Shown here piece after piece: positions 1-64,000 of a DNA stretch of 64,000 bases. This DNA is from Pseudomonadota bacterium (GTDB lineage: Bacteria; Pseudomonadota; Gammaproteobacteria; Xanthomonadales; SZUA-38). The stretch is taken from the NCBI GenBank assembly GCA_039033415.1, contig JBCCCR010000013.1:1-64000 (forward strand), read 5' to 3'. A model generated the notes under the pieces. It was given only the letters and a program-made list of their open reading frames with translations. It did no database searches and was not told where the DNA came from. The number at the start of each line of letters is the position of its first letter. Within the stretch, counting starts at the first letter, position 1. A program made the position numbers and the translations under genes.

Positions 1-70
1 CTGGCACGCCGGCTTCGTGTTGCTTGAGAATGGCCAGAATCTGGCGGTCGGAAAATCGAGACTTCTTCAT
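1..70 (-). CDS. IS3-family transposase OrfA, N-terminal end (runs off window)
   Basis: The minus strand from 70 reads MKKSRFSDRQILAILKQHEA and continues past the window edge. This is the characteristic N-terminus of IS3-family OrfA proteins, the helix-turn-helix DNA-binding subunit that works with the OrfB DDE integrase. A good ribosome binding site (AAGGAG, about 7 bases before the ATG) precedes it. Only 23 codons are visible, so intactness and the presence of OrfB cannot be judged. Confidence 0.85.
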   Translation of the reverse strand, partial: MKKSRFSDRQILAILKQHEAGVP

Positions 71-136
71 GCTTCGCTCCTTCTGCGATCATCATAAAAG
101 TCTCTACTCAAAACCTCGACTAAAATCTGGGGGGAT
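1..136 (-). mobile_element. IS3-family insertion sequence, left end
   Basis: The OrfA start is followed outward by about 65 noncoding bases that end in a sequence containing CCCCCCAGATTTTAGTCGAG on the minus strand. Such a C-run plus AGATTTTAGT is typical of IS3-family termini. The boundary near 136 is inferred because a signal-peptide reading frame stops being sensible there. The other end of the element and its target duplication are outside the window. Confidence 0.6.
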
Positions 137-213
137 TGCAAGAGGACCTGGCCGACGGCCGGCGCGATTGCAAGCGTTGACAGGGTGACGACCAACACGA
201 CGAGTCTGTTCAT
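137..213 (-). pseudogene. 5' fragment of a secreted-protein gene cut by the IS
   Basis: From ATG 213 the minus strand encodes MNRLVVLVVTLSTLAIAPAV followed by GQ, a textbook Sec signal peptide with an Ala-x-Gly/Gln cleavage region. The frame then runs into the IS terminus at about 136, so the mature protein is lost from this side. An in-frame ATG six bases upstream (219) is an alternative start. The rest of the gene, if it survives, lies on the far side of the IS outside the window. The family cannot be named from 25 residues. Confidence 0.55.
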
Positions 214-253
214 GGTGAGCATTTGTCCACGTTTAAAGGGGTTTCTACGTCAA

Positions 254-466
254 TCAGAACCGGAAATCCGCGTAAAACTCTACGCCCGAAACGGGCTCCA
301 CGCTCATCGCGTTCAGATCCGGTACGTCTTTGATGCCCGGAACACCGTTTAAAGCAGGTCGATCAACCGAATTCTTGTTCGTTGATATTAACGGCGCAAA
401 AAGACGGCAAATCGGATCAGACTCGCCCGAAGAATCTGTAAGCCTCCACCAAAACGACGCCTTCAA
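254..466 (-). CDS. Short unrecognised ORF, possibly a gene remnant
   Basis: A 70-codon frame with a TTG start immediately after an in-frame TGA. It ends 40 bases before the signal-peptide fragment at 213. Its end, GVEFYADFRF, finishes in aromatic residues like an outer-membrane protein C-terminus, and the sequence is not obviously shadow-like. No domain is recognised. It could be the 3' remnant of a larger gene, and it has no visible Shine-Dalgarno sequence. Confidence 0.25.
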   Translation of the reverse strand: MKASFWWRLTDSSGESDPICRLFAPLISTNKNSVDRPALNGVPGIKDVPDLNAMSVEPVSGVEFYADFRF

Positions 467-649
467 GCCTCATTCGCTCAGGGTAAGGCACAGCAGTGGC
501 GGGACAACGAGTGTGCGAATTGCTGTGCCCAACGATCGGCTCAGCTATGATCTAGCGCTAAAACCTGGGCTTCTACATAAAACCTCTTGTTGCCAGATGA
601 GGGTAGGGGTTCTATCTACAACGCGCGGGCCGGATACACGACAATCCAG

Positions 650-1216
650 TCATTGATCGTTGGAGATCCAATCTAGCAGCCAAGCCCTTGCACTTCGCCA
701 GCGGCGTTTGACTGTGGGCGTTGAAGTCCCCATGGCAACCGCAGTTTCCTCGATAGTCAGCCCGCCGAAAACGCGAAGCTCAACGACCTGCGCCAGATCT
801 CCGTGTTCTGACGCCAGCTCAGTGAGCGCTTGGTCGAGTATCAATACCTCAGCGCTATCCATCACTTCAGCCAGCGACCCGGTAAACGTGACGCGTCGGC
901 CCCAGCTACGTTTTGCTGCTCCGCGATGCCTCGCCTGGTCAACCAAAATTTGCCGCATTACCTGGCCAGCCAAAGCCAAGAAATGGCTGCGGCCACGCCA
1001 ATCGACGCGATTTAGGTCCACAAGTTTCAGGTAAGCCTCGTTGACGAGCGCGGTGGGCTGCAGCGATAGACCGGCGGGTTCGGCCGCCAGCGCACGTGCG
1101 GCAATGGCCTTAAGCGCCGGATACACACGTGCCAGCAGAGCCTCATGCGCTTGTCGATCGCCGAGATTCCACCGTTCAAGAAGCTGATTGACTGTTGAGC
1201 CGGAGTCCTCAACCAA
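650..1216 (-). CDS. ECF RNA polymerase sigma factor, TIGR02999-like
   Basis: This 188-residue protein has the sigma-70 region 2 (roughly residues 10-90, with YPALKAIAARAL and the NEAYLKLVD stretch) and a C-terminal region 4 helix-turn-helix (about residues 130-185, VELRVFGGLTIEETAVAMGT). The ALVNEAYLKL and HFLALAGQVMRQILVDQAR segments are hallmarks of the TIGR02999 ECF group, which commonly sits beside TPR-containing Ser/Thr kinases. It would redirect RNA polymerase to a small regulon. The start is a TTG with AGGA 7 bases upstream; an in-frame TAG lies two codons before it, so no longer version exists. It follows the kinase gene on the same strand after 113 bases, the reverse of the usual sigma-then-kinase order. 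Confidence 0.88.
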   Translation of the reverse strand: MVEDSGSTVNQLLERWNLGDRQAHEALLARVYPALKAIAARALAAEPAGLSLQPTALVNEAYLKLVDLNRVDWRGRSHFLALAGQVMRQILVDQARHRGAAKRSWGRRVTFTGSLAEVMDSAEVLILDQALTELASEHGDLAQVVELRVFGGLTIEETAVAMGTSTPTVKRRWRSARAWLLDWISNDQ

Positions 1217-1329
1217 GTGCTATTCCTGAAGTAATCGAATTAAATGATGTTTCAGTTCGAGGCAGCGTTCCCGTTTGCCCGCACAGCAAAGCAATTCTCT
1301 GGGCCGCCGCTAAAGCTACCGTGCCAGAG

Positions 1330-3411
1330 CTAAAGGCTCGCCAGCGCTTCAAGTTTCCGCCGCCATGGGTTTTCTGGCTCCGCTGTCCGTCGCAGGCCCC
1401 TCAGGCCCTCCTCAATGTGTCGTTGTGCTGCCCCGTTGCCGCCGTTGGTTTCACGCAGCGCAATGCCGAGCGCCACGCGCGCCGAATGAGTTCGCCAGTC
1501 ATCGGGCAGTTCCGCCGTATATTTGTTCAGGGCGGACCTCAACCACTTGACGGCCACGTCGGCCCGGCCAGCCAAAAGGTGGTTGAAGCCGAGACTGCCT
1601 TCCGCGTTCGCCACGTTGATGCTGTCTTCCGCTTCGTACTCAGCCAACCGGCCTAGCAGAGCAGTCAGACTCTCGTGCGCAACCTCATGTCGGCCCAATA
1701 GACTCTCCACGACGGAAAGGTTGTAGGTGATTACGTCCCGTTGAAGTCGGCCTGGATCACCGGTATCGACAAAAGCCAACGTGTCCCGAAGTATCATTTC
1801 GGCCTCCTCGAGATTGCCAACACCCATCTCTAAGACGGCAATCATGTTGTAGAGTTGGAGCCGGCTGAAAAACTCTTCAACCTCCACAATGTGACGGCGA
1901 AGCGTTGCAATCGCTCCTTCATAGTCGCCCAGCTCCGCCTTAGCGGACGCTATGGCGCCAACAACGTTGAAATGAACTTGGCTGTGACCCTCCAGGAACC
2001 AGCCACTCTCTACGACCGGAGTCCCCACCGCCACCACTTCCGAAAACTTGCCTGTCAGGTAGTAGTTCCAGGTCAAAAGCCAGTCGATGTCATAGCTCAA
2101 GGCCTCGACTTCAGGCGTATCGGGAGTCAGGAGTCCCTTGGCGATCTCCAATTGCTGGACGGCGCTTCCAGGTTTTCCAAGCCCATCATAGATTCGACCA
2201 ATCGCCACTCGGGTTGCCATCTCAGTAAAGGGATCTGCGATTTTTTCCTCAACCTGTCCGGCCACGCGATCGATGGCTTCCAGCACCGTCGTTGCCTCGC
2301 CGGTACCCGATTTAACTTGCCCAAGCGTGTCGCTGATGAATCTGAAAGCGGCCTGGGAACGCTGGTAAGCAATCCGCGCCTGCTCTTTTTCCCGCTTGGC
2401 CAGGTTTCCCTGTGAGACGCTGACGCCCAACGAACCAAGCAGACCAACAAAAAGCAAAGAGACGAGCGCAGACGCAATGCGATGCCTCCAAATAAATTTG
2501 CCCGCAACGTAGCGAAACCCATCTGGTCTAGCTTCAACTGGCATTCCCGAGAGGAGACGCTGTAGATCATCTCCGAGCGCCTGGGCTGATGCGTAACGTC
2601 GGGCCGGCTCCTGATGCAGCGCCTTCATAACAATCCGATCGATATCACCGCGCAACATCCCAGGTGTCCAGTTACTGACACGATCTTTTTCCAGGGCGCT
2701 GCTGGGGAATTCAGCGGAATCTTCGAGGACCACCTGGGCCGCTGCTGCGGGCGTGAGCCCGTCAACACCGTGGGGCAACCGGCCGGTCACAAGTCGATAA
2801 AGCAGGCAACCTAGCGAGTACACATCCGTAGCCGTGGTCAACGGTTTGCCCAGCAGCTGCTCAGGGCTGGCGTACCCCGGCGTCATTGCATGCATGCCGG
2901 TCCTTGTTTGAACCATCGCCTCGTCCAGAGAAAGGTTTTTGGCGATGCCAAAGTCCAGGAGCTTGACCACCCCCTTATGTGTCACAAACACGTTGCTCGG
3001 CTTAATGTCCCGGTGCACGATCAGCGACCGATGTGCAGCCTCCACCGCCGCGCAGACAGTCTGCATCAATGACAATAGCTCCTTGAGACTCAGCTGGTTT
3101 TTTCGGACAAACTCATCAATCGGTAGTCCGTCCACGTGCTCCAAAACAACATAGGGAATTCCATCTGGCGTCTCTCCGCCGTCGATCAGCATCGCGATGT
3201 TAGGATGATCCAACGCAGCCAGAATTCGGCGCTCGGACTCAAACCGGGCCACCAGATCCGTTTCCTGGAGGTGCGGACTAAGCAGTTTGATCGCAACCAA
3301 CTGGCGAAAAGGCGCGCCTTTTCGTTCGCCGAGAAATACCCGACCCATACCACCCTGCCCTAACTCACGCAGCACCTTGAAGGCACCAACAGACTCAGGC
3401 GGAGCAAACAA
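1330..3411 (-). CDS. Membrane Ser/Thr protein kinase with TPR sensor domain
   Basis: A Hanks-type kinase. It shows the glycine loop GQGGMG (about residue 18), the ATP lysine VAIK (42), catalytic HRDIKPSN (Asp135) and DFG (Asp153), in a catalytic domain spanning about residues 8-275. A transmembrane segment follows near 305-330 (ASALVSLLFVGLLGSLGVSV). The rest is TPR-like repeats, presumably periplasmic or partner-binding. It phosphorylates proteins on Ser/Thr and probably signals to the adjacent ECF sigma factor. The coordinates use a TTG at 3411, but homologous N-terminal sequence continues upstream in frame (DAKRDAAVSSACEEDWALEE and so on) to about 3600 without an ATG/GTG/TTG. A GTG at 3610 would join this frame if the A7 run at 3585-3591 had one base fewer. 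The real gene is therefore probably about 66 codons longer and has a homopolymer indel or sequencing error. Confidence 0.88.
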   Translation of the reverse strand: MFAPPESVGAFKVLRELGQGGMGRVFLGERKGAPFRQLVAIKLLSPHLQETDLVARFESERRILAALDHPNIAMLIDGGETPDGIPYVVLEHVDGLPIDEFVRKNQLSLKELLSLMQTVCAAVEAAHRSLIVHRDIKPSNVFVTHKGVVKLLDFGIAKNLSLDEAMVQTRTGMHAMTPGYASPEQLLGKPLTTATDVYSLGCLLYRLVTGRLPHGVDGLTPAAAAQVVLEDSAEFPSSALEKDRVSNWTPGMLRGDIDRIVMKALHQEPARRYASAQALGDDLQRLLSGMPVEARPDGFRYVAGKFIWRHRIASALVSLLFVGLLGSLGVSVSQGNLAKREKEQARIAYQRSQAAFRFISDTLGQVKSGTGEATTVLEAIDRVAGQVEEKIADPFTEMATRVAIGRIYDGLGKPGSAVQQLEIAKGLLTPDTPEVEALSYDIDWLLTWNYYLTGKFSEVVAVGTPVVESGWFLEGHSQVHFNVVGAIASAKAELGDYEGAIATLRRHIVEVEEFFSRLQLYNMIAVLEMGVGNLEEAEMILRDTLAFVDTGDPGRLQRDVITYNLSVVESLLGRHEVAHESLTALLGRLAEYEAEDSINVANAEGSLGFNHLLAGRADVAVKWLRSALNKYTAELPDDWRTHSARVALGIALRETNGGNGAAQRHIEEGLRGLRRTAEPENPWRRKLEALASL

Positions 3412-3618
3412 TGATGTCTTCGGCCCGCTCCGGCCTAGCAGGTGATCGCTTATATCATCTGCGCTGAGGAGTTGGCGAACCCGCTCCTCTAGCGCCCAAT
3501 CTTCCTCACAGGCGCTACTGACCGCTGCGTCCCGCTTCGCGTCAGGCAGATTGACTACCTGCTCAAAAATGGTGATTGCTTCCCTTTTTTTGCTGTCCAG
3601 AGCTGTACACCGACCTTC

Positions 3619-4506
3619 CGGGTGGGTTAAGTAAAACGTATTGACGAGAGTTTAGCAGCTAGCACCTGAGACATGGTGTTGAAAGTTGCAGCGGCTCCGC
3701 AGGCCAGAGCTAGATTCGTAGCAACGGCGAAACGAACACTTCCAACCAGCACCGGGGGGCGCCTCACTAAGACTCTTGGGCTGAGATAGAACACCCGTTC
3801 GCGCTGAATCAAACAGCAATGGACGCCGCCTATGGCGGCTGCCTCTCTTAGCTGCGCAGCCAGACTTTACTCGACGGCGATCCAGCGAATGGTTGTGCTC
3901 GACCAGATATCTAAGTCGAAATACGACCTCGTCACCTGCCTCTCCAGCCTTTCCGTTTGCCGACGTTTGCAGAGTTCGGCCAATACCACGTTAACCAGGT
4001 ACGCGGCCCCGTCCGAAAAGGAACGCAGCCTCGCCTAAGGGTGACTAGCCTAACCGATTCCCGGACTCTGGTTGGTTTGGCCTCGACTTCACGGCGCAGG
4101 GAACGCCGCTCCAATTCGCTTTGACCGTAGTTATTTCTCAGGTGCTATTTACATCTTGACTAGGACTGCCTCAGTCGCTTTTAGCCTGAGTCATAGATTC
4201 CCACCGATCGTCAAGGGCGCGCAAGCATCAAGTTGCACCGCCACCGTTGTGATTGAGAAAACTCTACTCTCGCGTGTGACCATCAGGGAATCACCGAACC
4301 TGGAACCTGTTCAATTGCATCGACAAGGTATGGGCCGCCATTCGCTTGGCCCGTTTTTCCGCGGATGAGTCATGGTAAGTCTTGACAGATTCTCGGACCT
4401 TGCGCATGAAGCATGACTACCGTTCGACAATCCCTCCGGTTCACCCGCCCGCCGACATTCACCAACAACGTTAGTTCCGGACGGCTTCGGATTCTAATAA
4501 GGCTCT
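3619..4506. other. Intergenic, no gene supported
   Basis: Nearly 900 bases between the kinase gene and the large secreted protein. All open frames here are short (under about 100 codons), lack ribosome binding sites and show no family resemblance. A weak hairpin with a T-run lies at 4332-4358. Nothing else was recognised. Confidence 0.5.
4332..4358 (+). terminator. Possible rho-independent terminator
   Basis: GGGCC (4332-4336) can pair with GGCCC (4348-4352) across an 11-base loop, followed by GTTTTT. The stem is only five base pairs and no plus-strand gene clearly ends nearby, so support is weak. Confidence 0.25.
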
Positions 4507-7500
4507 TTACTCAAATCCGTCGGCAAAAACCCTCGCTGATAGCAGCTCCGTTAGCGCCTGAGCCTGGGGCGGGCGCTGCTGCCGGTGACCCACCCGGTCT
4601 GTCGCCACCGAGTAGAGGCCGATCAGGGTGCCGTCAAACTGCGGCAACGCGGCCTCGGTCCGCGTTGTGCTCAGCAACCACGGTACAAAAGGCTCGCCGT
4701 CGATGGATACATAGACATCGTAGTGGGCGACTCCTGAGCCGGCGCCGTCCGAGCCGGCCCAAGAGATCTGCATGCCGACCAGGCTCCGGGCCGGTAGCGG
4801 CGCCACGGTGCTGGTCGGTGGATCTACGTCTAGCCGGTGCTGCGTCTCGTTGGTAATGATCGGCGGATTGTCGTCGAACACGATGTTTGCGCTGTTTACA
4901 ATCTCAACTCCCGTCGCAAGACCGGCGAGCGAAAGTACCTGATAGCTGACAAACCCCTCACCCCGCCGCAGCACATCGTTCACCGGCAAAAAACCTGCCA
5001 GATCGTCTTCGGTAGGCTGTCCGGTGGCGGGATCGATGCTGCTGAATGACCAGGTGACAGTCCGAGACTGAAAATCCAGCTCCACTGCGACGCGCGCATC
5101 AACTTCGTTGTCCTGGGCTCTCAAGGAAATCGTCGTCTCATAGGCATACAGTCCGGGCGGAACCGGCACCACCTCACTGCCCACCGCAATCTCGGTAAGC
5201 TCAAATGTGGCCAGGTCCAGATCCTCATCCAACACGTCGGTAATAGTCACAAACTGCGCGGGAAGCGTAGCGAGGTTTGGGTCGTTCTCGAAAAAAATAG
5301 TGTACGGCAGTACAACATCGCCGTGGACAAATCCGTCGGCACCCAAAATACCCACCTTTTCGTTGGGGTCGTACGAAGCTCGCACATCCACACCACGCTC
5401 CGTGTCAGGCTCTTCGCTATCGGTTTGCTGCTTTTCCCCAACCTGCGAGGATGCCCCGGCCTTCGCCTCGTTGACCTCGATGGGAATACTGTCTCTACCA
5501 CGGGAGTCAATCATGCCCAGTTGCAAATGCTGACGCTGCTTCAAACGGGATGCGCGTGCAAAATCTGAATCACCCGAAAGCGTAGTAAATTTTGATGAGG
5601 GAACACGTTCCAGGGGGGGCGCAGTGGTTGACCCGGGATCACCGGGGTTTTCTTTTCGATAGTAGTCGAGGTAGTAGCGCAGTTCCTGTCGGCCCGATTG
5701 AAATTCGCCTTCGCTGAAGGGAATGTCGGCGGCCCTCTCGAGCCATTTTTTTGTTAAAGCGCCTCGGGCGGCCATTATTAAGTCGGGCTCGCTGCCCATA
5801 GCCTGTAGTTCGCTCAAAAAGATCTGGGAAGTTGAATTTGCGTCTACCGCGGATTCAAAGTAGTCAGTGCTCGTAATGTTAACCACGTTAGACGCGGTGA
5901 TCTGCTCGGTATAGCTCGCCGAGCGGCACGTATCTGCCAGGAACACAACCGTTGCGTCGGTGCCTCCAAATCGTCGATTGAGTTCGTCCCCATGAACTTT
6001 CTCCCCGCTACTGAGCACGATAGCGCCTTTGGGGTCGTCGCGATCGCAGATGCCGTGAGACGCAAGATGAACAAATACCGTATCGTTTCCGTCCGCTTCA
6101 GCAATGGCCGCGTCGATCGCATCGAAAAACCGTTTGCGGGAAACCTGGGTACCATCGGTGTCACCGACGAGCTGCGTCGTCCAGCCTTCGGGTTTGTTCA
6201 GGCCCGTATCGAAGTAGTTGAACAGGTCCGCTGCGTCCTTCTGCGCGCCTGGCAAACTCCCAAAACCGCCGCTTCCCGAATAGTCCCCGGAACCGACAAA
6301 AACGCCATGTAGATCCTGGGGATTGCCGGAATTGCCAGCAGGCTGGTGAAGCTGCGGACCCTTTTTGGTCTCTTCCTCGGTTTCTGATTTGCCTACAGGG
6401 CCTGAGTCCTCTCCAAGCACTCCTCGAAACTCTGGCCCCCCGGGCGCCAGCGGCGGCGGCTGAAACAGCACCTGTCCCTCAGCAAAAACAAGATTGTCAT
6501 AACCTTCACCGTCGAGCGTTATGTATTCAGCCGCAACAAGGTCAAACAGCTCGGCAAAGGTCTCGCCCACGCGAGCCCGCTCGCCCGCAATGCGCGCTGC
6601 CCAAAGGCCAGCGTCCACACCCGCCGGCAGCGTTTCCTGCTCGATTACATCCCAGTCGAATGAAGAACCGCCGAAGACAGGGCTACTCGGACTGTCGGCC
6701 CAGGCAGACAGGGTAACGCCCATTGTTTCCAGCGGCGCATTGAAATACAGAGGCATTTCGCCGCGAGACCCTGGCGGCATCACGGCAGACCCGGCCAGCA
6801 CCGGAGGCGGCACCAGGTCCCAGTCGCGGCGGGTATCCGTCGATTCGCGCCGCAGCTGCAGGCTGCCCGCGCTTGTCCCTACCGCAACGTAGGGTAACCG
6901 GGCGTCCACGTTGCTGAGGTTTTGGTAGCTCAGAGTAAGCCGGGCCTGTCGGCCGGATCGCATCACCGATGGCGCCAGTAATGACACGGCAATATCCGGC
7001 GACCGCGCGGCCTCCATTGTCACCGCGTCAGGCAGTGACGCCGCTTCGGTGCTGTTTTCAACAACCACGAGATCGTAGGCACCCAAGGGCGTACCATTCA
7101 GTTCAAAGGTCGCGTAGACATCTCCGGAATTCGTGCGACGCAGGGCCTGCGCGCTGATTTGCGTGCCACCGCGCCGGAGACGAAAAGCCAAGGCCTCGCT
7201 GAGTTGATCTCCTCTGATCAGCAGCGTGGCGCTGCCCACGTTGCCGACGACCTCAGGGAATACGGTATCGATGCGAATGGGTGCAAGCGCTGCGCTGATG
7301 GTGAAGTCGCCGGGCTCAGCAGCCAGCACAGCCGGAAAGGCGTAAACGTAATAGATGTCCGGATCGGTCCGTTGGGAGGACGCTACGGAAACGTCGGCGG
7401 CGCCCAGGGGTTCATGACGATGATCAAAGTCGAAGCGGCCGGGCATACGATCCGCTCCGAGGTACAGCTCCGTGACGCCGTCGTTTTCCAACTCCAGCGT

Positions 7501-10500
7501 TATCTGCACATCGCGCCCCACCGGGGAGCTGACGCGAAACCATCGCGGAGAGGACCGCGCAGGAAATTGGTCCGATTGGGGCGCTGCACCCACAAGAAGT
7601 TCGGGCACGTCCAGTGTAAAAACCTCTGCCGCTTCGAACTCGTTGTTGGCACGACCTTCGGTTTCAAACACATCGGCTCGGCGGTTTGAAAATACGGCCC
7701 AGCGATAGTCACCAAGCTCCGCCCCGGGTACCGTGAGGTCTGCGCTCAACTGAGTGGATTGGCCGGGTGCCAGCATCAGGTCACTAGGCACGCTCACTTC
7801 GGCCACGGGCATTGGCTCGCCGGAACTGATCCACTCGATCGGGTCGGTTCCATCAATAGGAATCATCCGTTGGACGCTAAGCGCCTCAAACCAAGGTCCG
7901 CGAGCGACGTCAGATCCCTGGTTGGTTACGGTCCACTGCACCTGCACTTCGCTCCCCGCCAGGGCCACTGGTGGCGCGGTGATACCTGAGGGAACAAGAT
8001 CGACCAGGGGTACATCACCGGCAAACAGGAACAGGTTGGCGTCGTCATAAGCGCTGGAAAACACGGGCTCTGCGCCAAGAACCTCGTCAAATCGAGAGCC
8101 GTTGAGCATGCTGGCGCCAACCACCTGATAGCTGTCGTCAAGCACCGGCGTAAAGCCATCCTCCAGGGATACAAATAGAGATCCATCGAGCTGTGCGTCG
8201 CCGGTCACGACCAGCCTTCCAAACTGGCCTGTTTGCGGCCGTCCACCAACGGTAACGGCAATGGAGCCGCCTTCCGAGGCGTATGCGCCCGCTACGCCAA
8301 ACTGGCTGCCCGCACCGAGCACGATAGCCCCGCTGTTGGCGAAGTCGGAGGCGGTCGTAAACGAGGCGCCATCGCGGAGCAGGAGGAGTCCGCTGCTGGA
8401 ACGAAGGTTGGAAATCCCCGTGAGCATAGCGCTGCTGCCCGCCAGGGTAATAGTCGCTTCGCTGCCGGTAATGTTGACGTCCGCCGGGAGGTTTAAGGTA
8501 GCTTCCGTGGCGGACCAGGCGCCGTCCGAAAGCACCTCGGCGTCCAGCGGGCCAATCGATTCCATGAGCGTGAGGCTGCCGCTCCTGACGTCCAACAGAC
8601 CACGGTTTGTGAAGACAAAGTTCGCTAGATCTTGAGGGTCATGTAAGAGCGTTTCGCCGCCCCCCGCGGTTTTGGAGAATGTGCCTAAATTGAGAAATTC
8701 CAGCGGTCCGAATGCGCGCGCCCCAACAACAGTGAGATCCGCATCCGACTGAAACTCGAAAGAACCGGCGTTCTCAACCTCAGCGATGGTCTGAACTTCG
8801 ACGTCGCCCTCTCCAGCGACGATCAGTGACCCGGTATTGGTAAAACGGGCGGCGATTCGCTTGGGTTCGGCGCCCGTCAGGGTAAGAGTGCCGCGATTGG
8901 CTACCGTGCCGCGAATTTCGCCGCTATCCCATTCCAGCAGGCCATCGGGAAAGTCCATAGAAACAGGATCTGTATCGCTACCGCGGAAGGGCCCGGCGAT
9001 GCGAATAAGGCCCTCTCCCTCGCCGGAAAAAACGCCTGAGAAAATCAAGCTCGTACTTGAGCTACCGCTAAGATCCAGCCTTGCGCCGCTGTTTACCAGG
9101 AGGAATCCACCATCGCTGCTCCCCCGCTCCCAGAGAAACTGTCCGGACAAGATCTCCACGCGGCCGTCGATGTTGTTTAGCCTGACGAAACCCAGGGAAA
9201 ACGGCCCGCTGCCCGACGACTTGCGCCAGATGCCCTCGTTGTTGACGTCGCCACTGCCGCTGAAGCCTGCTTCGCTGCCGAAGTCGTAGAGGGCGTCAGC
9301 GCGATTATCGATGCCGCGAAATCCGCCGCCGGCGAGCACTAAATCCCCTTCGGCATGATGAACCGTCCCTCGGTTTTCGATCACCGTATTGATCAGCGTT
9401 TTGGCATCCGGACCATCGAGCGTGATAAAGGACTGGTTTGTGAGAACCGAGTTTGCGAACGTTCCGCCCTGCCAGAAGAATTGCCCGTCAGGGAAGTCAA
9501 AGATCAGCCCTGGATCGTCAATGTTGATTCGTCCGCCCGACAGGCGAATCTGTCCTTGACCCGAGCCCGTAAAGGTCCCGCTCAACACCATCGGCGGCCC
9601 GGTGTCCCCGGTTAGGAAAAGCGTTGCGCCATCGCCAACGTCAAAGTGGCCGCCCGTTCCCTCTCCGCCCCGAAGCTGGAGCCGTCCGGAATCTACCTCG
9701 ATACGGCCACCCAGGTTATTGAAATCGACCGTGTCCAGGTCCGCGGTTCCGCTACCCACCGACTTTTCCAACCGACCCTCGTTATTGAAAGCGCCCCCTC
9801 CGCCGAAGCTCAAGTCGCCTTGCAGCTCATACAGGGCGCCGGCGCGATTGTTTACGCCCCGAAACCCACCACCGGCCAGGGTCAGCTCGCCTCCGGTGTG
9901 GCGTACCGTGCCCTGATTTTCGATGACTGTGTTGCTTAGCGTCTTCGAGTCCGGCCCAGACAGGGTTAAAAAGGCCCGATTGATCAACTGCGAACCCGCC
10001 ATCGTGCCGCCCTGCCAATGGAACAACCCATCGGGGAAGTTGAACGTCAGACCAGCGCTGGCAATCTGCAGTCGCCCTCCTGGCATACGGACTTGTCCAA
10101 GCCCGGAGCCGGTGTAGATTCCACTCATTGTCATCGGCGCGCCTGTGGCGCCAGTCAGGTCAAGGGTTGCGCCGCTGGACACTTCAAAATGACCGCCGCT
10201 TCCCACCCCGCCCCGGAGCTGCAGACGCCCGGAAACGACCTCGATACGACCGCCGGCGTTATTCAGGGCAATCGACTCCATGTCGACCGTGCCGCTGCCA
10301 CCGGACTTCAATAGCACCCCTTCATTGTTGAAATCACCGCCGCCACCGAAGCTCACGTCGCCGCCCAGTTCGTAAAGCGCCGCATCTCGATTATTCACGC
10401 CACGAATCCCGCCGCCGCTGATGACTAGTTCGCCTTCCAGATGCCTCACGGTTCCGGTGTTTTCGATTAACGTGTTGGACAATATCTTGGCGTCCGGCCC

Positions 10501-11481
10501 GGATAGGGTAATCAACGATGGGTTGTTTAACCGAGATCCGGCCAGCGTTCCGCCTTGCCACAGGAACATCCCATCGGGAAGGTCCAAAGTCAGGCCTGGA
10601 TCGTTGATCTGCATCCGCCCAGCTGGCATCAGAACCTGCCCCTGACCCGAACCTGTGAAGTTCCCACTCAATGTCATTGGCGACCCGGTGGCCCCGGTTA
10701 GACTCAGCGTCGTTCCAGCCTGGACCTCTAAGTGACCGTCCTCACCTTCGCCACCACGCAGCTGCAGATGGCCGGCGCGAACCTCAATGCGACCATCCTG
10801 GTTGTTCAGATTGATGGGTCCCAGGTCGACCGTGCCGGTTCCAGCCGATTTGAGTAAAGTCCCCTCATTCGTGAAATCTAGACTGCTGCCTCCGAAGCTC
10901 ACATCCCCAGCGAGCTCGTACAAAGCACCCGCCCGATTGTTAATGCCGCGGACCCCGCCGCCACCAATAACGACTTCGCCCGCCAGGTGTTGAATCGTGC
11001 CTTGGTTGTTGACCACCGTATTGATGAGCGTCTTCGTCTCGGTGCCAGCCAACACCAGTGTGTCAAGCACCGTCATTTCCACAGCCGAAACGGAGCCGGA
11101 ACTGAACGTGCTGGTGCCACCAATCGTCGCCTGGGCCGTTCGAAGCACACCGTTGGCTAGGTTTAACCCGGCATCAAACGTGGCTATACCGCTGGACCGC
11201 AGATCACCATCGTCTTCGATACTGACGCGCTCGTGCGCGTGGATCTCCAACACCTCTGCCGTCGAGGAGCTCACCCGAACGATGAACGTTCCCCCCGGCC
11301 GGTCAATGCAAACCACTTGACCAGCCGCAGGCTCCAAGCCTGTGTCCCAGTTTGAGTCCGTACTCCAGAAACCGTCAGAGTCGACGTTCCAAGATACGTC
11401 GCAGTTCTGAGTCCAGGCGGGAGAGGCAGTTAGCAACAACGGCCACAGCCACCTTGAGTTGCGCCGAATTAGGTTTGTCAT
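4507..11481 (-). CDS. Giant exported protein with tandem beta modules, caspase-like domain and FADGFE tail
   Basis: About 2,324 residues from the ATG at 11481, which gives a clean signal peptide (MTNLIRRNSRWLWPLLLTAS, then PAWTQ); the frame is open 17 codons further to a GTG at 11532. Order: about four tandem beta-solenoid-like modules of about 181 residues (each with IENxGTVRH, GGGxRGxNNR, YEL and FNNEG signatures), a CARDB-like domain (near residue 1160: LVPSGITAPPVALAGSEVQV), a caspase-fold (peptidase C14) domain around 1745-1900, a 'DPNEK' domain typical of bacterial surface proteins, and a terminal fibronectin/Ig-like domain. The caspase dyad is visible: His1809 in LASHGICD and Cys1852 in LADTCRSAS, so it is probably an active Arg/Lys- or Asp-specific cysteine peptidase on the cell surface or outside the cell. 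The protein ends RVFADGFE. It lies immediately left of the first tRNA-Asn fragment repeat. No strong ribosome binding site was seen before either start. Confidence 0.85.
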   Translation of the reverse strand: MTNLIRRNSRWLWPLLLTASPAWTQNCDVSWNVDSDGFWSTDSNWDTGLEPAAGQVVCIDRPGGTFIVRVSSSTAEVLEIHAHERVSIEDDGDLRSSGIATFDAGLNLANGVLRTAQATIGGTSTFSSGSVSAVEMTVLDTLVLAGTETKTLINTVVNNQGTIQHLAGEVVIGGGGVRGINNRAGALYELAGDVSFGGSSLDFTNEGTLLKSAGTGTVDLGPINLNNQDGRIEVRAGHLQLRGGEGEDGHLEVQAGTTLSLTGATGSPMTLSGNFTGSGQGQVLMPAGRMQINDPGLTLDLPDGMFLWQGGTLAGSRLNNPSLITLSGPDAKILSNTLIENTGTVRHLEGELVISGGGIRGVNNRDAALYELGGDVSFGGGGDFNNEGVLLKSGGSGTVDMESIALNNAGGRIEVVSGRLQLRGGVGSGGHFEVSSGATLDLTGATGAPMTMSGIYTGSGLGQVRMPGGRLQIASAGLTFNFPDGLFHWQGGTMAGSQLINRAFLTLSGPDSKTLSNTVIENQGTVRHTGGELTLAGGGFRGVNNRAGALYELQGDLSFGGGGAFNNEGRLEKSVGSGTADLDTVDFNNLGGRIEVDSGRLQLRGGEGTGGHFDVGDGATLFLTGDTGPPMVLSGTFTGSGQGQIRLSGGRINIDDPGLIFDFPDGQFFWQGGTFANSVLTNQSFITLDGPDAKTLINTVIENRGTVHHAEGDLVLAGGGFRGIDNRADALYDFGSEAGFSGSGDVNNEGIWRKSSGSGPFSLGFVRLNNIDGRVEILSGQFLWERGSSDGGFLLVNSGARLDLSGSSSTSLIFSGVFSGEGEGLIRIAGPFRGSDTDPVSMDFPDGLLEWDSGEIRGTVANRGTLTLTGAEPKRIAARFTNTGSLIVAGEGDVEVQTIAEVENAGSFEFQSDADLTVVGARAFGPLEFLNLGTFSKTAGGGETLLHDPQDLANFVFTNRGLLDVRSGSLTLMESIGPLDAEVLSDGAWSATEATLNLPADVNITGSEATITLAGSSAMLTGISNLRSSSGLLLLRDGASFTTASDFANSGAIVLGAGSQFGVAGAYASEGGSIAVTVGGRPQTGQFGRLVVTGDAQLDGSLFVSLEDGFTPVLDDSYQVVGASMLNGSRFDEVLGAEPVFSSAYDDANLFLFAGDVPLVDLVPSGITAPPVALAGSEVQVQWTVTNQGSDVARGPWFEALSVQRMIPIDGTDPIEWISSGEPMPVAEVSVPSDLMLAPGQSTQLSADLTVPGAELGDYRWAVFSNRRADVFETEGRANNEFEAAEVFTLDVPELLVGAAPQSDQFPARSSPRWFRVSSPVGRDVQITLELENDGVTELYLGADRMPGRFDFDHRHEPLGAADVSVASSQRTDPDIYYVYAFPAVLAAEPGDFTISAALAPIRIDTVFPEVVGNVGSATLLIRGDQLSEALAFRLRRGGTQISAQALRRTNSGDVYATFELNGTPLGAYDLVVVENSTEAASLPDAVTMEAARSPDIAVSLLAPSVMRSGRQARLTLSYQNLSNVDARLPYVAVGTSAGSLQLRRESTDTRRDWDLVPPPVLAGSAVMPPGSRGEMPLYFNAPLETMGVTLSAWADSPSSPVFGGSSFDWDVIEQETLPAGVDAGLWAARIAGERARVGETFAELFDLVAAEYITLDGEGYDNLVFAEGQVLFQPPPLAPGGPEFRGVLGEDSGPVGKSETEEETKKGPQLHQPAGNSGNPQDLHGVFVGSGDYSGSGGFGSLPGAQKDAADLFNYFDTGLNKPEGWTTQLVGDTDGTQVSRKRFFDAIDAAIAEADGNDTVFVHLASHGICDRDDPKGAIVLSSGEKVHGDELNRRFGGTDATVVFLADTCRSASYTEQITASNVVNITSTDYFESAVDANSTSQIFLSELQAMGSEPDLIMAARGALTKKWLERAADIPFSEGEFQSGRQELRYYLDYYRKENPGDPGSTTAPPLERVPSSKFTTLSGDSDFARASRLKQRQHLQLGMIDSRGRDSIPIEVNEAKAGASSQVGEKQQTDSEEPDTERGVDVRASYDPNEKVGILGADGFVHGDVVLPYTIFFENDPNLATLPAQFVTITDVLDEDLDLATFELTEIAVGSEVVPVPPGLYAYETTISLRAQDNEVDARVAVELDFQSRTVTWSFSSIDPATGQPTEDDLAGFLPVNDVLRRGEGFVSYQVLSLAGLATGVEIVNSANIVFDDNPPIITNETQHRLDVDPPTSTVAPLPARSLVGMQISWAGSDGAGSGVAHYDVYVSIDGEPFVPWLLSTTRTEAALPQFDGTLIGLYSVATDRVGHRQQRPPQAQALTELLSARVFADGFE
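8870..11040 (-). repeat. Internal tandem coding repeat, about four copies of about 543 bp
   Basis: Comparable positions recur at about 10,987, 10,441, 9,897 and 9,357 (the codons for the N-T-V/L-I-E-N-x-G-T-V motif), giving a period of 540-546 bases, or about 181 residues. Copies differ at many third positions and some amino acids, so the array is old rather than a recent slippage product. The fourth copy is the most diverged. Confidence 0.85.
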
Positions 11482-11770
11482 AAAGCTGATACCGATTGGA
11501 TAAAGACCGCAAAACCCGAATGCACCCTTCACTACTGGCTCCGAGGAGCACGGCGGCGTTTACCGAAAAATCAAACCGCGATTAAACGTAGGCTCGCAAG
11601 CCCCGCAGTTGCCAGCGAGTTGATCGTTGCGGCCAGTAACAGGGCAATCCGGCCAAGCCATACCGACCATTGTTCGTCCGACATATCTATAAACGGCGAA
11701 TTTTCTACTCACATTGGATCATACGATGCTTTTGACCGTCCCGGGTTTTCCCGAAACCATTCAGCGTGAG

Positions 11771-12215
11771 GTCGCTGCGACCCTGCCCGCCCCACGTTAT
11801 TCGAGCTATGCAACTCTGGACCGCGCTTGTGAAATGACATCGGTTACTTGCGGAAGTCAAGATTACGCCTGCGTATGTCTACGTTCCAGCTAACGGACGT
11901 GGTCGGGCGAAATACATCAGAGGCCGCCAAATCACTGACGGGATTTTGCCGAAACCTGTGGTGCTTGGTTATGAACTGTGATGCAAAACGCAACGGGACG
12001 TCTCGCCAGAATTGATTTAAAAACAAGTACGTAAGAGCCGAAAAACTGGCTGTTAACCAGCGGGTCGGCGGTTCGAGCCCGTCCCGGGGAGCCAATCCTT
12101 ACTTGGCTTAATTTCAACCACTTGTGGCATTACGGCACCGCGGTCTTCTGCTTCAGTAAAACCACTGCCGGACTTTGCCCTACACAGGCGATTGGCCGCC
12201 TCAATCAACGCTTCG
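11771..12215 (+). repeat. Element-end repeat, copy 1
   Basis: This stretch shares clear but imperfect similarity with 43405-43860 along its length and with 25345-25513 in its central part. Shared landmarks in order: GCTGCGACCCTGCCCG, ATCACTGACG, GGTTATGAACTGTGATGCAA, then AACGCAACGG, a TTTAAAAACAA stretch, the tRNA-Asn 3' part, and downstream GACTTTGCCCTACACA and CCTCAATCAA. It is read as the junction of two integrated elements: the right end of one, a tRNA-derived attachment core, and the integrase end of the next. Confidence 0.8.
12046..12094 (+). other. tRNA-Asn 3' part (attachment-core-like), copy 1
   Basis: Forty-nine bases match the 3' portion of a tRNA-Asn. They comprise most of the anticodon stem, the loop CTGTTAA (anticodon GTT), the variable region GGGTC, the T-arm with GGTTCGAGCCC, the 3' acceptor strand CCCGGGGA and the encoded CCA. 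No 5' half (D-arm or TCCCCGG strand) precedes it, so it is not a functional tRNA. Identity starting at the anticodon stem is where tyrosine integrases of tRNA-targeted islands often recombine. Confidence 0.88.
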
Positions 12216-12474
12216 ATTTCGGGTCCGGAACAGTGAATTGCAATGACACGATTGGGATGTCCCCATAGCACTTTGCTCGTTTCAAGAGGTCTTCCCGCAG
12301 CTCTCTAACGGCGGCTGAGCTTGTGTTAAAGGTCGTGTACGCCAGCCTTACTTGAGATTGACCTCTCGACGGATTTGCTTCCAGGAACTGTTCTTGCTTC
12401 GCGCCAACGGACTGCCTTGGTACGTAAACTCAAACTCGACGTGCTGGCCTCGGGGCACTGTTTCGAGAGCGTTT
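12096..12474 (-). pseudogene. Tyrosine integrase C-terminal remnant, copy 1
   Basis: Read on the minus strand, the segment gives pieces of a phage-type integrase in order but in different frames. First comes VEFEFTYQGSPLARSKNSSW (the usual 'EFVFTYRGRPL..NSAWK' core). Then follows a stop-ridden stretch where the H-x-x-R box should be. Then come LWGHPNRVIAIHCSGPEIEA and LIEAANRLCRAKSG (the 'LLGHxxxxxTxHYS..EIxxLIEAANRVC' end, with the catalytic Tyr region decayed to His-Cys). The gene reads toward the tRNA-Asn fragment, the standard arrangement for tRNA-integrating elements. Stops and frameshifts make it non-functional. Confidence 0.72.
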
Positions 12475-12483
12475 TACGGAAAA

Positions 12484-12509
12484 TTCAGGATATTTCAGCC
12501 TTAGTTCAG
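12484..12509 (+). promoter_or_regulatory. Triple helically phased TTCAG box (site A)
   Basis: TTCAG occurs at 12484, 12494 and 12505, spacing 10 and 11 bases, all in the direction of the FG-GAP gene 160 bases downstream. The core TTCAGGATATTTCAG is identical to sites upstream of 15628 and 20148. Direct repeats on one DNA face suggest a tandem-binding winged-helix regulator. Confidence 0.55.
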
Positions 12510-12668
12510 GCGTTTCTTTTCACCGGATCACAAACTTGAAACCGTGAATTATGACGGGCCGGAAAGTCGACTCCGAGGCCGATCGTCAAAGTTGCTGACG
12601 GGCAGGAGCTTCACCGGCGATTTATCTGACAACCGTTAACCGATTGTCGCTTAGCTCTGAGGAGTTTC

Positions 12669-15365
12669 ATGAGTTTACGAAGAATTCCGCTAGCTCTAGC
12701 CGTTTCCTCAGCGCTCACCGGATCTGCGACCTGGGCTCAAGAGTCGATTGAACTGCGAGATCTCGATGGCAGCAACGGGTTCATGGCGAAAGGCGGCGAC
12801 TCATTCATCCTCTCGGGCCTTTCAGTGAGCGGCGCCGGCGACGTGAATGGTGATGGTATTGACGACATCATCATCGGCGCGTCTTTCGCCAACCCCGACA
12901 ACAAATTCTATGCCGGCCAAAGCTACGTGCTCTTTGGTCGAAACGCGCCTTTGAGCGGGAGTGTCGAACTCAGCAATCTGGATGGGACCAACGGATTTGT
13001 CTTAAACGGAATTGATCCATATGACTATTCCGGAAGGTCAGTCAGCGGCGCCGGCGACGTTAACGGCGATGGCTTGGATGACGTGATTGTCGGGGCTTAC
13101 CGCGCTGATCTGGGCGGCAAGTCCTTTGCGGGCGAAAGCTATGTCGTGTTTGGCTCCGACACGGGCTTTCCCGCCGGCATCGACCTTGACAGCCTGGATG
13201 GCAGCAACGGTTTTGTCTTGAACGGCATCGAAGCCTTCGATACCTCGGGACGGTCAGTCAGCGATAGCGGCGATGTGAACGGCGACGGTATTGATGACTT
13301 GATCATCGGAGCTGAAAATGCTGACCCGGGTGAAAACAGCTCCGCCGGCGAAAGTTATGTGGTTTTTGGCCGCAGCATTGGCTTTTCCTCTACCATCGAT
13401 CTCGAAAATCTGGACGGGCTTAACGGGTTTGTCCTAAACGGAATCGGAATCGGCGATCGATCGGGTCGCGCCGTGAGCGACGCCGGCGATGTGAACGGTG
13501 ACGGGATCGCGGACCTCCTTATCGGCGCGTATGCAGCCGACCCCGGCGACAATTCGTCCGCCGGTGAAAGCTACGTAGTATTCGGTCGGGACACCGGCTT
13601 TTCCGCAAGTGTTGACCTTGCTGATCTCAACGGCACCAACGGTTTCGTCATGACCGGCATCGACGCAGGCGACCGCTCCGGACTCGCCGTGAGTAGCGCT
13701 GGTGATTTGAATGACGATGGCTTCGATGACCTGATCATCGGTGCAGATTTAGCCGGCCCCGATAGCCGGCCCTTAGCCGGTGAAGGCTATGTCGTGTTTG
13801 GTCGCGCCACTGGCTTTTCTGCGAGCATTGACCTTGGCAGTCTGAATGGCAGCAACGGTTTCACGCTCATCGGCGCGGACAGTAACGACCGTGCCGGCCA
13901 CAGCGTGAGTGGCGCTGGCGATGTGAACGGCGACGGCATAGCAGACCTCATCATCGGCGCAAGCCGCGGCGCCCCCGACGGCAACGGTTTCGCTGGCGAA
14001 AGCTACGTTGTATTTGGTCGGCGTACAGCTTTTCCCCCGAGCATAAGCCTAGGCGATTTGAATGGAGCCGATGGTTTTGTCATCAACGGCGTCGACCCGG
14101 GTGATGCATCGGGAGTTTCGGTAGGCGGTGCCGGCGATGTCAACGGCGACGGTATCGACGACCTCATCATTGGCGCCAGCGGCGCCGACCCGAATGGAAT
14201 CTCGGGGGCCGGCGAGACCTATGTTGTTTTTGGCAACGCAGCGCCGGCAAGTCTTGGTGATACGGCCTTCCTGTTCGACGAGCTTGAGGACGACACCAGC
14301 GCCAGCGGCAGTCGCCTCGACTTTAGCGTGGCGGCCAGCTACCTGGACGTTGATCCATTTGGCGGTCTAGCGATCGTGGATGTTCATTCCGTGGCCAGCG
14401 AAGGGCAGTGGCAATATTCCCTGGACGGAGTCAGTTGGCTCAACCTATCCAGCAACACCAGCGATACATCTGCCCAGGTCCTGTCGAGCGAGTCGTTTCT
14501 TCGCTTTGTGCCCGCCGCGAACTTCACAGGCCAACCTGGCCCACTCAGCGTGCGGCTCTGGGATGGCCGCTGGCGGCAGCCGGGCAGCAACGTGAACATC
14601 ATCAACGCGGTCGGCGCCCTCGGGGGCTTTTCTACCGACGACCACCTGCTGGACGTTACCGTCAACATCACGCCGGTGAATGACGCCCCCAGCTTTGCCG
14701 CGAGCAATCCACCAACGGTAAACGAAGATCCAGACGGCGTCACCGTAGGGAGTTGGTCGGCCTTCAATCCAGGCCCTGGCGAGGGTCAACAGTTTGCGCT
14801 GGCCTACCAGGTGGCCAGTGTTTCCAACCCGGGCCTGTTCTCGATACTCCCTACCATCGACACCCTCGGCAACCTGGTCTATGACACGCGTCAGGATGTA
14901 AGCGGCACCAGCACCTTTGACGTTCGGGTGGTGGATTCCGGCGGCATGGCCAACGGCGGTGTTAACTTCTCCGGGTTTCAGACCTTTACGATCACGGTAA
15001 ATCCCGTGAACGATCCGCCGAATCTGATTGCCGAAAACCCGCCGGCGAGCAGCGAGAACGACGGGCCACAAACGGTCTCGAACTGGGCCCGCGTCGACGT
15101 CGGCGCACTGGACGAGGCCGGCCAGGAGGTCAGCGTGAGCGTGAGCGAAGTTTCCAACCCGGCGCTGTTTACGGTGCCACCGGCGGTGGATGCCAACGGC
15201 ACCCTTACGTACACCGCGGCTCCTCAGAATACTGGCACATCCCGCTTTACCGTCATCGCCAGCGACAACGGCGGTACGGCAAACGGCGGCGAGAATGCTT
15301 CACAACCGCAGCAATTCGAAATCACGGTGCTGGGTGAAGTCGTGTTTACGGACGGCTTTGAGTAG
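12669..15365 (+). CDS. Exported FG-GAP beta-propeller protein with VFTDGFE tail
   Basis: An 898-residue protein with a signal peptide (MSLRRIPLALAVSSALTGSA, cleavage near TWAQ) and a strong GAGGAG ribosome binding site. Residues about 28-520 hold seven FG-GAP/integrin-alpha repeats, each with a calcium loop of the DVNGDGIDD type and a GESYVVFGR strand. They are predicted to form one Ca-binding beta-propeller. Three Ig/cadherin-like domains follow, two beginning with PVNDAP or PVNDPP, a signature of cadherin-like bacterial surface modules. The last eight residues are VVFTDGFE. The protein at 40201-42888 on the other strand has the same architecture and nearly the same length. It probably acts outside the cell in adhesion or matrix binding; no enzymatic residue was noted. 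Confidence 0.88.
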   Translation: MSLRRIPLALAVSSALTGSATWAQESIELRDLDGSNGFMAKGGDSFILSGLSVSGAGDVNGDGIDDIIIGASFANPDNKFYAGQSYVLFGRNAPLSGSVELSNLDGTNGFVLNGIDPYDYSGRSVSGAGDVNGDGLDDVIVGAYRADLGGKSFAGESYVVFGSDTGFPAGIDLDSLDGSNGFVLNGIEAFDTSGRSVSDSGDVNGDGIDDLIIGAENADPGENSSAGESYVVFGRSIGFSSTIDLENLDGLNGFVLNGIGIGDRSGRAVSDAGDVNGDGIADLLIGAYAADPGDNSSAGESYVVFGRDTGFSASVDLADLNGTNGFVMTGIDAGDRSGLAVSSAGDLNDDGFDDLIIGADLAGPDSRPLAGEGYVVFGRATGFSASIDLGSLNGSNGFTLIGADSNDRAGHSVSGAGDVNGDGIADLIIGASRGAPDGNGFAGESYVVFGRRTAFPPSISLGDLNGADGFVINGVDPGDASGVSVGGAGDVNGDGIDDLIIGASGADPNGISGAGETYVVFGNAAPASLGDTAFLFDELEDDTSASGSRLDFSVAASYLDVDPFGGLAIVDVHSVASEGQWQYSLDGVSWLNLSSNTSDTSAQVLSSESFLRFVPAANFTGQPGPLSVRLWDGRWRQPGSNVNIINAVGALGGFSTDDHLLDVTVNITPVNDAPSFAASNPPTVNEDPDGVTVGSWSAFNPGPGEGQQFALAYQVASVSNPGLFSILPTIDTLGNLVYDTRQDVSGTSTFDVRVVDSGGMANGGVNFSGFQTFTITVNPVNDPPNLIAENPPASSENDGPQTVSNWARVDVGALDEAGQEVSVSVSEVSNPALFTVPPAVDANGTLTYTAAPQNTGTSRFTVIASDNGGTANGGENASQPQQFEITVLGEVVFTDGFE

Positions 15366-15544
15366 CACCCAAGACCGAGAACGAAGGCGGGCCGCTACTC
15401 CTGGGAGCTACTCTCGCTAGGGCCAAACCATGAATAGACTGACCCAAGAAGTAAGCCACCAAAGCTTGTTTACTCTGTCCCTTTCACTTGTTGATTGCTC
15501 AGATTGAGGAGCGTAGAAGAGGTGCAACGTCTGTGGTGCGACTT

Positions 15545-15570
15545 TTCCGAAACTTTTCAGGATATTTCAG
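15545..15570 (+). promoter_or_regulatory. Triple phased TTC[CA]G box (site B)
   Basis: TTCCG at 15545 and TTCAG at 15556 and 15566 are spaced 11 and 10 bases, ending 58 bases before the ATG of the next gene. The stretch CTTTTCAGGATATTTCAG is shared with the site upstream of 20148. Confidence 0.55.
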
Positions 15571-15627
15571 ACGGGTTTACGCAGCGGCGCGTGGTAGCGT
15601 CGAGCTGTCTCATCTTTGGGAACCGAC

Positions 15628-17688
15628 ATGATTGGGATGGTCTGCGTTTTAGCGATTGGGATTGCGGTTGTACCTGACCCGCTTAGATCGGTGTCAGCCC
15701 CGCCAGCGCCATCTGGGCCGATAATCAACCTGGACGATCTGACGGACCCAGTCGAAATCGTCCGGGTCGGAGATGTTGTCTCGTCTAACTTCCAGCCCGT
15801 GGGTGGCCGCTACGACAGGTTTTATCAAATCCAGCTCAACAACAACGGCCAGTTGGCGTTCCATGCCCGACTGACTGATACGGACGAGGGCGAGCTTGAT
15901 GACACCGGTCTCTACGAGGTTTCGGTCAATATTGGGACGGGTTTTGTCCCCCTGCTCGCCCCGGTCGTCCAGATCTTTCGCGAAGGGGATTCAATCTCCA
16001 TCGGCGATGAAGATTACACCGTCGCCAATCTCCCCATTACCTGGCAATGGCGGCTGCAGGATCGTCCGCTACTACCACCGGACCTGATTGGTCCAGCCGC
16101 CCTGCCCCGCCTGGGAATCGCCGCGCTATTAAATATCAGCGACCCCCCCGGACCTAATCTGGTCTTGCGGGATGATCAGGACCGCTGGCAGCTTGTGGCC
16201 CGAAATTTCGAACCTGCGCCAACCGAGGACGGAGATCTCATTCTCAGCACAGGGAAAATCAGCGCGCCTTACGATCGGTTTCAGCAAAGGGGTTTTACTT
16301 TCCAGACGGACCTTTTCAATACCCCCGGTGGCAACACCGACGACCGCGCAATTTACCGATTTGAGCCTCCCACGGGTGGTCAGGTAGATAGTCTCAGGCA
16401 AGTGGCAAGAACTGGCTCGCTGTCAGGGGGTAATTCCGGTGAGCTCATTGCCGGCATTAGCGGACTCCAGGGCAACGCGAGTGGGTCGCTTGTTTTTTAC
16501 GGTGAGAACGATTCCGACGATCCGGACACCAGCTGGAGCATCTACTTCCAAGACAGCGCCTCAGAGACGTTTCGACGCGTGTTCGGCGCCGAGGACTTTG
16601 CGCCTTCGGAAGGACTTGAGGCGTTCCGGTTTCAGCGCGCCTTTGAGCTTACGCTAAACAACAACGATCACATGGGCTTTCGCGGCCTGCTCATTCGAGA
16701 TGACCCGGCCACAGGCTTTCCGGAACTCTCGAGTGGCCTCTATGTGGCCACACCCTTTGGCGCGATTACAGAGGTGGTTGCCGAGGGTCAGCCCAGGCCG
16801 AACGACGGCGGCCCATTCCCCTCCTTTCGGGGCGGAGGGGCCGGCCCGGCAGCGTTTAACCAACTCAATCAGTTTGCTTTTCGAGCCAGCGACGGCGTGT
16901 TTCTGGCATCAGCTGACGGGACCGTCGAGCTTGCCCGCGAAGGCAACCTGTACGAAGGCAACGTCATCGACCGCTTTTTCAATCCGATGATTAACGATCA
17001 GGGGTTGGTCTTGATTCGAGCGATACTAAACGTAGGGACCATCCCGGACCCGGATCCGGACGGCGGCATCATTACGCTGCAGGAGGAAGTATTAATCCTG
17101 ACCGACGGCGTGGACTACGCGACGGTCGCTCGTCAGGGCCAGGAAATCGGGTCGCAGGTTGTGGACGACATTCTCGGCTACGAGATGAACGATCACGGTG
17201 CTGTGGTCCTCGTCGTCCGGTTTGAAAACGTTGTCGACGCAATTTTACGGTGGCGCCCACGATGGGGCTGGCGGTCGGCCGCCGGGGATGGCGTCTGGGA
17301 CAATCCCGCAAACTGGACCTTCAGCTTGCCCCCCAATCTTGATAGCAACGTTGTGATTGAGGCACCCACCGACATCCGCGTCGCGGGCCCCGAGGCCAAC
17401 ACCCAAGTGAACTCTCTGTGGCTTGGTCAGAGCCTAAGCGCAGTCACCGCGGTCGTCGGCGAAGGTGCCATCACAACCACCGAGGGATTGATGATTGGGC
17501 CCAACGGGGTTTTGGAGGTCGCCGAGAACAAGAGGGCGACACTTGGCGGCCCGGTATTTAATGATGGCGTCATTCAGGTTGACGACGGCGGACAGTTGGT
17601 CATTGCCGGCCTGCTCGCCGGCAACGGCAGGGTTTCCGGGGTAAACGGCACCGTGGTCATTGAGGGAGGCATCGCTCCCGGGCGATGA
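15628..17688 (+). CDS. Exported NxxGxxAF tandem-repeat protein, C-terminus apparently missing
   Basis: About 686 residues from the ATG at 15628; a TTG four codons earlier is less likely. A hydrophobic leader (MIGMVCVLAIGIAVV) is followed by repeated N-x-x-G-x-x-A/V-F strands such as LNNNGQLAFHARL, LNNNDHMGFRGLL, FNQLNQFAFRAS and MNDHGAVVLVV. These define the 'choice-of-anchor tandem repeat NxxGxxAF' family of beta-propeller-like surface proteins. From about residue 540 there is a dockerin-free solenoid start (DGVWDNPANW, then GLLAGNGRVSGVNGTVVIEG). It stops at GGIAPGR without the F-x-x-GFE tail of its neighbours. In related proteins this solenoid continues with an 'LxIxGDVTLxxxAxLEI' module, which here is found alone in the gene at 20148. 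Confidence 0.8.
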   Translation: MIGMVCVLAIGIAVVPDPLRSVSAPPAPSGPIINLDDLTDPVEIVRVGDVVSSNFQPVGGRYDRFYQIQLNNNGQLAFHARLTDTDEGELDDTGLYEVSVNIGTGFVPLLAPVVQIFREGDSISIGDEDYTVANLPITWQWRLQDRPLLPPDLIGPAALPRLGIAALLNISDPPGPNLVLRDDQDRWQLVARNFEPAPTEDGDLILSTGKISAPYDRFQQRGFTFQTDLFNTPGGNTDDRAIYRFEPPTGGQVDSLRQVARTGSLSGGNSGELIAGISGLQGNASGSLVFYGENDSDDPDTSWSIYFQDSASETFRRVFGAEDFAPSEGLEAFRFQRAFELTLNNNDHMGFRGLLIRDDPATGFPELSSGLYVATPFGAITEVVAEGQPRPNDGGPFPSFRGGGAGPAAFNQLNQFAFRASDGVFLASADGTVELAREGNLYEGNVIDRFFNPMINDQGLVLIRAILNVGTIPDPDPDGGIITLQEEVLILTDGVDYATVARQGQEIGSQVVDDILGYEMNDHGAVVLVVRFENVVDAILRWRPRWGWRSAAGDGVWDNPANWTFSLPPNLDSNVVIEAPTDIRVAGPEANTQVNSLWLGQSLSAVTAVVGEGAITTTEGLMIGPNGVLEVAENKRATLGGPVFNDGVIQVDDGGQLVIAGLLAGNGRVSGVNGTVVIEGGIAPGR

Positions 17689-17794
17689 ACCCATCGCTGC
17701 CAACCATTTCGGGGGTTCCACTACACCGGTTTCGACTTAGCTCCGAAGTGGCTAGGGTGCCGGTTCTCTGTCTCATCAACGGACGGAAAAAGCT

Positions 17795-19858
17795 ATGGAG
17801 ATAGCGATTCGTAAAGCCGTGCTGGCAACCATCGGAGCCATTTTACTAGCGCCTTTACTGGACAAGTCTGCTGTCGCCGTAACGTTTACCGTCGACCGGA
17901 CCGATCACGCCCCCGGTGCTGCCGGTTGCACTGCTGCCCCCGTTGACTGTTCCCTGGCCGGCGCCATCGCAGCTGCTGGAGCGATGCCGGGTGATGATCT
18001 GATCGTCTTGCCGGCTGATGTTCTCGAACTCACACAGAATGGTTCTGGCCCGGTCATCGACAGCGCAGTCACCATCCGCGGCACGGGAATGGCGGACACC
18101 ACAATTGTGGGTGGCAGCATCTATCGGGAGCCCGCGTTCAAGGTTGCAGCCGGTGGCACTCTGGTTCTAGAAGACCTGACCGTAAGAGGATTTTTCAGCA
18201 CGTCAGACGGCGGTGCCATTACCGTGACCGCAGAGGCCCTGGCAAGCGCGGAGCTGCGGCGGGTAACGGTGACGGAGTCTCAAAGCGACATCGCTGGCGG
18301 CGGCATCAGCGTACTGCCGCCGATTGGAGCAGCGGAGCCAGCGTTCAGGCTTCGCCTTTTCGATTCGGTTGTTAGCCTCAATAGAACCGGAGGCAAAAAT
18401 TCTGAATTGCCTTGCGCAGGCGCTGGCCTTGGTATCCACAACGGTCACGTCTTGATCGACAACACACTCATCGTTGGCAATGAGACTATCGGCGTGGCTG
18501 ATGGTGGCGGCCTTTGCATCGGGGCCGCCGCAGAGGTCTCGCTGATCGATACAACCGTTCGCAGCAATGAAACCCAGCTGCTGGGTGCCGGCATCTATCA
18601 ACGAGGGGGCCATTTGCAAATCGAAGCGGGCGAAATCGAAGACAACGGCCAGAGAATCTCATTCGTGGATGCCGGCGCCGGTGTTCACAGCGCCGCGGGC
18701 TCCCTTTCGATCCGGGGCACCGCTTTTCGTTTCAACGACTCTTCGGTTGCCGACGGTCCCTCGGCCCTGGCGGCTCGAGATCTCGACTCGCTTATCTTGT
18801 CTGACGTTAGCGTAACTAACGGCGTCAATGCCGGCGTCGCGATCACGGTGAGAGACGTGATGGTCGCCGAGTTGAAGAACCTTCAACTGCTGGGACCCCG
18901 CTCCCGCCTCCGGCTGTTCAACGTAGGCGAGGTGCAAATCGAACAGCTGCTGATTGAGCGCAGGGCTAGCGAACGCCGAGGGATGGAGATACGTGAGTGC
19001 CCATCCGTGGATATCAGCGGCCTTGAGGTTGACGGCAGGGACTCCGGCCCCGTGGACGGAGGCGTCATCATTACGCAGTCTTCCGTTCGAATCACTGACT
19101 GCCTCTTGCACCATAACCGCTCTGTTCGAGGCGCCGGCATTGGCATTGGTGAAGGCGGAGCAATCAAAGTCAACGGAAGTGAACTGTTTCTGACGGGCTG
19201 CGCACTCTATGAAAACCAGGCAGAGGGCGGCGATGGCGGGGCAATCTGGAGCGCCGATTCCGATCTCATCGTCAATCAAAGCAGCCTCTACCGCAATCGG
19301 TCGGACTTGGCGGGCGGGGGTATCAGCATCCGCGATGGCAGCACGCTCTCCCTGCTCAACACAACCTTGAGCAGAAACCACTCGCCCGGAGCTACCGCAA
19401 TGAGAGTTGCCAACTTCAGTGAGGCGGAGCTGGAACACGTGACGATCACTGGCCCCGTGACAGACACCAGCGCGGAGTCGGAGCCGCTGATAAGCCTGAC
19501 CGTCTCATCCATGGCCTTCAAAAACTCGGCACTGGACGGGACCTGTGAGCTGCTCATGTCCGGCGGAGACCCGAGTTCCCAGGGTGGCAACGTGCTCACG
19601 GACGAAACCTGTCGCCTGTTTAACTCCGGGGATCAGCTGGTAGACGAGCTGGGGATCGCCCCCCTGGCCGACAACGGCCCGACCCCCGCCCTCTTGAGCC
19701 ACCTTCCGAGACTGGACAGCCCGCTCACTGATACCGCCATGAACTGTCCGCCGGTGGATCAAAGAGACCGACCACGCGGCGAACCCTGCGCTTCGGGGGC
19801 TGTTGAGCGACTGCCAGAAGATGACTCGCTGTTTGCGAACGGCTTCGAGCCTCAATGA
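17795..19858 (+). CDS. Exported CSLREA-type right-handed beta-helix protein with LFANGFEPQ tail
   Basis: A 687-residue protein with a signal peptide (VLATIGAILLAPLLDKSAVA). Right after it comes the CSLREA-like motif, here FTVDRTDHAP...VDCSLAGAIAAA. Next is a long parallel beta-helix with recurrent GGGI, N-x-T-x-x-N and GGAIWS turns (residues about 80-600), the fold of pectate lyase-like surface proteins. A 'choice-of-anchor Q' segment near 660 (PVDQRDRPRGEPC, then GAVE) precedes the tail. Final residues: DDSLFANGFEPQ. Paralogues lie at 20634-22659 (broken), 23202-25178 and 31752-33158. No catalytic carboxylates of polysaccharide lyases could be assigned, so enzymatic activity is open; binding or adhesion is equally possible. 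Confidence 0.85.
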   Translation: MEIAIRKAVLATIGAILLAPLLDKSAVAVTFTVDRTDHAPGAAGCTAAPVDCSLAGAIAAAGAMPGDDLIVLPADVLELTQNGSGPVIDSAVTIRGTGMADTTIVGGSIYREPAFKVAAGGTLVLEDLTVRGFFSTSDGGAITVTAEALASAELRRVTVTESQSDIAGGGISVLPPIGAAEPAFRLRLFDSVVSLNRTGGKNSELPCAGAGLGIHNGHVLIDNTLIVGNETIGVADGGGLCIGAAAEVSLIDTTVRSNETQLLGAGIYQRGGHLQIEAGEIEDNGQRISFVDAGAGVHSAAGSLSIRGTAFRFNDSSVADGPSALAARDLDSLILSDVSVTNGVNAGVAITVRDVMVAELKNLQLLGPRSRLRLFNVGEVQIEQLLIERRASERRGMEIRECPSVDISGLEVDGRDSGPVDGGVIITQSSVRITDCLLHHNRSVRGAGIGIGEGGAIKVNGSELFLTGCALYENQAEGGDGGAIWSADSDLIVNQSSLYRNRSDLAGGGISIRDGSTLSLLNTTLSRNHSPGATAMRVANFSEAELEHVTITGPVTDTSAESEPLISLTVSSMAFKNSALDGTCELLMSGGDPSSQGGNVLTDETCRLFNSGDQLVDELGIAPLADNGPTPALLSHLPRLDSPLTDTAMNCPPVDQRDRPRGEPCASGAVERLPEDDSLFANGFEPQ

Positions 19859-20085
19859 GGTTTCAGGACCTAGTGCCAGGGCCTGTTCACCCCAGCTAAC
19901 AGTTTCTAGTCATGATCACGACGAGTGAAAAAACTTCGACGTACGCCTCGGTCCCTAGCCGGCAAGATCTACAGCGCGGTCAGGCGAGCCGGGCTATAGA
20001 CGACCGGCGGCCCGCACAGCGAGCTAAGGTTATCGAGACTCCTTACGGCTCTCTAACCGTGGACCCTAAATCAGGAAATCTCAGC

Positions 20086-20111
20086 TTCAGGGACTTTTCA
20101 GGATATTTCAG
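20086..20111 (+). promoter_or_regulatory. Triple phased TTCAG box (site C)
   Basis: TTCAG at 20086, 20097 and 20107 (spacing 11 and 10), with the same CTTTTCAGGATATTTCAG core as site B, ends 37 bases before the ATG at 20148. This is the cleanest example on the plus strand. Confidence 0.6.
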
Positions 20112-20147
20112 GATGGGTCGAACCGTGCATCGTGCTAGCTTGCCCGC

Positions 20148-20624
20148 ATGAAGCGATCTCGAAACGCCATCCCGTTTTTTTTGAGAGGAAACTACTGCAC
20201 TGGAGCTTTGGGCTTATTTGCTGCCGGAACGCTATCGGCTGTCGGAGCAGTGTTCGCGCAGCAGGGCCAGGCGGAAACGCTGACGATCGAATCGGACGTC
20301 ACCCTGAGCCAGTCAGCGTTTCTTGAGATCAAACTGAACGGAAGCGCACCTGCGCAGTTTGACCAGCTAGTCGTTCAGGGACCGCTCTCCCTCGGTGGTG
20401 AACTTCGGGTTCAGCTTTTGGCGGATTTTGTTCCCAATCCGAGCGACACTTTTGAAATCGTAGAGGCCGAATCTCTGTCGGGCACCTTCAGCAATGACGT
20501 TAATGGCAGGATCGTGCTCGCGGACGGAGGCCGAAGCATGCAAATCAGCTACTCCGCCACGGGCGTTACGCTGAGCGACTTTCTCGATCCCAATTTCCTA
20601 TTCGGCAACGGCTTCGAAGATTAG
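20148..20624 (+). CDS. Small exported single-module protein with FGNGFED tail
   Basis: A 158-residue protein with a signal peptide (GALGLFAAGTLSAVGAVFAQ). It has one beta-rich module, LTIESDVTLSQSAFLEIKLN through DTFEIVEAESLSGTF. This is the type of segment that normally ends autotransporter-like or solenoid proteins ('LxVxGDxxLxxGSxLEIEIxGxxxxxFDxLxVxG'). The tail is NFLFGNGFED. A comparable module occurs inside the 2.3-kaa protein (FGRLVVTGDAQLDGSLFVSL). It looks like the missing end of the NxxGxxAF protein at 15628-17688 given its own leader and promoter. It is useful as a minimal carrier of the C-terminal motif. No function is known. Confidence 0.75.
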   Translation: MKRSRNAIPFFLRGNYCTGALGLFAAGTLSAVGAVFAQQGQAETLTIESDVTLSQSAFLEIKLNGSAPAQFDQLVVQGPLSLGGELRVQLLADFVPNPSDTFEIVEAESLSGTFSNDVNGRIVLADGGRSMQISYSATGVTLSDFLDPNFLFGNGFED

Positions 20625-20633
20625 CGCGTCGGG

Positions 20634-22659
20634 CTAACTTTCGAAACCATTCAGAAACACGAAGTTGTCGTCTTCAACCCGTTCGGCGGATCCAGCATCG
20701 CAAGGCTCGCCGCGCGGCACATCCCGTTGATCGACAGCCAGGCAACCGGTTGCAGCGTCAACCAGAGGACTGCTTATCCTTGGGAGATGGATCACGCGGT
20801 CTGAACCAATACTGGCAAGCGGGAGTATTTCAAGATCCTCCGCCACGCGGTCGTCAGAGTTCGAGACCAGGCAAGAGGTGTCCTCAACCACGTTCCCTCC
20901 CAACGATTCCGGTACGCTGCCGGAAAAGAACAGCGAACACGGGCCGGCGACGGCGCTGTTAGTAAAGGTTGCCGTAGTCCCGATCAGCTCGATCGTGGGG
21001 CCCGGGGTAGTGCCGAGAAATACCTCCGGTCCTGCAATTGTCACGTGTTCAAGCTGAGCATTCCCGAAACCTCCCACAAACAGCGCCGTTGCGCCGTCGG
21101 ACCGGTTTCCGCTCATGGTGCTGTTGACCGCCGTGAGGGACCCACCAAACTGGGTAACGCCACCGCCGTTGTTCCCCGCGCCGTTACGGTAAATGCTGCT
21201 TTGAGAAATGAACAGGCTTGAATCTCTCAAGTAGATTGCGCCGCCCGAGTTCTCAGCCTCCTTGCCGACAAGGGTACAGCCGGTGAGTTGCAGGTTACTA
21301 TCCCGGGCCCATATTGCTCCACCCTGTCCCGCGTTTAGGGTGCCGTCGTCCTCGACCCAATTGTCGGCAAAAAAAAGTTTTCGAGCTGAATTTCAGCAAG
21401 TTCAGCGACGAGAGCAGCTCCCCGGGCGACAGAGCCGCCACCAGTGCCCAAAACGGTCAGCGATCGAATAACCATATCCTGACTGTCGATGACAGCGAGC
21501 CCCGAGTGGTCGCTCTGAGTGCGATCGATGGTGAGGTTCTCAATAGTACTTTCGCTGATGTCGCTAAGGGTCACGCCTGTACGCAGTCCTGAGATCTCAA
21601 GGTTGGAAATCTCGACAACGGAAGCGTCAAAAACCTCGATCCCTACGCCTGTGGAAAGGCTGCGAACCGAGGAGTCGCTGAGGCTAAAGCGTCGCAGATC
21701 CTCGGCGTGGATGGTGGACGCAGTCAGGGGATTGACGTGTCCATTGAACCGGAATGTGGCGCCGACCACATTCACTTCGCCTCCCATGGCGTAAATTCCG
21801 CCCCCCTGGCGCGGAGCGCTATTGAGGGTATTGAGACTAACCGTAGAATCTTCCAGCCACAAAATCCCGCCCTCGCTGAACAAACCGCCCCCCGACTCCA
21901 GGGATCGGTTCCGGCTTACCAGTGAATCGACCAACCTGACCTCAACATCAGCGCCGATACACAATCCACCACCGCGGCCGAGTACGCTCGCCGTGTTATC
22001 GGTTATCTCAGAGTCTTCAATGTGAACAGGGCCGTTGTGGAGCGCCATGCCGGCACCAGCACACGGGAGGCCCGAGCCCTGGCCTTCTGCTAGATTGTCG
22101 CGAACCACCGAGTCGATCACCCGGAGTCGGAAGGCTGGCTCGGTGGCGCTGGTCGCCGGTTGCACCGTGATTCCCGCTCCCATGACATTACCCGTGAGCT
22201 GGTCACCATCACGCGCTGGAGTTCAGCTCGCGCGTTAGCCTCCCCGGACACCACAACTGCGCCGCCGGTGATATTGGTGAAACCAGTGACCGTCATATCC
22301 TGGAGCTTAAGACTGCCTCCTGCCCGAATATCAAATGCTGCGCTCCGGTAGGTTATCGCTGCAGCCACGAGGGTTTGATCCCTGCCGACCCCATTCACGG
22401 TAATGTCGCTTCGAATGACGGGCACGGCGCCGGTGTTCTCCAAACGAAACGTATCCGCCGTCAACACCACGATGTCGGGGCCGGTGCTGGTGTTCGCCAG
22501 GTCGATAGCGCCGGTCAGCGAGCAGTCCAACGGAGCGTCGGTACAGGCCGAGGCCTGCGGTGCGTGATCTGTCCGGTCCACGATCAGGGTCGCTGCCCCT
22601 GCCGGCGCCACGGTTATCAGGCCGACAACCGTCAGCAGGCTACGTGCTGATGTGCCCAT
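20634..22659 (-). pseudogene. Frameshifted CSLREA beta-helix protein with FLNGFES tail
   Basis: Three minus-strand frames (22659-22117, 22183-21335, then a frame ending at 20634) together align collinearly with the intact 675- to 687-residue paralogues. Part 1 holds the signal peptide (SLLTVVGLITVAPAGAATL) and the LDCSLTGAI motif. Part 2 is the central beta-helix. Part 3 is the end with AVDQRDVPRGEPCDAG and NFVFLNGFES. The first shift lies near 22180-22190, where one base appears lost between the SSRVMS and GAGITVQP segments. The second falls exactly on a T8 tract (minus strand, about 21369-21376); beyond it the correct frame resumes as ADNWVEDDGTLNAGQGGAIW. Two shifts suggest decay, although the homopolymer one could be phase variation or an assembly error. 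Confidence 0.8.
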
Positions 22660-22905
22660 CTAGTCGATTACCTCTTGGCGACTGTTGGGTTTTTGGCAGC
22701 GACCGCCTCCGACGTCCTGAACAACTTGTGAATTAGTCTGAGTTTTTCCGGAACTCGGCAAAGAAGCCGTAAGGAAACGCTCCCCGGTCTTCTGGTGACT
22801 TAATGTCCCCAAAGTGATAGCCGGGCAAGCGAATGCCCAAAACGACAGACAAAACAAAATTCGCCACCGATGACTGCAGTTTTTGTTAGCCGATGATGTG
22901 GGCAT
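22660..22905 (-). CDS. Short leader-like ORF abutting the beta-helix gene
   Basis: An 81-codon frame with a signal-peptide-like start (RWRILFCLSFWAFACPAITL). It ends in TAG directly followed, in the same frame, by the ATG of the beta-helix pseudogene at 22659. A phased box lies 65-90 bases upstream. It may be a real leader peptide, or the old N-terminus of the same gene separated by a stop. The low-complexity remainder has no recognised family, and coding status is uncertain. Confidence 0.3.
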   Translation of the reverse strand: MPTSSANKNCSHRWRILFCLSFWAFACPAITLGTLSHQKTGERFLTASLPSSGKTQTNSQVVQDVGGGRCQKPNSRQEVID

Positions 22906-22970
22906 CGAATCTCACCTCCGAAACGAGCGGTTTCACGAAAACGTAGCAGCGGCCGGATCAGATCTCTTAT

Positions 22971-22995
22971 GAAATATCAGGAAACATTGTGAATT
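22971..22995 (-). promoter_or_regulatory. Phased TTC box (site G, weaker)
   Basis: On the minus strand TTCAC, TTCCT and TTCAT occur with exact 10-base spacing (GAA at 22971, 22981 and 22991 on the plus strand), including GATATTTCAT, close to the GATATTTCAG core of sites A to C. It lies 66 bases upstream of the ORF start at 22905. The block sequence is poorer than elsewhere. Confidence 0.35.
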
Positions 22996-23201
22996 GGCAG
23001 AGTTCGTATCACTGGCGACCGAGTCAGGCCACGGTTTTGCAGAATCGAATCGGAAGGTTGGCTACCGGGAGCGTACTTATCAATCTGACCCTTAAAGCAC
23101 TTGGATCTACATGCAGAGGCGCGGCCGCCAACGGTTGAATTTAGCCAAAGTCGGTAGAGTCACTCTCTATAACCAGCGGTACCCGGAACTCAAATTTTGA
23201 G

Positions 23202-25178
23202 TCACCATTCGAATCCGTCGAGAAACAGATTGTTGTCACTTTGCACTCGCTCCACGGCACCAGCGTCGCAGGGTTCACCTCGCGGCTGCCCCCGTTGATC
23301 TTCGGCTGGGCAGGAAAACCCGGTTTCCAACAGTGGACTGGCAATACGAGGAAGATGGGTCGGCGTAGCTCCACCGTTTAGCGCTAGCGGATGAAGAAGC
23401 AGATCGCTCGTCAGCGAATCCCCGGCACCGAATACTCGGCAGCTCTCGGTGGTCACAACGTTCCCACCGAGAGAGTCCGTGTCGCCGCCAGAGGCAAAAA
23501 GGGAGCAGGTACCTTCAACTGCACTGCCCGCGAGTGTCAGCGTGGAAATGGTCACCTCAACCTGCGTTGAGCCGTTTGGGTCAGCAATGGTTACGTTCCG
23601 CAGTGCAGCGTCACTAAACTGAGTGATGTTAAGGGCCTCGGCACGCCCAGCGACGTTATTGCTGAAGGTACTATTGATAACCGAAAGCGATGATTGATCA
23701 CGGAGCGAGATTGCGCCGCCGCTGACGTCAGCGGTATTGGCGTCAAAGGTGCACCCGGAAAGTTCCACGTCGCTTCCCTCGGCGTACAACGCGCCACCCG
23801 TTCCACTGGTGCTGTCACCCGCCACGGAAACTGCCCGATGACCATCGAAGTGGCAACCGAAAACTCTCAGAACGCTATCTGCCGCATCGATAGCGCTGCC
23901 TTGTCGCGTTTCTCCCCCGAGTTTGCTGATGAATAGGTCAATAGCAACGAGAGAGGCTCCCCGCAATAAAATCGCAGGCAAATCGGCTTCCCACGGCATC
24001 ATCGATACTCGCTCCATCGAAAGCGGCGTGTCGCGAACGACCACTATTGCACCACGGCCGCTAAACTCGGTGTCTGAAATTCGGGTGCTCTTCGCGTCCC
24101 GAAAAGAAACCGCGTACTGGTTGCCAAGATCGCTTACAACTGCAGCCCCCTGCAGGACCAACGTGCCGTTTCCAACGTGAGACAGAGTGGACGCGGTAAA
24201 GCTGGTTCTGTTGACGTTTGATTCGAATCGGCTGTTCGTGATCAATACATCAGATTCCATAGAGGTCAATCCACCACCGTCACCCGCAAGCGAGTTTAGG
24301 ACCTCGTTTTCCTGGATGGTCGTGTTGTGAATTTCAAGTGAAGTGGATTCCACATAAATCCCACCGCCTGAGGATTCGGCGGCATTGGCAGCAATTAAGC
24401 TGTCGACCACAGTTAGAGCCGCGGCACCTTGGGCGCAAATGCCGCCGCCGCGACGCGCATCGGAGACGGTGCGGTTTCCCCGGATCACCGTATTCTGGAT
24501 CAGAGCGTGACCACCAAATATTGCGATTCCTCCCCCGCTACAGTCCTGGATGTTCGAAGTTGCTCGATTGTTCGAAACAATAGAATCGATAAGCTGCAGC
24601 CGAAATTCTGGCTCAAAGCCGCCCTCCGATCGGCTGACGATAATGGCACCGCCACCCCGACCCTCAGAGTCTTCAATTCTGACGCGGTTTAACTGCGACC
24701 GAGCACCCAGTTCACCGGTAATCCAAAGTGCGCCGCCGGGGCCAGTGGATCCACTCGTTCCGCCATCGCCTGAACTCATTGGCGCGAAACCCGAGAGCGT
24801 GACATCTTCCAATGTCAAATCCCCGCCAGCCTCTACGGCAATGGCCATGCTGGCAAAACCGCTGCTAGGCGAGATGAACGTCTCATCCATGCCGGCGCCT
24901 CGTACCGTCACTTCGCTCGTTATCCGCAAGAAGTCGAAGTCGGGCGAAACCTGAGATAGCAAATAGGTACCGGCTGGTATGACAACTTGGTCAGGCCCAG
25001 CGCTGAGGTTCGCGGCCTGCAGAGCCCCCCGTAACGAGCAGTCAAGGGGAGAGTCTGTGCAGGCCGACAAAGCACCGTCGTCGTCAGTGCGGTCTACGAC
25101 AAAGGTGTCGCCGACTGCTGGTACGGACACCATCAAGAAACATAGAACGCCAACGCGCGACACACTTTTGAATTCCAA
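23202..25178 (-). CDS. Exported CSLREA beta-helix protein with FLDGFEW tail
   Basis: About 658 residues if started at the TTG at 25178, which has GGGAG 7 bases upstream and begins a clean signal peptide (SVSRVGVLCFLMVSVPAVGD). The frame is open to a TTG at 25229, which would place an unlikely 17 residues before the leader. The LDCSLRGALQAAN motif opens the mature protein, followed by a parallel beta-helix with GGGI and GGAL turns and an Asn/Ser-rich ladder. The choice-of-anchor Q-like AEDQRGQPRGEPCDAG precedes the tail NNLFLDGFEW. It is intact, unlike its neighbour at 20634-22659, with which it shares orientation and length, so the two look like an old tandem duplication. A perfect 10-bp hairpin precedes the start codon. 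Confidence 0.82.
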   Translation of the reverse strand: MEFKSVSRVGVLCFLMVSVPAVGDTFVVDRTDDDGALSACTDSPLDCSLRGALQAANLSAGPDQVVIPAGTYLLSQVSPDFDFLRITSEVTVRGAGMDETFISPSSGFASMAIAVEAGGDLTLEDVTLSGFAPMSSGDGGTSGSTGPGGALWITGELGARSQLNRVRIEDSEGRGGGAIIVSRSEGGFEPEFRLQLIDSIVSNNRATSNIQDCSGGGIAIFGGHALIQNTVIRGNRTVSDARRGGGICAQGAAALTVVDSLIAANAAESSGGGIYVESTSLEIHNTTIQENEVLNSLAGDGGGLTSMESDVLITNSRFESNVNRTSFTASTLSHVGNGTLVLQGAAVVSDLGNQYAVSFRDAKSTRISDTEFSGRGAIVVVRDTPLSMERVSMMPWEADLPAILLRGASLVAIDLFISKLGGETRQGSAIDAADSVLRVFGCHFDGHRAVSVAGDSTSGTGGALYAEGSDVELSGCTFDANTADVSGGAISLRDQSSLSVINSTFSNNVAGRAEALNITQFSDAALRNVTIADPNGSTQVEVTISTLTLAGSAVEGTCSLFASGGDTDSLGGNVVTTESCRVFGAGDSLTSDLLLHPLALNGGATPTHLPRIASPLLETGFSCPAEDQRGQPRGEPCDAGAVERVQSDNNLFLDGFEW

Positions 25179-25190
25179 ATTGCTCTCCCA

Positions 25191-25214
25191 ATCACTGGCG
25201 CTACCGCCAGTGAT
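25191..25214 (-). promoter_or_regulatory. Perfect hairpin in the 5' leader
   Basis: ATCACTGGCG (25191-25200) and CGCCAGTGAT (25205-25214) form an uninterrupted 10-bp stem with a CTAC loop, 13 bases before the TTG start and just before its ribosome binding site. There is no T-run after it, so it is not a classic terminator. It could be an operator palindrome or an RNA element controlling translation. Confidence 0.5.
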
Positions 25215-25253
25215 CAGGCTGGAACACAATCCGGCAGGAATCCTGATCTAACT

Positions 25254-25280
25254 CGGAAATTCCCTGAAGTCTTCCGGTAA
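25254..25280 (-). promoter_or_regulatory. Triple phased TTC[CA]G box (site H)
   Basis: On the minus strand TACCG, TTCAG and TTCCG follow each other with 11- and 10-base spacing (plus-strand CGGAA at 25254, CTGAA at 25264, CGGTA at 25275), about 75 bases upstream of the start at 25178. The outermost block is degenerate. Confidence 0.4.
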
Positions 25281-25344
25281 ACTGGTTCTGCCGGTAGCCA
25301 AGATCGGGTTGTGACGCAATGGTGCTAGTGAATAACTATGCAGC

Positions 25345-25513
25345 CGTAAAACCACTGAGGGGTCTTTGCCGAACTTCGTGCTGATTGGTTATGAACTGTG
25401 ATGCAAAACGCAACGGACGGCTCGCCAAAACCATTTTAAAAACAATCGGTTAAAGTCAAATAGATTGGCTGTTAACCAGCGGGTCGGCGGTTCGAGCCCG
25501 TCCCGGGGAGCCA
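25345..25513 (+). repeat. Element-end repeat, copy 2
   Basis: It matches the central part of copies 1 and 3: ACCACTGAGG, GGTTATGAACTGTGATGCAA, AACGCAACGG, TTTAAAAACAA and the tRNA-Asn 3' part. Unlike the other copies, no integrase remnant or CCCTACACA block was found downstream, so the integrase end of the following element appears deleted. Confidence 0.8.
25466..25513 (+). other. tRNA-Asn 3' part (attachment-core-like), copy 2
   Basis: Identical to copies 1 and 3 from TGGCTGTTAACCAG-type anticodon arm to the CCA end (GTCCCGGGGAGCCA). It differs only at the first anticodon-stem base. No 5' tRNA half is present. Confidence 0.85.
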
Positions 25514-26263
25514 ATCCTCATTTTTCAAGCACCTACCGCAACTTTCGCGACGAAGCCAATGTACGTTTCCTCCGAAACATTTCGCGTCACCCTACACCTA
25601 ACTTGTAGCCCTGGGTCGGCTTTAACACCATGATTAATTGGGCAAGTAGCGCCCAAAACGCAGCCTCGCATCTTCGCCAGCCGAGCAGCTGGCCATGAAC
25701 AAGCGGGTCGGGGACCTTCATTGCTGCAAGGACTATCGTTTTCTTATTTTCTTCAATAGCTTGCTGTGCGACCTAATCCTGCGTGTGAAATGCTGGCAGA
25801 GTTTTGCCGACCTTCTGCTTTTGCATGCGTCATTCCCTATGCTCGTGGCCAGCGTAGGTCTCTCAGCCTGTTGGCTAACGTTCGCGACACAAAGGTCTGG
25901 CAATGAGCCACCCTTGCTCTGGAGCATCGAACGCAGACGGCATCATTGCAGGTTTCTCCAGGCGGCGGGCTCGGAACAAGTCAACGAACTCTCATGAAAC
26001 TCCTCTGATCCACGTTCGCACAACCAAAGCGATTGCCCCTCTCCCCACGTCATTGAGCATTCGACTATGTGACTGATTCTCATCATTGAGCTCCCGGCCA
26101 TTTGCGGCAATGGACTATCCTGATTACTGTCCGGACCAATGCGCTATATCCTTTAGCAATCCTGATGGGATATGGCTGGATCTCCAGAACCAGATGGAGG
26201 AACAGCACCGAATCCGTGTCGACTGACTCTCGCTAACCGACAGATTGACGCACAGCCCTAGTG
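25514..26263. other. Intergenic, no gene supported
   Basis: About 750 bases between copy 2 and the TonB-dependent receptor gene. A 100-codon plus-strand frame (25695-25997) has no ribosome binding site and its composition does not look coding. No integrase remnant comparable to those after copies 1 and 3 was recognised. Confidence 0.45.
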
Positions 26264-29206
26264 TCAGCCGCCTAGCTTCATTTCGAAGCCAATGAAAAAT
26301 CTTCGGCCGTAGATATCGTAGCGACCGGGGTCTGTATTGATCTGAGTGGACTCGGCGCCGAGCAGCGGGGGTGCGTTTTCCAATACGTTCGCTACGCCCA
26401 CGGATAGCCTTGATCGCTTCGAGGTTTCGAATTGGATCGAAACATCAACGTAGTGCTGATCGTCCACCGCAGGTATCGCAAGTACGGGTTCAGGAGCGCC
26501 GGCCGCCTCGGCGAATACGGGAGCGAGGTTAGTCACGCTCGACAACCAACGCCAGCGTATCGCGCCGGCAAACCGACCGTTGTCGTAACGCATCGTCGCG
26601 GTTGCTAGCTGTTCCGGAAATACGGCGCTCACCGAACCCGAGCATGCGGTCTCGAACCCGCCGGCGCAATCGATGAGCGGGCTCAGCGCACTGGCAGCAT
26701 TACTGAACTCGATGTAGTGGGTGCCGCGTAGGTCGATCGACAATTCTGTCCCAGGAGGCCCCATCCAAGCGGGCGCTGCCCTCGCATAACCCAGATAGGC
26801 GTCAATCCCGCGAACTCTGGCAACCGAATTGTTGAGCGGCTGGATTGTGACCTCAGAGAGAAAACCATCCGGCCGGCGGCTTATCAAACCGCAAACGCTG
26901 CTTTGTGGGTTCTGTTCTAAAGCACACAGCGTAAACGGATCACCAGCAACATCGATGGCGTTGTCTATGTCGACCGAAAAATAGTCCACACCCAGTCGCA
27001 GCCCATTGGACACATTGAGAGCGACGTCCGCGCCAAGCGTTATGGTCCGAGCGCGTTCCGGATCGAGACTGGGATTACCCCGAGCCACGCTTGTGAAGGG
27101 TAGCAGCGCGCTGTCGGTCCCGCTGCCGGGGGCGCCGTAGACGCCTAACTGGGACGGGTCCATTCCCTGAGCAATGCAGACATCGGCTAATCCCCGACCG
27201 ACCGGGTCGTTCGCGGCCAAGCAGAAATCGATGCCTCCCGATAGGACCATTTCGTTGACCGATGCAGGGGTCGAGAGGTCTTCGATCGCTGGCGCTCTGA
27301 CGGCTCGTTGAACCATGCCTCGAAAACGAATCCGTTCATTCGGAAGCCATTGGATACCGCCTTTCCAACTCCACACTCCGCCGATAGACCCGTAGCGGGA
27401 GTAGCGCACCCCGAGTTCCAACTCGATGCGTTCCGCCAGCGGTTTGGCCGCCACAAGGGGTACTAGCAACTCCGCAAAGGTTTCATATACCTCTGCGTCA
27501 GCTGTGAGCGGTGCGCCTGAAACGGTGAAACCGCCAAGATCCCCGGCTTCTAGTATGGGGCTGGGGCGATAGGTGCTGGAGTTATGTCGAAACTCCAGAC
27601 CCGCGGACAAGCCGATATCCCCAACCGGCCCGCGCTGCAGCAAACCGGTTGCGACAAAGGCGGCGGCGTGCTGACGGGTTTCCAATCGGTTCCTAATGCC
27701 ATCAACGCGAATGAAGTCGGCAGCCGCCTGGGAGAGATTGCCTTCGCCAAATACGTTGACAGGCACGCAGCCCCCGGTCGGATCCAAGCAGCCGCCGGAG
27801 AGTGGGTCGATTAACAGACCCTGGCGAAACCGCGATAGGGAGATACCGTTGCTGAGTTCAAAGAACGCGTCGCTACGATCATAGGAATAGTATGCGTCGA
27901 GCGCCCAGTCTGAGGCTATGTCTTCTTGAAAACCCAAGACCGTCCGATAGTTTTGAGACTGTCGTGGGACGGTTCTGGGACCCAGCTCCGTGAGGCGTTT
28001 GGCGAAAAACACTTCGGCGATACCGTCGTTGTCCCCGTCGAAAGTGGTGCGCAGCTGTTGCCTCGTTGGGGCATCGAAGAACGGTGAATCTATGGAGAAG
28101 GAGATAGGTTCCCGGATATTGGTGATCGGGAACTGCAGTTGGGTCGACACGTCTGAATACATGAATTCAAAGTAGAGCTCGGTCCCCGAGTCCAGCTCGA
28201 AGTCGAGGATTGTGCCCGTAGAAAAGCGGGTCTGCTCCGTTTGTATCGTGACGTTCTGTGCCGTGTTGTAAAAATCATCCAGCGAGAACATCCGCACCGA
28301 ACCGTTTTGGTTAAAGACAGCGTTGCCCAAGGTGCCATCAGTCTCTAGCAGCGGAAAAAAGACGATGCCTTCGGGAATGACGGGGGACCCCGCTACAAAA
28401 AGTTCCCCGGTCGTGCGGCTTTCCGCAAACAACTGGCTGGTGAAGTCTCGGTCGCTGCCTCGCAGAGGCGCCCGATTGAGATAGTCAAAGTAGGCCATTA
28501 CTCTGCCGCGGCCCTTCGCAAAGCTTGTGCCGGCCGTCAGGTTTCCATTCACAGACTCACCGTCGCCTTCCCCAAAGATATCGAATCGGCTGCCAACCTC
28601 CACGCCGTCAAAGTCGTCCCGGAGTATAAAGTTCACCACGCCTGCGATGGCGTCGGACCCATATACCGTCGATGCACCCCCGGTTACCACTTCGATACGT
28701 TCCAGTAGCGCGCTGGGAATGACGCTGACATCAACAGCGCTGCGTGAGCCAACCCCGGTGCTGGAGCCTGCCGGCCCCAGCCGCCGACCGTTCAGCAGCG
28801 TCAGCGTTCGGGCGGGCCCCAGGCCCCGCAGATCTACGGTCGCGGTAGCGTCGCCCCCAAACGTGGTCGAGCGACCTTGACCCGGGACAAACTGGGGCAG
28901 CTGATTGAGAAAGTCCTCGACGCTGAGGTCAGCAAATTCCGCCAGCTCCGCCCGCGGGTAAACAACCACCGGACTCGCCGCGCGGGCATCCGGGCGCGCT
29001 ATCCGCGTCCCGGTAACGACAACTTCCTCAATCGAGTCAACGGAGTTTTCCGAGGACGAGTCATCCGCCTGGATCGGAGATGCTGCCAGGAGGATGCACC
29101 CCGCGACCACCAGCAGTGCGGCTAACTGTTGGGACGGCGTCCTGTCCTGCTCGCTGCGTCTCAAACTGCTACCGGGGCAGGTTGGTCGGAAATTCAAGCG
29201 CAGCAA
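26264..29206 (-). CDS. TonB-dependent outer-membrane receptor
   Basis: A 980-residue receptor with a late signal sequence (LAALLVVAGCILLAASPIQA) after an unusually long N-terminal extension. The TonB box region is IEEVVVTGTRIARPD. The plug domain follows (about 70-220, with VDLRGLGPARTLTLLNGRRL and VEVVTGGASTVYGSDAIAGV), then a 22-strand barrel ending FFIGFEMKLGG. It imports a ligand across the outer membrane using TonB energy; the plug style (VTGTRI, GASTVYG) matches the large receptor class for saccharides, peptides or other organic nutrients rather than classic siderophore receptors. The start overlaps the end of the upstream regulator gene by 38 bases, so the two are translationally coupled. 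The internal FIGFEM near the end is ordinary barrel sequence, not the FxxGFE tail. Confidence 0.92.
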   Translation of the reverse strand: MLRLNFRPTCPGSSLRRSEQDRTPSQQLAALLVVAGCILLAASPIQADDSSSENSVDSIEEVVVTGTRIARPDARAASPVVVYPRAELAEFADLSVEDFLNQLPQFVPGQGRSTTFGGDATATVDLRGLGPARTLTLLNGRRLGPAGSSTGVGSRSAVDVSVIPSALLERIEVVTGGASTVYGSDAIAGVVNFILRDDFDGVEVGSRFDIFGEGDGESVNGNLTAGTSFAKGRGRVMAYFDYLNRAPLRGSDRDFTSQLFAESRTTGELFVAGSPVIPEGIVFFPLLETDGTLGNAVFNQNGSVRMFSLDDFYNTAQNVTIQTEQTRFSTGTILDFELDSGTELYFEFMYSDVSTQLQFPITNIREPISFSIDSPFFDAPTRQQLRTTFDGDNDGIAEVFFAKRLTELGPRTVPRQSQNYRTVLGFQEDIASDWALDAYYSYDRSDAFFELSNGISLSRFRQGLLIDPLSGGCLDPTGGCVPVNVFGEGNLSQAAADFIRVDGIRNRLETRQHAAAFVATGLLQRGPVGDIGLSAGLEFRHNSSTYRPSPILEAGDLGGFTVSGAPLTADAEVYETFAELLVPLVAAKPLAERIELELGVRYSRYGSIGGVWSWKGGIQWLPNERIRFRGMVQRAVRAPAIEDLSTPASVNEMVLSGGIDFCLAANDPVGRGLADVCIAQGMDPSQLGVYGAPGSGTDSALLPFTSVARGNPSLDPERARTITLGADVALNVSNGLRLGVDYFSVDIDNAIDVAGDPFTLCALEQNPQSSVCGLISRRPDGFLSEVTIQPLNNSVARVRGIDAYLGYARAAPAWMGPPGTELSIDLRGTHYIEFSNAASALSPLIDCAGGFETACSGSVSAVFPEQLATATMRYDNGRFAGAIRWRWLSSVTNLAPVFAEAAGAPEPVLAIPAVDDQHYVDVSIQFETSKRSRLSVGVANVLENAPPLLGAESTQINTDPGRYDIYGRRFFIGFEMKLGG

Positions 29207-31028
29207 ACTGTTCGTCGGTCAGGCTGAACTCGGAGCGGAGTTCGTGCCAGCGAGGATCAGCAAGGAGCGGCTTGAGCACCGGGTCACGTCCAATCAGGGC
29301 GTGGACCTTCGTCGTCTCATAGTAGACACGCAGCCATCGAAAAGCCGCATCAATGTTCCCCGTGGCGGCGTAAACGAACACGAGACTTAAGGGTTGCTCT
29401 TCCCTCCGTCTGTTGAGTAATTCGAGCGAGTGTTCGTATTCATCCGTCAGCCCCAGACGGTGATAGGCAACAGCAGCGGTGCTCAGCCAGGCCTCAGCAT
29501 TGGGGCGATGGTCCTCGATAAGGCGAAGTGCTTCCTCTACCTCCCCCTGAAGCAACTTAATCTTTGTCAGCTCATGCTTCATGTCCCCGCGGCCCGGATA
29601 AAGCCGCAGCATTGTCTCGACATGCGCCTCTGCGGCTTCAAATCGCTCTGCGATGACGTAAGCGAGCACCATAAATCGCTGGCAAATGATGCAGAGCGGA
29701 TCGTGGGCAACCAGGTATTCCCCTAGCTGTACCGCCTCATCAACCCGACCGACGGTGAGCCAAACTGGAATCGCGCTGCGAATGATATCGACATTGGTCG
29801 GATCTGCCGCGAACGCGACGCGGTAATGGGCCGCAGCGCTTTCGTAGTTCTTGTGGTGAAATAGCTCACGCCACCCCTTCCACGCGTTAGCGATAGGATC
29901 GTCCGGTACGAGCTCAAGGACTCTGTTGGTTACGGTATAGGCGTTCTCGACTGCCTCGTCCAAGGTAGCCTGGTCAGTCAGCCGTTGCTGATAGTACGCG
30001 CGACTCAGCTCCGTCATCGCGCGAATGAAAGTGGGATCTCTCTCCAGAGCTTCCTTCAACAACTCGATGGCGACCGGAAGCTGATCGAGCTCGCGGGAGT
30101 TGATTATTTGCCGCGCATGTCCGAAGAGATTAAAAGTCACAGGATCGGTCACGCTAGTCCCGGATAGAACTCGAACCAAGTCCGCTTGAAGCGAACCTGC
30201 TACGGCGAGCGCGATTTCGGATTGAATATCCGTTGCAGCCTCCAACCCGATATCGAAGGCTTCTGACCAGACATGTTTGTCGTTGCTGGCATCAATGAGC
30301 TGCGCTACAACGCGAACCTCGCCGCCAGATTCACGGACGCTGCCTTCGAGCAAATAACGCGCGTTGAGCCTTTCAGAAATGGTGCGGATATCTGCGTCGC
30401 TGTCCTGAAACGAAAACGATGAGGTCCTGCCGAGCACATGCAGACCCGGTGACTGGGCAAGTCGATGGATGACCTCCTCAGAAAGCGACGCACCGAAGTA
30501 CTTCAGATTTTGCTCGTTGCTAAGGTCAAGAAAAGGCAGTACGGCAATTGAGCTTTTGGGGGGGTTGAAGGGCTCAATCGTTTCGCCGCCGGGCTGCAAT
30601 AGCAGCCAACTCGCCAGGGCGGCAAACGCAACGCCGACCGCTAACACCCAGGTCCGGCGCGGTTGTTCTACAAAAGGCGCTGTAGCGTTGGCGGCGGCCG
30701 GGATAGACGCAACGCTCTGTTCAAAAATATATCCCTGCCGGGGAATTGTGCGGATGATACGTTTGTCTGTGTCACCGATTGCTTTTCGGATTTCAACCAA
30801 ACATTGGGTAAGCGAGTCACGGGTGACCACGGCATCCTTCCAAACCTCGTCGTGAAGCCGATCAATCGTCACGAGGCTGCGGTGGTTACTCAGCAGAACC
30901 TTCAGGACTTCAAAGGACTGGCGCCGTAGCTTGATTTCGCGCTCCTCACTACGCAAAGAATTGCGGCGTAGATCTAATTTGAAGTTGCCGAAACTGTATG
31001 CCTCCGGATTGTCGCGCGCGTCTCCCAT
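29169..31028 (-). CDS. CadC/TolB-like winged-helix regulator with TPR domain
   Basis: A 619-residue one-component regulator. Residues about 10-108 are an OmpR/PhoB-type winged helix (FGNFKLDLRRNSLRS, VWKDAVVTRDSLTQCLVEIR, RTIPRQGYIF). A single transmembrane helix follows near 127-147 (WVLAVGVAFAALASWLLL). The periplasmic part starts with an FlgO/TolB-like domain (SSIAVLPFLDLSNEQNLKYF, then YLLEGSVRESGGEVRVVAQL) and continues as TPR-like helices to the end. Such proteins bind tandem direct repeats while membrane-anchored and sense signals through the TPR part. The downstream overlapping TonB receptor is its probable target. Upstream lies TTTTTCG-N4-TTTTTCG at 31081-31098, exactly the 7-4-7 geometry of PhoB boxes. 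Confidence 0.88.
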   Translation of the reverse strand: MGDARDNPEAYSFGNFKLDLRRNSLRSEEREIKLRRQSFEVLKVLLSNHRSLVTIDRLHDEVWKDAVVTRDSLTQCLVEIRKAIGDTDKRIIRTIPRQGYIFEQSVASIPAAANATAPFVEQPRRTWVLAVGVAFAALASWLLLQPGGETIEPFNPPKSSIAVLPFLDLSNEQNLKYFGASLSEEVIHRLAQSPGLHVLGRTSSFSFQDSDADIRTISERLNARYLLEGSVRESGGEVRVVAQLIDASNDKHVWSEAFDIGLEAATDIQSEIALAVAGSLQADLVRVLSGTSVTDPVTFNLFGHARQIINSRELDQLPVAIELLKEALERDPTFIRAMTELSRAYYQQRLTDQATLDEAVENAYTVTNRVLELVPDDPIANAWKGWRELFHHKNYESAAAHYRVAFAADPTNVDIIRSAIPVWLTVGRVDEAVQLGEYLVAHDPLCIICQRFMVLAYVIAERFEAAEAHVETMLRLYPGRGDMKHELTKIKLLQGEVEEALRLIEDHRPNAEAWLSTAAVAYHRLGLTDEYEHSLELLNRRREEQPLSLVFVYAATGNIDAAFRWLRVYYETTKVHALIGRDPVLKPLLADPRWHELRSEFSLTDEQFAALEFPTNLPR

Positions 31029-31080
31029 GTTTAAAGCAAAGCTCTATTGATGCTCCTGTAGACGGCTCACCTGTAGCGTC

Positions 31081-31098
31081 TTTTTCGGTGATTTTTCG
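31081..31098 (+). promoter_or_regulatory. PhoB-like direct repeat TTTTTCG-N4-TTTTTCG (site E)
   Basis: Two perfect TTTTTCG heptamers (31081 and 31092) lie 11 bases apart, 53 bases upstream of the winged-helix regulator gene but pointing away from it. Candidate autoregulatory site; it could also serve an unproven 67-codon plus-strand frame starting at 31162. Confidence 0.5.
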
Positions 31099-31534
31099 CT
31101 ACCGCAGAGTCCGGCCGGCCTAGATTGGACTCGGCCGCAATATGTCGCGAGGTCTACTGACATGAATAAACGCCCAAACGACTCGTCGCCTGCGACTGGG
31201 CGCTCAATAGGTTCGCGTCCACCGGGTTGGCTGCTTCCATGCGCAGGGCTCACCGATTCCGAGGACGCGTACATTCGCCGAGTAGGTATTTCACGCAGAC
31301 TCCGTGAGCTTTGCCGCTCAAAGCGGCATCCACGGAGCCTTCAGTCAGTTCCTTGCTCCTCTTAAACAGCACTATTATCACCCGAAAGTTGAATCAGCCG
31401 TTTCGCCTTCAAGCTGAGCTTCGATGAAGATTGCTAGTGCCGCAGCGGCGACGCATAGTACTCGGTTCACAGACTTACCGAGCCAATCAGGACGAAGCTT
31501 GCGGAACTACGTTTAACTCCTAGACATTCGCCCG

Positions 31535-31563
31535 TTTTTCGTTCTCTTTTCGCGGATTTTTCG
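31535..31563 (+). promoter_or_regulatory. Triple TTTTCG box with exact 11-bp spacing (site D)
   Basis: TTTTTCG at 31535, TTTTCG at 31547 and TTTTTCG at 31557 place the TTCG cores at 31538, 31549 and 31560, two perfect 11-base steps. It lies about 190 bases upstream of the beta-helix gene at 31752 and points toward it. Confidence 0.6.
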
Positions 31564-31751
31564 TTACTCGCGACGAAGTCCAATCCAATGATACTACTAT
31601 CTCGACTGTCTTTGGCGCGAACCTGAATTCGATAGATTTGAGCATGAGCGATGGTGCTTTCTAAGAGTGACATCAGCCCAGTTCGAATGAGGCATTTGAA
31701 ACGGGGCTTGCGATTCTGACGCACAAATAAGAAAGAACGAAAAGGAGTAGT

Positions 31752-33158
31752 ATGTCCTACTGGCATAAGCAGTTGGCGAAGGCCGCGGTAGGGACCCTGC
31801 TGTGCCCGCCTTCTCTTGCTCAAAACCTAACGGTTGATCGTCTAGACGACGAGCCAGGTGCGGATATTTGCTCAGATTTCATCGCTGCCGATTGCTCCCT
31901 CAGAGGAGCGCTGGCATTCGCTGAGCAAGTGCCGGGTGATCAGTCCATAAGACTGCCCAGTGGAACATACCTTTTGAATTCGGAACTCGCATTAACTTTG
32001 CCAGACCGAGGTTCAACAACAATCGAAGGTGAAGGTGCCGAAACTACAACGGTAGTCGCAAACGTTGGTTTTCGTGTAATGCGCATCGAAACGGGGGACG
32101 TAACTCTGCGCGGTTTCACCATGACCGGTGGTGACGTAAGGAATACGGACATCGACGTTGGCGGGGGACTCTTCATCGGTTCATTACCTGGGGCCAATGT
32201 TCTCCTAGAAGACATGGTTGTTTCTGAAAACGCGAGTCTCGCCAGAACCGGGGCCGGTATTTTTGCAGGGTCTGGCCTGACTGTGCGTCGGTCTAACATT
32301 TCGAACAACAATGGTGGCGGTATTCAGTCGCTGGGCTTCGCCACAATCGAAGACTCTGTTATCACCGAGAATGATGGGTTTGGCGTTGCTTATGAGAACA
32401 ACGGAGAGGTAGTTCGATCCATCATCTCAAGCAATCAAGGGCGAGGCGTGATTGCAGCTTTTCGGGTTACGGTCGAAGACTCTTTTATTGATTCAAACAT
32501 ATCGGCTAGTCGAGACGGTGGCGGTATCCGTGCAAGCGTGGCAACGATACGCCGAACCACAATCTCGCGGAACACGGCACCTAATGGGGCGGGTGTTTTC
32601 ATCGAGTTGCCCTTGGGTTCATTCGACTCGTTGATTGAGAATTCTACGATCTCCAGCAACAGCGTGCCTTTGACGGGCAGAGGAGCCGCAGTAAGTGTGT
32701 CCTCCGGAGTCGTCTTGACGATGAACCATGTAACGATTGCCCGAAACACAGCTTTTGGGGGTGCGGCCATCGACAACGAAGGTCGTATCGTCGCGAGCAA
32801 TTCGATTTTGAGTGCCACTAACAATGTTTGTCGCGGGTCTCCTCTCGTAACCGCAGGAGGAAACATCGACTCTTCGACGAGTTGCCGCCTGGACTTGGAA
32901 GTGGGAGACATTGAAAACATCTCGTTAGCTGAGTTAGCGCTGCTGCAGCTTGGCGACAACGGCGGCATTGCCCCAACTCATTTGCTTGGCGCGCAGAGCG
33001 TCGCCCTAGAGCATGGTCAAACGTTGAATTGCGCAGATAGAGACCAGCTTGGAAATCCTAGAGACGCATTGAGATGTGACGCAGGTGCTCTGCAACTGTC
33101 TATGATGCGCCCCGAATTCCTGTTCGGCGACGGCTTTGAGAGCCAAAACCATCAGTGA
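31752..33158 (+). CDS. Exported CSLREA beta-helix protein with FLFGDGFE tail
   Basis: A 468-residue protein with AAGGAG 5 bases before the ATG and a short leader (AAVGTLLCPPSLAQ). The opening motif is LTVDRLDDEP...AADCSLRGAL, then a compact parallel beta-helix with N-x-x-GGGI turns (about residues 70-380). A choice-of-anchor Q-like stretch (NCADRDQLGNPRDALRCDAG) is followed by the tail EFLFGDGFESQNHQ; eight residues follow the GFE, the longest extension in the set. It is shorter than the three other family members here. Base composition is lower in GC than the flanking chromosome (many AT-rich codons), as in the next gene, which suggests separate acquisition. Confidence 0.84.
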   Translation: MSYWHKQLAKAAVGTLLCPPSLAQNLTVDRLDDEPGADICSDFIAADCSLRGALAFAEQVPGDQSIRLPSGTYLLNSELALTLPDRGSTTIEGEGAETTTVVANVGFRVMRIETGDVTLRGFTMTGGDVRNTDIDVGGGLFIGSLPGANVLLEDMVVSENASLARTGAGIFAGSGLTVRRSNISNNNGGGIQSLGFATIEDSVITENDGFGVAYENNGEVVRSIISSNQGRGVIAAFRVTVEDSFIDSNISASRDGGGIRASVATIRRTTISRNTAPNGAGVFIELPLGSFDSLIENSTISSNSVPLTGRGAAVSVSSGVVLTMNHVTIARNTAFGGAAIDNEGRIVASNSILSATNNVCRGSPLVTAGGNIDSSTSCRLDLEVGDIENISLAELALLQLGDNGGIAPTHLLGAQSVALEHGQTLNCADRDQLGNPRDALRCDAGALQLSMMRPEFLFGDGFESQNHQ

Positions 33159-33296
33159 GAGTCATCGTTGAAGTCCAATGCACGATATGTTCAACGTTAC
33201 ATTGACAGTGAACAGATATGCCGCTGAAAGCCTTGACAGCAGAAACGCTGAAGCACTGCACCTGGCCCAGGAAGCCTACCCGGAGGGAGTGTAGTC

Positions 33297-34604
33297 ATGC
33301 ACTTGCCGCGCATCATTCCCTGCCTGTTGCTTTGCTCGTTTTCGTGTGCTGCCCAGGAATGCGTTACTACAAACGTAACAGCCGGGTCGAGTCGAATAAG
33401 TGATCTCACAGCGACTATTATCACCGACCCCATCCGAATCGTTGTCAGCTATTCCAACTCTACGAGAATCAGAGATGCCGCTCATTTTGATGCTGACGGA
33501 AGCGATATCGTCGTCACCGGTGAGATTGTCGATTTGGTCCCAAGCGATAGCGCCGAGACCGAGACATTCCATACGGTGACTCAGTCGGGGCGTGTATATC
33601 GTCATGATGCCAACAAGCCAAGTGCCTTGAGGGAAGTCTGGGTAAACGACCTTAGGCGAGCAAGTTGTTCGTCCGATTCGTTGGCGACAGCGGTTTTTGC
33701 CCAATACGAAAAAGCATCGCCGGAGTTTAGACAAAATTTTGACACATCTATGTTGGTCGTAGGAACACGATATGCCTGTGCCACTGGGCGATCTGACAAC
33801 CGCGTTTATGCGTTAGATTATGAATCGGGCCGAATCCTCTGGACATTCAATGGCAACGCAACTGTTGATTTAGACATCATAACGGGCATGCTTCTTGATC
33901 TAGAAAATGACAGAGTGTTCGTAGCTACGGACAGAACGCTTACCTCGGATCAAAACAGCCTATGGGCTCTTGATTTGACAGGCAATAAGTTATGGTCTGT
34001 TAACTTGGGGCAGTTGGCGGGAGCGCCGCAGTTAAGACAAAACCGTCTCTTCATAAATACTCTTGCTGGCACCATTCACGCTGTCAACGCCGATTCTGGC
34101 GAAAGTCATTGGTCTTTCCCGTTGAATGATGAGGGTCCGAGGCCTGCCCCATTCGGACTGGTTGCTCCAAAAAGCGGAGAGTTCAACGATGACGTCATCA
34201 TCGTATGGGATTTCCTTGGCGAGCTGCATGCCATAAGAGACGCCGGAGATTCGGCCATACCAGTCTGGACTCGTTTCTTTGAGCCCGCCGTTTCGCAGAC
34301 TGACTTTCCGGCGCCTAGATTTCAGAATTTTCGAACACCCTTAAGAATCGTCAAAAACGGGATGACTGTTTTTGCCGCGGGTGATCAAGGAGCGGTCTAC
34401 GAGGTTGATATTTCTTCTGGTTTAGTTACGCGTACGCACGTAGTAGACAACGCCGACGTCCCCCTAACTGCGATTGACGGATATGAGTCAGAAAATCTCG
34501 AGGGTGAGGCAGTAATCGTTGGAGCGGAAAACGGCAAACTGGCAAGAGTCTGCCCAACAGAAGAAACTGTGTTCGTAAGTGGGTTTGAACCTATGGACAT
34601 TTGA
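33297..34604 (+). CDS. Exported PQQ-like beta-propeller protein with VFVSGFE tail
   Basis: A 435-residue protein with a strong GGAGGGAG ribosome binding site and a signal peptide (RIIPCLLLCSFSCAAQ). Repeated blades carry the quinoprotein-type W motif: VYALDYESGRILWTF, LWALDLTGNKLWSVNL, IHAVNADSGESHWSF. These are of the BamB/PQQ-repeat kind, but no cofactor-binding residues can be assigned, so a scaffolding or binding propeller is more likely than a dehydrogenase. Tail: TVFVSGFEPMDI. It lies 138 bases after the beta-helix gene on the same strand with no terminator seen, so probably co-transcribed. A-T rich codon use resembles that gene. Confidence 0.82.
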   Translation: MHLPRIIPCLLLCSFSCAAQECVTTNVTAGSSRISDLTATIITDPIRIVVSYSNSTRIRDAAHFDADGSDIVVTGEIVDLVPSDSAETETFHTVTQSGRVYRHDANKPSALREVWVNDLRRASCSSDSLATAVFAQYEKASPEFRQNFDTSMLVVGTRYACATGRSDNRVYALDYESGRILWTFNGNATVDLDIITGMLLDLENDRVFVATDRTLTSDQNSLWALDLTGNKLWSVNLGQLAGAPQLRQNRLFINTLAGTIHAVNADSGESHWSFPLNDEGPRPAPFGLVAPKSGEFNDDVIIVWDFLGELHAIRDAGDSAIPVWTRFFEPAVSQTDFPAPRFQNFRTPLRIVKNGMTVFAAGDQGAVYEVDISSGLVTRTHVVDNADVPLTAIDGYESENLEGEAVIVGAENGKLARVCPTEETVFVSGFEPMDI

Positions 34605-34742
34605 GCGCTCGCGCCTACCGAACCGGGCTCGCCAAAGTCGATGGTGAAACTCCTGATTCGAAAACTACCGCCAGCGGAATCGGGAACCACTGAACTCACT
34701 GCAATAGCAAAGGCTAACAAAAGCACTCGCTTGTGGTTTAGC

Positions 34743-36566
34743 TTAGTTTTCACAGCGCGGGTCGCCACAGATGTACAACTTCAAATCGTCGTTGCCGAAA
34801 TCTCGATAGCTGATGACCGGCAATCCGTCCGGCCGAATGGCGATGCTCGTATCAACACCCACATCTTGCGAATGATCTACGGTGCGGGCATTACCGCTGG
34901 TACAGTTCTCATCAGCGCAACTGTAGACTTTCAAGGCTGCGTTGGAGGTATCGAAATAGCTAACTATGGGATGACCGTTGCTTCCGATTGCAATGGCGTT
35001 TGTGACGCCGACTGTGCCAAGAGAGTCAACAGTTCGTGGATCGCCAGCGGCGCAGCCCTGATCGCGACAGCTATAGACCTTTAGGTCGCTGTTTGTCCGA
35101 TCGAAGTAGCTGATAATCGGCATGCCGTCTTGTCGAATGGCAATGCTGGTATGTCGCCCAACGTCACCCTCGGAATCAAGCGATCTAACAATACCGCTGC
35201 TGCATTGGGAGTTAACGCAATCGAAAACGTTTAGGTTGTCGCCAAAATCAGCCCAATAGCTGATGATTGGAAGTCCGTTTTTTCGTATGGCAATACTTGA
35301 AAACCGTCCAACGGCGCCGGCGTTATCGACGACTCGAACGACTCCGGTAGCGCATTGAGAGTTCTCGCAGTCAAATACATTTAGATTGTTGTTGGTCAGA
35401 TCCCAGTAACTGATTATGGGTCGGTCATTGTCTCGGATCGCAACACTTGGCCAGAATCCGACGCTTCCGGTTCCATCTAATAGGCGGTCAGTACCTGCTG
35501 AGCATGAGTCGTCCGCACAATCGAACAGTCGAAGATCTTCAGCGGTAGCGTCGACGTAGACAATTAGAGGTAACCCGTTACCGCGGAGCGCAAGCCTGGT
35601 GTACTGACCAATTCCCGCTCCTGGCACGAGCGTCCTCGCCTGGCCCTCGCTGCATACTGAATCGAAACAGTCGTAAATCTTTAGACCGCCCGCTCCGGAG
35701 TCCCCGTAACTAACCAACGGCCTACCGTCGCTGCGGACTACGATACTTGTGTAAACTCCTACCTGGCCGTCGGAATCCAGAACAAGTCGTCGTCCAACAG
35801 GCAACGGCACGCATTGCACTGAGCCATCCTGGCTTATCCCTGCCAGATAGAACCCGAGCCTGCAACTCCCGCTGATCCTCAACTGAATCCTGCTAGAGTC
35901 GACGTCCGCCTCGCCTACGCTGCCGTTAACAATTTCGCTGGTTCCAACTGATTCTGCGGCCAATTCGGAGGAAGTTACGCTGGCATCAGCGATTTCGACC
36001 GCTCCAACCGAATCTGCCGCTAGTTTTCCAGCCGTAATTGCGTTGTCCTGGACAGCTGCCGTATCGACAGAACTGTCGGCGAGTTCAGACGAACCTACGG
36101 CATCCAGTGCGATGTCAACTGCCTCGACGGAATTGTTGGCAATTTGAGCACCTCCGACCGCGCCCGTCGCGACCGTCTCTGCGTAAAGGGCGTATGGCAC
36201 CGCAGTGATTCTTTGGCGAGGCAACAGCTCAACAAATGGATCGGTTGAGGCGGACTTACGAACACTGATTCCCAACCAAAGTTGACGACCGTCAAACACG
36301 TCGAAGCCAAAATCGAGCTCAACGCCAAAGGAGCCGTTTGCCACCCGAACGTCATAAAGGGGAAAAACACCCAAGAAATCGTCTGATGTATCGGAGGCGT
36401 AAAGCTCGAACTCGAATTCGAACTGGCCATTGGCAGGTCGTCCATTTTCCGCCAATCGGCCTTCATAGGTGAATAGCGAATCGACCTGTGCCTCACTTGT
36501 CGGACAGGCGATCATCCAAAAACAGACGACGATCCGGACGCATATTTTGAGACTCGCGGCTCTCAC
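34743..36566 (-). CDS. Exported protein: beta domain, AI-x-x-x-EI repeats and Cx4C propeller repeats
   Basis: A 607-residue protein. After a signal peptide (IVVCFWMIACPTSEAQ) comes a domain with FTYEGRLAENGRPANGQFEF, WLGISVR and QRITAVPYALYAET, known from tail-fibre-like and collagen-like exported proteins. Residues about 130-235 are degenerate heptads (SVGAVEIADASVTSSELAAE), probably a trimeric stalk. The remainder holds about seven repeats of about 46 residues with TSIAIRxDGxPIISY and LKVYxCxxxxCxxG, each carrying a Cys-x4-Cys pair, and ends in a half repeat (LKLYICGDPRCEN). A closing half blade at the C-terminus fits a velcro-closed beta-propeller. The paralogue is 54290-56044. There is no FxxGFE tail in either. 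A phased box lies 68-93 bases upstream. Confidence 0.82.
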   Translation of the reverse strand: MRAASLKICVRIVVCFWMIACPTSEAQVDSLFTYEGRLAENGRPANGQFEFEFELYASDTSDDFLGVFPLYDVRVANGSFGVELDFGFDVFDGRQLWLGISVRKSASTDPFVELLPRQRITAVPYALYAETVATGAVGGAQIANNSVEAVDIALDAVGSSELADSSVDTAAVQDNAITAGKLAADSVGAVEIADASVTSSELAAESVGTSEIVNGSVGEADVDSSRIQLRISGSCRLGFYLAGISQDGSVQCVPLPVGRRLVLDSDGQVGVYTSIVVRSDGRPLVSYGDSGAGGLKIYDCFDSVCSEGQARTLVPGAGIGQYTRLALRGNGLPLIVYVDATAEDLRLFDCADDSCSAGTDRLLDGTGSVGFWPSVAIRDNDRPIISYWDLTNNNLNVFDCENSQCATGVVRVVDNAGAVGRFSSIAIRKNGLPIISYWADFGDNLNVFDCVNSQCSSGIVRSLDSEGDVGRHTSIAIRQDGMPIISYFDRTNSDLKVYSCRDQGCAAGDPRTVDSLGTVGVTNAIAIGSNGHPIVSYFDTSNAALKVYSCADENCTSGNARTVDHSQDVGVDTSIAIRPDGLPVISYRDFGNDDLKLYICGDPRCEN

Positions 36567-36633
36567 CTCGCGTTTGGGTCGCTTTCGTAGGACTGTAGAC
36601 GCAGAACATACGATTGGCGACGCCGAAGGATCA

Positions 36634-36659
36634 CGAAAAACTGACTAAATTTCTACGAA
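36634..36659 (-). promoter_or_regulatory. Triple TTCG/TTAG box with exact 11-bp spacing (site F)
   Basis: On the minus strand TTTCG, TTTAG and TTTCG are spaced exactly 11 and 11 bases (plus-strand CGAA at 36634, CTAA at 36645, CGAA at 36656), upstream of and pointing to the Cx4C-repeat gene. Confidence 0.5.
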
Positions 36660-37153
36660 AGATGCGAGTCTGCGGCGGCGAATACCGGTTACACCGATGG
36701 TGGACGGACGAAGTTTACCTATTCACCACCACCAGAAACGCCAGCCATTCTGATGCGCAAGTCTAGATGCCCAGAGAAAGTGCTCTAAGAGATGCTCTTC
36801 AGAATAGTTAATCACACAGAGTTTCCTGGAGACCATTTGGTTTGCATCCGGCCATCACGGCGTGAGCAGTCTGTATCTCGCAAAAGGGCTGATTTAATTT
36901 CGTGGGGGCACGTCGCCGATCTTGGCCCTTACCCCGGGTTTCGAGCCATGCGGTCAGTGGACTTTGCTAAGAAAATGATCAACTGCACCTGGAAGAGCGT
37001 CCGCAAGAATGTTTGAAATCCTACGAACTCGGTATGAGAAATGAGTAATTGAGCTCAGCGCTGTAGTGATCCGAGGTGCAATGCCACGGGCGTCCCAACC
37101 TTTTCGTATCAATCGTTCCAATAACTTACGGACTGGATGTTTTCTTCAGGAGG
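36660..37153. other. Intergenic, nothing recognised
   Basis: About 500 bases of low-GC sequence with only short frames and no homology recognised, ahead of the tRNA-like end and integrase remnant. Confidence 0.45.
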
Positions 37154-37189
37154 CAGGGGCCAGAGGCTCGAATCCCTTCACCTCAACCA
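37154..37189 (+). other. tRNA-like 3' end next to integrase remnant (tentative)
   Basis: GGCTCGAATCCCTTCACCTC followed by AACCA resembles a T-loop (CTCGAAT), a seven-base acceptor strand, an A discriminator and CCA. The T-stem is imperfect (two weak pairs) and no 5' half was found. Its interest comes from position: the decayed integrase downstream reads toward it, as at the tRNA-Asn fragments. Confidence 0.35.
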
Positions 37190-37252
37190 AATTATCTTAT
37201 CAGAATCAATGCTTTACGAGATAGCTCAAATCCTCCAGGTGCTCTAACCGGT

Positions 37253-37650
37253 TCAATTGCGTGAATTTTGTGTGACGAGCCACTCGAAGTACCATATGAG
37301 CCTTTCGAATACAGGGTTTTCGACGCTTTCTTGCAACTTTGCCTGGTCCGGCGAGGGGTAGTTTGTGGTGATCCGGTCCGTCTTGTGACCCAGTAGATCT
37401 TGTCGATGATCAAAGCTCACCCCAGCAGCCCGCAGTCGGTGACCGAATGTGCACCGACATCATCGAATCGCACCGACAGGCCCACTCGTGACTGCGCCTT
37501 TTTCCAAGACGAGTTGTTGAGTCGTAGCATGGGCTTACTGTTGCACGTGAACACAAACTCTTCGCGGACACCTCGCTGGTGCTCCAAAGCGCTCCATTCT
37601 GCTAGTACCAGGCGGCACCCCCAGCGCCGCCTCGTTAGAGCGTGACCTTC
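37253..37650 (-). pseudogene. Tyrosine integrase C-terminal remnant, copy 2
   Basis: In order on the minus strand: LVLAEWSALEHQRGVREEFV, FTCNSKPMLRLNNSSWKKAQ and SRVGLSVRFDDVGAH, then after a frameshift near 37,450 HRLRAAGVSFDHRQDLLGHK and TDRITTNYPSPDQAKLQESV. These are the beta-sheet, H-x-x-R (HRLRAAG) and 'LLGHK..RITTxY' boxes of a phage integrase; the second frame ends in TGA at 37253. The catalytic-domain N-part is absent, so it is dead. It is the best preserved of the three integrase remnants and clearly related to that at 12.1-12.5 kb (EFVFT/EFEFTY, NSSWK). Confidence 0.8.
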
Positions 37651-37786
37651 ACTGCAGGAACTGGGCAGGCCAAAACCTGAGGGTGGGGGCAGTGCCAGGG
37701 CGCCCCGGACAGGACGACTTACTGTTTGGCCGCATGAAAGGATTACGTCTTAGGAAACTCAACCTTTACCTTAAACACGGCGCCAA

Positions 37787-39421
37787 TCAACCGCCGTCGG
37801 TTGCCTCAAAGCTGTCCGCAAAAAGGTCGTCACAGCGTATATCAGCGCTGAACAGCTCCTTGACTCCGGCGGTATTCTGATCGGCGATGTATACCACCCG
37901 CTGGCCGTCAAGGGATTGCTGAAAGTCGTCGCCGCCCGAGCTTCTCACCTCGGCTCCCTCGGGAAGCGGCCTGTTGATACGACGAACGGGGCCGCTAGTG
38001 GTGAGCGACACGGCGAATAACTCCTGCTGGCCGTCGGTCAGAAAGTCGCCGGTGAAGACTAGCTGCAGGCTGTCGGGGGTGATCTCAAAATCGCGAATTC
38101 CGCCGTTCACGACGCTGGTTCCGGTCAATGACCGGTCCATGGCGCCCGCAATGGTAGTGGTGCGCAGCGATGTAGTGCCGTCTGACCCCAGCGCTCGGTA
38201 AGCGACTCTTTGGCCATCTGGCGAGATGGCGAACTCCGAGGCAAACCCAATTTGCGCGGGGCTACCGCTGATTCGATTCACCGTTCCTCCGCTAATCGGG
38301 ACCGTCATGATCTCTCGTGAGTTATCGAATTCAGCATCAAACACAACCAGGGACCCGTCTGGAGTGAATTCGAAGCCTCTGACAGAGTTAATGGAGATTG
38401 CCGAAGTTAGATGAAAGGGCGTGCCGCCAGCCAGCGGCGCCGCCCAGAGTTCGGCAACGAAGGTATTGCCCGAGGCCCGGGAGATTAGATAAACCACCAG
38501 CGATGAGTCCGGGCTGATGGCGTATTCCCTCACGTCCGACTCAACCTCGGGCCCATTGACCTTGATCGGCGTGCCGCCCGCCACCGGCACGCGAAACAAC
38601 TCGAACCTGTTGTCCGTTTCCTGATTGGCCTGGTACACCACCGTCGTTCCGTCAGGAGACACCTGAAACTCCGAGACGGTGCCTCGGTTGTCGGCGTTTT
38701 CGTTGAGCTGAACCCGATTGCCACTTTCGAGCTCTGCGCTGAAGAGGTCTCGAACAAAGCTGATCTCTTCGGCCCGAAAAATGACATACTCGCTATTGCT
38801 GGTAATCTCAAAGTCTCGCTCCACGCTGCGTGAGGTCTGGAGCGGACCGTTCAGCTTAAGCACCTCACCCCCGTTTATAGGGACCCGATAGAGCTCCTCT
38901 CGACGGTCAACGTCCTGGTCGGCCAGGTATACGACCGTATTGTCATCCGGGCTAATGGAAAATGAGCGAATGTCGCCTTCGTTGACCAGCGTCGAATTGA
39001 GCTTGGTTAGCGGACCACCGCCGGTGGCCGTGGTCACGCTAAAAATCTCATCGACATCCAGCGTCTCAAAGTCACCGATGATAACCGCCCGTTCGGTAGC
39101 CGAGGCAATCTGGGGAAAGGCATTCAAAAAACGGCCAGGAATACGATTGATGTCAAACAACGTGGGCGGCGCACTGCCATCCTGAGGCACGGTCAGCGCA
39201 TCGAACTCATCGTCAAGTACGACGTCGGCGAGAAAGACCACACGATCGGTTCCATCCAGCGCTACCTGAAAGCCCGCGATTTCCTCCTCAGGAGCCAGCG
39301 GAGCGTTCAGCCGTACGTTCTGGCACTGCAGAACGCCCGGTGACCCGCCGGCTGATGCTGAGGATATGGTGATAAGGCTGAGGGCCAAAGCCCGCATCGT
39401 CGTCGATCCAACTGAAGTCAC
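37787..39421 (-). CDS. Exported TolB-like beta-propeller protein with LFADSFE tail
   Basis: A 544-residue protein starting at a GTG with AAGGA six bases upstream; an ATG nine codons in is possible. The leader MRALALSLITISSASAGG is followed by repeated WD40/TolB-type blades with F-x-I-S-P-D-x-x-x-V-V-Y and ELYRVPINGG or ELFRVPVAGG, about nine in all. They bind or scaffold, with no enzymatic residues. Tail: DDLFADSFEATDGG, the only set member in which the Gly of GFE is Ser. It lies just right of the integrase remnant at 37.3-37.6 kb, in the position expected of element cargo. Confidence 0.82.
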   Translation of the reverse strand: MTSVGSTTMRALALSLITISSASAGGSPGVLQCQNVRLNAPLAPEEEIAGFQVALDGTDRVVFLADVVLDDEFDALTVPQDGSAPPTLFDINRIPGRFLNAFPQIASATERAVIIGDFETLDVDEIFSVTTATGGGPLTKLNSTLVNEGDIRSFSISPDDNTVVYLADQDVDRREELYRVPINGGEVLKLNGPLQTSRSVERDFEITSNSEYVIFRAEEISFVRDLFSAELESGNRVQLNENADNRGTVSEFQVSPDGTTVVYQANQETDNRFELFRVPVAGGTPIKVNGPEVESDVREYAISPDSSLVVYLISRASGNTFVAELWAAPLAGGTPFHLTSAISINSVRGFEFTPDGSLVVFDAEFDNSREIMTVPISGGTVNRISGSPAQIGFASEFAISPDGQRVAYRALGSDGTTSLRTTTIAGAMDRSLTGTSVVNGGIRDFEITPDSLQLVFTGDFLTDGQQELFAVSLTTSGPVRRINRPLPEGAEVRSSGGDDFQQSLDGQRVVYIADQNTAGVKELFSADIRCDDLFADSFEATDGG

Positions 39422-39588
39422 AGCGCGATTCCTTTTTCATGTCTATAACCTGTAGCGCGGGCAGACCGAAAAAGGGATCAGCTATTACAGCGAATGGCGG
39501 CGCGTGTGTCCGGGGTAGCGTCTGCGAGGTCTTGCGCCGCTGCGAGAAGGCCCACTGATCCAAGAAGCCGCAATGCAAAACCTGACCC

Positions 39589-40107
39589 TCAAATTAGACG
39601 TCGAACAAACAATTGGAAGTGCTGCTTCCCAATATCGAGTGCGTCAATGCAAGGGCAGGATTTAACAGCATACGAATCGTGAGGAACCGGAACGCAGCAT
39701 TGTCGTTTTAAGCAAGCAAGTAAGGCTGCTGCTCGATCGTCCTCGTTGCGTTCCTCGAACTGAATAATTTTCACATCACCCTCTGGAAATAGAACACAGG
39801 TTTCGAGCTGGCCGCCCCTTGCCTCGATGAAGCGACGGAGTGTAGAAATGAATATATCTGCCTTCTTCTGATGCTCGGCTACAGCTGGTTGACGTAATTT
39901 CAGTGTTTCGGCCAGCTGTACCGGCGGTCGGGTCCAGGACCAAGTACCAGCTGCGTTCAAAACGTTTCGGAAACAGACAGGTGCCACACAAACGAAACCT
40001 GTTCGGGGTGACCCGGCACCTGGTCCCGGCCCCTCCGTTGTTGCCCAACCAACAAAGCGTTGAAGGCGAAGTCTAGCTGCGGCTTGAGGGATATCCCTGC
40101 GGTGCAC
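39589..40107 (-). pseudogene. XRE/HigA-type antitoxin remnant
   Basis: Within this frame, residues about 64-120 read VQLAETLKLRQPAVAEHQKK, ADIFISTLRRFIEARGGQLE, then FPEGDVKIIQFEE. This matches the DNA-binding and dimer part of HigA-like antitoxins ('QVQLAETLxVxQPAVAKLE..ADMxxSTLRRxIEAMGGELE'). The helix-turn-helix recognition part is altered (AEHQKK instead of AKLEKR). The flanking codons are unrelated, and no toxin gene is present, so this is a decayed half of a toxin-antitoxin pair. The recognisable part spans about 39745-39920. Confidence 0.55.
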
Positions 40108-40200
40108 GATTCCTCTGAGGAAGCACTCAGGCTGCTACTCTGTCAGCGGCTAGAGGTCGGCATGTCGGAACACGACGGGGCCGCTCCATTGGGCACCGTC

Positions 40201-42888
40201 TCATTCGAACCCACTGGCGAATAGCAGATTGGGGCGGATTTCGATAACAAAATCCACTGGTGCGGATTGATCCTGTCCGCCGTTGGCACGGCCACCGTCG
40301 TCACTGACGACAACGGTAAAGGTAGAGGTGCCGGTGGCGTCACACGCGGGCGTGTAACGGAGATTTCCGGATTCATCGAGAGTTGGCAGCGCCTCGAACA
40401 GCGAATCGTCTCCTACGCCTGTTACAGCAAACGTCAAGGCCTGACCAGACTCATCAATGGGGCCAGTCGCAGCGAGAGCCCAATTGCGTACGATTTGCGG
40501 ACCACCGTTTTCGGTGACGGGCGGTGGATCGACGGCTATGAGAAGTGGCGAATCATTCACCGGATTGACGGTAATTGTAAAGTTCTGAAACTCAGAGGCG
40601 TTGTCTCCTCCTCTGTCGCTCCCGCCAGAGTCAATCACCCGGACATCGAAGCTGCTTACGCCATTCGCATCAGGCGCGGGATCATAGATTAAGTTTCCCA
40701 ATGTGCCGATAGTAGGCAGAACGGAAAACAATTCCGGGTTAGAGATGTTTTCGACCTGGTAAAGCAAAGCGAACTGATCAGCCTCATTTTCAGGACCAGC
40801 GCTGAAGCTGGCCCAGTTTTCGAGAATAATGCCTCGGTCATCCTCGCTAATTTCAGGTGGCTGGGTAGCTATAAAATTCGGAGCGTCGTTTACCGGTTGG
40901 ATTTCTAGCCGTATATCAACTAAATGCGGGTCCGTAGAAAATCCACCGAACGCACCAATAGCGGAGGTTATGTCGATGTTTTCGCCGGGTTCCCGCCAGC
41001 GCCCATCCCAGAGTCTCGCGGTGAGTGAACCGGCCTGCCCAAAAAAATCGGGAGCTGGAACGAAGCGCACCAGGTCCGTTGATCGGACCACCAGCGCTGA
41101 CTCATCGCTAAGCTCATCGGGTAGATCGACCCAACCATCCGCGATGCTCTTGTACTGCCAGCGACCCTGAACCGCAGAACTGGCGTCTGAGATTATTGCC
41201 GCACCGCCAAATTCATCAGAGTCCAGGAACGCCGCCGCCAGCGTAAAATCAAGGGCGTTTCCATAAGACTCCAGTTCATCCTCGGTTTGGCGTCGAAGGT
41301 CAACGGCGCTGGTACGGGAGAGCGGAGTGCCATTGCCGAAAACGACGAACGCGAGGCCGGACTGCAACGCGTCATTCCTATCTCCTACCAGGAAATCGTC
41401 AATACCATCGCCGTTAACGTCGCCCGCCTTCGCGACAGCAAATCCAAATTTCTGAGAACCTTGATTCCCTTCAATAACAAACCCATTGCTGCCGTTCAGG
41501 GCAGACAAATCTAAATCTGGAGCAAAGTCAACGGTTCTGCCAAAAAGCACATAGGTTCTGCCGGCCAGCGGGGATTCGCCAACTGGTGCATTGGGTGCGC
41601 CAATCAACAGGTCATCAACGCCGTCGTTGTTAACGTCACTAGAGAATCTCACCGCGGTGCCTGAGGACTCACCGCTGTCTATTCCTTCGACGATAAAACC
41701 ATTGCTGCCATCCAGCTCAGCCGCATCGATGTTTGCGGGGAATGGCGATGAGTGTCCAAAAACAACAACGCTGCGACCTGCGCCAGGTCGGCCAGCAGGA
41801 CTAGCCGTTGGAGATCCCAATACAACATCTGCTATGCCGTCGCCGTTGATATCGCCCGATGCACCAACGGACTGACCTAGATTTCCCGGTGAGGCATTGT
41901 CGGTTATCGAAAAGCCATTTATGCCATTGAGACCGCCGAGACTTAGCTGACTGATCGACGGATTGTCGAACCCAAATACGACTAAACCTCCGCTTTCAGT
42001 GCCGGGCGAGCCGATCAGTAAGTCATCAAAGTTGTCGCTGTTAACATCACCGGCAGTGCTTACAGATTGGCAGGCGCTTCCGCCCAACTCAAATCCTGAT
42101 AGTGTGAAACCGTCGCTACCATCCAGCCGAGATAGTTCAAGTTCAGCGGGAAAGCCCTCCGAGCGGCCAAAGACCACATAACACTCCCCTGCAGCGAATA
42201 GCCCACCTGGTTCTGCGCTGGGAGCACCGACAACCAAATCGTCTATTCCATCGCCGTTGATGTCGCCCGCCCTGCCTACGGCGCGGCCGGATCGGTCGAG
42301 CTCGTCGGCCCCGTTCAGAGCAAATCCGTTGCTTCCATCAAGACTGGAGAGATCGAGAGAAGGGGGGAACGCCGAGTTCTTGCCAAACACTACAAACGCT
42401 TGTCCGGCGTAGGATTTGCCTCCGGGCGCGGCGTTGGGTGAACCGACAATAACATCATCCAGTCCATCGCCATTGATGTCGCCAGCCGCACTCACTGCAA
42501 AGCCGGCTCGATCGAACTCGTCGAAACCGTTCAAGGCGAAGCCGTTTCTGCCGGTCAAGTTTTCGACCGAAATTTCAGTGTTCGACTGGCTTGTCCGACC
42601 AAAAATGACGTAAGCGCTACCCGCCAGCCCAATTCCGTTGGGTGCTGCGTTGTAGGCACCCACGATGATATCGGCTAACCCATCACCATTGACGTCTCCG
42701 GCCGCTGCCACTGAGGTGCCTAATCGATCCCCAGTTTCAATGCTGGAAACGACAAAACCGGCGTTGTCATAAACAGAATTCAGGTCAAGTACATTCTGCG
42801 CAAGGCCAATTCCCGCCGCCGATAGCCCCACCGCGATCGCAATCGACAGAGAGCGCAGCCTTGGTGCCGTTTGATCTCGCCCGGTCAC
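40201..42888 (-). CDS. Exported FG-GAP beta-propeller protein with LLFASGFE tail
   Basis: An 895-residue protein with signal sequence SLSIAIAVGLSAAGIGLAQ. Seven FG-GAP repeats (DVNGDGLADIIVGA, GDINGDGLDDVIVGSP and similar, each with a Ca-binding DxNxDGxxD loop) span about residues 35-510. They are followed by the same three Ig/cadherin-like domains as the plus-strand paralogue at 12669-15365 (QPVNDAPNF, NPVNDSPLL). The tail is PNLLFASGFE. The two genes are in different tRNA-bounded units and opposite orientation, so they were not made by a simple local duplication. No strong ribosome binding site was seen. Confidence 0.88.
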   Translation of the reverse strand: MTGRDQTAPRLRSLSIAIAVGLSAAGIGLAQNVLDLNSVYDNAGFVVSSIETGDRLGTSVAAAGDVNGDGLADIIVGAYNAAPNGIGLAGSAYVIFGRTSQSNTEISVENLTGRNGFALNGFDEFDRAGFAVSAAGDINGDGLDDVIVGSPNAAPGGKSYAGQAFVVFGKNSAFPPSLDLSSLDGSNGFALNGADELDRSGRAVGRAGDINGDGIDDLVVGAPSAEPGGLFAAGECYVVFGRSEGFPAELELSRLDGSDGFTLSGFELGGSACQSVSTAGDVNSDNFDDLLIGSPGTESGGLVVFGFDNPSISQLSLGGLNGINGFSITDNASPGNLGQSVGASGDINGDGIADVVLGSPTASPAGRPGAGRSVVVFGHSSPFPANIDAAELDGSNGFIVEGIDSGESSGTAVRFSSDVNNDGVDDLLIGAPNAPVGESPLAGRTYVLFGRTVDFAPDLDLSALNGSNGFVIEGNQGSQKFGFAVAKAGDVNGDGIDDFLVGDRNDALQSGLAFVVFGNGTPLSRTSAVDLRRQTEDELESYGNALDFTLAAAFLDSDEFGGAAIISDASSAVQGRWQYKSIADGWVDLPDELSDESALVVRSTDLVRFVPAPDFFGQAGSLTARLWDGRWREPGENIDITSAIGAFGGFSTDPHLVDIRLEIQPVNDAPNFIATQPPEISEDDRGIILENWASFSAGPENEADQFALLYQVENISNPELFSVLPTIGTLGNLIYDPAPDANGVSSFDVRVIDSGGSDRGGDNASEFQNFTITVNPVNDSPLLIAVDPPPVTENGGPQIVRNWALAATGPIDESGQALTFAVTGVGDDSLFEALPTLDESGNLRYTPACDATGTSTFTVVVSDDGGRANGGQDQSAPVDFVIEIRPNLLFASGFE

Positions 42889-43404
42889 AATTTTTCACTC
42901 GATGGTGTATACCCTTGAGGATGTTTCGGACAAATTGAGCTGAGGCTGGGAGCGTATAGATTCGGCGATTTCGGCGCAGAAGCATTACGAGTTGCTCGGG
43001 TGCGGAAGCTGTGATTTCGGAAACCCATTGATCAGCCATTTGTTCAAACCAAAACGCCTCAACTTTCTCTATTGTCGTATGCCAAGTAACGAAGCAAGGA
43101 CGAAAAAGTTGCGAAATCTCAAAGCCGATAGTCCGTGCTCGGTTATCGCATGCCATAGAGTGTTGAATGTATTGCGATTTAGTAGGCGCTAGGGATCCAA
43201 GGCAGTTAATAGTGCGGGGCTGAGCGACTTAATCACTTTAGTCACGTTTCGCAGGAGTTACGTATATTTGTCGGGACAATTTACGATAAAGCCCTTTACC
43301 CGGGTTCTGCCCCGTAATTTCGGACGCATCTGAAAAGGCCTGAAATTCCAATCTGGAATTCCCACATGGAAGTCCCACGGAGCACTAGACAGCTTCGGCC
43401 TACG
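42889..43404. other. Intergenic with one phased TTTCAG pair
   Basis: No gene supported in 516 bases. On the minus strand TTTCAGGCCTTTTCAG (43330-43346) gives two TTTCAG blocks 10 bases apart, like sites A-C but 440 bases from the FG-GAP gene start, so its target is unclear. Confidence 0.4.
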
Positions 43405-43679
43405 ATTGCTGCGACCCTGCCCGAACCCCTCGCAAATCGAGCCATGAACGCCTGGACCGCACTAAGGACCTGGCGTCGGTTATTTCCGGAATTATAAAAT
43501 TCGCCGGTGAACGCCTCAGTTCCATCTAAATGGCGGTAAGACGAATGACATAAGTGGTCGCAAAATCACTGACGAGATTTTGCCGATACCTGTAGCGCAT
43601 GGTTATGAACTGTGATGCAAAACGCAACGGAACGCCTCGCCATAATACATTTAAAAACAATCAGTTAAAGTCAATTAGA

Positions 43680-43728
43680 CTGGCTGTTAACCAGCGGGTC
43701 GGCGGTTCGAGCCCGTCCCGGGGAGCCA
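43680..43728 (+). other. tRNA-Asn 3' part (attachment-core-like), copy 3
   Basis: The same 49 bases as copy 1, from CTGGCTGTTAACCAG (anticodon GTT) through GGTTCGAGCCC to CCGGGGAGCCA, with no 5' tRNA half upstream. Confidence 0.88.
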
Positions 43729-43760
43729 ATTTTCAGCATTACTTTCAAATACTAGCGGCG

Positions 43761-43856
43761 TCACACCACGGCGACCTTTTGACTCGGTAAGTTCAGTGCC
43801 GGACAGTTTCCGGACCTTGCCCTACACACACGATTTACAGCCTCAATCAACTCTTT
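43761..43856 (-). pseudogene. Tyrosine integrase C-terminal remnant, copy 3
   Basis: The minus strand reads ELIEAVNRVCRARSGNCPAL then NLPSQKVAVV and a TGA. This is the very C-terminal tail after the catalytic Tyr, homologous to LIEAANRLCRAKSGSG of copy 1. Everything upstream has been replaced by the NxxGxxAF gene region. It reads toward the tRNA-Asn fragment 33 bases away. Confidence 0.65.
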
Positions 43857-43889
43857 ATAAGAACAGCTTCGAGACCTAACCTTGGTAAC

Positions 43890-45413
43890 TTATGGGAGCT
43901 CAAACCCGTTGGCGAACAGCACGAGGTTGAGGTCTGCGGTGAATATGCCCGAGGTGCCGTCTTCAAACCGCAGGTTAAAGGCCAGTCTTCCATCTGGCGC
44001 GAAGCCGTCGTAGCCCCCGCGCGTAGCGAAGCCGAGCGTATCGACCAGGCTCACAACCCGAGCCTCCCCGCGCACGTCAAGAACATCGCCATTTTCAAGC
44101 ACCACAAACCACTGGTTATTGGGCAAACTCGCGCTTAGGCGGGAAATGGTTCCCGTACCTCCGCTGGAGGCGATCTGCCCAAGCGCGTTGGCAAGGCTGA
44201 AACGGCCCTCTCGGTAGCCGGCGGGCAACTGATCTCCCTCCCTGGCAAGCACAGTCAACTCACCGTCGAAGTACTGCCAGATCGAGTTATCGTTTTCGAG
44301 TTCGAAGCTGATACCCGGGCCCTCCAGCAGGGCATTGAACAGCACGTGTCCGTTGCCCGAGAACTCAGAGCCCCCAAGGGATCGGAAGGTAGCCCCGGCG
44401 ATTCCGGGGGCGGGGTCACCTTCAAGCGCAAGGGCCGAGAGTACGCCATCCGCAGAACGACGAAAAATGCCTCTGCGCCTCGTAGCGGGGCTACCGTTAT
44501 CAGTTACGGCGGCAAAGAATAGAAGCGAACCGTCGGCCTCTAAGGACAGTCGCCCAAAAAGCAGCTCAGTGAAAAACTGAGGTGGCTCCAGGCCTGGGAT
44601 TTCCTGCCCGTCGGCGATGACGAGCTCGGCTTCGCCGCGGCCTTTGCCACCCAGCCAGATGCCTGGGAACTCGCTGTCGCCGTCAGCATACTGACCGTAG
44701 AAGGCTAGAATTGGCCCTCGAACCACGCCGTCAAAGACCTGTGAGATGGTTGCACCAGCGCCTATGGAGGGCACCGGATCGCCGGTTCGACTGACCAGCG
44801 TAGGCTGTTGATCCAGCGCGGAAGCCAGATACAGGGCGTCCGTATCGGACGTGGCGCCGTCGAATATGGAGCTTGAAAAGAGGATCTCACCATCGTCGGA
44901 GAGAAAGGGAAGGAACTGAGTGAGATCAAAAACCCCGCCGCTGATTCCAGGCGCCGGATCGCCAGACACACCAAAGGCGCTAATGGTCTCCGTCTCGATG
45001 TCGGCCACCACGATGGCGTTTTTGCTGTTGCCATTAACGCCCGTGCCTGAAACTTGAAACCGGATTCCTGTAAGTCCAGCTTCTGAGATCGGATGGGGCT
45101 GGCTGGCAATGGATTCAGCCACAGATCCACCGGTACCGGGCACCACGTCACCAACTTCGATGAGCGGCATAAACGGCCCATCGAGTGTTTGCTGCGCCCA
45201 AAGTCCGCGAATGCCGCCGGCGTTCACGATCACCGCCGCCTGGCCACGACCGTTAATGGCGTAACGTTCCGGCGATTCAAACTGAACCCCTGCCCGGTCT
45301 GGCACCGGATCGCCGTCCAACAGCAGCGGGCGGATCGTAAACGGTTGCGCGCCGATGGCCACGCTGCCGAGCAACAGGCAGCTCCCAATTGCACTTATTC
45401 CAAACTTCGTCAC
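43890..45413 (-). CDS. Exported NxxGxxAF tandem-repeat protein with LFANGFELP tail
   Basis: A 507-residue protein with signal peptide GISAIGSCLLLGSVAIGAQ. Repeated strands of the family include AINGRGQAAVIVNAGG, FLSDDGEILFSSSIFD, FSGNGHVLFNALLEG and FAPDGRLAFNLRFEDG, alternating with a second motif GDPVPxxGAxxxxx (GDPAPGISGGVFDLTQF, GDPAPGIAGATFRSLGG). It is a likely beta-propeller exported to the surface. Tail: LNLVLFANGFELP. It is the intact counterpart of the truncated protein at 15628-17688 and is the right-most member of the FxxGFE set, just right of repeat copy 3. Confidence 0.85.
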   Translation of the reverse strand: MTKFGISAIGSCLLLGSVAIGAQPFTIRPLLLDGDPVPDRAGVQFESPERYAINGRGQAAVIVNAGGIRGLWAQQTLDGPFMPLIEVGDVVPGTGGSVAESIASQPHPISEAGLTGIRFQVSGTGVNGNSKNAIVVADIETETISAFGVSGDPAPGISGGVFDLTQFLPFLSDDGEILFSSSIFDGATSDTDALYLASALDQQPTLVSRTGDPVPSIGAGATISQVFDGVVRGPILAFYGQYADGDSEFPGIWLGGKGRGEAELVIADGQEIPGLEPPQFFTELLFGRLSLEADGSLLFFAAVTDNGSPATRRRGIFRRSADGVLSALALEGDPAPGIAGATFRSLGGSEFSGNGHVLFNALLEGPGISFELENDNSIWQYFDGELTVLAREGDQLPAGYREGRFSLANALGQIASSGGTGTISRLSASLPNNQWFVVLENGDVLDVRGEARVVSLVDTLGFATRGGYDGFAPDGRLAFNLRFEDGTSGIFTADLNLVLFANGFELP

Positions 45414-45467
45414 ATCGACAATCCTGGTGGGTCCAGTTATTGAAGCGCGACGCCGGAAAAAAGCGGA

Positions 45468-45707
45468 TCACGGCGGCGGGAGATCACTCAGCACTTGAGT
45501 GAAAAAGTACACATCGCGTACCCACGAAACTGACATCCTGAACGCTATAGCAAACACCGCATAATCGATGTTTCGGGCGTCCTGAAAGCGGATGGCGGTG
45601 CGGCCCATGAACGACAGCTCCCGTAGGTCTAGGACGCTGCTCGCTGCCGGAGCGCTAAGTACCTGGTTTGCTCTTCCAGCCCTAGCCGCTGTCGCCAAGA
45701 CGTTCAA
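45468..45707 (-). pseudogene. Possible STAS-domain fragment
   Basis: A 79-codon frame whose middle reads ASSVLDLRELSFMGRTAIRF then QDARN, resembling the 'VVLDLxxLxFMDSTGIRxLLxA' core of STAS anti-sigma-factor antagonists. The phosphorylatable Asp-Ser is replaced by Gly-Arg. Flanking sequence does not extend the domain. Tentative. Confidence 0.25.
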
Positions 45708-45793
45708 GCATCTCCGCCAGCTGAGCAGCTAGGCCCAGGCCATAGGCACCGGTAACCTGACTCACAAAATCGGAGCATGAATCTAGCGTTTCC

Positions 45794-46951
45794 CTAATCA
45801 GCCAACACATCATCAATCGCTGCGTTCACCTTCGCTTCGCAGCTGTCCATGGGATTGTTGGAGAAGCAAGCAATAACGATGCCCGATTTGGGGAACGCGA
45901 CACTGAATGTGGATGTATCGATGTCGCCTCCCGAGTACCACAGCGACGGTTGGCCGCCATGAACTCCATGCACAAGACCCAAGGCATCGTTTGTCTTGTC
46001 ATGATGAAAGGTTCGGCGCCTCTTCATTAAAGACCAGAAGTGTTGACCGAAGACGTCATGCGAGAGTAGTTCCGCCTGCCATTTCCTCCAGTCACTCATG
46101 GTGCTCATGACGCCGCTGCCACCATAATGCGGCGAGTTTCTGCGAATCGTCATCAGTGCGTCGCCTGGAGCTACCTGGATGCCCGCATGCTGCGTTAACT
46201 CCCGTATGGCCTCAGATGAGCGCGGCAGATAGGCGTTGGCACGCTGTGGAATCACCGAAGTAACGTCGTCGTTGACGATCGAGTGATCCATTCCCAGAGG
46301 CTCGAACACCTTCAGCCGAACCACCTCGCGAAACGGTTGGTCATAGGCTTCCGCAACGATTCGTGCGATGAGCATGTAGTTGATGTTGGCGTACTGCCAA
46401 GCCGTTCCTGGCGCGAAAAGGAGATCTGGTACCGATAGGCTCGCTTCGATGGCATCGTCCGTAGTGAAGTAGTGGAAAGTCGTCCACGGTTGTCCGGATT
46501 TCCTCGGCACTGCGGTGTATTCGGTGAGTCCACTCGTCATATAGGCAAGATGGGCGATGGTAAGGTCTTGGCCATAGTGCGCGGCCGCTGGAACCCACCG
46601 GGCCACGGCATCGTCAAAACTGACTCTTCCATCCTTTACAGCGTGGACCAGCGCTGCGGCGGTGATCTGTTTGGAGAGCGATGCAAGATGGAAAATCGTG
46701 CGATCTGTGATCGGTGTCGCCTGTTCGATATTTGCCGCGCCAACGCTTTCCTCACGAATGATCTCCTCTCCGCGCGAGACGCTGAGTATGTAACCCGGAG
46801 CATCCATTCGCTCGTCAGCATCAACCTGCCCGGCAAGGGCGGTGCCAAGGATGTCGTTTCCCCGCTGTTGCAGAACAAGGGCCGAGATTCCGCATATCAT
46901 TAGCGCAGTCGCGAGCAACACTCGCCACGTCATTGTTCTTACGTCACGCAT
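45794..46951 (-). CDS. Serine hydrolase, class C beta-lactamase/penicillin-binding fold
   Basis: A 385-residue exported or membrane-anchored enzyme (leader WRVLLATALMICGISALVL). The SxxK nucleophile motif is Ser91-Leu-Ser-Lys94 in HLASLSKQITAAA, the YxN motif is Tyr187-Ala-Asn189 in WQYANINY, and an HGG near LVHGVHGGQPSLWY takes the place of KTG. This is the esterase/D-aminopeptidase/beta-lactamase-related group; the substrate cannot be told. Its ATG lies inside the end of the GlxA-type regulator gene (13-base overlap), so it is co-translated with it and probably regulated by it. Confidence 0.88.
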   Translation of the reverse strand: MRDVRTMTWRVLLATALMICGISALVLQQRGNDILGTALAGQVDADERMDAPGYILSVSRGEEIIREESVGAANIEQATPITDRTIFHLASLSKQITAAALVHAVKDGRVSFDDAVARWVPAAAHYGQDLTIAHLAYMTSGLTEYTAVPRKSGQPWTTFHYFTTDDAIEASLSVPDLLFAPGTAWQYANINYMLIARIVAEAYDQPFREVVRLKVFEPLGMDHSIVNDDVTSVIPQRANAYLPRSSEAIRELTQHAGIQVAPGDALMTIRRNSPHYGGSGVMSTMSDWRKWQAELLSHDVFGQHFWSLMKRRRTFHHDKTNDALGLVHGVHGGQPSLWYSGGDIDTSTFSVAFPKSGIVIACFSNNPMDSCEAKVNAAIDDVLAD

Positions 46952-47919
46952 TTGCCAAATCTTTCGCGATAGACCGAGGGCGCGGTGCCGAGGAGGCGCT
47001 CAAAAGCACGCCGGAACGTGTCGGCGTTGCTATACCCCACATCGCGAGCGATGCGATCGATTGGGGCCGTTCCTCCTAACAGAGCTTGAGATGCCGCCTC
47101 GACGCGCATGCGTTCGATGTGTTGCGTTGGTGTCTCTCCGACTAGCTGCGAGAAACGTCGGCGGAATTGTCGCTCACTCAAACCGACGCGTTCGGCGAGC
47201 ATGAAAGAGGAAAGCCCCTGCGCGAGGTTGTCCGCCATCCACGCGATGAGTTCCGAAAACTCTCGGCTCCCGGCAGATTGGCTTTGAAGCACCGTCGAGA
47301 ACTGGCGCTGATCACCGGGTCTTTTCAAAAACACCACCAGGTGCCTCGCGACGTCGGACGCAACTTCCGGACCCAGGTCGTCCTCTATCAAGGCCAGCGC
47401 AAGGTCAATGCCCGAACTCACTCCTGCTGCCGTAAACAGCTGACCCGTTCTGACGAACAACGCGCCGCGGTCGACCCTTAGAGCGGGAAATTTCTGCTGA
47501 ATGTCGTCGGCATGATGCCAGTGAGTCGCGACGCGTTCTCCATCGGCCAGCCCGGTCCTTGCCAGGATGTACAAACCGGTACAGATGCTGCCGTAGCGTC
47601 TGAGGTAACGCGCCTGTTCCCTGATCCAATCGACATTTTCTTCGGGGAAGGAAGCCGCTCTTGAACCCTCGCCGCCCGGAATAACCAGCGTGTGCAGTGG
47701 TGGACAATTTGAAGTAGAGGTATGAGGCTCAATGCGCGTACCGTTCGACATACCCACCGGCTTTCCATCATGGGTGATGACGACGATCTCATAGGGTTGT
47801 AAGCCTATCTTGTTGAGGTCATTCGCCTCGTTGAACGCATCGATAGGTCCAAATAGGTCGAGTGCCTGCACGTTGTCAAAGGCAAGAAAGCCGATTCGCT
47901 TTGGTTGTCTTGAACTCAT
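46939..47919 (-). CDS. GlxA-family AraC-type transcriptional regulator
   Basis: A 326-residue protein with an N-terminal DJ-1/PfpI-like domain (residues about 8-175: IGFLAFDNVQALDLFGPIDA, LVIPGGEG, SICTGLYILARTGLADG with the nucleophile-elbow Cys) and a C-terminal AraC helix-turn-helix (about 225-320: MLAERVGLSERQFRRRFSQL, DVGYSNADTFRRAFERLLGT). Such regulators usually activate adjacent catabolic genes. Here the downstream overlapping gene is the serine hydrolase. The start region faces the LuxR gene across 177 bases, a shared divergent promoter region. Confidence 0.92.
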   Translation of the reverse strand: MSSRQPKRIGFLAFDNVQALDLFGPIDAFNEANDLNKIGLQPYEIVVITHDGKPVGMSNGTRIEPHTSTSNCPPLHTLVIPGGEGSRAASFPEENVDWIREQARYLRRYGSICTGLYILARTGLADGERVATHWHHADDIQQKFPALRVDRGALFVRTGQLFTAAGVSSGIDLALALIEDDLGPEVASDVARHLVVFLKRPGDQRQFSTVLQSQSAGSREFSELIAWMADNLAQGLSSFMLAERVGLSERQFRRRFSQLVGETPTQHIERMRVEAASQALLGGTAPIDRIARDVGYSNADTFRRAFERLLGTAPSVYRERFGKCVT

Positions 47920-48096
47920 GCAAAAATGCTAGCACCAGCATGCCGTGTCCGTCAGGTCATATAGCAGGAAAAATTGGACAACGTGGCCATAGGTTGTTCT
48001 CTCGACTCCAAGGCGCGTCTCTGATTTTGGTGAAAGCCACTTTTGACACTACGGAACGCGTTGCCTCCATAAACGCAGAGCTCTTACAATCGGAGC

Positions 48097-49200
48097 ATGT
48101 CCCTTCTAACTGGACAACAGCTCAAATCGGTAATTCGGGTGGGTCACCTCTCCCAGGAATGCGTCTGCGAGGACGACTTCTCTGAGATTATGACCAAAGA
48201 AATATTGCGCGCTTTCGACTCAAAGTCCGGCGTATTTCTGGAGTTCGAGTCCACCGGCGGCGAGGTCCGGCTGGGAGACTCCATTTCCTTTGGTTTAGAC
48301 AACGTACACTCGACTCGCTACAGCGATCACTACCATCATTTGGACCCCTGCTACCAAGCGTTCGCCCTGAAACAATCGGGGGGAGAGCAGGCTTCGATCT
48401 CGACTGCTCAGATAGTCAGCAGCCAGCGCGAATTCATGAATTCTGAGTATTACCAGGACTTTCTCAGGCCGGCTAAGGTCCATGAGAGCATGATTTTTGG
48501 TCTCGGAAGCTCTAAAGCTCCGGTCGGGCTTATGGGCCTCCATCGGCGGCACGGCCACACATTCTATTCTGACGCCGAGCACACGATGGTGCGGCTTATC
48601 CGTCCGTACCTGACCGCGGCGGTGAGGTATCGGCAGCGCGAACGTGAGCTTGCACGCCAGCAACGGCTGAAGAACCTTCTTCTCCAGTCTTCCAGCATTC
48701 AGGGCTATTTGCTGTTGGACCAGCGTTTGGTTTGTCTCGAATCCCAGGGCAACCTGGGCGTGCTGGACAGCACCGCACTGCGAGACCTGACCCGCCAGGC
48801 CGGAGCCTGCGTCGAAGAGGCCCTGCCTGGCCGTCTGGTTTCTCATCTTCGCAATTGCCTGCAGGACCATGAGATCAGCCATCTCGAGATGTTCGACAAC
48901 CTGTCACCCAAAGATCAGGTTCGGGTCGCCGTGATTGACGCGGAACAGGGCGACCGCAACATCCTGATTACCGTTCTGAATCCGAATACTCATATATCCA
49001 GCGATGACCGGATACGGTATTTCGGCCTGACTGCACGCCAGGAAGAAATTGTGCATCTTGTTGAGCAGGGCCTTACCAACGCTCAGATTGCCGCTTTGCT
49101 CAGCATCAGCAGCAAGACCGTCATCAACCACCTCACCGAGATTTATCAGAAGACTCGGACTCACAACCGCACTAGCCTCCTGCGTCAGCTGTTCGTCTGA
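48097..49200 (+). CDS. LuxR-family transcriptional regulator with GAF-like sensor
   Basis: A 367-residue protein. Residues about 20-190 form a PAS/GAF-like input region without a recognised ligand motif. The C-terminal 65 residues are a LuxR/FixJ helix-turn-helix (FGLTARQEEIVHLVEQGLTN, then AQIAALLSISSKTVINHLTE). There is no receiver domain or acyl-homoserine-lactone pocket signature. It lies 95 bases before the TonB receptor gene on the same strand and is the natural candidate regulator of that receptor-hydrolase-amidase operon. Confidence 0.87.
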   Translation: MSLLTGQQLKSVIRVGHLSQECVCEDDFSEIMTKEILRAFDSKSGVFLEFESTGGEVRLGDSISFGLDNVHSTRYSDHYHHLDPCYQAFALKQSGGEQASISTAQIVSSQREFMNSEYYQDFLRPAKVHESMIFGLGSSKAPVGLMGLHRRHGHTFYSDAEHTMVRLIRPYLTAAVRYRQRERELARQQRLKNLLLQSSSIQGYLLLDQRLVCLESQGNLGVLDSTALRDLTRQAGACVEEALPGRLVSHLRNCLQDHEISHLEMFDNLSPKDQVRVAVIDAEQGDRNILITVLNPNTHISSDDRIRYFGLTARQEEIVHLVEQGLTNAQIAALLSISSKTVINHLTEIYQKTRTHNRTSLLRQLFV

Positions 49201-49295
49201 GTCGACTGCAAAAACAGCTCTAGGAGTACATTCCTATGGCTGATGCGACTTGCCCGAGCTACCCTGTAGCGTCGCGTATTTTTCTGGAGGGCCCC

Positions 49296-51647
49296 ATGTT
49301 GAAGCTTAAACGACACAACGCACGAAGCGTGCGAATGCTGGTGCTGCTTGGCGGTGTGCTGGCGGTTCAGACGAGCCTTGCGCAGAACGCGCTGGAAGAA
49401 ATCGTCGTGACAGCCACCAAGCGAACTGAGTCTTTGCAGACCATCCCCTTGAGTATTTCCGCCATTTCTGGCGAGGAGCTTCAGGCTCGCGGCATGACGG
49501 AGTTCTTCGACTACGCGGTAACCATTCCCAACCTGTCTTTTGGTGCGGCTACCGACGGCGTCTTGTCGGGTCGTTCTATCTCATTGCGGGGCATACAAGG
49601 CAGCAATACAACCGGCTTTTACATCGACGATACGCCGATCACTGAGACCATCGACCCCAGAATTCTGGAGGTAGAGCGAATCGAAGTACTCCGAGGCCCT
49701 CAGGGAACGCTGTATGGCGGACGATCGCTGGGCGGAACGATCCGTCAGATAACGCGCCAGCCGCAATTCGATGTCTCCGAGAGCCGGCTGCGCACAGGCT
49801 TATCCAGCACCGACGAGTCTTCCGATCTGAACTTCGTTGTCTCGGGTTCGACCAATGTGCCTCTGTCTTCCTCCGCAGCTGCCATCTTTTCGATTCTCTA
49901 CGAGGAAAATGCGGGAGCCTTTGATCGTGCCGTCGGCACCATACCCGATCACTTGGGTGCTCCGGCGACGCTGGATGGATCCCCGCGCTCGGTCCGCCGC
50001 GACGTCGATGACCGAACCACATTGGCAGCCCAGGCCAGTTTTCTCATCGAGACGACCAGCGGGTGGTCGATTGCGCCCAGGCTGATGTACCAGAAAACCG
50101 AACTGGACGGCTTTCCGCTGGCCGACATAGATCCGGACAACTTCACCCAGAATCGCGATTTCGACACTCCCGAGGGGGGCGAAGACGAGTGGTATCTGGC
50201 GACGCTCAATTTGAAAAAGGACTTCTCGGCGGGGAGTTTTGTGTCGGCAACGTCCTACTTTGATCGCCAAACCTTCGAATTCGAGGGGTCGGGCTCATTT
50301 ATCAACTTCCTGCAGGCGCTTCCCGGCGAGTTTGGGGGCTTTGGTCTGTTCGACGTAATCCCGGTCACACCCGTTGCCTCGCCGATCTTCCAAACGCTGA
50401 ATTTTGAGTCTTTGACTCAGGAATTTCGTTTCGCTTCCGATCTCTCGGGCCCAATGAATTTTGTTGTCGGTGGGTTTTATCAGGACACCGACGACGACGA
50501 GGCGTTTCAACCGAGAAACATCGCTTCCGGTCTTGAAGACAACTTCCGGTTGCTGCAAACGACACTCGGGATCCCAGGCCCTATCGAAGACATCTGGCCT
50601 TTCGGCGACCTGGTTTTTACGTCGAATCGGCCGAGCTCGGTAGAGGAGCTCGGAGTCTTCGGGGAAGTAACCTACGACTTCAACGACCGGTTGACTGGGA
50701 CGTTTGGTGCGCGCTGGTTTGACACCCAGGTAGAGTTTTCCGAGCGTCAGGCGGGGCTGGCGGCGGGCGTACCCCTGGCCAACGACGCGAGCCTGGACAC
50801 AATCGCCGCAACAACTGGCGGTCAGACTGACAGTGGGTTTATCTTTAAAGCGGCGTTGGAATATGAGCTGGGCGACAGTACCTACCTCTATGGTTCTGTG
50901 GCCGAGGGATTTCGCATCGGCGGCGCCAATGGCCTGATTCCCGATTCCCTGGGCTGCCCGCAGAACCTCATCGACCTAGGGCTTGAAGGCGTCGACACAT
51001 CACAGTTTGAGTCCGATGATCTGGTGAGTACCGAAATTGGTCTCAAAATGGAGCCGACAACCTGGTCGAGGCTCAACGTTTCGCTGTTCCATATTGACTT
51101 TGAGGATATCCAACAGCCTGTTCAGCTGACCTGCGGCTTCCAGTTTGTCGGAAACTTCGGCGCGGCTCGAAGCCAAGGCGTGGAAATCGAATACACCGCC
51201 CGCCCAACCGACCGATTGGGCCTCTCGCTGAACTTTGGCTATACCGATGCCGAATTTACCGAGACAACCTTTGGGGGTGCACTCAACTCAGACGGTGACG
51301 CACTGCAGTTTGTGCCGGAAATCACGGCCTCCGCCGCCTTTGACTATCTGGTGCCCAACGCCTGGGGCGCGTTCGATCTGATCGTCAACGGAGACTTTAG
51401 CTACGTCGACGACAGCATCAGTCGAGTCAATTCCATCGAGCGCCCCCGCGACTCGTATGAGTTTGCCAACCTACGCTTCCGGCTGGCCAATGATCGGTAT
51501 GGGTTTACGTTTTTCATTCGTAACCTGACCAACGACATTGCCAACCTGGCCGACAATCGATCGTTGGCAGCCGAAACGCCCGGGCGCCCGCGGTTTGTGG
51601 TTTCCCGACCGCGTACGGTTGGCCTGGAGTTCAATGTCGATTTCTGA
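49296..51647 (+). CDS. TonB-dependent outer-membrane receptor
   Basis: About 783 residues from the ATG at 49296 (GGAGG five bases upstream; the open frame begins 20 codons earlier without a site). The leader is VRMLVLLGGVLAVQTSLAQ. The TonB box region is LEEIVVTATKR, the plug (about 30-160) includes VERIEVLRGPQGTLYGGRSL, and the barrel ends SRPRTVGLEFNVDF with the expected C-terminal Phe. This VTATKR..TLYGxxSxGG style is typical of receptors for organic ligands in marine Gammaproteobacteria and sphingomonads. Its stop overlaps the ATG of the next gene by 14 bases, so receptor, hydrolase and amidase form one operon. Imported ligands are probably amides or esters attacked by the two downstream hydrolases. 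Confidence 0.93.
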   Translation: MLKLKRHNARSVRMLVLLGGVLAVQTSLAQNALEEIVVTATKRTESLQTIPLSISAISGEELQARGMTEFFDYAVTIPNLSFGAATDGVLSGRSISLRGIQGSNTTGFYIDDTPITETIDPRILEVERIEVLRGPQGTLYGGRSLGGTIRQITRQPQFDVSESRLRTGLSSTDESSDLNFVVSGSTNVPLSSSAAAIFSILYEENAGAFDRAVGTIPDHLGAPATLDGSPRSVRRDVDDRTTLAAQASFLIETTSGWSIAPRLMYQKTELDGFPLADIDPDNFTQNRDFDTPEGGEDEWYLATLNLKKDFSAGSFVSATSYFDRQTFEFEGSGSFINFLQALPGEFGGFGLFDVIPVTPVASPIFQTLNFESLTQEFRFASDLSGPMNFVVGGFYQDTDDDEAFQPRNIASGLEDNFRLLQTTLGIPGPIEDIWPFGDLVFTSNRPSSVEELGVFGEVTYDFNDRLTGTFGARWFDTQVEFSERQAGLAAGVPLANDASLDTIAATTGGQTDSGFIFKAALEYELGDSTYLYGSVAEGFRIGGANGLIPDSLGCPQNLIDLGLEGVDTSQFESDDLVSTEIGLKMEPTTWSRLNVSLFHIDFEDIQQPVQLTCGFQFVGNFGAARSQGVEIEYTARPTDRLGLSLNFGYTDAEFTETTFGGALNSDGDALQFVPEITASAAFDYLVPNAWGAFDLIVNGDFSYVDDSISRVNSIERPRDSYEFANLRFRLANDRYGFTFFIRNLTNDIANLADNRSLAAETPGRPRFVVSRPRTVGLEFNVDF

Positions 51648-52464
51648 AGACAGTACGGCGGGCGAACATGTTTCGCTAAGCGACGGTACGCGGCTCTACG
51701 TCGAGCAACATGGGAGTGAAGGTGTGTGCCTGGTGATGATCCCGGGCTGGGCCTACAGCTGTGAGGTGTTCAGACCAGCCCTTCCCTACCTGGCAAAAAA
51801 TCATCGTGTTGTGATGTACGACCCTCGAGGTCACGGCCGCAGCTCAGCAGCCAGTGATGGTCACAACTACCGCCAGCACGGTGACGACCTCGCGGAGTTA
51901 ATAGGTTTGCTCCGCCTGCATCAGGTTGTGCTGGTGGGCTGGTCGCTGGGCGTCTACGATGCTCTGAGCTACGTGCAAGCCTATGGAAACGAGGGCGTCC
52001 TGGGACTCGTCCTGGTCGACGAATCTCCTCAAATCATCCGAAGCGACGAGAATGCATGGGGCGAAGGTTCCGAGGAAGAAGTCGCCGGACTGATTAGCCT
52101 CGTCCGCAGCAGTTTTCTTGGGTTTTTCCGGGACTATATGGTGAGCGGTTTCGTGGAGCCGCCGCCTGGCGATGTGGTCGACAGGTTTGTCGATGCGGCG
52201 GAAACGCTTACGGCGACCCAGGCCGCTGACTTGCTGCAGGATGCAACCCGATATGACTTCACAGATCTACTCAGAAGCTTGGACGATGTGCTTCCGATAC
52301 TCCATGTTCTTCGGGAGGACTGGTCGGTGCAGGCGACTCGCTGGATCGAGCAGAATCAGCCGTCGGCCAATCACTTTACGCTGGGCAATCACCTGATGCT
52401 GATGGAATTTCCCGATCAGTTCTCCAACCGGGTGATGCAGTTTGTCGATTCCGTGGGCGCGTGA
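51634..52464 (+). CDS. Alpha/beta-fold hydrolase
   Basis: A 276-residue cytoplasmic protein from the ATG at 51634, inside the end of the receptor gene. The fold signatures are the oxyanion region VMIPGWAYS, YDPRGHGRS, the nucleophile elbow GWSLG (Ser104), a likely acid Asp229 (VLREDWS) and His253 (GNHLMLMEFP). It has no signal peptide. It resembles esterases or C-C bond hydrolases; the substrate is unknown but is expected to derive from the receptor's ligand. The amidase GTG start overlaps its stop by four bases. Confidence 0.88.
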   Translation: MSISEDSTAGEHVSLSDGTRLYVEQHGSEGVCLVMIPGWAYSCEVFRPALPYLAKNHRVVMYDPRGHGRSSAASDGHNYRQHGDDLAELIGLLRLHQVVLVGWSLGVYDALSYVQAYGNEGVLGLVLVDESPQIIRSDENAWGEGSEEEVAGLISLVRSSFLGFFRDYMVSGFVEPPPGDVVDRFVDAAETLTATQAADLLQDATRYDFTDLLRSLDDVLPILHVLREDWSVQATRWIEQNQPSANHFTLGNHLMLMEFPDQFSNRVMQFVDSVGA

Positions 52465-53996
52465 CCGAGTATTCACCGCAGAGATTGCCGTGGTCCAAAT
52501 TGCTGGTCATTGCTGCCGCTGCCCTGCACCTAGCGTCCTGCGGCTCAGCTCAGAATCAGACGCTTGAACCCGCGTTGAATCCGACGGAGTTGACCGCCAG
52601 CGAGGCTTTGCCTCTGCTGCGCTCTGGGCAACTGAGTGTCGAGGCCTACGCTACGAATCTACTGGATCAGACCCAACAGCACAGCCAGTCTTTCAATGCG
52701 TTTCTAGCCGTCGACCGAGCGGCGGTGCTGGAAGCATCCCGGCAGGCCGATACGCAGCGGGCCAACGGCCAGGCCCAGGGCGCGCTCTTTGGTATTCCCA
52801 TCGCTCTGAAGGATCTCATCGTTACTAGAGACCTCCCGACGACCTTTGGCACTGCTCATTTTTCGGGTTATCAGGCTGAGCGCAACGCCCCGCTTGTCGA
52901 TCGACTGCTGGCTGCCGGGGCGATCATCATTGGGAAAAACAACAACCAGGAGTTGGCATACGGATCCAATGGCTACAACGCCCACTACGGTCAACAGCTG
53001 AATCCCTATGACTCCGCGCGCATCGCCGGCGGCTCCTCTGGCGGAGGCGCGGCCGCCGTCGCGGCACGGATGGTTCCGATTGCGCTCGGGAGCGATACGG
53101 CCGCATCGATTCGAGTGCCGGCCGCATTCACCGGACTCTACGGATTTAGACCCAGCACCGGACGCTACGACCTGTCCGGCGTTTGGCCCATCGCACCGAC
53201 GCTGGATACCGTTGGGCCGTTAGCGCGTTCTCCCCAGGATCTGACGCTCATCGACTCCGTACTGGCTGACGATTTCTCCGAGCTGCCGAAGCTAAACCTT
53301 AGGAACCTGCGGCTAGGAGTGCCGCAAACGTATTTTCAGGTCAGCAGCAGCCAGGAGATGCGGAAAACCTTTGAGCAGTTTCTTGGGCGCTTAGAGCAGG
53401 CAGGAGTGACGCTCGTACGCGCCGACCTTCCGCGGGCAAGAGAACTGACTGACGCGGGCCTTTACCCCATTTTGTTTCATGAAACCTACCCTGCGGTGAC
53501 CGCGTTTCTGTCTCGCTGGGCCCCTGAAACAAGCATCGAAACGTTGCATCAGTCGCTCGGCTGGGACGTCAAGGTGTTGTGGGATGAATTTGTGATGCCG
53601 AACGCACCAGGTGCTATTCCGGAAGCCGTCTACCGAACCGCTATTGAGGAAGTTCGGCCGGCCATGCAGAAGAGCTACGACGATTATTTTCGGCAGCATC
53701 GGGTGGCAGCACTGATTTTTCCGGCAACGGCCGATTCGGCGCCGCCGGCCAATCCACCAAACCCTCAGGAAACCACGATCGACGGCAAGACCGTTTCTAT
53801 TTTCGTCAACGACGAAAATTCTAGCCCAGGGGCGCTTGCGGGACAGCCAGGCGTGGTGCTCCCGATAGCGTTAAGCAGTCAGGGATTGCCGCTAGCGGTT
53901 TCGCTCGATGGAAAGCGTGATCGAGACAGGGAGTTATTGGCGGTTACGGAACTCCTTGCGACGTTGCTTACCCCGTTGTCGCCGCCTCAACTTTGA
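52461..53996 (+). CDS. Amidase-signature-family lipoprotein
   Basis: A 511-residue amidase. The Ser-cisSer-Lys triad is fully visible: Lys117 (ALKDLI), Ser192 (GGSSGGG) and nucleophile Ser216 (DTAASIRVPA). Spacings of 75 and 24 residues are exactly those of FAAH. An N-terminal lipobox (LHLASC, Cys27) after a hydrophobic stretch indicates a lipoprotein facing the periplasm. It hydrolyses an amide bond, perhaps an N-acyl or peptide amide. The GTG start overlaps the hydrolase stop by four bases. Together with the TonB receptor, import is followed by periplasmic amide cleavage and then cytoplasmic hydrolysis. Confidence 0.9.
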   Translation: MTEYSPQRLPWSKLLVIAAAALHLASCGSAQNQTLEPALNPTELTASEALPLLRSGQLSVEAYATNLLDQTQQHSQSFNAFLAVDRAAVLEASRQADTQRANGQAQGALFGIPIALKDLIVTRDLPTTFGTAHFSGYQAERNAPLVDRLLAAGAIIIGKNNNQELAYGSNGYNAHYGQQLNPYDSARIAGGSSGGGAAAVAARMVPIALGSDTAASIRVPAAFTGLYGFRPSTGRYDLSGVWPIAPTLDTVGPLARSPQDLTLIDSVLADDFSELPKLNLRNLRLGVPQTYFQVSSSQEMRKTFEQFLGRLEQAGVTLVRADLPRARELTDAGLYPILFHETYPAVTAFLSRWAPETSIETLHQSLGWDVKVLWDEFVMPNAPGAIPEAVYRTAIEEVRPAMQKSYDDYFRQHRVAALIFPATADSAPPANPPNPQETTIDGKTVSIFVNDENSSPGALAGQPGVVLPIALSSQGLPLAVSLDGKRDRDRELLAVTELLATLLTPLSPPQL

Positions 53997-54289
53997 CTCA
54001 AAGCCCGACTTGCGGGGTCAGATGAATGAAGCCTATCGGCTAACCATTTGTGCCTCACTAGTCTGACTCTGACGGCTTCGACGCCAAAATTTTATCGGCT
54101 GTTTCGCGGGCTTGACCAGCGCAGCGATCAGGGCATGAGCTCCACTCGAGGATCAGGACTCAAGGATTTTGTCGTTTTCTACCGACTTCTGCGTAGAATC
54201 TTCTCGAACAGACCACGTTAGAAATGACCTTGTTATTCGTTGATCGGCCGTGACCTGTCAGTCGACGCCTGGTATCCCAAGGAAGCCTC

Positions 54290-56044
54290 ATGCCAAAACC
54301 ACTACTGACCATCCTTCTGCTCGCGGGACTGAGCTTCGACGCGATCGCCCAGCTTTCCAGCACCTTTACCTACCAGGGGCAGCTGGAGTCGGGCGGCCAG
54401 CTCGCCAACGGCAACTTTGATTTCCGTTTTGTTTTATTTGACGCGCCCTCGGACGGCGCCGAGGTTGGAATTCCGTTCGAGATTGACTCTGTTAACGTCT
54501 TGAACGGTACCTTCATCGTGGAGCTGGATTTTGGCGACACGCCTTACGACGGCACCCAGCTATGGCTGGACATCGCCGTCCGCCCCGCTTCGGGACCCGG
54601 CGAACCTTACACCGGGCTCACGCCGCGGCAAAAGGTTACCGCCGTCCCCTATGCGCTCCATGCCGACATGGTGGCAACCAACGCGATTTCCGCCGCTGAG
54701 ATTGCCGACGGCGCCGTGGGGCCCGCCGAAATCGCGGGCGGCGCTGTCGGCGCGCCGGCTTTGGCCGGGGCAGCGGTAGGTACACAAGCGATCCAGGACG
54801 GAGCAATTACCCAGGCAAAGCTTGCGGCCAACTCGGTTTCGTCGGCGCAGGTGGTTGACGGTAGTCTCGGCGCCGCTGACGTCGCGTCGGACCAGATCCA
54901 GCTGCGCGTTCGCGGCTCCTGCGCTGCGGACACTTATCTCGCAGGCGTTAACGCCGATAGTTCGGTGCAATGCGTCGGATTGCCCTATGGGCTTGCCCGG
55001 TCCGTCACCTCAAATGTTGGAACTTTTGGCGGTGAGGTTGCTGTGGTGGTGGGCGATGGAAACCGTCCGCTGGTTTCCTTTTACGACGGGCTGACCACCG
55101 CCCTGCGTCTCCTGGACTGTCTCAACGACGTCTGCAGCGCAAGCGAAACTCGCACGCTGGACAACAACGGGGTGGTCGGCCGCTTTTCCGATATGGCCCT
55201 GCGGGCCAACGGTCTGCCGGCGATCAGCTATATCGATAGCGGCGGTGATCAGCTTAAGTTTTATGACTGTGCCGACGCGCGTTGCACGACAGGCGTGGCA
55301 CGAGAACTGGCCGGCGTGGGAACCGCCATCCAGGCAACCAGTATCGCTGTTAGAAACAACGGCCGCCCCATCATCAGCTACCACAACGGAGTCACCGACT
55401 CCCTAAACGTCTATGACTGCACGAACTCCACATGCACCATCGGCACGGCCCGGACGCTCGACGCCACCGCGTCCGTGGGCTTTCAGTCGAGCGTCGCGAT
55501 CGGCGTGGACGGGTTTCCCGTCATCAGCTACTACGACGGTGACAACGACCGACTGAAACTCTACGCCTGTAACGGCAGCACCTGCAGCGCCGGTGCGGCT
55601 CGGACCCTCGATAGCGACGGCAACGTCGGTTTGTTCACGGCAATCGCCATCAAGTTAGACAATTTCCCCATCGTCACCTACTACGACTCTACCCTTGACC
55701 AGCTGAAGGCCTACCGCTGCAGTAACTTCGTTTGCTCTTTTGGCACAGACGTTGTCCTGGATACGCTGAGCAACGTCGGCGGATTCAGCAGCATTGTGGT
55801 TCGGCCCGGCGGCTTGCCGATTGTGAGCTACATCGACAACACCAACGGCGATCTCAAGCTTTACGACTGCCTGGACAGCAACTGCAGCAGCGGCATCGCC
55901 CGGCGCCTCGACCAGCGTACCGTACTGGCCGGCCCCACCAGCATCGCGCTATCTGAGGAAGGTTTTCCGATCATCGCCTACGAGGACAACACGTCGTCCA
56001 CGGTTCGTCTGTATCGCTGCGGCGATGCAGCCTGCGAACGGTAA
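54290..56044 (+). CDS. Exported protein with Cx4C propeller repeats, paralogue of 34743-36566
   Basis: A 584-residue protein with AAGGA before the ATG and a leader LLTILLLAGLSFDAIAQ. The architecture is the same as 34743-36566: FTYQGQLESGGQLANGNFDF domain, PRQKVTAVPYALHAD linker, heptads such as AISAAEIADGAVGPAEIAGG, then about eight 46-residue repeats (RPIISYHNG, LKLYACNGSTCSAGAARTLD), closing with the half repeat RLYRCGDAACER. Each repeat has a Cys-x4-Cys pair. It is more GC-rich than its paralogue and lies outside the tRNA-bounded units, so it may be the resident chromosomal version. There is no FxxGFE tail. Confidence 0.82.
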   Translation: MPKPLLTILLLAGLSFDAIAQLSSTFTYQGQLESGGQLANGNFDFRFVLFDAPSDGAEVGIPFEIDSVNVLNGTFIVELDFGDTPYDGTQLWLDIAVRPASGPGEPYTGLTPRQKVTAVPYALHADMVATNAISAAEIADGAVGPAEIAGGAVGAPALAGAAVGTQAIQDGAITQAKLAANSVSSAQVVDGSLGAADVASDQIQLRVRGSCAADTYLAGVNADSSVQCVGLPYGLARSVTSNVGTFGGEVAVVVGDGNRPLVSFYDGLTTALRLLDCLNDVCSASETRTLDNNGVVGRFSDMALRANGLPAISYIDSGGDQLKFYDCADARCTTGVARELAGVGTAIQATSIAVRNNGRPIISYHNGVTDSLNVYDCTNSTCTIGTARTLDATASVGFQSSVAIGVDGFPVISYYDGDNDRLKLYACNGSTCSAGAARTLDSDGNVGLFTAIAIKLDNFPIVTYYDSTLDQLKAYRCSNFVCSFGTDVVLDTLSNVGGFSSIVVRPGGLPIVSYIDNTNGDLKLYDCLDSNCSSGIARRLDQRTVLAGPTSIALSEEGFPIIAYEDNTSSTVRLYRCGDAACER

Positions 56045-56260
56045 TCGCAGTTTCTAATCATAAGGGTTCCGCACACGGTGCCAGGTCCGAACGGCAGTGT
56101 TAAAGGGTAGCTAAGGCCTAAGACGGTCTGGGATCAGAGAGCCCCGATGTCACGTACGAGATTTTGGCAAATTGAGCGATGTTCGGTCGTCTCCTGTTGC
56201 GGAACGTATGGTCGGGCGCCGGTACGAGCCCTTCCCAACGAACAGACTTCCCAAGCTCTC

Positions 56261-57289
56261 TTAGCGCGATCGTCGGTACCAATCTGCTAGCGCTCGTCCA
56301 ATAGCGTACGGCTGGTCCTCCTGCACAAAATGACGGCCAGCACCGATGTACGTCACCTCGATGTTTTTGGCCTTTCCGACCCAGTAATCGGCGGTGCTCG
56401 GCGGATTCAACGTGCCGGGGCGCGCATAGAGAAAAAGCCAGGGTATATCGGTCTGCTCCAGCCACTGGTTGTAGGCCGAGACCACGGCTTTCGTATCCGT
56501 CGGAACGCCGCCGATCGGCATCATCGCCGGCCAGCTCGCGAGAAATTTGCGAGACTCCGACGTGCGGAACGGCATTCGGTAGTGATTGTGGATCTGCTCG
56601 GTCAGCGGCCTCACGACCGCTTGCGGTAGCGCGGACTCGATAAAATAGTTTTCCTCGATGATTTCCCGCGGGCCACTGACCGGCGCCCGCACTCGCCGGA
56701 AAAAGGCCGCAGAACCGGGCTGCAGCGCATCGTAGCTATCCGCCGGCATCGTGGGCGCTACAATCGCTTCCATCGTGGCGATGGCGCGAACCTTGTTTGG
56801 ATGCAGACGAGCATAGTGCAGGCCGAGCGCTGAGCCCCAGTCGTGCATGACCAGCGTAAGGCGTTCCAGGCCCAGTGCGGCGATGAACCCAGCCACCAGC
56901 TCATAGTGCTCCTCGAACGTCATCGCTGACTCCTGCGCCGCGGATTGGCCAAAACCCAGCAGATCCATAGCAATAACTCTGCCCTGCCCCTCCAGATGCG
57001 GCATGACGTTCCGCCAAAGATAGGACGACGTCGGAACACCGTGCAGAAACAGGATCGGGTCACCCTGGCCCGCCTCGACGTAGGCCAGCTCAAACCCATG
57101 CACGGTGACGCCTTTTCTCGGAAGAGTCGGCTCGGACTCAATGGGCAGGGGTGGCGCCTTAAAGCCCGCATAGGCCTCGTTGGCGCCCGACCCCGAGGCG
57201 AAGGCCAGTAGGCAAACAAGAAGCCATGTCGTTGTTAGCCGATTGAAGGATCGAGTTATTTCTCCTCTATACGCGCGCAAGTCGGGCAT
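56261..57289 (-). CDS. Haloalkane-dehalogenase-like alpha/beta hydrolase, exported
   Basis: 342 residues from the ATG at 57289, with a signal peptide (TTTWLLVCLLAFASGSGANE) that cytoplasmic dehalogenases lack. The catalytic set resembles subfamily HLD-II: nucleophile Asp150 in VMHDWGSALGLHY, acid Glu174 in ATMEAIVAP, base His320 in GAGRHFVQEDQP, and the halide-binding Trp151. However, the second halide-stabilising residue, Asn of HGNPTSSYLWR, is Val85 here (HGVPTSSYLWR). The protein may therefore be a secreted epoxide- or ester-hydrolase-like relative rather than a true dehalogenase. The frame is open 46 codons further upstream without leader-like sequence. Confidence 0.85.
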   Translation of the reverse strand: MPDLRAYRGEITRSFNRLTTTWLLVCLLAFASGSGANEAYAGFKAPPLPIESEPTLPRKGVTVHGFELAYVEAGQGDPILFLHGVPTSSYLWRNVMPHLEGQGRVIAMDLLGFGQSAAQESAMTFEEHYELVAGFIAALGLERLTLVMHDWGSALGLHYARLHPNKVRAIATMEAIVAPTMPADSYDALQPGSAAFFRRVRAPVSGPREIIEENYFIESALPQAVVRPLTEQIHNHYRMPFRTSESRKFLASWPAMMPIGGVPTDTKAVVSAYNQWLEQTDIPWLFLYARPGTLNPPSTADYWVGKAKNIEVTYIGAGRHFVQEDQPYAIGRALADWYRRSR

Positions 57290-57493
57290 GACGGTTATGC
57301 ACTCCGTTGTTTGACGGCAAATCGCTATAGCAAAACGCATTAGCCAAACGGGCTGTGGAAATGTCGACGGACCCCCCGGACAGATCGACCAATCCTCAAA
57401 GAGCGGAGTCATCGAATGCAGCCCCAACCACCTAACCGAAGCGGGATCTGATAACGTGGTCGACGGTACACGTTGAGAACCGGAGCAAGCTGA

Positions 57494-58573
57494 ATGAAAC
57501 AGGTGTGGAGTCGAGTTTTTCTTGTCGTTGCTCTAGTGGCTGGAAGTGCTGCCCAGGCGGCCTGGGAGCCACCGGCACTCAGCGAAGAGGACACTCAGCG
57601 TGCCGAAAACATGTACCAAACCTACTGCGCGCTCTGTCACGGCAAGGATCGCGAGGGCTATGCTGCCGATCACGCCCCATCCCTTCGATCAAAATCCCTC
57701 CTGAGCACCGGGCTGCCCAACTTCGTTTACATGACCATCGGTTGGGGTCGCGCAAACACCGCGATGGAAGGCTACAGTGAAGAAATGGGCGGGCCCTTAA
57801 GCCGGGAAGATATCGGGCTGTTGACGGTCTGGCTGGCCCAGGTAGAACCGGTTGAGTTCATCGAGTTGTCCAGCAAATCAGTTGCCGGGGATGCCGCGCG
57901 AGGCGCTACGATCTATGCGGAAAACTGCGCCGAATGCCACGGTGAAACGGGCCAGGGTGTCACCGCGCCCTCGCTTGGCGATCAGGCCCTGCTCGCCCAC
58001 GCCTCCGATCAGTTTCTGCGTTACGCCGTCGTCAACGGCCGCGATGGCACGCCGATGAAAAGCTTCTCGGATGTGCTCAGCGACGAACAGATCGACAACG
58101 TGGTGGCCTACCTGCGCAGTCAGTCTTCCGGCTGGAGCCCGAACCCACCGAAGCTTGTGAGCCCACCCTCACCCGATCAGTACGTACTGAACCCGGAGGG
58201 CGAGACGCCCACTTTCACGCTGCGGGAGGATCGCTACGTGCCTGCGGCCGAGGTGGTCGCGGCACTGGAGCAGAAAAAACGGTTCATTTTGCTCGACACC
58301 CGTCCCGCGTCAGCCTGGCAGCGCAGTCATATCCCCGGCGCTGTGCCCATGCCTTATTACCGGGAAAAGGAGCGTGCGGGAGAGAATCTACCCAACGACG
58401 GCACGTGGATTGTCGCTTACTGCGCGTGCCCCCATGCCGCCTCAGACTTTGTCATCAACAACCTCCGCGAACTCGGCTACCAGAAAACCGCTGTCATCGA
58501 TGAGGGCATTCTGCGCTGGACGTCGATGGGGCTGCCGGTGACGACCGGGGCGGCGATGGCGCCGGACGGTTAA
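57494..58573 (+). CDS. Di-haem cytochrome c fused to a rhodanese domain
   Basis: A 359-residue exported protein (leader VWSRVFLVVALVAGSAAQA). Two c-type haem sites: Cys45-Ala-Leu-Cys48-His49 (CALCH) and Cys145-Ala-Glu-Cys148-His149 (CAECH), in two cytochrome-c domains of about 85 residues. Residues about 245-350 form a rhodanese-like sulfurtransferase domain with LLDTRPASAWQRSHIPGAV and the active-site loop YCACPHAAS (Cys310/Cys312). The fusion would put electron transfer and persulfide chemistry together in the periplasm, suggesting sulfur or thiol oxidation. GGAG lies nine bases before the ATG. Confidence 0.9.
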   Translation: MKQVWSRVFLVVALVAGSAAQAAWEPPALSEEDTQRAENMYQTYCALCHGKDREGYAADHAPSLRSKSLLSTGLPNFVYMTIGWGRANTAMEGYSEEMGGPLSREDIGLLTVWLAQVEPVEFIELSSKSVAGDAARGATIYAENCAECHGETGQGVTAPSLGDQALLAHASDQFLRYAVVNGRDGTPMKSFSDVLSDEQIDNVVAYLRSQSSGWSPNPPKLVSPPSPDQYVLNPEGETPTFTLREDRYVPAAEVVAALEQKKRFILLDTRPASAWQRSHIPGAVPMPYYREKERAGENLPNDGTWIVAYCACPHAASDFVINNLRELGYQKTAVIDEGILRWTSMGLPVTTGAAMAPDG

Positions 58574-58690
58574 CGCGAACTTGCCATCGTTGGATTGATT
58601 GGAGGCACCCGCTTGCCGACGGGTCTTCGCATGCGAAAATTTTTCATTGGGATTTTGGTCGTTGTCGCCCTCGCCTAACTCGGCCTTTTC

Positions 58691-59437
58691 TTGGCGCGTG
58701 CGGGAAACGCCACGCTTGATCACGGCGATGAGCTCGACACAGGCATGTACGGAACCGTAGCAATCTTTGGCGCCACCGGAACGATCGGAGACGGCCTGCT
58801 CAAGGCAGCGCTCAACGATCCCAAGGTGAAGGCGATTCGGGTGATCACCCGCCGACCATCACCACGTATCGAAGCGGGCGTTGCTACCGGCAGAGTCACC
58901 ATGACCATCCACAAAGACTACCTGGACTATGCCGGGCTTCTCGACTCGCTCGCCGACGTCGATACGGTTTTCTGGGCGATTGGTATCAGTTCGAGGGGTG
59001 TCGATGAGCAGAGGTACCGGGAAATCCACGTGGACTACCCTTCTCGGTTCTTGACGGAGTGGATGGCCGTGAGCCAAAAGCCCAGCGCTTCGTTCCACTA
59101 CGTCAGCGGTAGCGGTGCTAAGGCCGAATCCCGCATGATGTGGGCTCGAGAGAAAGCGCACGCGGAATCGCAGCTGGCTAATCTTGCTGCCGGTTCAAAC
59201 GTCCGGGTGGTGTCCTATCGGCCGTCCGCCATCCTGCCGACCGAGGCCGAGGCAAACCTCGGCCATCGCTTGCTTTACGCCGTCCTTTCCCCGATCAAAG
59301 CAGCGGTTGCCGCCGAGTCAATCGGACGGGCGATACTGGAAGTCAGCGCAAGAGGCGAGGACTATCCCAATGGGACCATCCTGGAAAACCCACAAATCAT
59401 TTCACTCGATACGGCGTATCTCGAACGCCATCCGTAG
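58691..59437 (+). CDS. NAD(P)-binding Rossmann protein (atypical SDR/NmrA-like) with interrupted leader
   Basis: Residues beginning GTVAIFGATGTIGDGLLKAA form a classic atypical-SDR nucleotide-binding motif, followed by RVITRRPSP, VDTVFWAIGISS, FHYVSGSGA and YRPSAILPT; overall similar to NAD-dependent epimerase-like or NmrA proteins. No clear catalytic YxxxK is present. The frame continues upstream, in register, to an ATG at 58631 encoding MRKFFIGILVVVALA, an in-frame TAA (58676-58678), then LGLFLARAGNATL. The original gene therefore encoded a membrane anchor now cut by a stop. Translation could restart at TTG 58691 or ATG 58745. It may be a young pseudogene or a soluble version. Confidence 0.75.
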   Translation: MARAGNATLDHGDELDTGMYGTVAIFGATGTIGDGLLKAALNDPKVKAIRVITRRPSPRIEAGVATGRVTMTIHKDYLDYAGLLDSLADVDTVFWAIGISSRGVDEQRYREIHVDYPSRFLTEWMAVSQKPSASFHYVSGSGAKAESRMMWAREKAHAESQLANLAAGSNVRVVSYRPSAILPTEAEANLGHRLLYAVLSPIKAAVAAESIGRAILEVSARGEDYPNGTILENPQIISLDTAYLERHP

Positions 59438-59600
59438 CGCGAACCCGACGGACGAGGCGCATGGGCATTCCCGTGCTGGCAGCTCCCCCTTCCGAGGGCT
59501 GGGTATCTCGTTTGCAGGGTCTATCAGGAGGATTCGGATGTCGATGACATTAGAAACTGAAGACATCGGTCGCTGATTTCACCCTCTACTACTCGGGAAT

Positions 59601-61244
59601 CTAGCTAAACTCCAGCACGCTCACATCCCATGACTCCGGCGCTTCAAAGCCCAGGAGGTTGATCGCGGTAGCGGCGAGATTGCTCAGTCCGAAACCAGCG
59701 TCTTCCCGCAGCCCGACGGCGCCATCGGAAACGTTGTCGTAAAGAATAAAGGGCACTGGGTTCAGGGTATGGGAGGTCTTTGACTTGAACGAGCCGTCGT
59801 CGTTTCGTTTCGGTTCGCCCGCTTTGTCCAGCTCAAACATTTGGTCAGCGTTGCCGTGGTCGGCCGTGATAATGGCGACTCCGCCCATCTCATCCACAAC
59901 CTTGAGCACCCTACTCAGGGCGAGGTCTACCGCTTCCACCGCAATCATGGTCGCCGCGAAGTCGCCGGTATGCCCAACCATGTCCCCGTTCGCGAAATTC
60001 ACCCGCAGGAATCGATACTCGCCGGATCTCAACCGGCTGATGAGTTCGTCGGTTACCTCAGCAGATTTCATCCAGGGGCGCTGTTCGAAAGGAATCACGT
60101 CGGACGGGATCTCTACGTAGGTTTCCAGGTCATCGGAAAACTTGCCGCTGCGATTGCCGTTCCAAAAATACGTGACGTGCCCGAACTTCTGCGTCTCCGC
60201 GATGGCAAACTGCGATACGCCGCTGGCGGCAAGGTATTCCCCCATGGTCTCTTTGATGGCCGGTGGGAACACCAGAAAACGCTCCGGGAGCTGCAGATCA
60301 CCGTCGTACTGCAGCATCCCCGCATAGGTCACCTTCGGGAAGCGGACTCGGTCAAACGCCTCGAAATCTTCCTCTACGAAGGCGCGGCTGATCTCGATGG
60401 CGCGGTCACCGCGAAAATTGAAAAACACCACGCTGTCGTTGTCTTCGATGAGACCGATGGCCTTCCCGTCTTCCGCAATCACAAACGGCGGCAGGTCCTG
60501 ATCGATCACTCCAGGCTTTTGCTGGCGCAACGCGGTGATGGCCTCGGCGGCAGACTCGAACTGCGGCCCCTGACCCAGCACGTGGGTCTGCCAGCCCCGC
60601 TCAACCATGCTCCAGTCGGCCTCATAGCGGTCCATGGTGATGTTCATCCGTCCGCCGCCGCTGGCGATCCGAACATCAAAATCCACCTCCCGCACCTGCT
60701 CCAAAAATCGCTCGAAGGGCTCAACGTATTCCAGCGCGGAGGTCTCTGGGACATCGCGCCCGTCCAGCAGGATGTGTACCCTAACCCGTTTCTGCCCGTC
60801 CTGCTTCGCGCGCTGGATCAGCGCCTGCAGATGGTTGATGTGTGAGTGGACGTTGCCGTCGGAGAACAGACCCATGAAATGCAGCGTGGAATCGTGGTCC
60901 CTGCTGTTTTCGATCACCTCTCGCCAGGGCTGCCCCTGGAAAAGCGCTTCGCTGGCGATGGCCTGGTTGACCAGCGCCGCACCCTGTTCGTAGACCTGGC
61001 CAGCCCCCATGGCGTTGTGGCCTACCTCCGAATTGCCCATGTCGCCGTCACTGGGCATGCCTACGGCGGTACCGTGGGCCTTCAGCGCCGTGTTGGGATA
61101 TTGGGCCAGGAGCCGATCCAGCGTCGGCGTATTGCCGTGGTAGATTGCGTTGCCTTCTCGATTGGCCGACAGTCCCATACCGTCCATGACCACCATCAGG
61201 ACCGGACCGTTAATTCCTGGGAAGGTGGGGTGTTGCTTTAACAT
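59601..61244 (-). CDS. gpmI: 2,3-bisphosphoglycerate-independent phosphoglycerate mutase
   Basis: A 547-residue cytoplasmic enzyme interconverting 3- and 2-phosphoglycerate through a phosphoserine. The metal-binding DGMG (Asp21), nucleophile Ser72 in DMGNSEVGHNAMGAG, the catalytic HGNTPTLD, HILLDGRDVP, the GHTGDFAATM loop and the second metal site ITADHGNADQM are all present. Length is close to the usual 510-550. It is a housekeeping glycolysis/gluconeogenesis gene and marks the return to core chromosome after the accessory region. It faces a divergent dioxygenase gene across 175 bases. Confidence 0.97.
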   Translation of the reverse strand: MLKQHPTFPGINGPVLMVVMDGMGLSANREGNAIYHGNTPTLDRLLAQYPNTALKAHGTAVGMPSDGDMGNSEVGHNAMGAGQVYEQGAALVNQAIASEALFQGQPWREVIENSRDHDSTLHFMGLFSDGNVHSHINHLQALIQRAKQDGQKRVRVHILLDGRDVPETSALEYVEPFERFLEQVREVDFDVRIASGGGRMNITMDRYEADWSMVERGWQTHVLGQGPQFESAAEAITALRQQKPGVIDQDLPPFVIAEDGKAIGLIEDNDSVVFFNFRGDRAIEISRAFVEEDFEAFDRVRFPKVTYAGMLQYDGDLQLPERFLVFPPAIKETMGEYLAASGVSQFAIAETQKFGHVTYFWNGNRSGKFSDDLETYVEIPSDVIPFEQRPWMKSAEVTDELISRLRSGEYRFLRVNFANGDMVGHTGDFAATMIAVEAVDLALSRVLKVVDEMGGVAIITADHGNADQMFELDKAGEPKRNDDGSFKSKTSHTLNPVPFILYDNVSDGAVGLREDAGFGLSNLAATAINLLGFEAPESWDVSVLEFS

Positions 61245-61419
61245 CGCGTTTTCTCCGTACTCGATGCCAGGGTTGCTGGGAGTTCAGTGCTCGCCGGAGC
61301 GCTATTGTCTCTCAGGTCGGCAGCGACGTCATGAAAAATCCCGCCTGTGCTGCCGGTCGGCGGTTTTCCGACGCAGTCCAGGGTAGCCGCCCCGCTCGAT
61401 TGTCTGTTCCAATACAGCG

Positions 61420-62247
61420 ATGGGAAAAAGCCTCCGATTTGAACGCGTGGCGGTGCTCGGCGCTGAGGTCACCGGGATTGATCTCACCGACGATCTATCC
61501 AATGAGCTCATTGCCGAAATCGACGAGGGCCTGCTGGAGCATCGCGTGCTGTTTTTTCGGGACCAGGATCTTTCCGGCGACCAGCTGGTTGCGCTGTCCC
61601 GTCGCTTTGGTGAGTCGTTTGTGCAGCCGGCGCTGGCGGATCGTTTCCAGGAACTGCTGATCATCGAGACCAACAAAAATCGGCCTCCCTACCTGAACAC
61701 CTTTCACCAGGACATGACGGGGCTGCCTGAGCCGCCCGGTCTGCATTTTCTTCATGCCCTGGTAGTCCCCGAGGGCGGCGGTGACACGATGTGGTCGTGC
61801 AACTACGCGGCCTATGAGGGGCTGTCGGAGCGGTTCCAATCGATGCTCGACGGGATGACCTGTACCCACAGCCTGCTTAAGTACTACGCGCGGATCTTCG
61901 CCCGCTGGGAAAACGGCGAGCAGAAAAAGAAGGAGTTCGAAGAGCGATTTCCACCTATCTCGCATCCGCTGGTCAGGGCCCACCCACGCACAGGTCGGAA
62001 ATCGCTTTTTATCAATCGGTTTTTCACGGACAGGATCGACGGCCTGAACGCCGATGAAAGTGACGCTTTGCTGGAGTTTCTGTTGCGCCAGATCGAACGG
62101 CCGGAATTCTGTGTCCGGCTGCGATGGCGCGTCGGTACGCTGGCGATCTGGGACAACCGCTGCACCTCACACTACGCGGTGGCCGACTACTTTCCCCAGC
62201 GCCGAAAGATGCAGCGTGCTTCCGTGGAGGGAGAGCGGGTCTCCTAA
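61420..62247 (+). CDS. TauD/TfdA-family Fe(II)/2-oxoglutarate dioxygenase
   Basis: A 275-residue protein. The iron triad is His96-x-Asp98 (NTFHQDMTG) and His251 (CTSHYAVADY), with 2-oxoglutarate-binding Arg262 or Arg266 in RRKMQRASVEGERV. The N-terminal VTGIDLTDDLSNELIAEIDE and LLEHRVLFFRDQ segments are the standard TauD opening. Members hydroxylate taurine, sulfonates, phenoxyacetates or other carboxylates; the substrate is not evident. It stands alone on the plus strand between gpmI and the GNAT gene. Confidence 0.9.
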   Translation: MGKSLRFERVAVLGAEVTGIDLTDDLSNELIAEIDEGLLEHRVLFFRDQDLSGDQLVALSRRFGESFVQPALADRFQELLIIETNKNRPPYLNTFHQDMTGLPEPPGLHFLHALVVPEGGGDTMWSCNYAAYEGLSERFQSMLDGMTCTHSLLKYYARIFARWENGEQKKKEFEERFPPISHPLVRAHPRTGRKSLFINRFFTDRIDGLNADESDALLEFLLRQIERPEFCVRLRWRVGTLAIWDNRCTSHYAVADYFPQRRKMQRASVEGERVS

Positions 62248-62332
62248 GCCCTGAGCGTAAGGTCGTTAACCGTTGGCGGCCAGACGTCAGTCCTGAAGTC
62301 GAAATCTTGCTCGGACGCAGCCAACCGCATGC

Positions 62333-62773
62333 CTACGGAGTATCGATGGCCTTGCGAAAGAACCATCGCCGATGATCGGGCAGCTCATGACCATCCTGAT
62401 TGGCTAAAACGCCAAACTCGACATAACCCAGCTTCTTGTAGCATGACCTGGCCGCAGGATTGGACGTCTCCAGCCACACGTCATGACAACCGATTGCGTG
62501 AGCTTGTGCTTCCGCAGCGGCCAGCAACGAACGGGCGAGTCCCTGCTGTCGATGACCTTCTGCCACCCAAAGCAATTCGATATGTAACCACCCGTACGAG
62601 GTAGCGCCCGATATGCCGGCGATCATTTCACCCTGAGCGTTGTTGATGACCAACGTGACGGACTGATTGCTGGCCTGCGGCAGCAGCGAGCGGAGTGACT
62701 GCTTGAGCTCCTCGCGAAGTCGCACGGCCGCGCCCGTTCCGCCAGCAATGATTTGAGGCGCGCCCTGGGTCAC
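62333..62773 (-). CDS. GNAT-family N-acetyltransferase
   Basis: About 146 residues starting at a GTG whose GTGA overlaps the AGE epimerase stop (an upstream GTG at 62800 is also open). It carries the acetyl-CoA binding motif VAEGHRQQGLARSLLAAAEA and the motif B end NPAARSCYKKLGYVEFG. The acceptor is unknown. The four-base overlap indicates co-translation with the sugar epimerase, so an amino-sugar or related acceptor is possible but not shown. Confidence 0.9.
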   Translation of the reverse strand: MTQGAPQIIAGGTGAAVRLREELKQSLRSLLPQASNQSVTLVINNAQGEMIAGISGATSYGWLHIELLWVAEGHRQQGLARSLLAAAEAQAHAIGCHDVWLETSNPAARSCYKKLGYVEFGVLANQDGHELPDHRRWFFRKAIDTP

Positions 62774-63963
62774 GGAAGGTGCCTCAACACATCCCAACAC
62801 GCGCCGATGGTGTGATAGTCACACTTGGCCCCGGCGGCAGATTTTTCGTCCGAATACTTTTGGTTGTTCTCGCGAAGCACTCGGTACCACGCGCCGTGCT
62901 GGTGGTCCACAAAATGCTCCCACGCGTACTGCCACAACCGGTTGTACCAGTCGAGGTATTGGGGACTCTCGGTATGTTGATAGAGGCGAGCGGCTGCCGC
63001 GATAGCTTCCGCGTGCACCCAGAAGTACTTGTCAGCATCACAGATCCGGCCATCGGGCCCGAAGCCGTAAAAGATCCCGCCGTGAGTCGGGTCCCAGCAG
63101 ATAGCCAGAGCACGATCGAACAGCTCCTGCGCCCTTCTCGGCATCCAGTCTTCGGAGCGATGATCATAAAGCGTCATAAGCAGCTTGGACCACTCCACCT
63201 GGTGGCCCGGCTGGAAGCCCCAGGGCCGGTAGAGGTTCTTCGGATCATCCCGGTTGTAGTCCCAGTCGATCTTAAGTTCTGGCGTAAAGTGCTCCCAGAT
63301 GAGGCCATCCGAGGACGACGCCAGATCCACGGTGACGGTTCGCGCCACGGTCAGCGCTCGGTCGAGGAAATGGACCTTGCCGGTGGCCTCAAAGGCGGCG
63401 AGCAAGCTCTCGCAGCTATGCATGTTGGCATTTTGACCGCGATAGGCACTGACTCGAGACCAGTCCGGCGTGGCCTCATCAGCGTATACGCCGGCCGCCG
63501 AGTCCCAGAAGTGTTGCTCCATCAGCTCGAACACCTGGTCAAGCGATTGGTCCGCGCGCTCGAGTCCCAGCTCACTGGCCGCAGCGCAGCACAGCATCAC
63601 AAACGCCAAGCCGTAACAGTGATTGGTTTGGTCACCGGGGTGATGGCCCTCTTTCAGGGTCCAGTGATAGCCCGACCGTCCAGGGTCCCAATGCCGGTCA
63701 TGGAGATACCTGAAGCCGTGCGCAGCAAACGCTCGGTAGACTTCGTCTCCAAACAGCTCGTAGGCTTTGCAGAAGTTGAAGACCATGCGACAGCTGCTCA
63801 CCAGATGGCGCCGCTCCGGCGCAAAGATACTGCCGTCGTCTTTATAGTTCTGATAGAGGCCGCCGGTTGGATCGAAGGCCGCCGGGGTGTAAAAATCCAG
63901 GATTGACCGAACGTGCCCCAGCAGAAACTGCCTTGAGTAAAAGTTTACCGCTGCGGAAGCCAT
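62770..63963 (-). CDS. AGE-family sugar epimerase/isomerase (N-acylglucosamine 2-epimerase-like)
   Basis: A 397-residue (alpha/alpha)6-barrel protein. Family signatures: RHLVSSCRMVFNFCKAYELF, GYHWTLKEG, NANMHSCESLLAAFEATG, WGFQPGHQVEWSKLLMTLYD and KYFWVHAEAIAAAARLY, with the catalytic histidines in PGHQVEW and WVHAEA. These enzymes interconvert hexoses such as mannose and fructose or N-acetylmannosamine and N-acetylglucosamine. The closest match in style is the mannose isomerase/YihS-like branch. The ATG is 37 bases from the window edge. Confidence 0.92.
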   Translation of the reverse strand: MASAAVNFYSRQFLLGHVRSILDFYTPAAFDPTGGLYQNYKDDGSIFAPERRHLVSSCRMVFNFCKAYELFGDEVYRAFAAHGFRYLHDRHWDPGRSGYHWTLKEGHHPGDQTNHCYGLAFVMLCCAAASELGLERADQSLDQVFELMEQHFWDSAAGVYADEATPDWSRVSAYRGQNANMHSCESLLAAFEATGKVHFLDRALTVARTVTVDLASSSDGLIWEHFTPELKIDWDYNRDDPKNLYRPWGFQPGHQVEWSKLLMTLYDHRSEDWMPRRAQELFDRALAICWDPTHGGIFYGFGPDGRICDADKYFWVHAEAIAAAARLYQHTESPQYLDWYNRLWQYAWEHFVDHQHGAWYRVLRENNQKYSDEKSAAGAKCDYHTIGACWDVLRHLP

Positions 63964-64000
63964 TGCCTCACTTCATCGAGCTTGGGAAAGGACGGGAACG

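Follow-up and report, generated by a model that had tools for sequence, protein, structure and literature searches.

The window analysed here, a stretch of 64,000 nucleotides, carries eleven genes for exported proteins that end in nearly the same few residues, and it raises the question of what such a tail could do on proteins that otherwise have little in common. All eleven tails were verified at the positions that an earlier note on this DNA had given. The genes end in [LIV]F-x-[DNS]-[GS]-F-E followed by a variable number of residues; the earlier note had counted 0–8 after the Glu, a range that we correct to 0–5 in the window and 0–7 genome-wide. The chance expectation for FxxGFE or FxxSFE tails was 0.005, with a maximum of 1, in 200 shuffles preserving dinucleotide content (ORFs of at least 100 aa). 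The tagged genes are the following.

4507..11532, minus strand: 2341-aa exported protein with a weak caspase-like domain; tail ARVFADGFE at the stop, tag 4510-4527
12669..15365, plus strand: FG-GAP/Big_9 protein; tail EVVFTDGFE, tag 15345-15362
17795..19858, plus strand: beta-helix protein, weak choice-of-anchor Q; tail SLFANGFEPQ, tag 19832-19849
20148..20624, plus strand: 158-aa exported protein without known domain; tail FLFGNGFED, tag 20601-20618
20634..22659, minus strand: broken gene in three pieces (20634-21230, 21335-22183, 22117-22659); tail FVFLNGFES, tag 20640-20657
23202..25229, minus strand: choice-of-anchor Q protein; tail NLFLDGFEW, tag 23208-23225
31752..33158, plus strand: choice-of-anchor Q beta-helix protein; tail FLFGDGFESQNHQ, tag 33123-33140
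33297..34604, plus strand: PQQ/BamB-like beta-propeller; tail TVFVSGFEPMDI, tag 34572-34589
37787..39421, minus strand: PD40/TolB-like propeller; tail DLFADSFEATDGG, tag 37805-37822
40201..42888, minus strand: FG-GAP/Big_9 protein; tail LLFASGFE, tag 40204-40221
43890..45413, minus strand: DUF7453/NxxGxxAF choice-of-anchor repeat protein; tail VLFANGFELP, tag 43899-43916

The signal peptide of the broken gene lies on the 22117-22659 fragment. A twelfth C-terminal FxxGFE (26264-29206, FFIGFEMKLGG) was left out of the count because it is off-consensus at position +2. The window also encodes a pair of similar exported proteins, each about 600 aa long, that lack the tag (34743-36566, minus strand, and 54290-56044, plus strand) and finish at the C-terminus in a Cys-containing repeat (...CGDPRCEN and ...CGDAACER).

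The motif was not restricted to the window. The 6.4-Mb genome contained 180 DNA matches coding for FxxGFE, compared with 11 for a reversed-pattern control, and together with the shuffles this excluded chance or composition as the source of the tails. Using a strict definition ([LIVQ]F.[DNSTG][GS]FE followed by no more than 8 residues), we found 45 tails in 578 called genes, from about 0.8 Mb of stretches plus the window; in this sample the C1 stretch was unselected and the other stretches had been picked for containing a match. Of 47 looser C-terminal matches, 44 had L, V or I at position -1, 43 had D, S or N at +2, and 23 had D or E at -3. No model of the motif was present among the families matched in NCBIfam or Pfam. 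The searchable open-access literature held no relevant paper on it either, the letter matches being to 'Fangfeng'. One protein in a related genome (L219, G008) carries the tag twice in tandem at its C-terminus (VFQDGFEGARTGVVFADGFE).

The tag was tied to Sec signal peptides, as the earlier note had described for the eleven window proteins. On an unselected 400 kb, a signal peptide was present in 13 of 13 genuine bearers, a figure that rests on inspection because our gene and signal-peptide callers were crude and about 44% of all genes passed the looser signal-peptide rule. Nearly all of the 45 bearers likewise carried one, and where it was missing the 5' end of the ORF was unresolved or broken; the sampled bearers were thus signal-peptide proteins, and the motif did not occur equally in cytoplasmic ones. 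The differing folds of the bearers were also borne out. Forty-five Pfam families were matched among 41 proteins, the commonest in 6 of them, and no domain was common to all. The alignment of the tails was invariant only at the F, F and E of the tag, which, with the Pfam diversity, refutes a shared C-terminal domain. The NCBIfam relatives of the bearers (choice-of-anchor Q, NxxGxxAF, ScyF with PEP-CTERM, RbtA with GlyGly) are families that elsewhere include proteins with other sorting tags. Peptidase_C13 was matched by three of the 41 bearers.

The position of the motif was less uniform than the earlier note had supposed. It was not strictly C-terminal: in three mutually unlike proteins it immediately follows the signal peptide, with no copy at the C-terminus, and a few other proteins have copies in linkers. 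The three proteins are listed below.

G000 C1:198753-200510: N-terminal-tag protein
G000 C3 (L185:6555-7976): N-terminal-tag protein
G031 (L226:1667-2947): N-terminal-tag protein

These N-terminal copies argue against obligatory C-terminal processing and are what would be expected of a docking motif. We also obtained an AlphaFold model of the FG-GAP bearer at 40201..42888, in which the tail (residues 888-895) fell below pLDDT 50 directly after the last Ig strand (878-885). Since mean confidence was 60, from a four-row alignment, only the contrast between Ig strand and tail was used; on that model the tail is likely a disordered, exposed end.

We compared the tag with sorting signals already described. 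A 19-residue stretch with a Kyte–Doolittle (KD) value of at least 1.6 within the last 60 aa was found in only 2 of the 45 bearers, and at least two K/R in the last ten residues also in 2 of 45, so the earlier note was right that the tails lack the hydrophobic helix and basic cluster of the PEP-, GlyGly- and MYXO-CTERM tags. It had also distinguished them from the Por tail of type 9 secretion, in agreement with our finding that the T9SS type A sorting domain model TIGR04183 matched 1 of 41 bearers (3.8e-5) and left 40 without a match. The tag resembles GlyGly-CTERM (PMC3237569) in being short, C-terminal and present on many unrelated signal-peptide proteins per genome, from related families, but differs in having no transmembrane helix or basic end and in its N-terminal and linker copies. 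With PEP-CTERM, MYXO-CTERM and LPXTG it shares a many-to-one logic, and the same choice-of-anchor families bear those signals elsewhere; those signals, however, consist of three parts (motif, transmembrane helix, basic residues) and occur only at the C-terminus, whereas here there are about seven soluble residues. Like the C-terminal domain of type IX secretion, the tag sits on exported proteins of many folds, but the Por tail is a folded domain and the present tail is short, of low confidence in the model (likely disordered) and beyond the last folded domain. Rhombosortase, the processing partner of GlyGly-CTERM, was not found over the cut-off in the window's genome and exceeded it in 5 of 61 relatives, all of them tag-poor; as it does not track the tag, it was excluded as the partner. 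For GlyGly-CTERM and rhombosortase, components of the type II secretion system (T2SS) score high in a phylogenetic profile (PMC3237569).

The tag is confined to the Lysobacterales/Xanthomonadales. Tags followed immediately by a stop numbered 27 in the window's genome versus 0–3 per genome outside the order, at most about the background frequency, which excludes a general trait of the class. The named matches to FA[DN]GFE-stop belonged largely to Dokdonella, Tahibacter, Rudaea, Aquimonas, Marinicella and Lysobacterales MAGs, and those in other phyla were scattered as chance would give. Within the order, the sampled genomes of families f2 and f7, part of f12 and one genus of f8 were tag-poor, and immediate-stop counts were low in f6, f9 and f10.

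Searches with GspD revealed two types of T2SS in tag-rich genomes, designated A and B. System A is a complete canonical T2SS encoded elsewhere in the window's genome, at two unlinked loci: gspC-D-E-F followed by ftsE/ftsX (L197), and gspG-H-I-J-K-L-M-N (L291). Pfam confirmed C, D, E, F, G, I, J, K, L, M and N, and gspH was assigned by position and its N-methylation motif. The ftsE and ftsX genes (L197 14602-16250) lie directly 3' of gspCDEF, and the same arrangement was seen in two f9 genomes (L213, L214). The GspC of system A had T2SSC and PDZ matches, and its model matched the EpsC and PulC PDZ structures and the GspC HR domain; the PDZ of OutC/EpsC governs the secretion of some substrates (PMC12369372, PMC7949064). 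The genes of system B form one complete operon, and in the four genomes examined its gspD adjoins a gene for an exported protein of 505-537 aa, as follows.

L198 7505-9091 (G000:C18): gspD-adjacent exported protein of no known family
L205 7221-8834: gspD-adjacent exported protein of no known family
L202 12303-13820: gspD-adjacent exported protein of no known family
L207 12347-13909: gspD-adjacent exported protein of no known family

In these genera the npdA S-layer genes adjoin a gsp cluster, the gene order of which is that of system B (PMC10765051). By this analogy, system B is probably the npdA-adjacent T2SS and its neighbour protein a putative NpdA. System B was present in tag-rich and tag-poor genomes alike, and therefore T2SS in general were excluded as the partner of the tag.

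System A, in contrast to B, tracked the tag. Taking genomes with at least 8 tag HMM matches as tag-rich and a GspC match at E ≤1e-30 as system A GspC (GspC-A), we found both in 80 of the 349 genomes of the order, the tag only in 5, GspC only in 40 and neither in 224 (Fisher p 8e-42, a significance inflated by relatedness). Four of the five tag-only genomes (G047, G343, G403, G407) had the GspL of system A, and the assembly of the fifth (G058) is 77% complete; GspL, which is unlinked to gspC in the window's genome, tracks the tag too. Because relatedness inflates the p-value, more weight falls on isolated cases. G316 and G462, the only tag-rich genomes of f2, both contain GspC-A. All tag-rich genomes of f7 are in genus g249, with GspC-A in G342 and G377 (92-96% complete). 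In f12, GspC-A was found in the tag-rich genera g14, g23, g247 and g257, and the tag-poor G023, G038, G045, G052 and G059 were without it. The near-complete 4.7-Mb genome G020 (f8), whose sister genera are tag-rich, lacks GspD and tags alike. In a tree, 47 GspC sequences grouped largely by family, with about 9 changes of tag state versus a shuffled mean of 15.4; the tag state is therefore not one clade. The correlation of the tag with a specific protease or transporter gene that the earlier note had envisaged thus held for the transporter genes, GspC and GspL of system A, and failed for the one protease searched for, rhombosortase.

The agreement was not complete. Thirty of the 40 genomes with GspC-A but few tags belong to family f9, and system A without the tag was seen, for example, in G352, G381, G401, G455 and G561. 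A de novo scan of the C-termini of signal-peptide proteins in one such f9 genome, G036, found a variant tail. Ten tails in 400 kb had R at the G position, mostly as F-x-D-R-F-[EQ] (loci L292-L311), and FxxGFE was almost lacking, whereas in the window's genome, over its unselected 400 kb, this position was only G or S; the evidence for the FxDRF[EQ] dialect comes from this one genome. Another G036 locus showed an FDDSFE tail. Neither FxxGFE nor R-variant tails were detected in 200 kb each of G023 and G009, both without system A. No tails were called in the sampled stretches of G561, G314, G307 and G455, all with system A, so the system can occur without any tag found. Two apparent FxxGFE tails were present in G055 (L218, L233), which is without system A, and are apparently remnants or recent acquisitions.

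On balance, and at slightly better than even likelihood, we read the motif as a short linear docking signal by which Sec-exported proteins are singled out as system A cargo. That the bearers are cargo of system A, and that A reads the motif, is inferred from the co-distribution. A bearer would cross the inner membrane via its signal peptide and then fold, and its flexible motif-bearing end would stay exposed after folding. System A would recognise the motif in the periplasm, most plausibly through the PDZ or HR domain of GspC or the periplasmic domains of GspD, by analogy with substrate choice by OutC/EpsC, and the folded cargo would be passed through the secretin to the surface or the medium. 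The weakest step is the PDZ as reader, because classical PDZ ligands end in a free C-terminal hydrophobic residue; the present motif ends in Glu, often with trailing residues. The likeness to cargo of the OutC/EpsC PDZ lies in a GspC with HR and PDZ here and in the flexible exposed cargo regions that act as signals there (PMC7949064, PMC12369372). The known T2SS signals, however, are structural and cargo-specific, whereas here one linear motif is common to scores of unrelated proteins. The prevailing view that T2SS elsewhere recognise their cargo by its structure speaks against a docking signal. So do the genomes with system A but no tags and the tags of G055 without system A. The co-distribution, moreover, does not name the reader, and another co-inherited gene could serve.

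The main rival is surface retention: whether export is by system A or by another route, the tag would act outside as an anchor and not as an export signal, holding the proteins non-covalently on, for example, the S-layer or another surface receptor. Homologues of the bearers are anchored or sorted elsewhere (choice-of-anchor Q, NxxGxxAF, PEP-CTERM ScyF, GlyGly RbtA), a tag that works at either end suits an anchor as well as an export signal, and system B adjoins an npdA-like gene, so that an S-layer is likely in these bacteria. Retention alone leaves unexplained, however, why the tag tracks system A and not the npdA-linked system B, and we regard it as rather unlikely. A dedicated protease or transpeptidase that cuts or replaces the tail, as for LPXTG, PEP-CTERM, GlyGly-CTERM and MYXO-CTERM, would fit the mostly near-C-terminal position, the many-to-one distribution and the variable residues after Glu, which resemble substrates of sorting enzymes; the lack of a transmembrane helix or basic cluster, the N-terminal and linker copies and the distribution of rhombosortase make it improbable.

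The co-distribution itself could be indirect if the tag and system A both marked lineages with a large secretome for extracellular feeding and the reader were a co-inherited protein outside the T2SS. The inflated p-value and the genomes with system A but no tags are in keeping with this reading, but the concordant isolated gains and losses in f2, f7, f8 and f12 and the agreement of two unlinked T2SS loci leave it quite improbable. Common descent of one small C-terminal domain, or chance, has a negligible likelihood: only paralogous sets such as the FG-GAP proteins suit the former, and the Pfam diversity (no family in more than 6 bearers) and the reversed-pattern control stand against both. Of the roles that the earlier note had offered for an undescribed recognition tag, export across the outer membrane is therefore favoured by the tie to signal peptides, the absence of a shared fold and the co-distribution with system A, and processing by a dedicated enzyme is not sustained.

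The choice of cargo by T2SS is a long-standing open question, and no linear universal signal is known (PMC12369372). The tag looks like an address label for a T2SS, of a kind not previously known for type II secretion. More tentatively, and at somewhat less than even likelihood, one portable linear motif would serve as a general T2SS signal, used in each genome by scores of unrelated cargo proteins, and its lineage dialects (FxDGFE, FxDRFE) would co-evolve with the apparatus. If the docking reading is true, cargo choice by T2SS becomes a testable problem of peptide binding, the motif could provide a portable secretion tag, and secretomes would be predictable from sequence across a whole bacterial order.

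Follow-up and report, generated by a model that had tools for sequence, protein, structure and literature searches.

Helically phased TTCAG arrays upstream of secreted-protein genes: probable operators of membrane-anchored winged-helix regulators in a gammaproteobacterial order

The pho box of PhoB is sited next to the promoter. Passages of PMC11358694 give it as TGTCA-N6-TGTCA and the TcpP site as TGTAA-N6-TGTAA, the tox-box of ToxR reads TNAAA-N5-TNAAA in excerpts of PMC8517210, and CadC has been modelled on two TTAnnnnT sites that face each other head-to-head (excerpts of PMC5430869). Transmembrane transcription regulators are one-component proteins that act from the membrane and are said to be widespread (excerpts of PMC10269533); an operator of the kind described below was not found in the passages of that paper searched.

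The TTCAG arrays described here resemble the pho box in having a 5-bp core repeated head-to-tail, with pho box copies 11 bp apart, and in pointing to an OmpR-type winged helix. They differ from it in their core sequence, in mixing steps of 10 and 11 bp and in having three to four blocks, and their candidate readers are membrane-anchored whereas PhoB is a phosphorylated response regulator. ToxR and TcpP are like the proposed readers in being membrane-anchored winged helices that use direct repeats at 10-11 bp, but their core sequences are different, the putative targets of the TTCAG arrays are exoprotein genes of environmental bacteria, and the proposed readers carry a putative TPR/FlgO sensor part where ToxR has its own periplasmic domain. 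CadC shares with the regulator encoded in the window (the whole 64,000-nucleotide stretch analysed) the succession of winged helix, predicted TM segment and putative periplasmic part; however, its modelled sites lie head-to-head and the TTCAG arrays run head-to-tail, so the arrays may be closer in their working to PhoB or ToxR sites. In the parts of the open-licence literature searched, no report was found of a TTCAG operator or of the C-terminal motif F...F[ED] discussed below. Most likely, the arrays are control sites of a familiar kind whose sequence is new, and they recur in many genomes of the order.

The window (GC 57%) occupies the initial 64 kb of contig C13 in a genome of 6.42 Mb and 62 contigs. 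It contains a cluster of secreted proteins, many of them with an F-x-x-G-F-E C-terminal end, and one winged-helix regulator (29169-31028). The TTCAG-type sites and their putative targets are as follows.

12473..12510, + strand: TTCAG-type array of four blocks (12473 TTTACG, 12483 ATTCAGG, 12493 TTTCAGC, 12504 GTTCAGG), 159 bp upstream of the ATG at 12669
12669..15365, + strand: secreted FG-GAP repeat protein, C-terminal VFTDGFE; putative target
15544..15582, + strand: TTCAG-type array of four blocks (15544 TTTCCG, 15555 TTTCAGG, 15565 TTTCAG, 15576 TTTACG); the ATG at 15628 comes 84 bp after the first block
15628..17688, + strand: DUF7453 / NxxGxxAF-repeat protein without FxxGFE end; putative target
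20085..20123, + strand: TTCAG-type array with three clear blocks at 20085, 20096 and 20106 and a fourth, weaker one (GGTCGAA), 63 bp upstream of the ATG at 20148
20148..20624, + strand: small secreted protein, C-terminal LFGNGFED; putative target
25242..25280, - strand: TTCAG-type array of four blocks (25280 TTACCGG, 25269 CTTCAGG, 25259 TTTCCGA, 25248 GATCAGG)
23202..25229, - strand: beta-helix choice-of-anchor-Q protein, C-terminal LFLDGFEW; putative target
22716..22743, - strand: degenerate TTCAG-type array, 84 bp upstream of the start of a broken gene at 22659(-)
43330..43345, - strand: two-block TTTCAGG-N3-TTTCAG, 442 bp upstream of 42888(-)

A preliminary description of this DNA had reported direct repeats with 10-11 bp steps at 12484/12494/12505, 15545/15556/15566 and 20086/20097/20107, all of which are present, and a weaker minus-strand site at 25254-25280, which proves to be a four-block array (25280-25242). 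Another weak site that it listed, at 22971-22995, is unconvincing, and the three-block array at 22743-22716(-) is the better one. The two-block site at 43330..43345 is doubtful because of its distance from 42888(-). TCAG is the better conserved core of the blocks compared with the T run (for example, ATTCAG at 12483 and GTTCAG at 12504), and several blocks in this genome have lost the T run and kept TCAG(G) (GTTCAGG, ATTCAGG, GGTCAGG). In the window, 6 places have a three-block score of at least 16, as against 0.15 per random window (20 Markov-1 random windows), and 3 places score at least 17, as against none in the same 20. In this window scan, the FxxGFE genes at 17795, 33297, 39421(-) and 45413(-) have no three-block array scoring at least 16 upstream.

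Over the whole genome, three TTCMG blocks at 10-11 bp steps are matched five times and the reversed control not at all; three of the matches fall in the window, all within 8 kb, and the other two inside or across ORFs. The exact pair TTTCAGG-N3-TTTCAG has four copies. The window contains three of them; the fourth, on contig C30, separates the gene of a beta-helix exoprotein from a divergently oriented gene for a winged-helix/TPR regulator. Five triples and four exact pairs thus point to a small regulon and not to one for all FxxGFE genes; the genome-wide FxxGFE regulon initially proposed is not supported, given that several such genes in the window itself have no strong array.

The features of the second repeat type, and the regulator that it adjoins, are listed below.

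29169..31028, - strand: regulator with OmpR-type winged helix (residues 31-102), TM-like segment (126-144), and FlgO and TPR domains
31081..31098, + strand: two perfect TTTTTCG heptamers, 11 bp apart, adjoining the regulator gene
31535..31563, + strand: TTTTTCG-type array of three blocks (31535, 31546, 31557) at 11 bp steps, upstream of the exoprotein gene at 31752
31752..33158, + strand: beta-helix choice-of-anchor-Q protein, FGDGFE near its end, divergent from the regulator
36622..36660, - strand: TTTTTCG-type array of four blocks (36660, 36649, 36638, 36628), the second block being TTTAGTC
34743..36566, - strand: secreted repeat protein without FxxGFE end; putative target

The heptamer pair at 31081-31098 had been noted before, together with repeats at 31538/31549/31560 and 36634/36645/36656(-), which we find as 31535/31546/31557 and 36660-36622. 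The single consensus TTTTC(A/C)G drawn from all these sites, however, merges two motifs, TTTCAGG and TTTTTCG: the phased repeats of the window are of a TTCAG type and a TTTTTCG type, which have in common TTTC repeated every 10-11 bp. Within 31029-31751 (723 bp, + strand), TTTTCG occurs 5 times (P 0.0002) and forms 3 phased pairs, a number reached in 0 of 5000 Markov sequences. With one mismatch allowed, TTTTTCG pairs number 14 in the genome as against 4 in the control; 3 of them lie in the intergenic region of the window, most others within ORFs, and one, on contig C4, upstream of a protein with C-terminal FADGFD. Exoprotein genes on C37 (adjoining a winged-helix gene) and C4 also have TTTCG arrays of this sort upstream. 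As an order-wide motif, TTTTCG is not enriched (8 matches, 8 in the control).

The winged helix of the window regulator is a PF00486 match, and the solved structures that it matches include chains of CadC (5ju7, second best) and ToxR. It is followed by the TM-like segment, with a hydropathy of 2.09 at residue 126, and then by FlgO and TPR domains, all as predicted from the sequence. No named relative of this regulator was confirmed, and its closest homologue in the congeneric genome G001 (34%) has no such repeats upstream.

In the order as a whole (398 genomes), TTCAG-N5/6-TTCAG-N5/6-TTCAG is matched 92 times, in 63 of the genomes, and the reversed pattern 5 times. By family, the matches number 44 in f8 (in 21 of 33 genomes), 20 in f12, 13 in f9, 5 in f2, 4 in f1, 3 in f7 and 3 in others; control steps of 13-14 bp give 2 matches in f8 and 5 in f12, and are unusable in f9, where 7-bp tandem repeats abound. 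We examined the neighbourhoods of all 84 distinct array sites outside the genome of the window. A Trans_reg_C gene starts within 700 bp of 23 of these 84, compared with 238 of 10439 random positions (2.3%) at the same loci; the corresponding p of about 1e-18 would apply only to independent sites, and related genomes are not independent. This adjacency, far above the baseline, supports the earlier suggestion of OmpR/PhoB-type winged-helix operators in front of exoprotein genes. A TM-like segment (hydropathy above 1.6) follows the winged helix in 31 of the 34 entries for array-adjacent regulators, one regulator being listed twice, and by their sequence architecture these regulators appear to be of the ToxR/CadC-like transmembrane type.

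The targets in f8 end in [IVLM]F...F[ED] in 28 of 37 cases, as against 10 of 380 other genes; they form 15 protein families by BLAST, 9 of which include members with the C-terminal motif. Of the 44 sites outside f8, 18 neighbour a winged-helix gene or precede a target with the C-terminal motif and the other 26 do neither, so some of the 92 matches are due to chance. The commonest target outside f8 is one small secreted protein family (9 of 26), presumably YceI-like, which does not end in F...F[ED]; across the order, therefore, the array tracks regulators rather than FxxGFE genes. A locus of family f12 (G084) and one of Dyella jiangningensis, which also has a divergent regulator, have array and target in common; on this ground the order is most likely Lysobacterales/Xanthomonadales. 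A scan of bacteria at large for three TTTCAG blocks gave at least 119 stretches; among the 80 loci listed, 1 lies upstream of an F...FE gene and 4 lie near a Trans_reg_C gene, one of these four in a Pyrinomonadaceae MAG and another in Dyella jiangningensis, so most are chance matches.

The genome of the window has 40 Trans_reg_C matches, and upstream of its winged-helix genes an array score of at least 15 is found in 4 of 29 cases as against 0 of 87 background stretches. In three genomes of the family, scores of at least 14 are found for 15 of 42 long winged-helix genes and 23 of 194 other genes (p 0.0007), and scores of at least 15 for 7 of 42 and 9 of 194 (p 0.011), the latter a modest excess; for 8 of these 9 control genes, the array is either among those described here or one on C2. 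In 11 of the 15 winged-helix genes at 14 or above, the array points to the divergent gene. A motif-free score for phased repeats (at least 17) likewise gives only a modest excess, with 9 of 42 long winged-helix genes and 16 of 194 others. The operators adjoining the regulators on C30, C40, C1 and C42 are conserved in G001, the C42 operator, whose neighbouring gene we take to be AraC-like, being a looser match to the motif. Between the C40 locus and its G001 counterpart (C108), the array and the regulator are kept and the divergent secreted gene differs.

To rank candidate operators, a matrix trained only on the four TTCAGG arrays of the window was run over 443,734 bases of loci from the same genome. 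The C30 operator came top with 29.2 bits, just below the lowest-scoring training site (29.6), followed by sites on C2 (20.4) and C40 (18.2); as the loci were partly chosen for such motifs or for winged-helix genes, these scores rank candidates and carry no genome-wide p value. The match of the 25229 array could be inherited, since the 25229(-) protein is 47% identical to the exoprotein adjoining the C30 regulator and the two are paralogues. The TTCAGG set (12669, 15628, 20148 and 25229) is thus best fitted by the C30 winged-helix/TM/TPR regulator as its putative reader, and the TTTTTCG set (31081, 31535 and perhaps 36660), which flanks the window regulator, is probably read by that regulator itself. 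Overall, we consider it probable that membrane-anchored, ToxR/CadC-like winged-helix regulators use the arrays as operators to control secreted-protein genes, with the set divided between the C30 and window regulators.

It had been suggested that the regulator at 29169-31028, or a relative, controls the whole set. The part concerning a relative agrees with our results, and the window regulator might be thought to read both kinds of block since no other winged-helix regulator is encoded between the arrays, phased blocks lie on its own flank, and both motifs carry TTTC at 10-11 bp steps. However, the flank is of the TTTTTCG type, the C30 operator is a far closer match to the TTCAGG arrays than anything adjoining the window regulator, and the genome has 40 Trans_reg_C matches; control of both sets by the window regulator therefore seems unlikely. 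In the type of site and of regulator the preliminary description appears correct; in the identity of the regulator and the extent of the set it is probably mistaken. Some other DNA-binding protein encoded elsewhere, such as a two-component response regulator, would be a rather improbable reader: OmpR/PhoB-type response regulators use the same geometry and are numerous in this genome, but array-adjacent regulators are mostly of the membrane type, and arrays scoring at least 14 were found at 0 of 4 short Trans_reg_C genes (<400 aa) of the genus set, a small sample.

Two further explanations do without a specific reader or without selection. Phased T-tracts could be intrinsically curved or UP-element-like promoter DNA, and T runs at 10-11 bp steps fit this; curvature could still account for the TTTTTCG arrays. 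As a general explanation it is very improbable, however, given the blocks that drop the T run and keep TCAG(G), the rarity of the reversed pattern, which has equal composition and phasing, and the position of the operators beside winged-helix genes. Copying of one promoter by local gene duplication would agree with the paralogy of 25229 and the C30 target and with the 19 identical bases common to the 15554 and 20095 arrays. Against it, the 12669, 15628, 20148 and 25229 proteins, when compared, show no similarity to one another, the best local alignments among their upstream regions cover the array only, and the f8 arrays precede 15 protein families. Since 12669, 15628 and 20148 are not paralogues of the C30 target, gene duplication alone fails to explain the shared array, and we find this explanation scarcely credible.

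The preferred reading, with membrane-anchored regulators acting on phased operators, suggests the following mechanism. The operator would be a strip of three to four direct-repeat half sites with the core TTCAG, one helical turn apart and just upstream of the promoter, which the winged-helix domains of tethered regulators (a winged helix, then a single TM segment and a putatively periplasmic part with TPR/FlgO) would fill head-to-tail, and the regulator would thereby switch the secreted-protein genes. Activation is the most likely outcome, as for PhoB acting from pho boxes; in f8, the array begins 81-87 bp upstream of the called start in 15 of 37 cases and -10-like elements, judged by eye, lie downstream of the arrays, which favours it. 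More tentatively, and with rather less than even confidence, we suggest that TTCAG at one-turn steps may be a code shared by an expanded group of membrane-anchored regulators, each of which usually drives a divergent secreted-protein gene. Unrelated exoprotein genes might join by gaining an array, the operator might stay with its regulator while targets are swapped (as in C40 of G000 compared with C108 of G001), and strict phasing on the same face could let tethered domains occupy the strip next to one another.

One-component regulators anchored in the membrane are common, but their mode of action from there is little understood, according to excerpts of PMC10269533. The candidate TTCAG operator can be read from genomes, and is tied to more than 20 membrane-anchored regulators and to their likely targets, which are surface and secreted proteins; the set also offers naturally occurring variants and one apparently decayed copy. 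The arrays would thus yield a concrete regulon and a testable rule, that of same-face phasing, for how tethered DNA-binding domains may use DNA.

Arrays of three to four TTCAG-type blocks at 10-11 bp steps, the putative operators of winged-helix regulators, are considered here with reference to the following features of the window and of two other regions of the same genome (loci L094 and L251).

650-3411, minus strand, window: ECF sigma factor adjoining a Ser/Thr kinase-type protein
L094:8103-11014, contig C3: similar pair of ECF sigma factor and Ser/Thr kinase-type protein
L251 (C13:155000-163000): winged-helix regulator split into two ORFs; a secreted-protein gene lies divergently beside it
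20634-22659, minus strand, window: disrupted beta-helix exoprotein gene, three ORFs

The sequence TTTCAGGAACTTTCCG, which scores 17.7 bits by the weight matrix trained on four window arrays, lies close to the start of the C3 pair, and TTTCAG blocks are found 85 bp upstream of the called start of the secreted-protein gene divergent from the L251 regulator. In genomes of family f9, such as G011, G050 and G222, 7-bp units (TTCAGGG or TTCAGGT, for example) are repeated in numerous tandem arrays. A single genome can have as many as roughly 100 matches to the pattern, and these arrays spoil the 14-bp spacing control in this family; they may be a phenomenon separate from the operator arrays.

The C-terminal motif, FxxGFE in many of the secreted proteins, is variable in the family f8 loci L131-L169 (GFE, SFE, GFD, DFD and others), and no NCBIfam model for it matched among the window proteins tested. 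The protein encoded at 15628-17688 is devoid of an FxxGFE end. By eye, the small protein of 20148-20624 resembles the C-terminal part absent from the 15628 protein, equipped with a separate signal peptide. The arrays preceding these two genes have 19 identical bases in common.

The upstream regions of 25229 and 11532, both on the minus strand of the window, share about 175 bp, within which lies a segment resembling the end of a tRNA-Asn gene. ARAGORN found no complete tRNA over the whole 64,000 nt, and the shared stretch is possibly the trace of an insertion at tRNA genes.

An intact homologue (685 aa) of the disrupted exoprotein gene adjoins the C40 regulator, a winged-helix regulator with a conserved array elsewhere in the genome, and is 47-64% identical to the three pieces. 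The broken copy is itself preceded, at the distance usual for arrays, by a degenerate array. Set against its intact C40 homologue, the broken gene with its degenerate array is a natural decay series.
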